A stretch of 41,664 bases of DNA from Parabacteroides sp. (lineage in GTDB: Bacteria > Bacteroidota > Bacteroidia > Bacteroidales > Tannerellaceae), in NCBI GenBank assembly GCA_022775005.1, contig JALFJR010000098.1:1-41664 (forward strand), read 5' to 3'. The notes beneath the pieces were generated by a model. It worked only from the letters and a program-made list of their open reading frames with translations, was not told the origin of the DNA and searched no databases. Position 1 is the stretch's first letter, and each line of letters opens with the position of its first letter. Positions 1 through 41,664 of this stretch are shown piece by piece. Made by a program: the position numbers and the translations under genes.

Positions 1-431
1 TACAAGCCAAAATAGAACTTCATATCGTACTTATCTGCCAAACGCAGATACATATCAATCAGATCCACTGATGGCATATAGCAACCGAAGGTTTTCATGA
101 GATACTCCGAAGGATAGGTGATGAATTTCCGATAACCCGAGCGGATCACGATCACGGTGTCGATACCGATCGCCTTCATGTGCGCAAAGTCACGATCCCA
201 CTCCTGCTCACCCCAATTCTGGTGCACAATGTCGTGTGAGATCTCATCGAGGAATGTACCTGTGATCTTCAAGCCCTGTGCTTTGGGCACGATCAATGGA
301 TTGGTATTTGTAGAGACGTGCGCCACATCTCTACCATCACTCGACGCCGTACAAGCGGAAAGCGATCCTGCTGCCAACGCTGCGCTGCTAACTGACAATT
401 GCTTGATAAAATTTCTTCTGCTGTTCGTCAT
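1..431 (-). CDS. DUF4434-type Tat-exported lipoprotein (3' part cut off by window edge)
   Basis: The ATG is at 431 and the frame stays open to base 1, so about 143 residues are visible and the C-terminus lies outside the window. The N-terminus has a twin-arginine motif (SRRNFIK, residues 4-10), then an Ala/Ser-rich stretch ending in a lipobox with Cys27 (LSAC). A folded, lipid-anchored periplasmic or surface protein is expected. The mature part begins with GTFLDEISHDIVHQNWGE and continues with GIDTVIVIRSGYRKF, which I recognise as the start of the DUF4434 family common in Bacteroidales glycan-use loci, probably TIM-barrel glycosidase-like. The exact enzymatic role is unknown. It follows the susC/susD pair on the same strand but has its own -7 element at 462-469. 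Confidence 0.75.
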   Translation of the reverse strand, partial: MTNSRRNFIKQLSVSSAALAAGSLSACTASSDGRDVAHVSTNTNPLIVPKAQGLKITGTFLDEISHDIVHQNWGEQEWDRDFAHMKAIGIDTVIVIRSGYRKFITYPSEYLMKTFGCYMPSVDLIDMYLRLADKYDMKFYFGL

Positions 432-461
432 GGTTTCCAATTTTTATAATTACAACGGCAG

Positions 462-469
462 CAAAGATA
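462..469 (-). promoter_or_regulatory. Bacteroidetes -7 promoter element for the DUF4434-type gene
   Basis: Read on the minus strand this is TATCTTTG, a full match to TAnnTTTG, 30 bases upstream of the ATG at 431. I see no clear -33 TTTG. It suggests the lipoprotein gene is transcribed separately from susCD. Confidence 0.6.
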
Positions 470-480
470 CATATTTTTTA

Positions 481-659
481 GAGGAGAAAAGTGGACGCCT
501 CCACATTAGAATGCGAGGCACCTCCGCATTGGGCAGCGGCAATGCCTCGCATTAGGCAGTAAGTCGGTATTACCTTAGAAGGTAAGAGCGCATTACCTTA
601 GGGAGTAAGACATCATTACCTTAGAAAGTAAGGCATCGTTACCTTAGAAAGGGAGATAG
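481..659. repeat. Degenerate tandem array, 23-base pitch, about eight units
   Basis: Units begin with CATT-like starts at 504, 527, 550, 568, 591, 614 and 637. All steps are 23 bases except one of 18, which equals loss of five bases (CCTTA). A weaker first unit covers about 481-503. The last four units share TTACCTTAG; the one at 570-585 is a dyad with perfect 7-base arms (TTACCTT, AG, AAGGTAA). The first units form an 11-base perfect inverted repeat, AATGCGAGGCA (510-520) with TGCCTCGCATT (543-553). The array fills the gap between the susD stop (661) and the next gene's promoter. Function unknown. Confidence 0.85.
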
Positions 660-660
660 A

Positions 661-2231
661 CTATCGTGTGCCTCCAGCCCACCAAACCGGTTCGCTATAG
701 ACAAAGGAGCCGTCGCCCTGTGCCGCATAGACATTCGGGTTGGTCGTGGTGTCGCCCGAACCATAAGCGCAACGCAAGGGGAAATGTCCCTTCGGGTATT
801 CCGTGGTCGCAGCGTTCAATGGATTAACCAGCTTAATGAACGACTCACCCAAATAGGTCATACGCCGATAATCCGAGAAAGCCTCCGGAGATTCACCTTG
901 GCTGCCAAAGAAGGCCAAATACTTCTCAATCATCACCTCCTGCAACGGATTCGCATTGTAGAGCGGACGGACATGTGCCTCGAAGTGCTCATCCGCCATG
1001 GCCGCCGACAGGGTGCATTCGCCATCAACCTTCTTCTTAAAAGTGGAGTTGATCGCTGCCTTCACGCCCGTGGCTAAATTCACATAGGCCGCCGATATCG
1101 CCGCTTTCAATGTTTCGGACGCATCCAGTCCTAAACGCGCCTGCGCTTCTGCCTTCAAGAAGAGCAACTCATGATAGCTCAGCAACTGCGTGGGGCCCGT
1201 CTCCGCCCAATCCGTAGCGGCCTCGCTGTAAAGTTCTGGCTCTTCTCGCCCTCACCATTAGGCAGCGGATAGTAGGTCGGATCGGAAGGAGTAATCAATT
1301 TCATATCGCTATTGATCGCAATTTGGTTCGCACGTGGATCCTGACGGCTGATCAACTTATCCATCAAACTTTTACTCAAACCACACGCATCACGGCTACG
1401 AGCCAAGACATAGGTGGGATTGTAAGTGCTCGCCCCATCATATTTATCCAGTTTCATCTCCTCGTCTGCAGAGGTGAAAGATTTAGATACATAGTCGAGA
1501 ATCTTGTTGAGGTCTCCCGTGCGATCCGCACTCCGCCCCAAAAGACGCATCGTATAGCGCGCCTTCAAGGCGTAAACCGCTTTCGTCCATTTGGCCGCAT
1601 CCCCTTTATAATAGAGGTCTGCCGCTCCCAATGTCGTCGCATTTCCTTGCGCTAAATCATTCAATGCCTCATCCAAAAGTTTCATCACATCCTGATAAAT
1701 AGCCTCCTGCTTATCAAGGTTAGGCGTCATAAACTCGCGGAAGTTAAGCGCCTCACTCCAGGGCACATCCCCGTGCATGTCAGTCAAGAAAGCCAAATTG
1801 TAAGCCATCATCGTACGAGCGATTCCCCGATTGACATGGTTGTTGACCTCCACACCCTCTGCTGAACAGGCATTGATCACATCCTGACAAGCATTAAGGT
1901 TGTTGTAGATATAGCCCCAACAGTTGCCCCAGTTGCTGGCATCCTCCATTTGGAACAGTCTGTGATCCGCTTCATAAAGCTGCTCCACAGTTCCTCCCTC
2001 ATGCTCCATGATGACGGAAAGAAAAGCACTGTAATCTCCACCCGTCACGCTGAACGCCGTTGACATTTGCACCTCGGTGATCAGGAAAGAGGTATTCACG
2101 CTGGTCGGGTGGTTAATGTCTTGGTTGATCTCATCCATTTTGTCCTCCGAGCATCCCGTCGGCAACACCAATGTGCCTAAACCCGCGCATACGTAGAGGA
2201 ATGTCTTATATAATGTAGTCTTCATTGTCAT
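661..2231 (-). pseudogene. SusD/RagB-family nutrient-binding lipoprotein, split by a frameshift
   Basis: Two overlapping frames together give a full-length SusD-like protein of about 520 residues. The first (2231 down to 1179) has a lipoprotein signal with Cys27 (LPTGC) and SusD-like helices (LNACQDVINACS, MMAYNLAFLTDMHGDVPWSEAL). The second (visible from about 1251 to the TAG at 661) continues with ELYSEAATDWAETGPTQLL and SYHELLFLKAEAQARLG, a very SusD-like C-terminal helix. Moving between them needs a one-base deletion (or two-base insertion) within about 1226-1251. No slippery heptamer or homopolymer is there, so a mutation or sequencing error is likelier than programmed frameshifting. SusD caps the SusC channel and binds the glycan at the cell surface; susC is 19 bases upstream. 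If the shift is real, the lid protein is truncated at about 350 residues. Confidence 0.85.
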
Positions 2232-2250
2232 ATTCTCGATTTATCTGTCC

Positions 2251-5200
2251 TTAAAATTTGAAATTCAAGCCTAAACCATAGCTGCTGGTCTGCGGAAGAG
2301 AGAAACGTTCCATCGCACCAGACATATTGCCGTTACCCTGCGAAGTTTCCGGGTCAATGTTCTTCACCTTGCTCCACAATAAGATATTGCGGGCGAAGAG
2401 ACTCACATTCACCTCCATCCAATTACTCTTGAACACCGGATAGGCCAACGAGATCTCGCGCAATTTCACGAAGTCATTGTCCGACACGCGGCTCTCCCAG
2501 ATGCTGGATCGACTGGTATAGAACTTCTCTATCTTATCGGCTGGGATCTGGATGGTCTTCACGTCACTATAGATCGGATTGCCATTACTGTCTGTGCCGG
2601 TCTGCACTACACCGGTTGATTCCGCATAACCCCGATCGCGGTCGATACCGCTCTGTTTGCTCACGCCATAGTAGTCCAACTCACCATTCGTACCCGCTAA
2701 GATCTGTCCGCCTTTGTGCCAATCAAAAGTCGCAGAAAGACGAGCTTTGTAAACCGTAAGCGAAGTGTTAAAGCCTAATGTGAAATCAGGGCTGACACGG
2801 GCGATGACTCCCTCGCCACCGGCCACCGGCATACCCTCCTCCGTAATCACGATGTTACCCTTGTCATCACGCTTAAAGCAGGGACCCCAGACAACCGGAT
2901 ACTTCTCACCAGCCATCGCACGCACATTCGGAGAGGTGTAGCCTCCCAATTGAATACTGGAAACACCCTCAGCCAACTCATCCACAAAGTTGTTAATCTT
3001 CGAGAAATTGAAGGTCATGTCCCAATTGATGTTCTTTCGGCGGATTGGATTGAGCGTCAACGAAAACTCATGCGCATCGGTATGCACCTTACCACCGTTT
3101 GTGTAGTAAGAGGAAGCTCCAGTGGATCGAGGCAAGGGGATAGAGAAGATCTGATCCTTCACATTCTGACGAGAATAAGTATAGCTGAGGCTCACCAAGC
3201 CATCCAAGAAAGTCAAGTCCGGACCAAGCTCATAGGAGCGTGTGTTCTGCGGCTTCAAGTTGGGGTCATAGACCGTTGTGCTACGGCGATAACCCATCTG
3301 TCCATCAATCGGATATGCAATGCTGACTCCTGAGATAAACCCACCACCGAAGCTACCCTTCGTGTAGTAGTCGGGATAGTACTGCCCGGCCATACCCACC
3401 TCTGCATAGGAAGCACGGATCTTACCAAAGGTCAGGATTTCGTTCTTCAACGGTTCCAATTCCGTGAAGATGAATCCAACAGAGACGGAGGGATAGAAGA
3501 AAGTACGATTGCCACGGGGCATGGTAGATACCTTATCGACACGTCCCGTCGCATTCAAATAGAGCATACGCTTATAGGAGAGCGAAAGATTACCAAAGAA
3601 ACCCATCGTACGTTTCTGTGTGTAAGACTCTGAGTTGTTATACACAGCGGCATTATTCATGTGGTTCCAGCCCGCAAAGTTGTAATCTGTTCCAGTATCT
3701 GAATAAAGTTTGTTCGTACTGTGGATAAACTCATTTCCTAACAAGGCATTGAAATCCAGATCCTCCGTAATCTGCCAATCGTAGTTGGCGGTCAATAGGG
3801 AATTGAGCGCCACCTTGGTATAGCCTCGGTGATTGATCGAGCCTTGACCATCACGGAAACCGTAGGCGTTAAGGTTCGTGTAGTTGGTTTGGTAAGCATC
3901 TGTACCCAACGTATATTTCACGTTCAACGTGTGATTCTGCGTGCCAAAGTTAGTCTTGAAGTTCAAATAGGTATTTCCAAAGAAACGAATGTTCTTCTCA
4001 TAGTAAGCACAGTTTCCCGAGATCCAATAAGGATTTCCCCAACGAGCCACGGTACGATAGCTCACCTGCGTATAGGGATCGCCATAAGCGTGATTAGGAA
4101 TGCCATTCAAATTATAAGAGGGAGGAGCCAAGAAAACACTGGCCACAATACCATCGTTCGCGCCCTGTTGCTTGTCGATGCGCGAATAGGTGAAGTTACC
4201 CGTAAATCCTGTCGTAAAATGGGAGTTCAACGCGGTCTCAGCCGCCAACTTGGCGTTGTAGCGTTCCATGCCTGTGGACGGTACGATACCTTTCTGTTTA
4301 GCGTTACCCAAAGAGAAAGAGTAATGCCCTTTATCATTCGCCTGCTGCACGTTCAGCGAGTTATTCCATACATAACCTGTCTGAAAGAAATCTCCCGTAT
4401 TGTCATAAGATTGGGGGATCACCCAATTAGCCTCGTCTTCCATACCGGTGCCGTTGGCCTTGCCCAATTGCTGCACATAGTATTTGCCCGGATGGCCGTT
4501 TGCATTGCCTCCATAAGTCGGGTCATTAGCCAACTCCGAGATCAACGGTCCCCAAGAGGATTGTCCAGTAGGTTGATACTTACCACCTGAACCTTGGGCA
4601 TAAGTTGATTGCAACTCCGGCTTGCGTGACATTTTGTCCATACTCAACGAGGTAGAGAAAGAAATCTGTGGCTTACCTTTCTTAGCGTTCTTGCCGCTCT
4701 TTGTCGTAATAATAACCACACCATTAGAAGCCCGCATACCATAAAGCGCAGAGGCTGCCTGGCCCTTCAATATATTGATACTCTCGATGTCATTCGGATC
4801 AATATCGAAGGAACGGTTGGCATTATCCGCTCCAGAGGTAGAGTTACCTGTATCATAATCAGACGTAGAAGCGATTGGCATACCATCCACTACATAGAGC
4901 GGTGTATTGTCACCCGTAAACGAACGTGAGCCACGAATCGTCATCTTAGAAGAGGCACCCGGCATACCACTGGAAGGCGTAAAGTCAATACCAGAAACCT
5001 TTCCCTGCAAGGCACCCGTCAATGAAGTATTAGCACCCTGCGTTAACTGCTCTCCCTTTACATCCTGCACGGCATAGCCCAAGGCCTTTTTCTCCTTCGA
5101 GATACCCATCGCCGTTACCACCACCTCGTCGAGGTTCTGCGTGTCCGCCATTAGCCGCACCTGCAGAGTAGGTTTGATCGCTACCTCCTGCGAGCGCATA

Positions 5201-5430
5201 CCGATGTAAGAAATCATCAATGTCTTAGCTGATTGAGGAACATCCAACGAGAATGTTCCATCGAAATTGGTCACTGTGCCAGTTGTAGTCCCCTTCACGA
5301 TGATGGAGGCGCCGATAATCGGCTCTCCATCTTCTGCAGAAAGGACGGTACCCGTGATGCGTGTGTTCTGCGCATTGGCTATGCTCGCACCCGAAAGCAA
5401 CGTCAGCACTACGTAAGATAACCTTCTCAT
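2251..5430 (-). CDS. SusC/RagA-family TonB-linked outer-membrane transporter
   Basis: This 1059-residue protein has a cleavable signal peptide (residues 1-20, ending SIANA) and a carboxypeptidase-D regulatory-like domain from about residue 24 (TRITGTVLSAEDGEPIIGAS). A TonB box-like DEVVVTAM at 101-108 follows, then a plug domain (about 110-245, including MTIRGSRSF and PLYVVDGMPI) and a long beta-barrel ending in an aromatic C-terminus (GLGLNFKF). Length and order are normal for the SusC family. It imports glycan or other nutrient fragments through the outer membrane using TonB energy, partnered by the SusD-like protein downstream. The substrate cannot be read from sequence. No ECF sigma, anti-sigma or hybrid two-component regulator lies in the window. 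The start at 5430 gives the expected signal peptide. Confidence 0.95.
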   Translation of the reverse strand: MRRLSYVVLTLLSGASIANAQNTRITGTVLSAEDGEPIIGASIIVKGTTTGTVTNFDGTFSLDVPQSAKTLMISYIGMRSQEVAIKPTLQVRLMADTQNLDEVVVTAMGISKEKKALGYAVQDVKGEQLTQGANTSLTGALQGKVSGIDFTPSSGMPGASSKMTIRGSRSFTGDNTPLYVVDGMPIASTSDYDTGNSTSGADNANRSFDIDPNDIESINILKGQAASALYGMRASNGVVIITTKSGKNAKKGKPQISFSTSLSMDKMSRKPELQSTYAQGSGGKYQPTGQSSWGPLISELANDPTYGGNANGHPGKYYVQQLGKANGTGMEDEANWVIPQSYDNTGDFFQTGYVWNNSLNVQQANDKGHYSFSLGNAKQKGIVPSTGMERYNAKLAAETALNSHFTTGFTGNFTYSRIDKQQGANDGIVASVFLAPPSYNLNGIPNHAYGDPYTQVSYRTVARWGNPYWISGNCAYYEKNIRFFGNTYLNFKTNFGTQNHTLNVKYTLGTDAYQTNYTNLNAYGFRDGQGSINHRGYTKVALNSLLTANYDWQITEDLDFNALLGNEFIHSTNKLYSDTGTDYNFAGWNHMNNAAVYNNSESYTQKRTMGFFGNLSLSYKRMLYLNATGRVDKVSTMPRGNRTFFYPSVSVGFIFTELEPLKNEILTFGKIRASYAEVGMAGQYYPDYYTKGSFGGGFISGVSIAYPIDGQMGYRRSTTVYDPNLKPQNTRSYELGPDLTFLDGLVSLSYTYSRQNVKDQIFSIPLPRSTGASSYYTNGGKVHTDAHEFSLTLNPIRRKNINWDMTFNFSKINNFVDELAEGVSSIQLGGYTSPNVRAMAGEKYPVVWGPCFKRDDKGNIVITEEGMPVAGGEGVIARVSPDFTLGFNTSLTVYKARLSATFDWHKGGQILAGTNGELDYYGVSKQSGIDRDRGYAESTGVVQTGTDSNGNPIYSDVKTIQIPADKIEKFYTSRSSIWESRVSDNDFVKLREISLAYPVFKSNWMEVNVSLFARNILLWSKVKNIDPETSQGNGNMSGAMERFSLPQTSSYGLGLNFKF

Positions 5431-5601
5431 AACTCTTTTCTTGTCAAATTAAACAAACTTTTCACCTTAAAGATCTCTATCTATTCACCCTTTCGAGTGT
5501 CATCGAAATATCAAAAAGAAATTTTTTCGATGCGAATATAATCATTATATTTTTATATAATCTATTTTTAAAGAAAAATGATTCATATTTGTCAAATAAT
5601 A

Positions 5602-5633
5602 CAAACTTAAAGCACACATAAATAATATTCAAA
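5602..5633 (-). promoter_or_regulatory. Probable susC promoter with -33 and -7 elements
   Basis: On the minus strand TTTG (5630-5633) is followed after 20 bases by TAAGTTTG (5602-5609), matching the Bacteroidetes -33/-7 consensus and spacing. Transcription would start near 5597, leaving a leader of about 165 bases before the susC ATG. Confidence 0.6.
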
Positions 5634-5896
5634 GAATGTTTAGTTCATTAACAAAAGGAAAGAACATATATATATGTAAGTATCCTATAAAGTACACATC
5701 GTAGAGTCAAGATCTCTTTAGTTACTTTACGCACAAGAAACATGAAACATATAATGGCTAAAGAAAGAAAGTCGGTTCAATCTGCGCTGCCCTCTTTTAT
5801 GTATAAAGATATTTCAGGTCAACTATATCTATAAATGCCCCACCACAATAAGTCTAAAGACACAAGAAGCCTATTTCATAATACGTCCGCACGCCG

Positions 5897-5956
5897 TCAA
5901 ACGATCGACTGACCTATATCAAACGATCGACTGACGACTATCAAACGATCGTTTGA
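5897..5956. repeat. Three-unit array of 16-base dyads at exact 22-base pitch
   Basis: TCAAACGATCGACTGA occurs at 5897-5912 and 5919-5934, and TCAAACGATCGTTTGA at 5941-5956. The third is a perfect 16-base palindrome; the first two carry the same left arm and a diverged right arm. Spacers are 6 bases (CCTATA, CGACTA). The regular pitch of about two helical turns suggests sites for a protein that binds along one face of the DNA. It lies about 290 bases upstream of the susC promoter and about 75 bases after the esterase stop codon. Confidence 0.9.
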
Positions 5957-6029
5957 CATCATCCGAACGTCCTATAAAATTATGAATAAAGAGGCATTGG
6001 AACGCTATACAGTAAGCAGTTCATTTACC

Positions 6030-7157
6030 TTATCCATTTACGATTGTTCTCATAAAGGATATCAACTCATCTGCCATACGTTCATGTTGCTGTCGACTGG
6101 GATGCCATCCAGCAGCATAGCCCAGATCTCCAGTCTGAGGTGTAAAATCGAATCGATACATACATTTGTCACCAGCAGTTTTAGATTCTTGAACAACTTC
6201 GTCCAAAACAGATTGTAGATCCTCTAAAGGTTTTCCATGTAACATACATCCCGTCATCCAAATGATTTTTGCATCAGGATAAATAGAACGAAGCTTTTGA
6301 CTAAACTTCACAAAAGCGTCTTTCAAAAGATGTATAGAGTAGCCTTCTAATACACAATCATTTGTACCCAAGTTTACACAGACAATATCTGGAATATAAC
6401 GAGAGAAGTCCCATACTTCTGTTGTGTCTCCATATAAGGTATAGTCATACAAATTTGGTAAACAATCTACACTTCCTTCCACAGGACCTCCATAATTCCG
6501 ATAAACACCTATTCCACTACGGGCAACAACTACATATTGTGCATTTAATCCTTTTGATACCAAAGCAGGGTAAGCATAGTAGTGATTCTCTGTCTCCTTA
6601 GAAAAGGTATCAGATGGATTATTACTTTCTATCCCATAACCACAAGTCATTGAGTTACCCACAAACTCCAGCCGCAGGGAGTACTGCCGCTCTTTGGCCT
6701 GTAAATGACAATCTTGATCTAACAAAAATCCTCTAAATTCCGAAACTGGCAGAAAGGATTCTATACAATTCATGATAAAAACCTCATGAATTCCATCTGG
6801 CAACTGTGAGGCTAAAGTAATTACCGAATCTTGCTCATTCGCAAAAGCAACTTTAAATGGATCATTATCATCTATCCTCACCATAAAAAAACCACTCATT
6901 GGTTTTGCTATCATATTAAGCGATGTCCCTTCAAAAAGAGCAGATATACTCACTCCAGGATAAGTGAATCGAGGGGCATCCGGATTAGCAAAACTTATTC
7001 TACCCACATATTCAATATGAGGATCTGAGGGCAGAATAAATGTAGCATTTTCAGGGATAAAATGAGAGACTTCTTGAACCTGCGCTCTATTGTCCACTTC
7101 ATCGCAAGCCACAAAGCAAAAACAAAGTATTATATAAACCATAAAACATCTACACAT
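6030..7157 (-). CDS. CE2-like SGNH carbohydrate esterase, lipoprotein
   Basis: This 375-residue protein matches the layout of carbohydrate esterase family 2 (acetyl-xylan esterase-like): an N-terminal beta-sandwich (about 30-160) followed by an SGNH hydrolase domain. Block I is FVGNSMTCGYG with nucleophile Ser169, where GDS is more usual. Block III is GTND at 264-267, and the catalytic His is H352 in GWHPS. CE2 enzymes often work as a Ser-His dyad, consistent with no Asp before the His. A short hydrophobic N-terminus ends in FVAC, so it is probably lipid-anchored at Cys18. I prefer the ATG at 7157 over a TTG at 7178 because the latter lies inside the upstream gene. It is the last gene of the MBOAT operon, suggesting removal or editing of O-acetyl groups on a polysaccharide. 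Confidence 0.8.
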   Translation of the reverse strand: MCRCFMVYIILCFCFVACDEVDNRAQVQEVSHFIPENATFILPSDPHIEYVGRISFANPDAPRFTYPGVSISALFEGTSLNMIAKPMSGFFMVRIDDNDPFKVAFANEQDSVITLASQLPDGIHEVFIMNCIESFLPVSEFRGFLLDQDCHLQAKERQYSLRLEFVGNSMTCGYGIESNNPSDTFSKETENHYYAYPALVSKGLNAQYVVVARSGIGVYRNYGGPVEGSVDCLPNLYDYTLYGDTTEVWDFSRYIPDIVCVNLGTNDCVLEGYSIHLLKDAFVKFSQKLRSIYPDAKIIWMTGCMLHGKPLEDLQSVLDEVVQESKTAGDKCMYRFDFTPQTGDLGYAAGWHPSRQQHERMADELISFMRTIVNG

Positions 7158-7164
7158 GACGGTT

Positions 7165-8070
7165 CTAATTAATTCCAATACTATCTAAATCAGCAATAAC
7201 TAAATCCGTCCGCAATCGTCTTCCTTCCGCAGACAAATGATAAGCCGTATTCCAAAACAACGTATCATTCAAAGCATAACGAGCAGGTGACACTACAAAT
7301 GGCACAGAATCAATTTCTAACGTAGAAGCAATCTCATCAATATACGACTTCGACATATTGAAACTCGTGAGAGCGTACGATGGAGGAAGCAATATGACCT
7401 TAATCCCCCTTTCCCTTAATTGTTTTACTTCATTGGTAAAAATATGGATTTGGTCAACCTTTGGACGCTCAGTAAGTGGCAAACAAGGAAATACCCGCCT
7501 TGGTTGATCCAAATGAAGTATATAATCACCAAACTCATTAAAACCTTTTGGATTATCCGCATACTCATCAACAACCTTTCGTTTTAATAATGAAGGTGTA
7601 AATACTTTCGAACATAAATAGGACGGATAAGTAGTCCATTCCTTATACATAAGGCAGTTATTCCATTGTTTCGTTTGGATGAACAAATCTGCTAAGGCTG
7701 ATGAGCCATAGTAATTAATAAACTGATTGTACTCCGGAACAAGCACAACTACGTCACCCGTATTCACATATAAATTAATCTCATACAGCATGTAATTCAT
7801 ACCAAGTCCAGCATGTAATCCCATGTTTGCTACAGGCATGCCAAAGTACTCTTGCACACGATAGCTATCCAATCCATACGATAGATTTGACCCCCCCACA
7901 AAGCAAATTTTTCTACCACTTAGCGATGCTATATGGGCTTGCTTTTCCTGATCTACCAATACAATCTCATTCCAAGAGCCTATTAAATGCATCATCATAA
8001 ACATTGACAAACTCGCTAACAATAGAAAGATGCATGAAACACATAAGAACTTACGAAGAAAACGTATCAT
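7165..8070 (-). CDS. Membrane-anchored SGNH-like protein paired with MBOAT
   Basis: The 301-residue product starts with a single membrane segment (about residues 8-30). An extracytoplasmic SGNH-like domain follows: GGSN block with Ser61 and a C-terminal His278 in YHLSAEG. The ATG at 8070 lies 5 bases after the MBOAT stop codon, so I chose it over a GTG at 8256 inside that gene. Small membrane SGNH proteins next to MBOAT acyltransferases typically take the acyl group from the MBOAT partner and pass it to a glycan (compare PatB, AlgJ/AlgX). That role is inferred from context. The CE2-like esterase begins 7 bases after its stop. Confidence 0.75.
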   Translation of the reverse strand: MIRFLRKFLCVSCIFLLLASLSMFMMMHLIGSWNEIVLVDQEKQAHIASLSGRKICFVGGSNLSYGLDSYRVQEYFGMPVANMGLHAGLGMNYMLYEINLYVNTGDVVVLVPEYNQFINYYGSSALADLFIQTKQWNNCLMYKEWTTYPSYLCSKVFTPSLLKRKVVDEYADNPKGFNEFGDYILHLDQPRRVFPCLPLTERPKVDQIHIFTNEVKQLRERGIKVILLPPSYALTSFNMSKSYIDEIASTLEIDSVPFVVSPARYALNDTLFWNTAYHLSAEGRRLRTDLVIADLDSIGIN

Positions 8071-8075
8071 ATCTC

Positions 8076-9560
8076 TTAAAATTGAAAATAAATAAAAGAT
8101 TCCTGTACACCCATGAAAAACAGAATCAACCAAGCGAAACCACAATATACACCAAGACGTAACAAAGGAGATCTTATCCAATCTATATCCAATCCATGCT
8201 TCTTTTCCCGTTGAATCCATTCCACAAACAAAAGAATAAATACGAACAAAAAACACCCCAAAACTATCGAATTGCCTAATCCCAACATCAAAGTGTTAGG
8301 CACATTAAACACACTTAACGAGCACATACGCTTCAAATAATCAAAAGCAAAAATGAGATTTGGCGATCGAAAAACGACCCATCCCAACATAGCCAAGAAA
8401 AAGGTACTTATCATTTGAAGCAATTCTCGCACAGAAGGCATCCAACGCCCCTTAGCCACGACATCTATATGTTGTTTTGTCTTACCTAATAGCAGCAACG
8501 GCAAGAACAACAACCCGTGATAAATACCCCACATAATATATGTCCAATTTGCGCCATGCCATAATCCACTTACAAAAAAAACCGCCAACGTATTCCTGAG
8601 TGTCTGCCATTTACCTCTACGATTTCCTCCTAACGGAATATAGACATAATCCACAAACCAAGTATTGAGAGATATATGCCAACGCCGCCAAAATTCAGCA
8701 ATACTCCGAGAAAAATAGGGAACATTGAAATTGCGAACCAAATCAAAATTAAACAGATGAGCAGTACCTACAGCAATATCAGAATATCCGGAGAAATCAC
8801 CATATATCTGAAACGAAAACATAATAGCCCCTAACAACAAGGAAGATGGCGTTGCCGATTCCATATTCAAGAAAACGGCATTCGCCACTATTGCACAGTT
8901 ATCCGCAACAACCACTTTCTTAAATAATCCCCACAGAATTTGTCTTAAACCATCTACAGCCTCTTTATAGCAGAAATGCCTGGATTCACAAAACTGTGGG
9001 AGCAAATGAGAAGCCCGTTCAATCGGGCCAGCTACCAATTGCAGGAAAAAACTTACAAAAGCAAAGAAAGCCAATATATCAGAAGTAGGTTCCATCTTGC
9101 GCCTATACACATCAATCGTATAACTCAAGGCCTGAAATGTATAAAAACTAATTCCAACCGGCAGTACTACATTCAAAGAGGAACGATGCAAGGTAATTCC
9201 AAATAGCCCAAACAAATCTATGAAATTATCAATGAAAAAATTCGCATACTTGAAATAGGCTAATATGGCAAGGTTGAGCACAATATTGATTATCATGACT
9301 CCTCTACAATAGTGGTCTGAGACAGTATCTCCCATGTCACAAACGCTACGTTTTTTACGAATTAATAGGCCACTCAACCAACTGCATAAAGTCGTAAACG
9401 CAATCAAAGATAAAAAACGCCAGTCCCACCAACCATAAAAGAGATAGCTAACCGACACAACAAATAAATTCCTTAGACGGATACTCCTACTAAATACATA
9501 CCAATACAACAAGAACACAATTGGCAAGAACAACAAAAACGCAAATGAATTAAACAACAT
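8076..9560 (-). CDS. MBOAT-family membrane O-acyltransferase (AlgI-like)
   Basis: This is a 494-residue polytopic membrane protein. It carries AlgI/DltB-type landmarks: PVGISFYTFQALSYTIDVYR near 135-153, QIYGDFSGYSDIA near 251-262, WRRWHISLNTWF with His295, and SGLWHGANW with the invariant His335. Such proteins move acyl groups, usually acetyl, across the inner membrane for modification of exported glycans. It is the first gene of a tight three-gene operon with two SGNH proteins. A TAccTTTG element (9598-9605) lies just upstream. The gene is divergent from the Wzy-like gene and sits in the exopolysaccharide locus, so exopolysaccharide O-acetylation is the likely task. The acyl donor and target sugar are not visible. 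Confidence 0.92.
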   Translation of the reverse strand: MLFNSFAFLLFLPIVFLLYWYVFSRSIRLRNLFVVSVSYLFYGWWDWRFLSLIAFTTLCSWLSGLLIRKKRSVCDMGDTVSDHYCRGVMIINIVLNLAILAYFKYANFFIDNFIDLFGLFGITLHRSSLNVVLPVGISFYTFQALSYTIDVYRRKMEPTSDILAFFAFVSFFLQLVAGPIERASHLLPQFCESRHFCYKEAVDGLRQILWGLFKKVVVADNCAIVANAVFLNMESATPSSLLLGAIMFSFQIYGDFSGYSDIAVGTAHLFNFDLVRNFNVPYFSRSIAEFWRRWHISLNTWFVDYVYIPLGGNRRGKWQTLRNTLAVFFVSGLWHGANWTYIMWGIYHGLLFLPLLLLGKTKQHIDVVAKGRWMPSVRELLQMISTFFLAMLGWVVFRSPNLIFAFDYLKRMCSLSVFNVPNTLMLGLGNSIVLGCFLFVFILLFVEWIQREKKHGLDIDWIRSPLLRLGVYCGFAWLILFFMGVQESFIYFQF

Positions 9561-9597
9561 TTCGAGAAGTCCTAATTTGTAATTTTATATGAGTACG

Positions 9598-9605
9598 CAA
9601 AGGTA
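9598..9605 (-). promoter_or_regulatory. -7 promoter element of the O-acetylation operon
   Basis: The minus strand reads TACCTTTG, matching TAnnTTTG, 37 bases before the MBOAT start. A TTTG at 9623-9626 is 17 bases upstream, slightly shorter than the usual spacing. Confidence 0.6.
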
Positions 9606-9699
9606 TGAAAATTTCTTCCTTCCAAACTCAACAGGAAACAAAAAGATCACAGCTCCGACAAAGAGCAAACTGAGGGGTATAGGTTTCAAAAATATGTAG

Positions 9700-9707
9700 T
9701 ATCTTTG
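9700..9707 (+). promoter_or_regulatory. -7 promoter element of the wzy-licD-SGNH operon
   Basis: TATCTTTG matches TAnnTTTG 45 bases before the ATG at 9753. It overlaps the alternative TTG start at 9705, which argues against that start. No clear -33 box is visible. Confidence 0.6.
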
Positions 9708-9752
9708 GAGCATTTTAAAAGAGACATTGACTGTGTCAATACATACGGGAAT

Positions 9753-11006
9753 ATGACTTTACAAAAATTTGCGAATAAATATCTCTATTATTTGTTTGTT
9801 TTCACGTTGCTTTTTGGTATCGTGTTTTACGACATAATAGGCTTTAATTCCATTGATGAAATTTGCGGAATGCTATTATTAATACTTTTCGCTCGTAATA
9901 TGTTCAAGGAAAAAGATTGGCCTATTAACAAGTTTTTTTTCACTACAATTTGTGTCTTTCTATTTTATACAGTTTACTCTTTTTATATTGGGAGTAATAC
10001 CAAAAAGGCTATCTTCATGGATCTTATCATACAGATGAAGCCCTATCTTGCTTTCTTTTGTATTTACCAGATGATGCCTCAATTCGATGAAAATCAAAAG
10101 AAAACTCTAAAAGATCTATGCCTCGTTTTATGGTGTATTTTTCTTCCTATCGGATTATATGGTTTCCTTGATATACGTATTTTTAACCGAATCATGGGAC
10201 ATCCTTCCTGCTATGCAGCTATAGTCACAGCCCTATCATTGACTTACCTATATTGTGGCAACTATAGTAAAAAAGAAAAGACCATATTCTTGATAATGCT
10301 ATTTGTGGGAATCGCATCAGGGAGATCAAAATTCTATGGCTTTTACGCTTTATCCATCTTTATGGTCTTTTACCTCGGCAAGATTGAAAATCTAAAATTT
10401 GATTTCAAGAATACAACAGCACTTCTTTTACTCATAGCGGCCATGGCCTTTGTAGCCCGAGAAAAACTTGACCTCTATTTCGTGCAAGGACTCTCAGAAA
10501 CTGAATCTGAAGAAAAAGATTTACTGGCAAGATTTGTTTTATACGCAACTTCTTTCAAGTTGTTAGCGGATTATGTACCCTTCGGCACTGGATTAGCCAG
10601 CTTTGGTACACATGCATCAGGTGTCTATTATTCCAATATCTATACAAAATATGGCATTGATTCTGTCTGGGGTCTTAGCAAGTCTTTCAATAAGTTTATC
10701 GCAGACACCTACTACCCATCTTTAGCTCAGTTTGGAATAATGGGAGTTATTTTATTCTTTCTGTTTTGGGTCTATATTATTTTAAAATCTATACGAAACA
10801 GCCAAATAACACAAGATTCTAAATTGTTTACGATTACATGTCTTATTATTGGATATCTTCTTATTGAAAACATAGCCGATGCCTCTTTTACAAGTAATAG
10901 AGGATTATTCATGATGATGTTTTTAGGCTTAGTCGCTGCCAATCAAAAAGCGGAAGCCAAGAGAATTATTCAGACAACTCAGATACAAGGAATTAAAAAT
11001 GATTGA
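9753..11006 (+). CDS. O-antigen polymerase/ligase-like membrane protein (Wzy-type)
   Basis: The product is 417 residues, strongly hydrophobic, with about ten predicted membrane segments and one larger hydrophilic loop in the second half (about 240-320), the usual Wzy/O-antigen ligase topology. Sequence motifs are weak, as is normal in this family; SGRSKFYGFYAL and GTGLASFGTH fit Wzy_C-like regions. It would polymerise repeat units of the surface polysaccharide at the periplasmic face. The ATG at 9753 (MTLQKFANKY) is preferred because a TTG 48 bases upstream overlaps the promoter. The licD gene overlaps its end by 8 bases, implying translational coupling. The gene is AT-rich compared with the housekeeping genes downstream. 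Confidence 0.75.
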   Translation: MTLQKFANKYLYYLFVFTLLFGIVFYDIIGFNSIDEICGMLLLILFARNMFKEKDWPINKFFFTTICVFLFYTVYSFYIGSNTKKAIFMDLIIQMKPYLAFFCIYQMMPQFDENQKKTLKDLCLVLWCIFLPIGLYGFLDIRIFNRIMGHPSCYAAIVTALSLTYLYCGNYSKKEKTIFLIMLFVGIASGRSKFYGFYALSIFMVFYLGKIENLKFDFKNTTALLLLIAAMAFVAREKLDLYFVQGLSETESEEKDLLARFVLYATSFKLLADYVPFGTGLASFGTHASGVYYSNIYTKYGIDSVWGLSKSFNKFIADTYYPSLAQFGIMGVILFFLFWVYIILKSIRNSQITQDSKLFTITCLIIGYLLIENIADASFTSNRGLFMMMFLGLVAANQKAEAKRIIQTTQIQGIKND

Positions 11007-11856
11007 TTATAACAGCTTATTTCCTGATAGTCGGGACTCAGGAGATACCGTACTTCGTCAAGCCCAATTGGTCATGCTTCGTATGTTCAAAATCATTGAC
11101 CACATCTGCAGACAGCACGGGCTACATTATTGGATGTGCTCAGGCACTTTGCTTGGAGCTGTTCGCCACCACGGATTTATTCCATGGGATGATGATCTGG
11201 ATATCTGTATGATTAGGGAAGACTACGAACGCTTTTTAGAAATCGCTCAAAAAGAATTACCCGATGACCTCTTTCTTCAAACAAGAGAAAACGACCCCTA
11301 TTATGGCTATCTGGCTTTGCCATGCAAAATCAGAGACAAAAAAAGCTTGATTATTTCTAATGGGATCGAGAAGAAGCACTACAATATGGGCATTTTTATC
11401 GATATATTCCCTGCAGATCGTTATCATACAGATCCACGCCAGTTTAAGAACGAGAAACTCAAAAAGAACTATTTCTACTATCTCTGCAAGGCGTTGGATG
11501 CGGAGTTAGACAAGCAGCATTCTGTCAAGAAGCGGATCGTATCTTACTTCAAGCCCTTGTTCCGCCTTTTAGCCAAGCATTATTTGCGCATGGCTAATAG
11601 ATATATTGATGACAATAGATCCTTAGGAGATCATTGTTACATTGGTCATGGGTTTGACACGCCATGGAGGCGTTACTTCTCTTACGATGAGATATTCCCA
11701 TTAAAAGAATACATTTTTGAAGAACATGCTTTCTTGGGTCCCAACGATGCTAATGCCTATTTAACACAACTATATGGAGCGAATTATATGACTCCACCTC
11801 CTATGGAAAAGAGGGAACAAAAGCATGCTGCGATTTTAAAACCCATCATCAATTAA
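10999..11856 (+). CDS. LicD-family phosphotransferase
   Basis: This 285-residue protein contains the LicD core: YWMCSGTLLGAVRHHGFIPW (about 44-63) and the metal-binding WDDDLDI at 63-69, then conserved downstream segments such as FIDIFPAD. LicD proteins attach phosphocholine or other phospho-substituents to surface glycans and belong to the nucleotidyltransferase-like fold. The phosphate donor cannot be told from sequence, and no choline uptake or activation genes are nearby. It starts 8 bases inside the end of the Wzy-like gene and is followed after 4 bases by an SGNH lipoprotein gene, so the three are one operon acting on the same polysaccharide. Confidence 0.88.
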   Translation: MIDYNSLFPDSRDSGDTVLRQAQLVMLRMFKIIDHICRQHGLHYWMCSGTLLGAVRHHGFIPWDDDLDICMIREDYERFLEIAQKELPDDLFLQTRENDPYYGYLALPCKIRDKKSLIISNGIEKKHYNMGIFIDIFPADRYHTDPRQFKNEKLKKNYFYYLCKALDAELDKQHSVKKRIVSYFKPLFRLLAKHYLRMANRYIDDNRSLGDHCYIGHGFDTPWRRYFSYDEIFPLKEYIFEEHAFLGPNDANAYLTQLYGANYMTPPPMEKREQKHAAILKPIIN

Positions 11857-11860
11857 ACCT

Positions 11861-12982
11861 ATGCGCTATTTCTTCTCATTCATAATGATACTCTCATTGC
11901 TAACATGCAATCTTTCTTGTGACAAAGAAGAGTTTTTTATCACTTGGGAGCAGGAGCGCATTGAGACCAGTTTATCAATTGGCAGCGAGTTATATGCTGT
12001 GGTTGGTGATACACTAAGAATCTATTTCCAAAGCATATTGATTAACTCGAATAGCAATTATATTTTGGGTTTACAATGCGAAAAGGGTAGCAACTATACA
12101 AATTATTGGCAATATATTCCCAAAGCCCAAGATGTGGGAGAATGTCCTATGTACTTATCTATCTATAATATAGATGGATCGATAATTGCAGAAAAAGCGG
12201 TTACACTAACGACCAAGATAGCGAGCAACCCATCTAAACGAACAAATTTACTGTGTATTGGCAACAGCCTCATGGAAGGAGGACAGACCCCAATTGAATT
12301 AAGCAGACGACTAAAAGGCACATCAGGATTCTATCAGACTCCCCAAAGCCTCTTCTTATCCAACTATTATTTGACAGGAAGATTGCAGAATCAAGAAAAA
12401 ACTGTAGGCTGGGAAGGTACAGGAGGTTGGACTTGGTATAAATATATTCAAACACTTAACATACAAAACTATGTTTCCCAATATTGCGATGGGAATATTG
12501 ATTGTATCTATCTTCAATTAGGAATCAATGAACTTCTTTCTTTGTCTCCTTTTGAAGATCAAACAAGTATAATCGACAACGCTAAAAAGCTAATTAGTAA
12601 CATACATAAAGCCTACCCACAATGCAAAGTATTATTAGGTAGCGTTCTCCTACCCTCTCAAAATGGTGGATTAGGAGCAAACTATCCAGCGAATGAAGTT
12701 TCTGGTATCTATGGAGAAAGGGGCTTCAACCTAAAAGTGCACAAACTTAATCAAGCGTACGATTCGTTAGCACATAGTGAAGAATTAGCCTCCTTCACCT
12801 ATTTTATTGACAACAATGCACAGTTTGATTGTTTACATGCCTACCCAACCCAAGAAATTCCCGCAGGGAATTATGAGGAAGGAGTGGAAATTATCGGGAC
12901 AAATGGCGTACATCCAACAAATGTAGGATATGCCCAAATTGCCGCTGGGATATTCAGAGCAATCGTCTGTTTAACTCAATGA
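11861..12982 (+). CDS. SGNH/GDSL hydrolase-family lipoprotein
   Basis: A 373-residue protein with a lipoprotein signal (Cys20, NLSC), an N-terminal all-beta-looking region (about 25-125) and an SGNH domain. Block I is LLCIGNSLMEGG with Ser136, block III-like LQLGINELLS near 218-227, and the C-terminal block NGVHPTNVGYAQIA with His351. The Asp usually found just before the His is replaced by the Asn-Gly-Val-His context. Probably an extracytoplasmic glycan O-acetyl esterase or transferase. It is the third gene of the Wzy-LicD operon and the third SGNH protein of this locus. It ends only 13 bases from the end of the convergent wecG-like gene, with no clear hairpin between. Confidence 0.75.
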   Translation: MRYFFSFIMILSLLTCNLSCDKEEFFITWEQERIETSLSIGSELYAVVGDTLRIYFQSILINSNSNYILGLQCEKGSNYTNYWQYIPKAQDVGECPMYLSIYNIDGSIIAEKAVTLTTKIASNPSKRTNLLCIGNSLMEGGQTPIELSRRLKGTSGFYQTPQSLFLSNYYLTGRLQNQEKTVGWEGTGGWTWYKYIQTLNIQNYVSQYCDGNIDCIYLQLGINELLSLSPFEDQTSIIDNAKKLISNIHKAYPQCKVLLGSVLLPSQNGGLGANYPANEVSGIYGERGFNLKVHKLNQAYDSLAHSEELASFTYFIDNNAQFDCLHAYPTQEIPAGNYEEGVEIIGTNGVHPTNVGYAQIAAGIFRAIVCLTQ

Positions 12983-12995
12983 GTAAAACTACGAG

Positions 12996-13730
12996 CTATG
13001 TAATACTTTTTTTGCGCCCCCATTTAATCTGAATGATTTTCCAAACATATACTGGATTATAAATGACATAACGTTTCCAGGTATGTCTGGGATCACTGAC
13101 CAAGCGTCCAAACCATTCCAATCCCAATCGAATCATCCATTGGGGTGGTCGCTGTTTTACCCCCGCATAAAAATCGAAGACAGCACCAATGGAACCAATT
13201 AGATGCGTCTGTAAAGATTCTGCATTTTCCAATACCCATTTTTCTTGTTTAGGTGCAGTCATGCCCACAAAGAGCGCATCCGGTTGAAAAGCATTTACAG
13301 CTTCAATCATATTGCGATTATCCTCTTCAGAAAAAACCGGTTTATAGGGTGGACTATAGGTTTCTACGGAAATATGCGGATATTCCTGCTTTAGCCGCTC
13401 TCGAATCTTGTTCAAGGTAGAATCAGAAGCACCTAAATAAAAGCATTTACCAGCCTTAGCCTCCAACAAGTCTAATACAGCTTTATGCAAATCAGCCCCA
13501 GCCACCTTACGAATTTTAATCCCCAACAAGAAACGAACGGCCCAAACAACACCAACGCCATCAGGCAATAGCCAATCCCCTGTCATCAAGGCACGCCGAA
13601 AAAGAGGGTCTTTATCTGCCATCACCCACGAATAGGCATTTATCGTATTGACTATTGTACGTTTATTAGGCAATTCCTTCAAACGAAAGTCAGACACAAT
13701 TGCATAATCTGAAAGCAAAACCGTTTCCAT
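12996..13730 (-). CDS. WecG/TagA/CpsF-family glycosyltransferase
   Basis: The 244-residue product has the family signature LLPDGVGV (about 54-61, with the likely catalytic Asp), followed by KVAGADL, KCFYLGAS and FVGMTAPKQEKW. The family (GT26) transfers ManNAc- or ManNAcA-type sugars from UDP donors onto lipid-linked intermediates at the inner membrane. Here it would add an early sugar to the repeat unit. The start lies 1 base after the GT4 stop, so it is the last gene of the minus-strand export operon. The C-terminal basic helix fits peripheral membrane binding. Donor and acceptor sugars are inferred only. Confidence 0.88.
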   Translation of the reverse strand: METVLLSDYAIVSDFRLKELPNKRTIVNTINAYSWVMADKDPLFRRALMTGDWLLPDGVGVVWAVRFLLGIKIRKVAGADLHKAVLDLLEAKAGKCFYLGASDSTLNKIRERLKQEYPHISVETYSPPYKPVFSEEDNRNMIEAVNAFQPDALFVGMTAPKQEKWVLENAESLQTHLIGSIGAVFDFYAGVKQRPPQWMIRLGLEWFGRLVSDPRHTWKRYVIYNPVYVWKIIQIKWGRKKSIT

Positions 13731-13731
13731 A

Positions 13732-14778
13732 TCAATTCGTTGTTAAACAGATCTCGTATAAGGCCTCTATCTGTGAATTAATTGTTTGGATACTAAACAG
13801 TCCTTTTGATAATGCCAAAGATGCCGATGAGAGCCGTTTTCTGCATGTAGCATCAGACAGAACCTGTATGAATTTTTCAGCCAACATATCCACATCACCC
13901 GGCTGGAATAATAGGGCATTTTCATTATCCTTTAAGACATCGGGTAATCCACCAACTGGAGTTGAAACTACAGGAATCCCATAAGACCAAGCATCTAAAA
14001 CAGCCATAGGAAAGCCCTCCGCATAACTCGATAAACAAAAAACAGAAGCCTCCCTAAACAGTTGCTCTTTCTTACTATCCGTTACCCAACCGGCAAAAAC
14101 GACTTGATGCTCAATACCTAAATCTTTCACTAATTGTTGTGCTTGTTCCAGTTCTCCATTTCCTGCTAATACCAAGCGCCAATCAGGAAACTGAATCGCT
14201 ATTTTGGCAAAAGCCTTAATTAGAACAGCATAGCCTTTGTTTTGATTTAAAGTTCCAGCAAACAGGATATACTTATGCTGATCTGAGTAATGCACATTCG
14301 AAACAATAGAACAAGGATTATAAATAACATGAACTTTCTCTCCAACCCCAAAATAAGCAGAAATCTTCGTCCGAATAGATTGAGATAGGACAATAATAGC
14401 ATCCGCCCCTTCTAACAACTCTCTGCATAGCTTATTATCTCTATATCCATCCAACTGATTACCAATATGTAAATGGATCACAACCTTTTTCCGACAAAAT
14501 TTCGCAAGCTTAAAGAATATAAACTTTCTTTTGATAGATGGGAGTTCACCAACATGAATATGGACTAAATCATAAAAGCCTATACAGCAAATATAGCTTA
14601 GCAATGCTTTTACCGCAAACAACCACTTCTGACACTGTGATCTATCAATATGAGTACCTATCCAGCGCACATGATACTCGTTCCAGAAAGAAAGTCTGGT
14701 ATACGTATTAAGTACTGCAGCAATACCACCACGAGTCTTCCTCGATGTCGCCAAAAAAAGCACCTTTCGATTACCCAT
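13732..14778 (-). CDS. GT4-family glycosyltransferase (GT-B fold)
   Basis: This 348-residue protein has a GT-B layout: an N-terminal acceptor domain with an early glycine-rich loop (KTRGGIAAVL) and a C-terminal GT4 donor domain (KYILFAGTLNQNKGY near 169-183, LVLAGNGELE near 203-211). The donor-binding motif is EGFPMAVLDAW, with Glu254 and Asp262 where family members usually have E-x7-E; Asp is a conservative change. It adds a sugar to the growing repeat unit at the cytoplasmic face. It lies in the operon between the hexapeptide acyltransferase (17-base gap) and wecG (1-base gap). Confidence 0.88.
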   Translation of the reverse strand: MGNRKVLFLATSRKTRGGIAAVLNTYTRLSFWNEYHVRWIGTHIDRSQCQKWLFAVKALLSYICCIGFYDLVHIHVGELPSIKRKFIFFKLAKFCRKKVVIHLHIGNQLDGYRDNKLCRELLEGADAIIVLSQSIRTKISAYFGVGEKVHVIYNPCSIVSNVHYSDQHKYILFAGTLNQNKGYAVLIKAFAKIAIQFPDWRLVLAGNGELEQAQQLVKDLGIEHQVVFAGWVTDSKKEQLFREASVFCLSSYAEGFPMAVLDAWSYGIPVVSTPVGGLPDVLKDNENALLFQPGDVDMLAEKFIQVLSDATCRKRLSSASLALSKGLFSIQTINSQIEALYEICLTTN

Positions 14779-14795
14779 ATTACCTTTGATCCTAT

Positions 14796-15371
14796 TTAGG
14801 TTTCAGCCAGCCGCTTATCTTCCGCATATAGTTGGGATTCATGCTCTCGTATTTGCTCAGGTGTAAATCTATATTTCAACACCTTGGCGGGTACTCCACC
14901 AACTATCGCATAAGGAGGTACATCCTTAACGACCAATGCTCCGGCAGCCACCACGGCTCCTCGACCAACAGTAACCCCTTTTAATACGGTCACATTCGTA
15001 CCTATCCAAACATCGTCTTCAATATGCACATCCTGATCATCTTCCGGACGCTTATCCAACACATCGTAGATAAATCGTCCAATATCAGTTATACGATGAT
15101 CTCCTCCTATAATCGTAACATGGGGGCCAAAAAGAACTTTACTACCAATAAAAATCTGGCTCTCCGTACATAAGAATAAGGCATGAGGGCCTATATATAC
15201 ATCATCACCGATTGTTATGTTTCGATAGGTAAAATCAGATGTTAGCGCAGAAAAACGGACATTACAACCACACCCTCTCATCATCTTCTTATAGAAGAGA
15301 GAGAGGAATCGGTTAATACAACCTCTTACCGCATAAATTGTATAATATAGCAATGTCGCAACCAAACGCAT
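14796..15371 (-). CDS. Left-handed beta-helix (hexapeptide) acyltransferase
   Basis: The 191-residue product shows hexapeptide-repeat periodicity from about residue 45 to 160 ([46 protein letters not shown]) and ends in the typical [18 protein letters not shown] His in GGDHRI is the probable catalytic base. These enzymes O-acetylate sugars in the cytoplasm with acetyl-CoA (CysE/WbbJ/maa group). It sits 7 bases after the Wzz-like gene, inside the polysaccharide export operon. It is the locus's second, cytoplasmic route to glycan acetylation besides the MBOAT route. A serine acetyltransferase is less likely given length and context. Confidence 0.85.
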
Positions 15372-15378
15372 GTAACAA

Positions 15379-16974
15379 CTATTTTTGTCTCTGACGCTTA
15401 AACTCCTCCAGCAAAGAACCAGTTTGCTCTTTCACGAATAAATAAACCACTGGAATCACTAAAGTTAGCAATAGCATTCCGATGGTCGCATAAAGCTTAC
15501 GGGGAGCTATGGGCTTACTCTTCACATACGCAGTATCAAGAATACGAGCCTTGTCTTGCTGCTGACCCAATACCAAGGCCGTCTCTTCACGCTTCTGCAA
15601 CAGAATCAAATACACCCCTTGAACGATCTCTTGCTGGCGTTTCAATTCCACATAAGTACGTTCAGCCTGTGGATAAACATTCATTTTATTATAAAGCTGT
15701 TGCTCTTTCGCCTTAATGTCTGCAATGGAGATGCCCAAGCCCTCACGCGCATTATTAATCGTCTGATAAACACCATTTCGCAATTCATCCGCCTGCTTTG
15801 TCAAAGTTCCTACTAACGGGTTATTCATACTGGAATTCTGTATAACTCGCGCACGCTCCAATAAGACCTCATTGTAGGTCGCGATAGCCGCACCCTTCTC
15901 ACCATCTTGCGCATTCAATAAAGAGGGCACGATATTGTATTTATTCGCTGGATCTTTCACATAAGCATCCATCATATCTATCACATTCATTTGAGCCTGC
16001 AACTCTATTAAACGTGTTTGCAACTCCTTCATCTGCTCCACGTAAAATTGCACATCATGCTCAATATCCATTAACTGATGCTGACTTTTATAACGCTCTA
16101 TCTTCTGCTCAACATCAGCCAAATCCTGGATTACTTCTTGTATTCTACCATCATAAAAGGACAAACTGGTACGTGCTTGGCCTTTCTTATACGCATCTGC
16201 CTGCATATTATACAATCGCATCAAAGTGTTCAGCATATCCACGCCGCGCCTACGCTCATAATCCGTACACCCTAATTCTATCACGTTGGATGTTTTTGAA
16301 TTATCCTCAATTAGAAACTCATCCGCCAAATCTTCAGCGACCCAACCCGAAGGGCGATAGGTCATAATCCATTTTGTCTCATCTGACTGGTTCTCTGTAG
16401 AGGACAAAACAAAGTCTCCCACCGGTAATTTCATCACAGCCGGCAAAGAAGAAAAGGAGAAATGTTGATCATCAAATGTACGGCCCTCAACCTTTACATC
16501 GAACTTATTTGTAGTTTTTTTCACCGTAAATTCAATACTCTCGGTCAAACGGGCATCTGTTGCCGAATCCGTCCTCAATCGAAAAGGATTCCGCTCGTAA
16601 ACCCTATAAAAAGAGAATGGTTTCTTATAATCCACATTGACACCCAACTCAAAGGCCATTTCACGTAAAAGCTTATTTGAGGAGAGTATCATCAACTCAT
16701 CCTCAATATTAACAGCTCCTCCTCCAGCACTTCCTAATCCAAAAGATTTCATTAAGCCCGCAGCCTCGCCCAAGCCAAAGCTACCTCCTCCTAAATCTTT
16801 ATCTTCTTGAATCTGGATCCGAGCCGCAATCTCATAAGTACGAGGATAAATCAATAAATAAAGGACAGCAGGGATAAAAGACACCAAAAACACCCCAATA
16901 AACAATCTCCAATGCAAGAGGTAGCCGACCAATATTGACTTTAATCCGATTACTTCATTATCTTGTTCTTCCAT
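15379..16974 (-). CDS. Wzz/Wzc-like polysaccharide chain-length determinant without kinase domain
   Basis: This 531-residue protein has an N-terminal membrane segment (about 24-44), a periplasmic Wzz region, a long helical coiled-coil stretch (about 270-460; [20 protein letters not shown]), a GNVR-like segment, then PIAPRK (488-493) and a second membrane segment (about 494-514). It ends 17 residues later, so the cytoplasmic tyrosine-kinase domain of Wzc is absent. It is a co-polymerase that sets chain length and links to the Wza-like exporter, whose gene ends 10 bases upstream. A Gly-rich patch near residues 61-86 is a local oddity. Confidence 0.9.
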
Positions 16975-16984
16975 GACAACTCAT

Positions 16985-17794
16985 TTATTTCGTGATTGCT
17001 AAAATAACTGTAGTGATCACTGAGATCGCACTCAACACAGACGAGAAAACAGTTACGCTATACTGTTGAGCCGTGCTATAACGCGAATTTCTCTTCTTGG
17101 CATTATTCGGCTCCACATAAACTAAATCGTTCTGTTGGAGATAGAAATAGGGAGATGTAAAAATATCGGGACGCGTAATATCCAATCGAGCAAACTCCTT
17201 TTTCCCGTGATTCTCCCTAACCACTAAAATATTCTTACGGTTCGCATTAATGCTTAAATCACCAACCGATCCGAGTGCATCCAAAATGGAAAGGCGCTCA
17301 TTAGGAACGGTAAGACGACCCGGACGGGCTACCTCTCCCAAAATCGTCACTTTATAGTTAATGATTTGAATATTCACTAAAGCATCTGCTACATACACGC
17401 GTATCTTCTCTTGCAATAGATCACGCAATTGCTGTTTGGTCAAACCTTCCGCATGGATTTTCCCCAATACAGGGAAATTAATGTTGCCGTCTGTATCCAC
17501 CAAATAAGTTTGTAATTGCGTATTTGAAGCTATTCTGACCTGATCTGTCTCTTGAGCAAATGAGAATGCAGGAGGATTAAAAGGTGTGACTACCGTAGGA
17601 TCCCATGCCGTTACTGTGATTGTCAGCATATCATCCGTACAGATTTTGGCCGTATATGTTTGGCTCATCTGCTCAATCTGTTCTGCAGTTGCATTATCTA
17701 TACCTTGAAAATAGACCACATCTTTAGGCACAGAACATGCATTCAAGATCCACATGAACAAAGCTACTACTGATACAAATTTCAATTTCATCAT
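16985..17794 (-). CDS. Wza-like polysaccharide export outer-membrane lipoprotein
   Basis: The 269-residue product has a lipoprotein signal with Cys20 (ILNAC), a polysaccharide export domain (about 45-140, including DMLTITVTAWDP and NFPVLGKIHAEGL), and an SLBB-type segment (KVTILGEVARPGRLTVPNER). A C-terminal hydrophobic helix (about 245-267) follows; Bacteroidetes Wza-like proteins often carry such a tail. It forms the outer-membrane exit for the exopolysaccharide. It is the first gene of the five-gene operon down to wecG, with a full -7 element upstream at 17817-17824. Two tandem ATGs (17794 and 17791) are possible starts. Confidence 0.92.
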   Translation of the reverse strand: MMKLKFVSVVALFMWILNACSVPKDVVYFQGIDNATAEQIEQMSQTYTAKICTDDMLTITVTAWDPTVVTPFNPPAFSFAQETDQVRIASNTQLQTYLVDTDGNINFPVLGKIHAEGLTKQQLRDLLQEKIRVYVADALVNIQIINYKVTILGEVARPGRLTVPNERLSILDALGSVGDLSINANRKNILVVRENHGKKEFARLDITRPDIFTSPYFYLQQNDLVYVEPNNAKKRNSRYSTAQQYSVTVFSSVLSAISVITTVILAITK

Positions 17795-17816
17795 CTTATT
17801 TTCTTCAAAGGAGTTG

Positions 17817-17824
17817 CAAAGATA
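17817..17824 (-). promoter_or_regulatory. -7 promoter element of the polysaccharide export operon
   Basis: The minus strand reads TATCTTTG, a full TAnnTTTG match, 22 bases before the wza-like ATG. The leader would be short, leaving no room for the UpxY-type antitermination leader seen at many Bacteroides capsule loci. Confidence 0.65.
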
Positions 17825-17971
17825 CTATTTTTTCATGGAACAGAAGGGACTACCATCCTCTTCATCTTCCAAATTACATTTATAACGATACATCCTATCA
17901 GATATTGCTGCATCTTTTCTTGATTTTTTCACTCGATTTTACTTATTTTGCCCACAAATGAATATAAGAAT

Positions 17972-18811
17972 ATGGTGAACGTAGGAAAATACAATACATT
18001 AAAAGTCATCAAGGCCGTCGATTTCGGTTTGTACTTAGATGGTGGCGAGGGTAAGGAGATATTGCTTCCCACTCGTTATGTGCCGAAAGAGGCGAAAGTG
18101 GGTGACGAGATAGAGGTGTTCATCTATCATGACAATGAGGGGCGCTTGATTGCTACAACAGCACGCCCTTATGCGACTGTGGGCGAGTTTCAGTTTATGG
18201 AAGTGAAAGATGTAAACAAGACTGGTGCCTTCCTGAATTGGGGGATCATGAAAGACTTATTAGTACCTTTCAAGGAACAAAAAAAGGCGATGAGACCCGG
18301 TAAATGGTATTTGGTATATATTCGTCTTGATCATGTTACAGGACGCATCATGGCCTCTGCTCGCATTGAGAAGTTCTTGAACAACACCTTACCTCAATAT
18401 GAACGGGGAGAGGAGGTGGATCTATTAGTCGCAGACGAAACAGAATTAGGCTATAAAGTGATCATCAATAATCAACACACGGGATTGGTCTATTACGACG
18501 AGACCTTCCAGCGGTTAGAGAAGGGTGAGCATATCAAAGGATACATCAAAGAGGTTCGTGAGGATGAGAAAATAGATGTAAGCTTAATGCCATTGGGTTA
18601 TCAGAAGGTGGAGGGTATAGCAGGTACTATCCTGACAGCCTTGAAAGCGCAAGGTGGCTATATTGCCGTACATGACAAAAGTGAACCAGATGTGATCTAT
18701 GCGCTTTTCCGTTGCAGCAAGAAGGCGTTCAAACAGGCTATTGGTGCGCTTTACAAGCAGCACCTCATCACCTTAGAGGAAAAAGGAATCAGGTTGACTT
18801 CGTCAAATTAG
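17972..18811 (+). CDS. CvfB-like S1-domain RNA-binding protein
   Basis: The 279-residue product resembles the CvfB/YitL family: tandem S1-like domains (about 1-60, 65-135 and 140-210) followed by a winged-helix-like C-terminus (about 225-279, AFKQAIGALYKQHLI). Recognisable pieces are KVGDEIEVFIYHDNEGRLIATT and GAFLNWGIMKDLLVPF. CvfB homologues bind RNA and affect virulence-gene expression in Staphylococcus; the role here is unknown but probably post-transcriptional. I chose the ATG at 17972 over a TTG at 17948 because the latter overlaps a promoter-like TTATTTTG (17943-17950). It converges with lepA across a hairpin. Confidence 0.85.
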   Translation: MVNVGKYNTLKVIKAVDFGLYLDGGEGKEILLPTRYVPKEAKVGDEIEVFIYHDNEGRLIATTARPYATVGEFQFMEVKDVNKTGAFLNWGIMKDLLVPFKEQKKAMRPGKWYLVYIRLDHVTGRIMASARIEKFLNNTLPQYERGEEVDLLVADETELGYKVIINNQHTGLVYYDETFQRLEKGEHIKGYIKEVREDEKIDVSLMPLGYQKVEGIAGTILTALKAQGGYIAVHDKSEPDVIYALFRCSKKAFKQAIGALYKQHLITLEEKGIRLTSSN

Positions 18812-18821
18812 GAATTTGGAG

Positions 18822-18862
18822 TTAGGAATGAGGAATTAAAAGTCTTAACTCCTCAATCCTAA
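18822..18862. terminator. Bidirectional terminator-like inverted repeat between cvfB-like gene and lepA
   Basis: An 18-base arm at 18822-18839 pairs with 18845-18862 (two mismatches) around a 5-base loop. It lies between two convergent genes and could end transcription from both sides, although the T-run is weak. Confidence 0.6.
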
Positions 18863-18875
18863 TTCTACCCTATAA

Positions 18876-20663
18876 TTAGTCTAATTTCAATACCGCTAAG
18901 AAGGCCTTCTGAGGCACCTCTACCGTACCGATTTGTTTCATACGTTTCTTTCCCTCTTTCTGCTTCTCCAACAATTTACGTTTACGAGAGATATCACCAC
19001 CATAACACTTGGCCGTCACATCCTTACGTACGGCTTTTACGGTCTCACGGGCAATAATCTTCGCACCTATGGCTGCCTGAATCGCAATATCAAACTGTTG
19101 ACGAGGGATCAACTCCTTTAATTTTTCACACATACGACGTCCGAAAGAGACACTGTTATCCACATGCGTCAAGGTGGAAAGCGCATCCACAGGCTCACCA
19201 TTCAGCAGGATATCCAATTTCACCAACTTACTGGGACGATAATCATGCAGGTGATAATCGAAAGAGGCATACCCTTTCGAGATGCTCTTCAGTTTATCAT
19301 AGAAGTCGATCACGATCTCGCCCAAAGGCAGGTCGTAGAAGATCTCCACACGGTCGCCTGAGATATACTCCTGTTTGATCAGCACCCCTCGTTTGCCCAA
19401 GCAAAGGGTCATGATGGGGCCAATATACGTGGTATTGGTGATCACCGATGCCCGAATGAAAGGCTCGTCAATGTGATCTATCAACGTGGGATCAGGCAAT
19501 CCACCGGGGTTATGTACCTCAATCGCCTCTCCTTTCTTGGTATGCACGATATAGGAAACGTTGGGCACCGTAGTGATCACGTCCATATTAAACTCACGAT
19601 CGAGACGTTCCTGCACAATCTCCATGTGCAGCAATCCCAAGAAGCCGCAACGGAAACCGAAACCCAATGCCGCGGAGCTCTCTGGCTGGAACGTCAACGA
19701 TGCATCGTTCAGCTGCAACTTCTCCAACGAGGCACGCAGGTTCTCAAAATCTTCGCTATCTATCGGATAAACACCCGCGAATACCATCGGTTTCACCTCC
19801 TCAAAACCAGCGATACCCTCCGCTGCAGGACGGGCCACATGGGTAATCGTATCGCCTACTCGCACCTCCCGAGAGGTCTTGATACCAGAAATGATATACC
19901 CCACATCGCCTGTCCGAATCTCATTTCGAGGCGACATGGTCAGCTTCAACACACCTACCTCATCCGCATCATACTCCTTCTCTGTCGCAATGAACTTCAC
20001 CCGATCTCCTTGGTGAATCACCCCATTCTCTACCTTAAAGTAAGCAATGATGCCACGGAAAGGATTGAACACCGAGTCGAAAATCAAGCATTGCAACGGA
20101 GCCTCCGGATCTCCTTTAGGCGCAGGCACCTTCTCCACAATGGTATCCAGGATTTGTATCACGCCTTCACCCGTCTTTCCACTCGCACGCAGGATATCCT
20201 CTCTTGGACAACCTAACAGCTCCACAATTTGGTCTTCCACCTCATCAGGCATCGCACTCGGCAGGTCAATCTTATTCATCACAGGAATAATCTCCAGGTC
20301 ATTCTCAATGGCCATATAGAGGTTAGAGATCGTTTGCGCCTGAATGCCCTGTGCCGCATCCACGATCAATAAAGCGCCCTCACAAGCCGCAATAGAACGT
20401 GATACCTCATACGAAAAATCGACATGCCCCGGAGTGTCAATCAGGTTTAGAATATAGTTCTCTCCTTTATAGGAATAATTCATCTGTATCGCATGGCTCT
20501 TGATCGTGATGCCACGCTCGCGCTCAAGGTCCATGTCATCGAGCACCTGAGCCTGCATATCCTTGCCTTCCACCGTTTTGGTATATTCCAAAAGACGGTC
20601 GGCCAAGGTACTTTTACCGTGATCAATATGGGCAATAATACAAAAATTGCGAATATTCTTCAT
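18876..20663 (-). CDS. lepA: Elongation factor 4 (LepA), ribosome back-translocating GTPase
   Basis: This 595-residue protein has the normal LepA length and order. The GTPase domain has its P-loop at about 11-19 (AHIDHGKST), then DTPGHVDF and MNKIDLP; EF-G-like domains II, III and V follow. The LepA-specific C-terminal domain ends in [17 protein letters not shown]. It binds ribosomes and remodels stalled or mis-translocated complexes. It is transcribed alone from a TAtcTTTG element (20686-20693), divergent from the TPR gene. Confidence 0.98.
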
Positions 20664-20685
20664 CTAAAAACTTATTTTTTGTGGG

Positions 20686-20723
20686 CAAAGATACAGATTA
20701 AAGCCGAAATTAGGTTACTTTTG
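20686..20723. promoter_or_regulatory. Divergent -7 elements for lepA (minus) and TPR gene (plus)
   Basis: CAAAGATA at 20686-20693 is TATCTTTG on the minus strand, 22 bases before the lepA ATG. TACTTTTG at 20716-20723 on the plus strand is 23 bases before the TPR gene. Both match TAnnTTTG. The two promoters share an intergenic space of 83 bases, so their upstream elements must overlap. Confidence 0.6.
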
Positions 20724-20746
20724 GCTTCTCATTTATACAGTGCGAT

Positions 20747-22945
20747 ATGATGACTTTACAAGAGATAAACAAGACATACAACCGGATTATTGGCTTATTA
20801 GACGCAAAGGAGCTGAAAGAGGCTTTTGAGCAGACACAAAGCCTGATTGCCGGCATTCGTGATTACTCGTTCATGGATCAGCTGAATGAATTGCAAGACA
20901 CCTATAAATATATGTTACGCTATCGACTGGAGGGAGCTAAAGACCCGATGGAGGATCAGATCTACCATAACGTGATCGCCTCGACCTATCAGTTAGCGGA
21001 TCAGGTGCGCAACAAAGCCTTGATCGTGGAATCGCCTCTGACCTATTATAGTTACCGCCGTTCTTTGCGGAAGCAACCGATTCCATCTTACACGCAATTA
21101 CACAAGGAATTGCAAGAAATGGCAGCGTACCAGTCAGAAGCTGGAGATACTGTAGTGGGGGTCAGTCGTAAAATTGAAGCAGCCACTGAACAACTCTTCA
21201 ATAAATTATGGACAGCCGATCCACTGAGTACGGAAGAAGTAGTTGATTTGCGAGCCCTCTTGAGAGACAAAAATCTTCCTTTCGAGGTGGCATGCCAAGT
21301 CATATCCGCCTTATTATTAGCTTTACAAACCTCATTCGACATTGCCAAACTCTCATTGCTTTTTGATGCTGCGGAACTAGATCATGAGGAGATCCGATGC
21401 AGGGCACTGATTTGCATCTTGTTAACGCTGTCCTTTTATCGTGAGCGAACTGCTGTTTATCCAGAGATCGACCGCAGGTTAGCAGCCTTGGCCGACTTTA
21501 TCCCCGACTTCACTTCTTTGCTGAGACAAATCACCTTGCGCTTCATTTTGGCTCGTGAGACAGAGAAGATCAATCAAAAATTGCAGAACGAGATCTTGCC
21601 ACAGTTGTTGAAAAACAACCCAATTCTCAACCAAAAAATTCAAGCGGAAGAAATTTCACCAGAGCTGTTCAGTGAAGGAATGAATCCCGAATGGGAAGCT
21701 TATTTGTCGAGTCAGCAGACAGAGAAGCAGATGGAGGCCTTTGCCGAGATGCAGCGAGAAGGAGCCGATATGATGCACTCCTCATTCGTGCACCTCAAGC
21801 ATTACCCCTTCTTTCGAGAAGTAGGCAATTGGTTTTTACCGTTTAGCATGTCTCATTCCGCTATTCAAGCCATTCTTGATGGAGCAGACAAAGCAACCAC
21901 CTTACTGAATCTCCTCACGCAGAACAGGAATATATGCAACTCTGACAAGTATTCACTCTACCTCAGCATGACAGATATTCCCAAGCAACTGCGTCAAATG
22001 ATGAGTCAAAAAATGGGAGATGAGATGATCGGATTAATAAAGAAGTCCACATCCAATCTGCAATCTCCCCAGAAACAGCGTGAATTGATCATTGGTCAAT
22101 ATGTCCAAGATCTGTATCGCTTTTTCAAACTTTACCCAAGTCATTTGGATTTCGAAGATGTCTTCACCTATCCGTTAGACTTCCATAACCTGACACTTTT
22201 GAAGCCCTACATGGCTGATAAAGAAACATTAAGCACTATCGGAGAGTATTACCTACGAAAAAACTATTTCGCTGACGCTTTGACTGTGTTTAATCAACTC
22301 AGCGAAATTGACGAAGAGAATGGCGAGCTATTCCAGAAGAAAGGGTATTGCAAACAGATGATGGGGCAAACAGAAGAGGCCTTGCAAACCTATTTGCGAG
22401 CAGATTTGACTCATACGGACAGTAAATGGCTGAATCGTCGTATTGCCTCTTGTTATCGCAACCTGAAACAACCAGAAAAGGCGCTCATTTACTACCGACG
22501 TTTAGAGGCAAAGCAACCGAACGATATGAACTTGCAAATTAATATCGGTCATTGCTATCTGGAATTAAGAAATTTCAGCGAAGCCCTGAAATACTTCTTC
22601 AAGGTAGATTATTTAGACAATCAATCCACCAAAGCCTGGAGACCGATTGCCTGGTGCAGTTTCCTCATTGGCAAATATGATCAAGCACGCAATTACTACC
22701 GCAAGATCTTGGCAAATAAGCCAACCACACAAGATTACCTGAACGCCGGCCACACAGAATGGGCGCTGCAACAGCTAAAACAGGCTGTTAGTTATTATAA
22801 AGAGGCTGTCCGTTGTGAGCAAGGCCATTTCGACACCTTCTTGGAAGCCTTCCGACAAGACATTCCAGACTTAATGCAAGCCGGAATTGAGGAAAAGGAG
22901 ATTCCTCTTATGTTAGATCAAGTGCGTTACGTTTCTTCCGACTGA
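20747..22945 (+). CDS. Large tetratricopeptide-repeat protein, function unknown
   Basis: This 732-residue protein has no signal peptide, so it is probably cytoplasmic. The N-terminal two-thirds is helical and matches no domain I recognise (QTQSLIAGIRDYSFMDQL near the start). From about residue 495 there are at least five TPR-like repeats (YFADALTVFNQLSEID, QTEEALQTYLRADL, KPEKALIYYRRLEAKQP-like, NFSEALKYFFKVDYLD, KYDQARNYYRKILANKP). TPRs mediate protein-protein contacts; partners are unknown. Tandem ATGs at 20747 and 20750 are both possible starts. It is transcribed alone, divergent from lepA, and ends at a hairpin shared with tsaB. Confidence 0.85.
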   Translation: MMTLQEINKTYNRIIGLLDAKELKEAFEQTQSLIAGIRDYSFMDQLNELQDTYKYMLRYRLEGAKDPMEDQIYHNVIASTYQLADQVRNKALIVESPLTYYSYRRSLRKQPIPSYTQLHKELQEMAAYQSEAGDTVVGVSRKIEAATEQLFNKLWTADPLSTEEVVDLRALLRDKNLPFEVACQVISALLLALQTSFDIAKLSLLFDAAELDHEEIRCRALICILLTLSFYRERTAVYPEIDRRLAALADFIPDFTSLLRQITLRFILARETEKINQKLQNEILPQLLKNNPILNQKIQAEEISPELFSEGMNPEWEAYLSSQQTEKQMEAFAEMQREGADMMHSSFVHLKHYPFFREVGNWFLPFSMSHSAIQAILDGADKATTLLNLLTQNRNICNSDKYSLYLSMTDIPKQLRQMMSQKMGDEMIGLIKKSTSNLQSPQKQRELIIGQYVQDLYRFFKLYPSHLDFEDVFTYPLDFHNLTLLKPYMADKETLSTIGEYYLRKNYFADALTVFNQLSEIDEENGELFQKKGYCKQMMGQTEEALQTYLRADLTHTDSKWLNRRIASCYRNLKQPEKALIYYRRLEAKQPNDMNLQINIGHCYLELRNFSEALKYFFKVDYLDNQSTKAWRPIAWCSFLIGKYDQARNYYRKILANKPTTQDYLNAGHTEWALQQLKQAVSYYKEAVRCEQGHFDTFLEAFRQDIPDLMQAGIEEKEIPLMLDQVRYVSSD

Positions 22946-22961
22946 AAATTCATCGTACAAG

Positions 22962-22995
22962 GGATGGCCCATTCTTAGGCCATCCTCTCTTTTTT
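22962..22995 (+). terminator. Intrinsic terminator after TPR gene, overlapping the tsaB 3' end
   Basis: GGATGGCC (22962-22969) pairs perfectly with GGCCATCC (22978-22985) around an 8-base loop, with a T-rich tail to 22995 on the plus strand. The right arm lies inside the last codons of the convergent tsaB gene. Confidence 0.8.
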
Positions 22996-23694
22996 AGTTT
23001 CTCCCAACACTTTATTCTTTGCGATGGTTGCCTGAAACTCCTTCAAATAGAAGGGCTCAAAATAGGCTACATTCTCAAATCGCTTCTCAGTAAAAGCCTT
23101 TGCAGAAAGTGGAGCCATCTCCGCAGCCAATGGATATACATCAGGAAGGAAGTATGCATTCGCATCCGTAATAACCGACTGGCATTTAGCCGCTCCGTCA
23201 CCAAAGAAACAAACCTTTCCCCTCTCCAGATAGTTCGCATAAGTCTGTGCATCAACAATATCTGCCATAGCGGTACGAATAGGTTGAAGCGAAGCATCAA
23301 AAAGCTCCGCATATACCTCCATACGGCGAGCATCAATCATTGAACAATACTGATAATCAACTGCTCCCTGCATCTTACGAACTGCGGAAGAAGCCAACAA
23401 AGAAAGAGTTGACACACTGATCAATGGGATATCCGCACCGAAACACAACCCCTTAGCGACTGACACACCGATACGCAATCCCGTATAAGAACCAGGGCCA
23501 CTACTAACCGCTACCGCATCCAGCTGGCGACCTTGACTCTTTACCCATTGGATCATTTTTTCCACATATACTCCCAATAAAGAGGCATGCGAAGGTCCCT
23601 CAAACGAGTGTTGCTCAAAAAGCACCTTCTCCCCTTCTGTCAACGCAGCCGAACAAACAGCTGTCGAAGTCTCGATATTCAATATCAATGCCAT
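22975..23694 (-). CDS. tsaB: tRNA threonylcarbamoyladenosine biosynthesis protein TsaB
   Basis: The 239-residue product is an ASKHA-fold protein of TsaB type: NIETSTAVCSAAL (6-18) replaces the metal-binding features of TsaD, followed by GPSHASLLG (33-41) and SSGPGSYTGLRIGVSVAKGL. TsaB scaffolds TsaD and TsaE to make t6A at position 37 of ANN-decoding tRNAs. Length is normal. It is transcribed alone from a TAccTTTG element, divergent from yicC with promoters 13 bases apart. Its stop overlaps the terminator of the convergent TPR gene. Confidence 0.95.
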   Translation of the reverse strand: MALILNIETSTAVCSAALTEGEKVLFEQHSFEGPSHASLLGVYVEKMIQWVKSQGRQLDAVAVSSGPGSYTGLRIGVSVAKGLCFGADIPLISVSTLSLLASSAVRKMQGAVDYQYCSMIDARRMEVYAELFDASLQPIRTAMADIVDAQTYANYLERGKVCFFGDGAAKCQSVITDANAYFLPDVYPLAAEMAPLSAKAFTEKRFENVAYFEPFYLKEFQATIAKNKVLGETKKERMA

Positions 23695-23725
23695 ACTATA
23701 GCTTTCTTTTTTGATTATGCAGGCA

Positions 23726-23754
23726 CAAAGGTAAAGATATAATTTCTATCTTTG
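23726..23754. promoter_or_regulatory. Closely packed divergent -7 elements for tsaB and yicC
   Basis: CAAAGGTA at 23726-23733 reads TACCTTTG on the minus strand (tsaB), and TATCTTTG at 23747-23754 serves yicC on the plus strand. Only 13 bases separate them, so RNA polymerase binding at one promoter should hinder the other. Confidence 0.65.
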
Positions 23755-23775
23755 CGAAAATTTTATAGATTAAGG

Positions 23776-24648
23776 ATGATACAATCAATGACCGGATTTG
23801 GAAAGGCAACCGTAGAGTTACCTTCCAAAAAAGTAACTATCGAGATTAAAGCATTGAATAGCAAGCAACTTGATCTCTCCACTCGTATCCCTTCTATTTA
23901 TAGGGAGAACGAGATGGAAGTACGTAATCTCCTCCTCCAGAAATTAGAAAGAGGGAAAGTTGACTTTAGTATCTTTATTGAATATATCGGCAAAGACGTT
24001 CCCACTCAAATCAATGTGGCCGCCATAGAGAATTATTATCTTCAAATAAAAGCGATTGCCGAGCGCCTACACCTTCCGGAACCTACGGATTGGTTTCAGT
24101 CTCTGTTGCGCCTTCCGGACGCTATTCATACCGACCAACCAGAAGCAGATGAGAGCGAATGGGAAACTGTGAGAGCAACCATTGAAGAGGCCATTCAGCA
24201 TCTATGTGACTTTCGTATCCAAGAGGGTGCAATGTTGCAACAACTATTTGAACAGAAAATTGCCAACATTGCTCGTTTATTGAAAGAAGTTGCAGTGTAT
24301 GAATCAGAACGTGTAGCCAAGATTAAGGCACGTATCCTTGATAACTTACAAAAAGTGGCAGAGCAAGATTACGACAAGAATCGTTTCGAACAAGAAATGA
24401 TCTATTATATTGAGAAACTGGATATCAACGAAGAAAAGAATCGCCTGGATAATCACCTCAAGTATTTCCTCACTACAATGGAAAAAGGACTTGGCCAAGG
24501 GAAAAAGTTAGGTTTTATCGCTCAAGAAATGGGACGCGAGATCAACACATTAGGATCCAAGAGCAACCATGCGGAGATGCAAAAAATCGTCGTTCAAATG
24601 AAAGACGAATTAGAGCAAATCAAGGAACAGGTATTAAACGTACTATAA
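23776..24648 (+). CDS. yicC: YicC-family endoribonuclease
   Basis: The 290-residue product starts with the hallmark MIQSMTGFGKA and continues with VEIKALNSKQLDL-like and LDINEEKNRLDNHLKYF; it ends GREINTLGSKSNHAEMQKIVVQMKDELEQIKEQ-type helix. YicC proteins are metal-dependent endoribonucleases involved in RNA decay and stationary-phase fitness. I chose the ATG at 23776 (preceded by TAAGG) because a longer frame from 23752 begins inside the -7 element. It is followed by gmk (16-base gap) and nadD (5-base gap) in one operon; yicC-gmk is a widespread pairing. Confidence 0.93.
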   Translation: MIQSMTGFGKATVELPSKKVTIEIKALNSKQLDLSTRIPSIYRENEMEVRNLLLQKLERGKVDFSIFIEYIGKDVPTQINVAAIENYYLQIKAIAERLHLPEPTDWFQSLLRLPDAIHTDQPEADESEWETVRATIEEAIQHLCDFRIQEGAMLQQLFEQKIANIARLLKEVAVYESERVAKIKARILDNLQKVAEQDYDKNRFEQEMIYYIEKLDINEEKNRLDNHLKYFLTTMEKGLGQGKKLGFIAQEMGREINTLGSKSNHAEMQKIVVQMKDELEQIKEQVLNVL

Positions 24649-24664
24649 TATATTAAGGTAGGCT

Positions 24665-25231
24665 ATGGCAGGCAAACTGATCATTTTCTCGGCTCCTTCC
24701 GGATCCGGCAAATCGACTATCATCAATTATTTGCTACAGCAATCGTTACGTTTACGCTTTTCTATCTCGGCGACCAGCCGTGCACCACGAGGAACGGAGC
24801 AGAATGGCGTAGAATACTACTTTCTTACCCCTGAGGAGTTTAAGGCTCGTATTGCCAAAGGAGATTTCTTAGAATACGAGGAGGTTTATACTGACAAGTT
24901 TTATGGAACACTGAAGAGTGAGGTTGAACGCATTCTCGATGAAGGAGACAATGTGATCTTTGATGTAGATGTAGTGGGTGGTTGCAACATCAAACATTAT
25001 TATGGCGAACGAGCGCTCTCCGTATTCATTCAACCACCCAGCATCGAGGAGTTACGCAAACGGTTGGTTGGGCGAGGCACCGACACGCCAGAGGTGATCG
25101 AAAGCCGCATCGCTAAAGCGGAGTATGAGTTAAGCTTTGCAGATAAATTTGATACGGTCGTGATCAACGACGACCTGGAAACAGCCAAGGCAAACGCTTT
25201 GCAGGTCATCCGGACCTTTTTAGCGAAATAA
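24665..25231 (+). CDS. gmk: Guanylate kinase
   Basis: This 188-residue enzyme phosphorylates GMP to GDP with ATP. The P-loop APSGSGKST is at 10-18; the GMP-binding stretch includes [18 protein letters not shown], and [10 protein letters not shown] and DVDVVGG follow as in other guanylate kinases. Length is standard. It is the middle gene of the yicC-gmk-nadD operon. Confidence 0.97.
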
Positions 25232-25236
25232 CAACG

Positions 25237-25797
25237 ATGGCAGCAAAGATTGGTATCTTCAGTGGCTCTTTCAATCCAATCCACATTGGTCATCTGGCCT
25301 TAGCCAACTGGCTCTGCGCTTACGAGGAATTAGACGAGGTGTGGTTTGTCATCACACCTCATAATCCCTTGAAGCAGAAAGAGCATTTGATGGATGACTA
25401 TTTGCGTTTAGAAATGGCTCAAGCCGCTATCCAAGGCTATCCAAAGTTCAAAGTAAGCGATGTGGAGTTTCATCTGCCTCAACCCTCCTACTCCATTGAC
25501 ACGCTGCGTGCCTTACATCAAGCTCATCCGGATAAGTCATTCTATTTCATCATTGGAGCGGATAACTGGCAACTCTTTCCCCGCTGGAAGGCGCATGAGG
25601 AGATTTTGCGAGATTACAACCTGCTGATCTATCCCCGCAAAGGTTATACTATTTCTATTCCCGACTCTTGCCCCAATGTCCATACGGCAAACGCCCCTTT
25701 ATTAGAGATCTCCTCGACCTTTATCCGGGAAGCCCATGCCGCAGGCAAGGATGTACGTTTTTTCCTGCCTGAAGGGGTTAGACCTTACTTCTATTAA
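25237..25797 (+). CDS. nadD: Nicotinate-nucleotide adenylyltransferase
   Basis: The 186-residue product makes nicotinate adenine dinucleotide from NaMN and ATP in NAD synthesis. It shows the nucleotidyltransferase motif [10 protein letters not shown] (10-19, with H16 and H19), [15 protein letters not shown], and the C-terminal ISSTFIREA. It begins 5 bases after gmk and closes the operon. The 100 bases that follow contain the lysS promoter. Confidence 0.96.
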
Positions 25798-25863
25798 CTC
25801 CCATCATTCAAACTTATTCAACGGGAAACTATCTGTTTGCAGTTAGGCAATCGAAATATTTTG

Positions 25864-25871
25864 TATTTTTG
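25864..25871 (+). promoter_or_regulatory. -7 promoter element of lysS-gpsA-pgi
   Basis: TATTTTTG matches TAnnTTTG, 26 bases before the lysS ATG. A TTTG at 25836-25839 is 24 bases upstream, a little farther than usual. Confidence 0.6.
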
Positions 25872-25897
25872 CGCCGATTATACAAAATATTGGCATA

Positions 25898-27628
25898 ATG
25901 AATCTATTAGAACTGAGCGAACAGGAAATCATCCGACGCAATAGCATGAACCAACTGCGTCAAATGGGGATAGAGCCTTATCCCGCAGCCGAGTATGTAA
26001 CCAACGCATTTTCCAAAGAGATAAAAGCATCTTTCAAAGACGATGATGCACCACGAACCGTACGTATCGCAGGTCGTATCATGAGCCGACGCATCATGGG
26101 TAAAGCCTCTTTCATGGAGTTGCAAGATTCAGAAGGCCGCGTTCAGGTCTATATCTCACGCGATGATATTTGCCCGGAGGAGAACAAGGATCTTTACAAT
26201 GTCGTATTCAAGAAATTGTTGGATATTGGCGATTTCGTAGGCATCGAAGGATTCGTGTTCCGTACACAGATGGGCGAGATTTCTGTACATGCCCAGACGC
26301 TGACTGTACTTTCCAAGTCATTACGACCGCTGCCAATCGTAAAATACAAAGATGGTGTGGCTTACGACGGATTCAATGATCCGGAGTTACGCTACCGTGG
26401 TCGATATATCGACTTGGTGGTGAATGACGGTGTAAAAGATATTTTCTTGAAGCGTGCCAAGGTGATCAAGACCATGCGCAACGCATTGGATGAGGCTGGT
26501 TATACAGAGGTGGAGACACCTATCCTGCAATCCATCCCAGGTGGTGCCAGCGCACGTCCGTTCATCACGCACCATAACTCTTTGGATATTGATCTTTATC
26601 TGCGTATCGCTACCGAGCTCTATCTGAAGCGCTTGATTGTGGGTGGCTTCGAGGGTGTCTATGAGATCGGCAAGAACTTCCGTAACGAGGGTATGGACCG
26701 CACACACAACCCAGAGTTCACCTGCATGGAGCTTTATGTACAGTATAAAGACTATAACTGGATGATGCGTTTCACCGAGCAGCTGTTGGAGCGTATCTGC
26801 ATCGCCGTGAATGGTACGAGCGAGAGTGTGGTAGATGGTCAAACCATTAGCTTCAAGGCTCCCTACCGCCGCTTACCGATCTTGGAGGCGATCCAAGAGA
26901 AGACAGGTTACGACTTGACAGGCAAGAGCGAGGAGGAGATCCGAGCTATCTGCAAGGAGTTGAAAATGGAGATCGACGACACGATGGGTAAAGGCAAGTT
27001 GATCGACGAGATCTTCGGTGAGTTCTGTGAAGGCACATTCATCCAGCCAACTTTCATCATCGACTATCCGGTAGAGATGAGCCCGTTGACCAAGATGCAC
27101 CGGAGCAAACCGGGATTGACAGAGCGCTTCGAGTTGATGGTCAATGGTAAGGAGTTAGCCAATGCCTATAGCGAGTTGAACGACCCGATTGACCAAGAGG
27201 AGCGTTTCAAGGAGCAGTTGCGCTTGAGCGAGAAGGGTGATGACGAGGCCATGTTCATCGACCAAGATTTCTTGAAAGCACTGCAATATGGTATGCCTCC
27301 TACATCAGGCATCGGTATCGGTATCGACCGTTTAGTGATGTTGATGACAGGCCAGACAACGATTCAGGAGGTTTTGCTTTTCCCACAAATGCGTCCGGAG
27401 AAGACCGTGAAACGTGATGCCACTGAGAAATATACCGCTGTAGGTATTGCCGAAGAGTGGGTTCCTGCCTTGCAAAAAGCCGGCTACCTGACCGTTGAGT
27501 CGTTGAAAGAGGCCAATCCGAATAAACTCAGACAAGCTTTGTGCGAACTGAATAAGAAATACAAGTTAGAGTTGACCAATCCTTCCGCAGAAGAGATTGA
27601 AGGTTGGATCAACAACTGCAATCAATAA
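25898..27628 (+). CDS. lysS: Lysyl-tRNA synthetase, class II, with C-terminal extension
   Basis: This 576-residue enzyme charges tRNA-Lys. It has an N-terminal OB-fold anticodon-binding domain (about 50-150, VRIAGRIMSRRIMGKASF), then class II catalytic motifs: FRNEGMDRTHNPEFT (motif 2) and GIGIGIDRLVML at 471-482 (motif 3). After the usual end of bacterial LysRS near FPQMRPEK (about 502) there are about 74 more residues, looking like a small helical module (EEWVPALQKAGYLTVESLKE, then LRQALCELNKKY). gpsA follows 12 bases later and pgi 8 bases after that, suggesting one transcript. Confidence 0.97.
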   Translation: MNLLELSEQEIIRRNSMNQLRQMGIEPYPAAEYVTNAFSKEIKASFKDDDAPRTVRIAGRIMSRRIMGKASFMELQDSEGRVQVYISRDDICPEENKDLYNVVFKKLLDIGDFVGIEGFVFRTQMGEISVHAQTLTVLSKSLRPLPIVKYKDGVAYDGFNDPELRYRGRYIDLVVNDGVKDIFLKRAKVIKTMRNALDEAGYTEVETPILQSIPGGASARPFITHHNSLDIDLYLRIATELYLKRLIVGGFEGVYEIGKNFRNEGMDRTHNPEFTCMELYVQYKDYNWMMRFTEQLLERICIAVNGTSESVVDGQTISFKAPYRRLPILEAIQEKTGYDLTGKSEEEIRAICKELKMEIDDTMGKGKLIDEIFGEFCEGTFIQPTFIIDYPVEMSPLTKMHRSKPGLTERFELMVNGKELANAYSELNDPIDQEERFKEQLRLSEKGDDEAMFIDQDFLKALQYGMPPTSGIGIGIDRLVMLMTGQTTIQEVLLFPQMRPEKTVKRDATEKYTAVGIAEEWVPALQKAGYLTVESLKEANPNKLRQALCELNKKYKLELTNPSAEEIEGWINNCNQ

Positions 27629-27640
27629 AAACCGGCAAAC

Positions 27641-28636
27641 ATGAATTTACCGGGTCAAATCGCAGTCATGGGAGGCGGCAGCTGGGCTACCGCCTTAGCC
27701 AAGATTGCGCTATCTACACAGGAGCGTATCCATTGGTACATGCGTAGGCCGGAACAGATCGAGGAATTTAAGCAACTGGAGCATAACCCCAGTTACTTGA
27801 CGTCGGTCCGTTTTGATACCTCTCGCATCCAGTTCTATTCCGACATCAATCGGGCCATCGAGGAATCAGATACCCTGATTTTCGCCACGCCCTCCCCTTT
27901 CTTGAAGCAGCATCTTCAAAAGGTGCAGACTTCCTTGAAGGAGAAGTTTATCATCTCTGCCATCAAAGGGATTGTGCCGGATGAGAACCTATTGATCACC
28001 GACTACTTCACCCAGTATTATGGGGTACCGGCCTCGCAGATCGCAATCATCGGAGGGCCTTGCCATGCGGAGGAAATTGCCTTAGAACGTCTCTCCTACA
28101 TCACATTGGCATGCCCCGACCTGAAACAAGCTCAAGCAATCGCTCCGATTTTCCGTAACAACTACTTAAAGAACAGCGTCAGCCAAGATGTAACGGGCAT
28201 TGAATATGCAGCTGTATTGAAGAATGTCTATGCCATTGCCGCTGGCATCTGCCACGGCATGAAGTTTGGAGACAATTTCTTGGCTGTCTTTATCTCCAAT
28301 GCGATTGACGAGATGCGTCGCTTTGTGGATGCGGTTCATGGATTGGAACGAGCCATTACCGACTCCGCCTACTTAGGCGATCTATTGGTAACTGCCTACT
28401 CCCGATTCAGTCGCAACCGCACTTTTGGCACCATGATTGGTAAAGGTTACTCCATCAAGACCGCACAAATCGAGATGGAAATGATCGCAGAGGGTTATTA
28501 CGGCACCAAATGTATGCATGAGATCAATGAACGGTACAAAGTGAACATGCCGATCCTTGATGCGATGTATAGCATTTTGTACGAACGTCAATCGCCGTTC
28601 ACAGTGATTCGTCAATTAACAGAAACGTTTAAATAA
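27641..28636 (+). CDS. gpsA: Glycerol-3-phosphate dehydrogenase [NAD(P)+]
   Basis: The 331-residue enzyme reduces dihydroxyacetone phosphate to glycerol-3-phosphate for phospholipid synthesis. It has the Rossmann motif [12 protein letters not shown] (9-20), [21 protein letters not shown] and the catalytic-domain stretch [19 protein letters not shown] with the conserved Lys. Length is standard. It sits between lysS and pgi in a tight co-directional group. Confidence 0.97.
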
Positions 28637-28644
28637 ATAAGGAT

Positions 28645-29988
28645 ATGAAAAACATTGGTTTAAACATCGAAAAGGCCCTGGGTACAGTCTCTAAGGAGCA
28701 GGTTAATGCCCTCGCGCCGAAAGCAATGGAAAGCATTGCGACATTAGAGAATGGTACAGGTGCCGGCAACGACTTCTTGGGCTGGTTGCACCTCCCGACA
28801 GCGATCAGCGAGGCAGAGTTGGCTGAGATCGAAGAGACAGCTAACGTATTGCGTGCGCGTTGTGAGGTAGTGGTTGCAGTCGGCATCGGCGGCAGCTACT
28901 TGGGCACTAAGGCAGTGGTTGAGGCTTTGAACAATAGCTTCGACTGGTTGCAAACAGAACGTAAGAATCCGGTGATTGTGTATGCCGGAAACAACATTGG
29001 CGAGGACTATCTCTATGAGTTGAGCGCCATGTTGCAGGGCAAACAATTCGGTATCATCAATATCTCTAAGTCTGGTACGACCACAGAGCCGGCTTTGGCT
29101 TTCCGTATCTTGAAGAAACAATTGGAAGATGCGGTTGGTAAAGAGGAGGCTAAACACCGTATCGTAGCCATCACGGATGCCAAGAAGGGTGCTTTGCGTA
29201 CGTTGGCAAACCAAGAGGGTTACAAGACTTTCGTGATCCCCGACAACGTAGGTGGTCGTTTCTCTGTCTTGACCCCGGTAGGTTTGCTGCCGATCGCTGT
29301 AGCAGGTATCAGCATCCGTGACTTGGTAGCAGGTGCCGTTTCTATGGAGAAGGCTACAGCAGGTGAGGTTCCGTTTGAGGAGAACTTGGCCGCTATCTAT
29401 GCCGCTACACGTAACGCACTTTATCAGAGCGGTAAGAAGATCGAGATCTTGGCTAACTTCCATCCGAAGTTGCACTTCATCGCAGAGTGGTGGAAACAGC
29501 TCTACGGTGAGAGCGAGGGTAAGGATGGCAAGGGTATCTTCCCGGCCTCTGTGGATTTGACAACAGACTTGCACTCTATGGGTCAGTGGATCCAGGATGG
29601 TGAGCGTACGATCTTCGAGACCGTGATCTCTGTTGAGAAACCCGATCACGAGGTAGTCGTTCCGACCGACGAGGCTAACTTGGATGGCTTGAACTTCTTG
29701 GCTGGCAAGCGTGTGGATGAGGTCAACAAGATGGCAGAGCTCGGTACACAGCTGGCTCACGTGGACGGTGGCGTTCCTAACCTAAAGATCACGATGCCGG
29801 AGGTAAGTGCTTACTACATTGGTCAGCTCTTCTACTTCTTCGAGAAGGCTTGCGGTATCAGCGGTTACATCTTGGATGTGAATCCGTTCAACCAACCGGG
29901 TGTTGAGGCATACAAGAAGAACATGTTCGCTCTGCTCAACAAGCCTGGTTATGAGGCTGAATCAGAGGCTATCAAAGCAAGACTGTAA
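28645..29988 (+). CDS. pgi: Glucose-6-phosphate isomerase
   Basis: This 447-residue enzyme interconverts glucose-6-phosphate and fructose-6-phosphate. Signatures are [17 protein letters not shown], the phosphate-binding [14 protein letters not shown], and the catalytic-region [15 protein letters not shown] and [14 protein letters not shown]. The length is normal for the shorter Bacteroidetes/Firmicutes form. Codon use is strongly biased toward a small set, fitting high expression. A strong hairpin terminator follows at 30006-30043. Confidence 0.97.
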
Positions 29989-30005
29989 TTCCTTTACCTA
30001 TAAGT

Positions 30006-30043
30006 TATGAGGGTGTGTCAATCGATACACCCTCATATTTTTT
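30006..30043 (+). terminator. Strong intrinsic terminator after pgi
   Basis: TATGAGGGTGT (30006-30016) pairs perfectly with ACACCCTCATA (30027-30037) around a 10-base loop, followed by six T residues. Confidence 0.92.
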
Positions 30044-30066
30044 AATTCCTAATTCTTCTTTTTGAA

Positions 30067-30792
30067 ATGAGCGACCAATCGCTATCCGAAGCTATTCACC
30101 TTTACGAGCAAAAGCACGGCCAGCCGTTCCAACCTAAAGCTGTGCTGTTTGATATGGATGGGGTGCTTTATGACTCCATGCGTTTTCATGCCCAGTCTTG
30201 GCAGGAAGTAGCAGATCTCCATCACTTGAAAGCCACCCCCGAAGATTTCTACCTATTCGAAGGAAGGACCGGCAACAGCACCATCAATGAGTTGTTCCTA
30301 CGCACTTTCGGCCGAGAGGCTACCGAAGAGGAGAAACAAACCATCTACCAAGAGAAAGCCGCTCTTTTCAACCGCTATAACGATGGAGCACCCATGCACG
30401 GAGCCGCAGCTGTGTTAGCCGCGGTACAAGCAAAAGGCTGGCAACGATTAGTTGTTACCGGCAGTGGACAACATACCCTCATCGACAAACTGAACCATAC
30501 CTATCCCGGACACTTCCAACGAGATAAGATGGTCACCGCCTATGATGTGAAATACGGCAAACCACATCCCGAGCCCTATCTCATGGGCTTACAAAAAGCC
30601 GGTGTCGCTGCCAACGAAGCGATCGTGATCGAGAATGCCCCCATGGGCGTTGAGGCTGGTGTAGCAGCAGGCATCTTCACCATCGCCGTTAATACGGGTC
30701 CCCTTCCCGATCAGGTATTAGTCGATCGAGGAGCCAACCTTCTTTTTCCAGACATGGCCACGCTGGCTACATTCATCGCTCACAGTTTATGA
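30067..30792 (+). CDS. HAD-superfamily phosphatase (beta-phosphoglucomutase-like)
   Basis: The 241-residue protein has all HAD motifs: VLFDMDGVLYDSM with Asp29 and Asp31, LVVTGSGQHTLID (motif II), KYGKPHPEPYL (motif III Lys) and VIENAPMGVEAGVAAG (motif IV). An alpha-helical C1 cap lies between motifs I and II. The cap type places it with beta-phosphoglucomutases, phosphoglycolate and sugar-phosphate phosphatases; the substrate is unknown. The second Asp of DxD keeps acid/base function. It stands alone between the pgi terminator and its own terminator at 30869-30912; no clear TAnnTTTG is seen before it. Confidence 0.9.
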   Translation: MSDQSLSEAIHLYEQKHGQPFQPKAVLFDMDGVLYDSMRFHAQSWQEVADLHHLKATPEDFYLFEGRTGNSTINELFLRTFGREATEEEKQTIYQEKAALFNRYNDGAPMHGAAAVLAAVQAKGWQRLVVTGSGQHTLIDKLNHTYPGHFQRDKMVTAYDVKYGKPHPEPYLMGLQKAGVAANEAIVIENAPMGVEAGVAAGIFTIAVNTGPLPDQVLVDRGANLLFPDMATLATFIAHSL

Positions 30793-30868
30793 TTATAATC
30801 ATCAGGAACACATTCTGATTTATTCTGAGGATTATCCCTTGAACAGTGATAACCTCACAAACATATTT

Positions 30869-30912
30869 CTCCAGTTAGGGAAAAATATTTCGCTAACTGG
30901 AGATATTTTTTT
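30869..30912 (+). terminator. Intrinsic terminator after the HAD gene
   Basis: CTCCAGTTAG (30869-30878) pairs perfectly with CTAACTGGAG (30893-30902), followed within a few bases by a run of seven T residues (30906-30912). Confidence 0.9.
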
Positions 30913-30924
30913 GCCTAACTAATG

Positions 30925-30956
30925 ATTCGTTACTTCATCGTCTCTTAATAACGAAT
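30925..30956. promoter_or_regulatory. Wide-spaced inverted repeat with operator half-sites
   Basis: ATTCGTTA (30925-30932) and TAACGAAT (30949-30956) are exact reverse complements 16 bases apart. They share the TTCGT half-site with the two tighter repeats downstream, so they may be an accessory regulator site. Confidence 0.4.
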
Positions 30957-30992
30957 GTTAAACCCTCTTTTTCCATTGCATAGCCCAATGAT

Positions 30993-31012
30993 TGTTCGTT
31001 ATTTTACGAACA
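30993..31012. promoter_or_regulatory. Operator-like palindrome upstream of arsD (copy 1)
   Basis: TGTTCGT (30993-30999) and ACGAACA (31006-31012) are perfect 7-base arms around six AT bases. The length and AT-rich centre fit a winged-helix repressor site. ArsR is the natural candidate but is not encoded in the window. Confidence 0.6.
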
Positions 31013-31018
31013 GAAAAG

Positions 31019-31056
31019 AAACAGTCTATGGCAACGTTGCAGCAAGGCTGTTTTTT
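31019..31056 (+). promoter_or_regulatory. Hairpin with T-run in the arsD leader, possible attenuator
   Basis: AAACAG (31019-31024) can pair with CTGTTT (31048-31053), enclosing the 10-base palindrome GCAACGTTGC (31031-31040) and followed by T residues to 31056. It could end transcripts that start upstream. The outer stem is short, so this is tentative. Confidence 0.35.
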
Positions 31057-31068
31057 ATTTGAACCACA

Positions 31069-31088
31069 TGTTCGTCTATTTACGAATA
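31069..31088. promoter_or_regulatory. Operator-like inverted repeat upstream of arsD (copy 2)
   Basis: TGTTCGT (31069-31075) and ACGAATA (31082-31088) repeat the copy 1 pattern with one mismatch between arms and the same 6-base centre. It ends 25 bases before the arsD ATG, where it would overlap the promoter or leader. Confidence 0.55.
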
Positions 31089-31113
31089 TACAGAAACTAA
31101 AAACAAAAGAAGT

Positions 31114-31440
31114 ATGAAAAAGATAGAAATTTTCGACCCGGCCATGTGTTGTCCGACGGGGCTTTGTGGAACCAATATCAACCCGGAGTTGATGCGCATT
31201 GCGGTAATGATTGAGACATTGAAGAAACAAGGTGTCGTTGTTACCCGTCATAATTTACGTGACGAACCACAAGTGTATGTAAGTAACAAAACGATCAACG
31301 AGTATCTGCAGCAGCATGGAGCAGAAGCCTTGCCAATCACCTTGGTGGATGGCGAAGTGGCTGTCACGAAAGGGTACCCAACCACCAAGCAGATGAGCGA
31401 ATGGACCGGCATCCGTTTGGATTTTATGCCGATGAGATAA
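31114..31440 (+). CDS. arsD: ArsD arsenic metallochaperone
   Basis: The 108-residue product has the ArsD thioredoxin-like fold and the As(III)-binding cysteines Cys12, Cys13 and Cys18 (MCCPTGLCG). It lacks the extra C-terminal Cys pairs of the E. coli plasmid protein, which are not needed for chaperone activity. ArsD passes arsenite to the ArsA ATPase and can act as a weak repressor. It is the first gene of arsD-arsA-arsC-acr3; arsA begins 25 bases later. With no arsR in the window, either a distant ArsR or ArsD itself may regulate the operon. Confidence 0.95.
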   Translation: MKKIEIFDPAMCCPTGLCGTNINPELMRIAVMIETLKKQGVVVTRHNLRDEPQVYVSNKTINEYLQQHGAEALPITLVDGEVAVTKGYPTTKQMSEWTGIRLDFMPMR

Positions 31441-31465
31441 GTATCATGCAAACAATCAGTAAGCA

Positions 31466-33178
31466 ATGAAAACATTCAGTTTATCAGAGATAGATTTGAC
31501 AAAGTACCTTTTCTTCACCGGAAAGGGCGGCGTGGGGAAAACCTCCATCGCCTGTGCGACGGCAGTGAGCCTGGCAGACGAGGGGAAGCGTATCCTATTG
31601 ATTAGTACAGATCCAGCCTCCAATTTGCAAGATGTTTTCGGGCAATCGTTGAATGGCCATGGCAAGGAAATCGCAGAGGTACCCGGATTGACAGTGGTGA
31701 ACCTCGATCCGGAACAGGCCGCTGCCGAATATAGAGAAAGTGTTATTGCGCCTTACCGTGGGAAACTGCCCGAAAATGTAATTCAGAATATGGAAGAACA
31801 GCTTTCAGGCTCTTGCACAGTAGAAATAGCGGCTTTCAACCAGTTTTCCGATTTTATCACGGATGCCGATAAAGCAAAGGAATATGACCATATTATCTTC
31901 GACACAGCCCCCACGGGACACACCTTGCGCATGTTGCAACTCCCTTCGGCCTGGAGCACCTTTATCAGCGAGAGTACGCACGGCGCCTCTTGCTTAGGTC
32001 AATTATCCGGTTTGGAAGAACGAAAAGGGATTTATAAGCAGGCCGTGGAGACACTGGCTGATGCCCACTTGACCCGCTTGGTATTGGTAAGCCGTCCGGA
32101 GATCGCACCTTTGAAAGAGGCCGCCCGTTCTTCCCATGAATTGCAATTATTAGGAATTAAGAACCAGCTATTGGTCATCAACGGCCTTTTGCTGCAAGTA
32201 GATGAAGCCGACAGCGTATCGAAACAGCTCTACGACAGACAGCAAAACGCCTTGAAACAGACTCCTGCGGAACTGCTGGAATATCCCTCTTATTATGTGC
32301 CTTTACGGTCATACAATTTATCTAATATTGCGAATATCCGCCGGATGCTACACAATGAGGAATCCATTGTAGCTCCTTCATATCAACCCATTACAGATGC
32401 CAAAGGGATAGATGAATTGGTCGATGATCTCTATCATTCAGGTAAGCGGGTGATATTCACCATGGGAAAAGGCGGAGTGGGCAAGACTACGTTGGCTACT
32501 GAGATCGCCTTAGGCCTACATCAACGTGGCGCACAGGTACATCTTACTACCACCGATCCCGCCAATCACTTGAACTACGCCTTAGCACAGGCAGCAGGTC
32601 TCTCCGTCAGCCGAATTGACGAGGCTGAGGTATTGGAAGCCTATAAAAACGAGGTGCGCAGCAAAGCCGCCACGGCTATGACTGCCGAAGATATGGAATA
32701 TATAGAGGAAGACCTGCGTTCACCATGCACGCAAGAAATCGCTGTCTTCCGGACTTTCGCCGAGATTGTCGATAAAGCGGAAAATGAGATCGTAGTGATT
32801 GACACCGCACCAACCGGACATACGTTGTTATTGCTCGATGCCACGGAAAGTTACCATAAAGAGGTGCAACGTACACATGGTGACCCCCCCGCTTCGGTCA
32901 GAAAACTGCTACCTCGCTTGCGGAACCAACAGGAGACAGAAGTCGTTATTGTGACCCAACCCGAAGCAACCCCCGTATTTGAAGCGGAGCGTCTGCAAAA
33001 GGATTTGCAACGTGCCGGGATTCATAATAAATGGTGGGTAGTGAATGCTTGCCTGTCATTGACTGACACCGAAAATGCTTTCTTGCGGGCAAAGGCACAA
33101 AATGAATTAGTTTGGATTCAGAAGGTAGAAGATTTGTCAAAGGGAAATGCTGCCCTGATAGTTTGGAAAAATAAGTAA
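31466..33178 (+). CDS. arsA: ArsA arsenite-activated ATPase
   Basis: This 570-residue protein has two homologous halves, each with a deviant Walker A: GKGGVGKTS at 19-27 and GKGGVGKTT at 334-342, each with a downstream DTAPTGHTLR/L signature. The three metalloid-binding cysteines are all present: Cys117 (SGSCTVE), Cys176 (GASCLGQ) and Cys421 (RSPCTQE). ArsA receives arsenite from ArsD and energises efflux. Here the permease partner is an Acr3-type protein rather than ArsB. arsC begins 4 bases after the stop. Confidence 0.97.
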   Translation: MKTFSLSEIDLTKYLFFTGKGGVGKTSIACATAVSLADEGKRILLISTDPASNLQDVFGQSLNGHGKEIAEVPGLTVVNLDPEQAAAEYRESVIAPYRGKLPENVIQNMEEQLSGSCTVEIAAFNQFSDFITDADKAKEYDHIIFDTAPTGHTLRMLQLPSAWSTFISESTHGASCLGQLSGLEERKGIYKQAVETLADAHLTRLVLVSRPEIAPLKEAARSSHELQLLGIKNQLLVINGLLLQVDEADSVSKQLYDRQQNALKQTPAELLEYPSYYVPLRSYNLSNIANIRRMLHNEESIVAPSYQPITDAKGIDELVDDLYHSGKRVIFTMGKGGVGKTTLATEIALGLHQRGAQVHLTTTDPANHLNYALAQAAGLSVSRIDEAEVLEAYKNEVRSKAATAMTAEDMEYIEEDLRSPCTQEIAVFRTFAEIVDKAENEIVVIDTAPTGHTLLLLDATESYHKEVQRTHGDPPASVRKLLPRLRNQQETEVVIVTQPEATPVFEAERLQKDLQRAGIHNKWWVVNACLSLTDTENAFLRAKAQNELVWIQKVEDLSKGNAALIVWKNK

Positions 33179-33182
33179 AATC

Positions 33183-33611
33183 ATGAGGATATTAATTCTT
33201 TGTACAGGAAATAGCTGCCGTAGCCAAATGGCACATGGCTTTTTGCAATCATTTGACGATAAACTGGATGTCTTTTCAGCAGGAACAAAACCTGCTGAAA
33301 AGGTTAATCCGATGGCAGTAAAGGTGATGGATGAAATGGGGATTGATTTATCCCACCATACCCCCAAAAGTGTAAACCTCTATATAGGACAGGAATGGGA
33401 CTATGTGATTACGGTCTGTGGTGGGGCAAACGAAAGTTGTCCGATGTTCACGGGTAAAGTAAGAAACAGGCTGCATATCGGATTTGACGACCCCTCAGAA
33501 GCAACCGGGACACCGGAGTTTATTCATAGTGAATTTCATCGGGTACGGGATGAAATAAAAGCTCGTTTCTATGACTTCTATCTGAAAGAATTAAAACCAC
33601 AAATAAGCTAA
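33183..33611 (+). CDS. arsC: Arsenate reductase, low-molecular-weight phosphatase type
   Basis: The 142-residue product is of the thioredoxin-coupled ArsC family. It has the P-loop CTGNSCR (Cys7 nucleophile to Arg13, C-x5-R), a redox pair Cys79 and Cys86 (VCGGANESCPMF) matching the cysteine triad of the Staphylococcus pI258 enzyme, and the general acid Asp in DDPSEATG. It reduces arsenate to arsenite for export by the next gene, acr3, 12 bases downstream. It could in principle be a plain protein-tyrosine phosphatase, but the cysteine triad argues against that. Confidence 0.95.
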   Translation: MRILILCTGNSCRSQMAHGFLQSFDDKLDVFSAGTKPAEKVNPMAVKVMDEMGIDLSHHTPKSVNLYIGQEWDYVITVCGGANESCPMFTGKVRNRLHIGFDDPSEATGTPEFIHSEFHRVRDEIKARFYDFYLKELKPQIS

Positions 33612-33623
33612 ATAGTAGTTGTT

Positions 33624-34664
33624 ATGGATAAGAAACAAGGAATTGGATTTTTTGAAAAATACCTGACTATCTGGGTTGCCTTGTGTATCATCATTGGGAT
33701 TGCTGTGGGGCAATGGCTGCCAATCATCCCGCAAACATTAAGCAAATTTGAATATGCCAACGTGTCTATACCCGTGGCATTTCTGATTTGGTTAATGATC
33801 TATCCGATGATGTTGAAGGTGGATTTTCAAAGCGTATTGAATGTGGGCAAACGACCTAAAGGAATTGTGGTAACCTGCGTGACCAACTGGCTGATCAAGC
33901 CCTTCACGATGTTTGGAATCGCCTATCTCTTCTTTTTTATCCTATTCAAGGGATGGATTTCCGAACAGTTGGCAGAGGAGTATTTAGCTGGGGCGGTATT
34001 ATTGGGAGCTGCCCCTTGTACAGCAATGGTCTTCGTATGGAGTTACCTCACCCGAGGAAACGCCGCCTACACATTGGTGCAGGTAGCTGTCAACGATTTG
34101 ATCCTATTGGTAGCGTTTGCCCCTATCGTTGCTTTTCTGTTGGGAGTTGGCGGCGTATCTATCCCGTGGGACACGTTATTACTCTCGGTTGGCTTGTTTG
34201 TCGTTATCCCTTTAGGAGCCGGCATCCTCACACGACAGGCAGTTATCCGCCATAAAGGTATCGACTATTTCAATCAAGTATTCGTCAAGCGTTTTGACCG
34301 TTATACCATCGGAGGTTTACTGCTGACATTGGTGATCCTGTTCTCGTTTCAGGGAGAGACGATCCTGCAGAATCCTCTGCATATCCTGTTGATAGCCATT
34401 CCGCTGATTGTACAGACCTTCTTCGTCTTTTTCGTAGCCTATGGATGGGCCTACAAATGGCATCTGCCTCACGAAATAGCCGCTCCAGCGGGTATGATCG
34501 GTGCCAGCAACTTCTTTGAGTTAGCAGTGGCAGTGGCGATCTCCTTGTTTGGCTTACAATCCGGAGCGGCTTTAGCCACGGTTGTCGGTGTGTTGGTGGA
34601 GGTTCCGCTTATGCTGACCTTAGTGAAAATAGCCAATCGCACCAGATGGGATAACGTGGCCTAA
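33624..34664 (+). CDS. acr3: Acr3-family arsenite efflux permease
   Basis: This 346-residue polytopic protein has about ten membrane segments of the BART superfamily. Key sites seen in Acr3 are present: Cys132 in GAAPCTAMVFVWSY (the conserved Cys of TM4) and a Glu in ASNFFELAVAVAISLFG near the C-terminal third. It exports arsenite across the inner membrane, probably energised by ArsA. It is the last gene of the operon. Ten bases after its stop the 22-base-pitch repeat array begins. Confidence 0.96.
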   Translation: MDKKQGIGFFEKYLTIWVALCIIIGIAVGQWLPIIPQTLSKFEYANVSIPVAFLIWLMIYPMMLKVDFQSVLNVGKRPKGIVVTCVTNWLIKPFTMFGIAYLFFFILFKGWISEQLAEEYLAGAVLLGAAPCTAMVFVWSYLTRGNAAYTLVQVAVNDLILLVAFAPIVAFLLGVGGVSIPWDTLLLSVGLFVVIPLGAGILTRQAVIRHKGIDYFNQVFVKRFDRYTIGGLLLTLVILFSFQGETILQNPLHILLIAIPLIVQTFFVFFVAYGWAYKWHLPHEIAAPAGMIGASNFFELAVAVAISLFGLQSGAALATVVGVLVEVPLMLTLVKIANRTRWDNVA

Positions 34665-34674
34665 GCCTGAAAAA

Positions 34675-34800
34675 AACGTTGCCCTTAGTGTAAAAAAACG
34701 ATGGGCAATAAAAAGAAAAACATTGCCCGTAGTTTTAAATTTCTATGGGCAACGTTTTTCAAAACCATGGGCAACGAATTTTACGCCTATGGGCAACGTT
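34675..34800. repeat. Six-unit array of 16-base elements at exact 22-base pitch, mixed orientation
   Basis: Units start at 34675, 34697, 34719, 34741, 34763 and 34785, always 22 bases apart. The 16-base units read AACGTTGCCCTTAGTG (reverse), AACGATGGGCAATAAA, AACATTGCCCGTAGTT (reverse), TTCTATGGGCAACGTT, AACCATGGGCAACGAA and GCCTATGGGCAACGTT. The shared core is ATGGGCAAyG or its complement. The 6-base spacers are AT-rich (taaaaa, aagaaa, ttaaat, tttcaa, ttttac). The array fills the gap between convergent acr3 and miaB, and its last unit runs into the miaB stop codon at 34799-34801. Opposite-facing units could pair into hairpins, so termination in both directions is one possible role. Confidence 0.92.
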
Positions 34801-36172
34801 ATTTCACCACCTCACCGAACAGCGTAGCGGAGGAGGCTCTTGTGATCTTCACCTGGATAAACTGCCCGACATGGAAGTCCTGTTTATCGAAAATCACCAC
34901 CTTGTTCTGGCTGGTGCGCCCAAACAGTTGCTCTCGGGAACGTTTCGAGAAGCCTTCAATCAACACCTCAAAGGTCTTTCCAATGTCTCGACGGTTGCTC
35001 TCCTCCGACAATTGGTTTTGCAGATCGATCATTCCTTGCAGACGACGAATCTTCTCCTCTTCCGGCACATCATCCGGCAAATGTTTGGAGGCATAGGTGC
35101 CCGGGCGCTCGGAATACTTGAAAAGAAAAGCACTGTCATAACCTACCTCTCGCATCAACGAGAGGGTCTGCTCGTAATCCGCTTCCGTCTCGGAATGGAA
35201 ACCACAGAACAGGTCGGTCGAAATGGCACAGTCGGGCAAGATGCGACGAATCGCCGCAATGCGGTCTAAATACCAAGCACGGGTATATTTACGGTTCATC
35301 GCTTTCAAGATGCGGTCGCTACCCGACTGGGCTGGAAGATGAATCATCTTGCAGAGGTTATCATGGGCAGCAATCACCTCTAAGGTCTCGTCACTCATAT
35401 CTTTGGGATGCGACGTGGTGAAACGTACACGCATCTGCGGTGCCTCCTCCGCCACCAAGGCCAACAGACGGGGGAATGTGATCACCTCATCATCCCGCTC
35501 AAAGCGATACGAATTGACATTCTGCCCCAGCAGGGTTACCTCCTTAAAACCTTTGTCACGCATATCCCGAATCTCGTTCAAGATACTCTCCACATCTCGG
35601 CTACGCTCCCGTCCACGGGTATAGGGCACAATGCAATAGGTACAGAAGTTGTTGCACCCCCGCATGATCGACACGAAACCGGAGATATGCACACCGGGCA
35701 ACTTCAAGGGGATCACATCTTTATAGGTCTCCTGCGTAGAGAGCTCTACATTGATCGCCTTCTCTCCTCGCTCCACAGCACCCACTAAGTTGGGCAGGTC
35801 GAGGTAGGCATCCGGACCTACCACCAAGTCGGCATGGTGCACCTGAATCAACTCCTCCTTGACACGCTCGGCCATACAGCCCATCACACCGACAATCAAG
35901 TGTTTCTTCTTTTTACGCAACGATTGGAAGTATTGCAATCGCCCGTAAATCTTCTGCTCAGCGTTATCACGCACGGAGCAGGTGTTCACAAAGATCGCAT
36001 CGGCCTCCTCGATCTTTTCCGTCAACGCATAGCCATCCATCTGCATGATAGAGGCCACCACCTCGCTATCCGCCACATTCATCTGGCAACCATACGTCTC
36101 GATAAATAACTTTTTCTCAGCCTTCTCGGCAGCAGATTTTAAGTCTGCGCCCTGATTTTCTGCTGTTGTCAT
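34799..36172 (-). CDS. miaB: tRNA-2-methylthio-N6-dimethylallyladenosine synthase
   Basis: This 457-residue radical-SAM methylthiotransferase modifies A37 of tRNAs reading UNN codons. The N-terminal UPF0004 cluster cysteines are Cys29 (YGCQMN), Cys65 (NTCSVRDNAEQ) and Cys99 (GCMAE). The radical-SAM triad is Cys173, Cys177 and Cys180 (RGCNNFCTYC), followed by YTRGRERSR. A C-terminal TRAM domain (about 395-455) ends the protein. The MiaB motifs TRGRERSR and VRDNAEQ separate it from RimO. A -7 element (36216-36223) lies 44 bases upstream. Its stop codon is part of the last repeat unit of the 22-base array. Confidence 0.97.
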   Translation of the reverse strand: MTTAENQGADLKSAAEKAEKKLFIETYGCQMNVADSEVVASIMQMDGYALTEKIEEADAIFVNTCSVRDNAEQKIYGRLQYFQSLRKKKKHLIVGVMGCMAERVKEELIQVHHADLVVGPDAYLDLPNLVGAVERGEKAINVELSTQETYKDVIPLKLPGVHISGFVSIMRGCNNFCTYCIVPYTRGRERSRDVESILNEIRDMRDKGFKEVTLLGQNVNSYRFERDDEVITFPRLLALVAEEAPQMRVRFTTSHPKDMSDETLEVIAAHDNLCKMIHLPAQSGSDRILKAMNRKYTRAWYLDRIAAIRRILPDCAISTDLFCGFHSETEADYEQTLSLMREVGYDSAFLFKYSERPGTYASKHLPDDVPEEEKIRRLQGMIDLQNQLSEESNRRDIGKTFEVLIEGFSKRSREQLFGRTSQNKVVIFDKQDFHVGQFIQVKITRASSATLFGEVVK

Positions 36173-36204
36173 GCTAAATTGTTTTAGTTTTCCACTATTC
36201 TGCT

Positions 36205-36223
36205 TAAATTTGGGGCAAAAATA
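36205..36223. promoter_or_regulatory. Back-to-back -7 elements for miaB (minus) and the small membrane protein (plus)
   Basis: TAAATTTG at 36205-36212 on the plus strand precedes the ATG at 36232. CAAAAATA at 36216-36223 is TATTTTTG on the minus strand for miaB. Only 3 bases lie between the two elements, so the polymerase footprints overlap fully. Confidence 0.55.
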
Positions 36224-36231
36224 CGCAAATT

Positions 36232-36639
36232 ATGGATAGCATCGGAGATTGGCTTTACATTGTTTTCTTGGTTATTGCCGGAATCAGCAGTATGCTCAAT
36301 GCGGCCAAGAAGAAAAAGGAGGAGCAAAACGCACCGCAAGAGGAGCAAGTTCCACAGCCTCGCATGGAAAAGCGACAGGCCCGACGAACGAAGCGTTCCG
36401 CCAGACCTATGCCGTCGCAACAACCGATACCTGTCTATGCCGCAGAACAGGACCACACAGCCTCACCGACAGCCAATCCCTTCTTGACAGCGGAACAGGA
36501 AACCCCTGAGCACCTGATCACTGAGACAACGCCCCCCGTCGTGGAGGAGCCTGAGACGAGCGCACTCCCCTCATTCGACGATCGGGAAGAGTTGCGCAAA
36601 GCCATCCTTTATGCGGAGATCCTGCAACGAAAAGTATGA
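36232..36639 (+). CDS. Small membrane-anchored protein of unknown function
   Basis: The 135-residue product has one N-terminal membrane segment (about residues 6-24, DWLYIVFLVIAGISSML). A highly charged, proline-rich cytoplasmic linker follows (Lys/Glu-rich 25-60, acidic and Pro-rich 75-118), then a short helix at the end (DDREELRKAILYAEILQRKV). The conserved-looking last 20 residues suggest a docking motif. I recognise the general type in Bacteroidales but no named function. It is divergent from miaB and is followed about 100 bases later by the CoA-transferase, which has its own promoter. Confidence 0.8.
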   Translation: MDSIGDWLYIVFLVIAGISSMLNAAKKKKEEQNAPQEEQVPQPRMEKRQARRTKRSARPMPSQQPIPVYAAEQDHTASPTANPFLTAEQETPEHLITETTPPVVEEPETSALPSFDDREELRKAILYAEILQRKV

Positions 36640-36678
36640 ATTTCGGCATCCTATATCGTCCAATCAGCGGATTTTTTG

Positions 36679-36686
36679 TAAGTTTG
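36679..36686 (+). promoter_or_regulatory. -7 promoter element of the CoA-transferase gene
   Basis: TAAGTTTG matches TAnnTTTG, 56 bases before the ATG at 36743, giving a leader of about 50 bases. Confidence 0.6.
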
Positions 36687-36742
36687 CGTCGCATAAAAAC
36701 AAGCAAGTGATTTATACCAAAAAAACATAAATACTAATTATC

Positions 36743-38239
36743 ATGGCATTAAAATTCATTACAGCTGAAGAGGCTGCGTCGTACGTTCATAACGACGACA
36801 ACGTAGGTTTCAGTGGTTTTACACCCGCCGGATGTCCGAAAGTAGTCCCTGGAGCAATCGCTCAAAAGGCAGAAGAAGAGCACAAAAAGGGTAATCCCTT
36901 CAAGATCGGCATGTTCACCGGTGCCTCCACCGGCGATAAGTTGGATGGTGTGTTAGCACGTGCGAATGCTATCAAGTTCCGTACGCCCTATCAATCCAGC
37001 AAGGACTTGCGTGCAGCGATCAACGCTGGCCAGGCTCCCTATTTCGATATGCACCTCTCTGAGTTGGCACAAGATTTGCGTTATGGCTTCTTAGGAAAGA
37101 TTGATGTAGCGATTGTAGAGGCTGCCGACGTCACTGAGGATGGCGAGATCGTTCCGACCTCTGGTGTAGGTATCCTGCCGACTATCTGCCGTATGGCGGA
37201 TCGCATCATCGTCGAGCTGAACTGCCGTCACCCGAAAGAAATTCGCGGTATGCACGATATCTATGAGCCAGCTGATCCTCCTTACCGTCGTGAAATTCCT
37301 ATCTACACACCGTCTGACCGTATCGGTTCTGACTGCGTGAAGGTTGATCCGGCTAAGATCGTCGGTGTTGTCAAGACGGACGAGCCGAACGAGGGTAAAC
37401 CGTTCGCTCCGCTGGATGACGTAACGTTGGCTATCGGTAAGAACGTAGCCGACTTCTTGGTAGGTGAGATCCGTGCGGGTCGTCTGCCGAAGGAGTTCGT
37501 TCCGTTGCAGAGTGGTGTAGGAAATGTGGCTAACGCCGTTTTAGGTTGCATGGGCGAGAACGAGGAGATCCCCGCATTCAATGTCTATACCGAGGTGATC
37601 CAGGATGCCGTGATCGGCTTGATGAAGCAGGGTCGTGTGAAATTCGCCAGCGGTTGCTCTCTCTCTGTCAGCAACGAGGTGATCCGTGAGATCTATGGCA
37701 ACTTGGCCTTCTTCAAGGATAAGTTGTTACTCCGTCCGCAGGAGATCTCTAACAACCCGGAGGTTGCCCGTCGTTTAGGTTTGATCGCCATCAACACCGC
37801 TTTGGAGGCTGACATCTTCGGTAACATCAACTCTACACATGTGAGTGGTACGCGCATGATGAATGGTATTGGTGGTTCAGGTGACTTCACGCGTTCCGCT
37901 ATGCTCTCTATCTTCACGACACCTTCTACAGCGAAGGAGGGTAAGATCAGCGCATTCGTTCCGATGGTTTCTCACCTCGATCACAGCGAGCACTCCGTGA
38001 AGATCATCATCACCGAGTATGGTGTAGCTGATTTGCGTGGCAAGTCACCGATCCAGCGTGCACGTTGCATCATCGACAACTGCGTTCACCCGGATTACCG
38101 TCCGTTGTTAAACGAGTACTTGGCGATGGGCATCAAGGGTCATACCCAGCAAAACTTGAAGTGCTGCTTCGCTTTCCACGAGGAGTTGGCCGCTTCAGGC
38201 GATATGCACAATGTAGATTGGAGCAAGTACAATAAATAA
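36743..38239 (+). CDS. Acetyl-CoA hydrolase/transferase-family CoA-transferase (succinate or propionate CoA-transfer)
   Basis: The 498-residue protein is a class I CoA-transferase like Cat1/AarC/ScpC. The likely catalytic glutamate is E284 in YTEVIQD, and the oxyanion-forming glycine motif is GGSGDF (377-382). The N-terminus has FSGFTPAGCPKVVP and GMFTGASTGD. The family moves CoA between acyl-CoA and acetate or succinate. In Bacteroidales such enzymes can release propionate or acetate while regenerating succinyl-CoA, but the substrate pair is inferred. Strong codon bias (CGT, GGT) fits high expression. It is a single-gene unit with its own promoter and a strong terminator. Confidence 0.92.
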   Translation: MALKFITAEEAASYVHNDDNVGFSGFTPAGCPKVVPGAIAQKAEEEHKKGNPFKIGMFTGASTGDKLDGVLARANAIKFRTPYQSSKDLRAAINAGQAPYFDMHLSELAQDLRYGFLGKIDVAIVEAADVTEDGEIVPTSGVGILPTICRMADRIIVELNCRHPKEIRGMHDIYEPADPPYRREIPIYTPSDRIGSDCVKVDPAKIVGVVKTDEPNEGKPFAPLDDVTLAIGKNVADFLVGEIRAGRLPKEFVPLQSGVGNVANAVLGCMGENEEIPAFNVYTEVIQDAVIGLMKQGRVKFASGCSLSVSNEVIREIYGNLAFFKDKLLLRPQEISNNPEVARRLGLIAINTALEADIFGNINSTHVSGTRMMNGIGGSGDFTRSAMLSIFTTPSTAKEGKISAFVPMVSHLDHSEHSVKIIITEYGVADLRGKSPIQRARCIIDNCVHPDYRPLLNEYLAMGIKGHTQQNLKCCFAFHEELAASGDMHNVDWSKYNK

Positions 38240-38258
38240 TAGCTGTATCCATCATAAG

Positions 38259-38286
38259 AAAAGGGAGGTCAAAAGCCTCCCTTTTT
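38259..38286. terminator. Bidirectional terminator between the CoA-transferase and 7TM-HD genes
   Basis: AAAAGGGAGG (38259-38268) pairs perfectly with CCTCCCTTTT (38276-38285) around a 7-base loop. Its A-rich and T-rich flanks allow use on both strands. Confidence 0.9.
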
Positions 38287-38301
38287 CTTTGCTGTCCCTC
38301 C

Positions 38302-40332
38302 TTATTTCTTGAGATCCGGATAGCTGATACGCGTATGATACATCGTCTTTAACTTTTCAATAAACACCGCTTTCACCTCCTCAATATCCTTAAATGTCAA
38401 CGGAGCATTACGCATCAAGCCATCAGCAATTTGACTGTCGATGATACGATTAACTAATCCCACAATATTCTCTTCTGTATGCTCTTTCAAGCTGCGCGAT
38501 GCCGCCTCTACGGAATCAGCCATCATCAAGATAGCCGTCTCTTTGGTGAAGGGATTCGGCCCCGGATAGGTGAAGAGTTGATCATCTATGGGTTGATCCG
38601 GATACTTATTCCGATAAGAATTATAAAAATACTTGGTCTTTCCCCGTCCATGATGGGTACGGATGAAGTTGGTCACCGCTTTTGGCAAACCCTCCTTCTC
38701 TGCCATCTTCATTCCCTCCGTCACATGACCAATGATAATCTGTGCGCTCTGATCGAATGAGAGCTGACTGTGAGGATTTATATTCGTCTGGTTTTCAGTA
38801 AAGAAAATTGGATTCCACATCTTACCAATATCATGATAGAGCGCACCGGTACGCACTAACTGCGCATCGGCACCAATCTTAGCCGCTGCCTCCGAAGCCA
38901 GGATCGAGACTTGCAACGAGTGTTGGAAAGTGCCCGGACAGGTCTCACTCAATTTCTTCAGCAACGGACGGTTGATGTTGGAAAGCTCCACCAACGTGAT
39001 GCTGGATACATAGCCGAAGGTCTTCTCCAGCATATAAACCAACACGTAGGTAAACATTAAGAGGATAAAGTTAATGCCGAAATAGAGCATCATCAGCCAA
39101 TTGATCTTCTGCAAGCTGGCCTCCTGGAAAAGCACCAAACTGAGGTAACTGATCACGTAAGCCATAAATATAAAGAAAGCACTGCGGATCAACTGTGAAC
39201 GTTCGCTCAACTCTTTCAAGCTAAAGGTGACCACCATGCCCGCGACAATCTGCAACAAGAGGAACTCATGCGGGAAAGGCACCATCAGCGAACAGATCAG
39301 CACGATGATCAGATGGATGAAAAGCGCCGTACGGGAGTCGAAGAAGGTACGTACCACAATGGGCACAATAGCATAAGGAATGATATAGACATTGAACAAG
39401 CCCATGCTGACACACAACTCCGTCAAGACACAGCAAACAAAGATACACAACACCATGAACAAATTGTTGCGCCGATTATAGAAGATCTTCAGCCGGAAAG
39501 ACCAAAGATAGGTCCAGAAACAAAACATGAGGCCAAACACCAACACAAACTGTCCCGCCAAGATAATGCCCTGCGTCTGCGATCCGCCACTCTTCTGCTC
39601 GTGCACGATCTTCAAGGAGCGCAAAACATTATAGGTATGATTGTCGATGATCTCACCCCGATCGACGATGCGCTCACCGGCTTGCACCATGCCACTGGCG
39701 ATAGGCACGCTCTGCAAAAGCGTGTTCTTCACCTTTTCCGACATATCCGCATCGTAGGTCACATTCTCTATCAAGTAATCGTTGATGTCGCACGACTGCA
39801 ACTTCGCCCGATCCAACGAGGCCGGACAATTATTAATAATGAACTCATAAGCGGTACGCACGGTAAACAAATCGCTGACATAACGAGGCTGCGCCACCGC
39901 ATTCTCTCTGACATTGATGCGCTGACGTTCCTCTTTGCGCAACTGATCCAAATCTTGGGTAGCAATGATACCATTTCCATACAGCTCATGCAAACTCTTC
40001 TCGACATATTGCATGTAAGCACTCGATACTTTACCCCGCAACTTCTGATTATAATTGTTACGTAGCCGTTCCACTTCATTAGTAATTACCTCTGTATTTA
40101 GCCGGTAATAGGGTTCAAACGTACGCAACACACTATCTCGTTCGCTCTCCACCTCCTGATCCGTCTTATAGATCGGGAAATCGCTTGGAGCAGTCAACAA
40201 GCCATAGCGCCACGGCTTTCCCTCATAGAATTGATACCTGAACTTTCCTTCCCGCGGGAAGAAATAAGCGATAAGTAACGCAGCCACAACAAAATAGGCC
40301 GCCATTGGTATGTCTATATTCTTCTTTCCCAT
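38302..40332 (-). CDS. 7TM-HD family membrane phosphohydrolase (PgpH-like)
   Basis: The 676-residue product has an N-terminal membrane segment (about 8-28), an extracytoplasmic 7TMR-HDED-like domain (about 40-260), seven closely spaced membrane segments (about 265-450) and a cytoplasmic HD domain. The HD domain shows [31 protein letters not shown] with His500-Asp501, and [12 protein letters not shown]. In Listeria the homologue PgpH degrades cyclic di-AMP, so a nucleotide-signal phosphodiesterase role is likely but inferred. I chose the ATG at 40332, preceded by GGAGAG, because longer starts at 40344 and 40365 sit at or before the probable -7 element (40353-40360). It converges with the CoA-transferase. 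Confidence 0.92.
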
Positions 40333-40352
40333 AGATCTCTCCATTTGGAGCC

Positions 40353-40401
40353 GAAATATACGCAAAAAAGTTCACGAACCGGAAAAAAAGCGGTACTTTT
40401 G
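40353..40401. promoter_or_regulatory. Divergent -7 elements for the 7TM-HD gene (minus) and gltX (plus)
   Basis: TATATTTC on the minus strand (40353-40360) differs from TAnnTTTG at the last base and lies 20 bases before the chosen 7TM-HD start. TACTTTTG on the plus strand (40394-40401) matches fully and lies 24 bases before gltX. Confidence 0.5.
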
Positions 40402-40425
40402 CCGCAATATTTGAAACTTTATAGC

Positions 40426-41664
40426 ATGATGACAGAAAGAAGAGTTAGAGTACGCTTCGCCCCCAGCCCTACGGGAGCGCTCCATATTGGAGGTGTTCGT
40501 ACAGCTTTATACAACTATTTGTTTGCGAAACAACATGGTGGAGACTTGATTCTTCGCATTGAAGATACCGACTCTGGTCGTTTCGTCCCCGGAGCAGAAG
40601 ATTACATCATCGAGGCATTGACTTGGCTCGGCATCAAGTTCGATGAGGGTGTCAGCTTTGGAGGCAACTATGGTCCCTACCGCCAAAGTGAGCGTCGTGA
40701 GATCTACAAGCAATATGTAGATCAACTACTTGCCGACGGGCACGCCTATATTGCTTTCGATACGCCAGCTGAACTGGAAGCCAAACGCAAGGAGATTGCC
40801 AACTTCCAGTACGACGCCTCTACCCGTATGCAGATGCGTAACTCTCTCACGCTGCCCGCTGAAGAGGTACAGCAGTTGATTGCCGACGGCCAACAGTACG
40901 TGGTACGCGCCAAGATCGAACCCAACGAAGACATTCATGTGCACGACTTGATCCGTGGTGAGGTAGTCATCAACTCCTCTATCTTAGATGATAAAGTATT
41001 ATATAAATCAGCAGACCAACTGCCCACCTACCACTTGGCCAACATCGTGGATGACCATTTGATGGAGGTGACACACGTGATTCGTGGTGAGGAGTGGTTG
41101 CCCAGTGCACCGTTACACGTATTGCTTTATCGCTTCTTTGGCTGGGAAGAGACTATGCCACAATTCGCTCACCTCTCCCTGCTCTTGAAGCCGGAAGGCA
41201 ATGGCAAACTGAGCAAACGCGATGGCGATCGCTTAGGCTTCCCCGTATTCCCCTTGGAGTGGCACGATCCAAAGACAGGCGATGTCTCTTCGGGGTATCG
41301 CGAGAGCGGCTACTTCCCCGAGGCAGTGATCAACTTCTTGGCGCTTTTAGGTTGGAATCCGGGGAACGATCAAGAGGTAATGAGCATGGACGACCTGATT
41401 CGCCTGTTCGACCTCTCTCGTTGCAGCAAGAGTGGAGCTCGTTTCGACTATGAGAAGGGCAAATGGTTCAACCACCACTACCTGTTGGAGAAGAGCAACA
41501 CCGAAATCGCAGATCTCTTCTTGCCGATCGTGGAGAGCCACGGCATTCAGACCACACACGCTTACGTAGAGAAGGTGGTCGGGATGATGAAAGGCCGTGT
41601 CAATTTCGTGAAGGAGTTGTGGGATCTCTGTTCCTTCTTCTTTGTCGCTCCAACGGAGTATGAC
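40426..41664 (+). CDS. gltX: Glutamyl-tRNA synthetase (3' part cut off by window edge)
   Basis: 413 codons are visible and the frame is open at the window end; a full enzyme is about 500 residues. It is a class I synthetase with [20 protein letters not shown] (HIGH-like motif at 20-23) and KLSKR at 261-265 (KMSKS-like), and the GluRS features RIEDTDSGR and [20 protein letters not shown]. It charges tRNA-Glu with glutamate. The missing part is the anticodon-binding domain. Tandem ATGs at 40426 and 40429 are both possible. Confidence 0.97.

Follow-up and report, generated by a model that had tools for sequence, protein, structure and literature searches.

Intergenic arrays of short repeated units recur in sampled Bacteroidales genomes, and the property common to this class is a pitch of 21 to 23 bp, while the unit sequences differ from array to array. 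Our analysis suggests that many such arrays in Bacteroides-related gut bacteria keep their units about two helical turns apart, hinting at docking sites for DNA-binding proteins. The window, by which we mean the whole stretch of 41,664 nucleotides of Parabacteroides sp. DNA that was analysed, carries three such arrays. The original prediction had located all three and estimated their pitch at about 22 to 23 bp, and both points were confirmed: arrays 1, 2, and 3 have a pitch of 23, 22, and 22 bp, and their best lag-match scores (39, 36, and 32 of 46) were equalled in 0, 0, and 1 of 1000 local Markov resamples in which all lags from 12 to 60 were permitted. The arrays, which carry no strand assignment, and their neighboring genes are listed below.

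490 to 558, no strand: array 1, part one, three 23-bp units with the GC-rich dyads GTGGACGCCTCCAC, GCGAGGCACCTCCGC, and GCGGCAATGCCTCGC and ATTAGAA-like spacers (by eye)
559 to 651, no strand: array 1, part two, four 23-bp units of the form GTAAG-N6-TTACCTTAGAA (repeat tools and sister comparison)
661 to 2231, minus strand: SusD-like gene made up of two overlapping ORFs, with array 1 adjoining its 3' end (ORF list and Pfam)
5881 to 5978, no strand: array 2, three 22-bp units of the form TCAAACGATCG(A/T)NTGAC, core span 5897-5962, edges degenerate
6030 to 7178, minus strand: CE2-type esterase gene, its 3' end about 50 bp from array 2 (Pfam)
33624 to 34664, plus strand: SBF-family transporter gene at the end of an ars-type gene group, array 3 adjoining its 3' side (Pfam)
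34671 to 34806, no strand: array 3, with six units of family 3 that follow a 22-bp lattice in the orientations <><>>>
34679 to 34684, minus strand: array 3 core 1, TTGCCC on the plus strand
34703 to 34708, plus strand: array 3 core 2, GGGCAA
34723 to 34728, minus strand: array 3 core 3, TTGCCC on the plus strand
34747 to 34752, plus strand: array 3 core 4, GGGCAA
34769 to 34774, plus strand: array 3 core 5, GGGCAA
34791 to 34796, plus strand: array 3 core 6, GGGCAA
34799 to 36172, minus strand: miaB-type radical SAM/TRAM gene, convergent neighbor of array 3, with its stop within the right edge of the array (Pfam)

The 23-bp lag of array 1 is tool-supported over about 546-670 (TRF, 558-651), the support starting near 541-551, and its extension back to 490, through three further 23-bp steps, is a reading by eye. 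This array matches itself alone in a blastn search of its own genome, and in the sister genome it is 46 bp longer, with two extra GTAAG-N6-TTACCTTAGAA units between identical flanks. Array 2, the last unit of which is the perfect palindrome GTCAAACGATCGTTTGAC, keeps its three units in the sister genome with altered spacers and belongs to a sequence family that is dispersed in this genome group. Array 3 takes up the intergenic space that separates miaB from the SBF-family transporter gene and is 66 bp (three units) shorter in the sister genome; it is made up of TTGCCC/GGGCAA cores in mixed orientation, six of them at 34679-34796, rather than a row of one simple palindrome.

A recurrent element class with a common pitch had been proposed from these three arrays, and the sampled genomes bear this out. 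The noncoding part of a 2.03-Mb sample, mainly from Bacteroides, Parabacteroides, Tannerella, Mediterranea, and Porphyromonas, contained 57 arrays at lags 21-23 versus 16 at the 26 other lags between 12 and 40, and shuffled sequence gave 0, 0, and 0 arrays at lags 21-23 and 1, 1, and 0 at the other lags. These counts exclude array 3 because a spurious ORF makes the noncoding filter drop it. The samples show a clade bias, with 3 arrays at lags 21-23 and 15 at other lags in 1.70 Mb from other bacteria; part of the choice of positive and negative taxon groups followed earlier scans. For Bacteroides, two genomes gave 7 arrays at lags 21-23 and 7 at all other lags, the Porphyromonas sample had just 2 at lags 21-23, and one Prevotella-type genome had arrays with a pitch of 40 and 42 bp in place of 21-23.

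The description of the units as dyad-like holds over the set, in which 21 of 55 arrays were significant at p < 0.05 (mean z, 1.6), but not array by array: the other 34 failed singly, including family-3 arrays L114 and L120 as well as arrays 1 and 2 of the window (p = 0.21 and 0.065 when compared with column shuffles). An earlier, consensus-only test with loose borders gave a mean of 5.6 versus 4.9 of 8 pairs, and few arrays were significant. The units do differ between arrays, as first noted, and this extends to one orthologous gap of two Bacteroides species (flanking proteins 66 and 88% identical), in which both carry 22-bp arrays of unrelated units. The idea that geometry rather than sequence is conserved holds only in part inside a single genome, where some families are dispersed by sequence as well. 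A 23-bp family containing CCCGGG was found with a strict pattern in 4 of 295 Bacteroidales, and by eye in three genomes.

A DNA lattice, one of the readings offered at the outset, is supported and is best seen in family 3, the family of array 3. Its unit, AAAACR-TTGCCCRT-NRTTTT, combines an asymmetric 8-bp core with near-symmetric flanks. A single-unit pattern with the TTGCCC core, which is blind to spacing, gave 128 matches in the own genome and 1 in the control; of the 61 neighbor pairs no more than 140 bp apart in a listing of 100 places, 59 fell on multiples of 22 bp, and the on-lattice pairs included all four orientation combinations. At 47 loci from both sister genomes, taken because they resemble array 3 or are orthologs of such loci, 179 of 193 neighboring core centers were spaced by 22 or 44 bp, with the lattice center (between bases 4 and 5 of TTGCCCRT) fitted to the 20/22/24 spacings. 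The orientation pattern varies from locus to locus, 33 of the 47 chains start with < and finish with >, and six lattice positions are covered by 28 of 43 arrays.

Comparison of orthologs indicates how this lattice changes. Linkers were swapped without change of length in several pairs, and the ratio of indels to substitutions was 12:293 in family-3 arrays versus 73:583 in the noncoding DNA beside them (Fisher p = 1.4e-4; 21 pairs, 12 from one comparison set and 9 from a second set of 18 tried). Left out of the second set were three pairs without an array in one sister, five one-sided alignments, and one too unequal pair, and the count also omits the weak match L226 for L006. Pair covariation was absent in 37 facing pairs, in which variable positions pair about like independent columns and, at the R/Y position, A.C (12) and G.T (11) are equally frequent. 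Family 3 occurs in 3 of 38 same-genus genomes, the own genome included; at three orthologous gaps (L018/L223, L163/L209, and L176/L214), the array is present in one sister and missing in the other, and at L005/L222 the copy change is 44 bp.

All three window arrays follow a stop codon, as had been stated, but this context does not carry over to the class, since 12 of the 38 arrays with classified context (from a codon-usage ORF caller) lie between divergent genes. Closeness to stop codons is weak for the class and strong for family 3, which often lies between convergent genes: according to a cruder caller and with orthologs counted twice, a stop codon is no more than 30 bp away from 30 of 39 classified arrays, and a further array overlaps the end of a gene. 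A general 3'-end role was therefore rejected for the class and retained for family 3. In 5 of 29 relatives (L025, L033, L037, L038, and L045), a 22-bp array also lies in the stretch after miaB, which we do not take as a conserved array site because the next genes differ.

We see about an even chance that the arrays are protein-bound, double-strand DNA lattices of dyad or pseudo-dyad binding sites at two-turn spacing, with family 3 serving as a boundary. The sites would be about 14 to 20 bp long, with centers about two helical turns apart (21-23 bp) or, in the Prevotella-type genome, four turns apart (40-42 bp); 22 bp is slightly over two turns of relaxed B-DNA. Protein dimers could thus stand side by side on nearly one helix face, able to contact each other, and the several unrelated unit families of a genome would presumably serve different proteins or one loosely specific protein while the geometry stays constant. 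Family 3 may form a boundary at which transcription arriving from either side is stopped or insulated, a role that is not valid for all arrays because of those in divergent gaps. Protein binding, and the dimeric and cooperative nature of the protein, are what we infer from the arrays. A selected binding lattice is favored over RNA hairpins, REP/RAYT repeats, and miniature inverted-repeat elements (MITEs) because flipped units stay on the lattice, covariation is absent, and indels are rarer.

The arrays could instead be plain minisatellites, produced without selection if Bacteroidales replication or repair is prone to duplicate stretches of about 21-22 (or 42) bp in tandem and template switching perfects the dyads. 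This would fit the exact unit-step copy changes between sisters (arrays 1 and 3 and L005/L222), the many arrays that are tandem rows of a single unit with no known role, and a period that tracks the taxon sampled. We regard this as unlikely, though worth serious weight: tandem duplication alone is insufficient because flipped units sit on the lattice, and the exchange of linkers at constant length, the indel deficit, and the frequent coverage of six lattice positions also speak against it. These spacing-constraint tests cover family 3, and other arrays could be plain minisatellites. The local amplification originally envisaged thus agrees with the copy differences of arrays 1 and 3 but not with the flipped units. 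Also improbable, in our judgment, is that the arrays encode RNA hairpins, for 3' processing or as (bidirectional) intrinsic terminators, with the pitch as a by-product. Besides its position beside stop codons and between convergent genes, family 3 has facing pairs that form TTGCCC..GGGCAA hairpins followed by T-rich DNA, and 28 of 47 arrays have a hairpin of terminator type on one or both strands, versus 1 forward and 2 reverse strands in shuffled arrays; an RNA role may therefore exist in this family. In the L163/L209 gap, a classical hairpin with a T-run (by eye) even replaces the array of the sister. However, the facing pairs lack covariation, the exact pitch is kept in same-facing rows, which do not form such a hairpin, both strands score in 4 of 47 arrays, a hairpin resembling a terminator (by eye) is retained next to the array at L176, and arrays are present in divergent gaps. 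The structured 3' RNA proposed earlier is not supported as a general reading, since there is no covariation in family 3, a search of the window against Rfam gave no match above the gathering thresholds, and terminator-like hairpins occur on 6 of 106 strands outside family 3.

Spread by a transposase, as a BrickBuilt-like MITE or a REP-like repeat, appears very improbable to us, despite the dispersal of family 3, its occurrence in few same-genus genomes, and its presence or absence at orthologous gaps. BrickBuilt-type terminal inverted repeats (GAGMCCTTYGCA, at most 2 mismatches; pattern from a table in the part of PMC4596501 available to us) had 3 matches in the window, none at an array, with 10.9 expected by chance, and 2 weak matches (1 and 2 mismatches) around 18 family-3 arrays of the own genome (9180 bases), on which grounds we rejected a MITE of this type. 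No clean empty site or target duplication was seen in the three presence/absence gaps, and the orientation patterns of units differ between loci. The RAYT/Y1 transposase (PF01797) had 0 matches in the own genome and was positive in 1 of 18 same-genus genomes; family 3 (202 units) has no constant GTAG or CGTC tag next to its palindrome, since TTGCCC is followed by the variable positions R-T-N-R. A RAYT/REP origin was rejected for the own genome on both counts, but the missing transposase is no general argument because it is present in 7 of the 15 genomes to which named loci led, including array-bearing B. gallinarum. That each array is a multi-site operator of an adjoining regulator gene seems hardly credible: dyads and divergent gaps would suit it, but among 20 proteins encoded next to 10 of the 12 divergent arrays (Pfam; L042 and L046 left out), those resembling regulators or architectural DNA binders were just HU-HIG (L121) and AraC (L050), besides a helicase/PLD protein, an HHH protein, and FtsK, and family 3 lies mainly at 3' ends. 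CRISPR arrays were rejected as well: their identical repeats are separated by unique spacers of some 30 bp, whereas here the spacers measure about 6 bp or the units follow one another on a continuous lattice.

The double-strand lattice reading may be extended, tentatively and with somewhat less than even confidence, to an architectural code of Bacteroides-type genomes that conserves spacing, not sequence, and is read by polymer-forming DNA-binding proteins. Many unrelated dyad families on two- or four-turn intergenic lattices would then organize the nucleoid or fence transcription units, and BrickBuilt and PgRS of P. gingivalis would be local members of the class. If spacing is selected, the arrays are an abundant and easily overlooked feature of common gut bacteria, invisible to sequence searches because units differ between arrays; they would point to an undescribed class of DNA-binding proteins in Bacteroides and relatives and place isolated reports, such as BrickBuilt, in one frame. 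A caution is that arrays may change copy number between close strains.

Among known systems, plasmid iterons are direct repeats with a pitch of about 22 bp that are bound by protein. The arrays here differ in being dispersed on many contigs, in both orientations and in many sequence families, and an iteron array was rejected because no replication initiator gene was found among the 35 window ORFs scanned with Pfam, as the original prediction had also held. REP/BIME elements, as far as the available part of PMC3733652 describes them, are similar in their short palindromic units, in both orientations, dispersed, intergenic, and often near gene ends; the arrays here differ in having a strict 22-bp lattice, no fixed GTAG/CGTC tag, and no RAYT gene in the own genome. 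The TAACTGA heptamer repeats of Beggiatoaceae, Cyanobacteria, and five Bacteroidetes are likewise intergenic direct repeats for which an unknown binder was proposed, but they have a 7-bp unit of one fixed sequence and, in the main genome studied, lie mostly just upstream of start codons (PMC4679880, available part). The nearest description that we found is the BrickBuilt MITE/minisatellite of Porphyromonas gingivalis (PMC4596501, to the extent available to us), which has 23-nt tandem intergenic repeats without spacers, dyad symmetry, several dispersed copies, and a copy number that varies between strains; 22- and 41-nt repeats are also mentioned for strain W83. In BrickBuilt the repeats are accompanied by a leader and a tail with terminal inverted repeats of the IS5 type, which were not found here, and its description is of one P. 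gingivalis family with homologues in P. gulae rather than of a pitch class spanning the clade. Compared by description, and by pitch (23 nt versus 23 bp in array 1 and 22 bp in arrays 2 and 3) rather than by sequence, the two are alike in their Bacteroidales hosts, tandem intergenic repeats, dyads, copy-number change, and dispersal.

The three intergenic repeat arrays of the original prediction were all present, and the observed scores of arrays 1, 2 and 3 were attained 0, 0 and 1 times in 1000 Markov resamples, in which each local stretch was treated separately and any lag of 12-60 was permitted. The arrays were located as follows.

Array 1: about 546-670 by tools, from 490 by eye; 23-bp pitch
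Array 2: 5897-5962; 22-bp pitch
Array 3: 34679-34796, in the gap adjoining miaB; 22-bp pitch

The genome carrying the window is 3.14 Mb, and MiaB is 99% identical in the nearest named relative found, Parabacteroides distasonis An897 (locus L022; whole genome G041, hereafter the sister genome), on which basis the genome is assigned to Parabacteroides. Synteny with the sister genome breaks at window 5576-5875, the left side corresponding to its contig C2 and the right side to C22; just past the break on the C2 side lies an array of the dispersed repeat family of array 3 (family 3). The SusD-like gene at 661-2231 appears as two overlapping ORFs (661-1185 and 1179-2231), possibly through a frameshift or sequencing error. 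By eye, a short inverted CTCCAGTTAG-type motif at 30858-30921, also seen beside the L015 and L019 arrays, recurs near family-3 arrays.

After removal of low-complexity stretches, noncoding DNA was scanned for at least 30 of 46 letters matching at a fixed lag. The first set (2.03 Mb) comprised the window's own genome (339 kb including the window), two other Parabacteroides, two Bacteroides, Mediterranea, Porphyromonas and 29 named miaB loci, mainly from Tannerellaceae and Bacteroides with a few others (Prevotella, Porphyromonas, Paludibacteraceae and rumen Bacteroidaceae). It yielded 57 arrays at lags 21-23 versus 16 at the 26 other lags of 12-40, counts in which same-family arrays are not independent and from which array 3 is missing because a spurious ORF covers it. 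Three shuffles of this set gave 0, 0 and 0 arrays at lags 21-23 and 1, 1 and 0 at other lags. The second set, of 1.70 Mb, combined further Bacteroidales and Bacteroidota with a Prevotella-type genome, non-Bacteroidota and E. coli; it gave 3 versus 15. Both are convenience samples, and the taxa were grouped partly in the light of earlier scans. Within the first set, the counts at lags 21-23 versus others were 10 versus 2 in the own genome, 9 versus 1 in the two Parabacteroides, 7 versus 7 in the two Bacteroides, 6 versus 2 in Mediterranea, 2 versus 0 in Porphyromonas and 23 versus 4 in the named miaB loci. Under a stricter score, the primary period of 63 first-set arrays was 22 in 29, 21 in 9 and 23 in 5, the remaining 20 being scattered over 15 other periods.

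The proposal that geometry rather than sequence is conserved holds in part. Units are unlike between arrays within a genome and likewise between species, and in two Bacteroides species one and the same gene gap, whose flanking proteins are 66 and 88% identical, is occupied by 22-bp arrays with unrelated units; the array in L036 is weak. Some families are nevertheless dispersed by sequence within a genome, namely family 3, the family of array 2 (which recurs at L119 in the own genome and at four other places in the sister genome) and, by eye, a Mediterranea TTC..GAA family. Dyads were enriched over the set as a whole: the circular dyad score exceeded column-shuffled versions at p<0.05 in 21 of 55 arrays, not all independent as some share a family (mean z 1.63, summed z 12), but 34 did not pass singly, including arrays 1 and 2 of the window (p 0.21 and 0.065, respectively).

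In L119 (5732-5985), the unit sequence shifts along the array at a constant 22-bp pitch, with the array 2 palindrome at its end. A CCCGGG-centred family of 23-bp pitch (L124, L126, L130, L228 and L040 4276-4385) is common to one Parabacteroides and two Bacteroides, and a strict pattern for it matched 4 of 295 Bacteroidales. Mediterranea loci L292, L295 and L045 carry several TTC-N10-GAA arrays with a variable centre and 22-bp pitch. By eye, L107 (14156-14321) and L118 (178-320) have 11-bp units, half the usual pitch: CTCTAATCATC, then inverted, then CGTTACCTTAG, the second unit having TTACCTTAG in common with array 1.

By blastn, family 3 (consensus of 202 distinct units, AAAACR TTGCCC RTNR TTTT) matched the own genome 29 times; 24 same-genus genomes gave nothing, and a further 16 genomes from the order gave a single match of 21 bp. 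A tandem-pair pattern was found in 3 of 38 same-genus genomes including the own, one of the other two probably being the sister genome again, and in 0 of 40 other genomes of the phylum. The single-unit pattern TTGCCCRTNNTTTT, which is blind to spacing, occurred 128 times in the own genome versus once for the reversed control; of the 100 places listed, 88 had a neighbour no more than 140 bp away, and 59 of the 61 pairs of neighbours fell on multiples of 22 bp irrespective of orientation. In 47 loci from both sister genomes, picked because they resembled array 3 or were orthologs, 149 of 193 pairs of neighbouring cores no more than 60 bp apart were spaced exactly 22 bp and 30 exactly 44 bp. The lattice centre, between the fourth and fifth bases of TTGCCCRT, was chosen to fit hexamer spacings of 20, 22 and 24 (one parameter, three spacings). 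An extent of six lattice positions, equal to 130 or 132 bp, was seen in 28 of 43 arrays, and 33 of 47 chains of exact cores start with < and end with >, the two core orientations.

Across 21 ortholog pairs with a family-3 array in both sisters, substitutions and indels numbered 293 and 12 in arrays versus 583 and 73 in the noncoding flanks (odds ratio 0.33, Fisher p=1.4e-4); among the 12 are one 44-bp loss that is divided into three gaps, as well as some gaps that compensate each other and stem from the aligner. Linkers were often swapped at constant length. Three family-3 sites were filled in one sister only, with no clean empty site seen at these three; by eye, the array of L163/L209 is replaced in one sister by a classical hairpin and T-run, and L176/L214 has a terminator-like hairpin in both. 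Between the sisters, window array 1 changes in length by exactly two 23-bp units with its flanks identical, array 3 changes by 66 bp, and array 2 keeps three units with changed spacers.

The best account of the arrays is a double-strand lattice of putative protein-binding sites, whose two-turn spacing would be under selection. Its strongest support is family 3, because flipped on-lattice units and constant-length linker replacement are hard to obtain by tandem duplication alone; the other arrays may possibly be plain minisatellites with a clade-specific duplication length.

The suggested structured 3′ RNA was not supported as a general explanation. At least one strand formed a terminator-like hairpin in 28 of 47 family-3 arrays and both strands did in 4 (shuffles, 1 forward and 2 reverse), and an RNA contribution in this family is possible. 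In 37 distinct facing pairs, however, variable positions paired about as expected of independent columns (R/Y position, 0.35 observed versus 0.49 expected, with 12 A.C and 11 G.T; one variable position was higher, 0.49 versus 0.32), the invariant core being uninformative either way. Same-facing rows keep an identical pitch although no such hairpin forms, and outside family 3 only 6 of 106 array strands carried a terminator-like hairpin (none in shuffles). RNA therefore fails to explain the lattice or the 21-23-bp class. Proximity to stop codons was strong in family 3 and weak in the class. By a cruder ORF caller, and with orthologs counted twice, 30 of the 39 family-3 arrays that could be classified had a stop no more than 30 bp away, one more overlapped a gene end, and 19 of 43 lay in convergent gaps; two from the own-genome sample (L114, L120) lay in divergent gaps. 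For the class, a codon-usage gene caller classified 38 arrays, omitting 6 at contig or stretch edges, as 20 tandem, 12 divergent and 6 convergent, near the background of 53, 30 and 17%, with 10 of 38 within 30 bp of a stop versus 9% of random intergenic segments. For 10 of the 12 divergent arrays, the 20 flanking proteins included only one HU-HIG and one AraC protein as evident candidate binders. At L121 6558-6671, a 21-bp array is flanked by a helicase/PLD-type gene and by an HU-HIG gene, the latter possibly encoding a DNA-architectural protein.

A description of the class was not found in the literature searched, although most subscription papers fell outside coverage and this is not proof; nor was it described in the parts covered of a DNA-structure feature survey (PMC4060949) or of a resequencing study of P. 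gingivalis (PMC5771137). In the portion available of a periodic-repeat survey of 7006 prokaryotic genomes, heptamers are the commonest in intergenic regions, and the word Bacteroidetes is absent from the main text as seen there (PMC6344855). In the Prevotella set, all 7 arrays, from one genome, had a period of 40 or 42 bp and belonged to several sequence families, whereas relatives have 21-23 bp instead. Consensus units were read for six.

Intergenic 40- or 42-bp arrays in the Prevotella-type genome
L280, 14092-14550
L281, 4247-4600
L285, 19319-19577
L286, 8683-9277
L287, 1433-1571
L043, 5479-5745

Repeats of 22, 23 and 41 nt are mentioned in the accessible part of a paper on P. gingivalis (PMC4596501).
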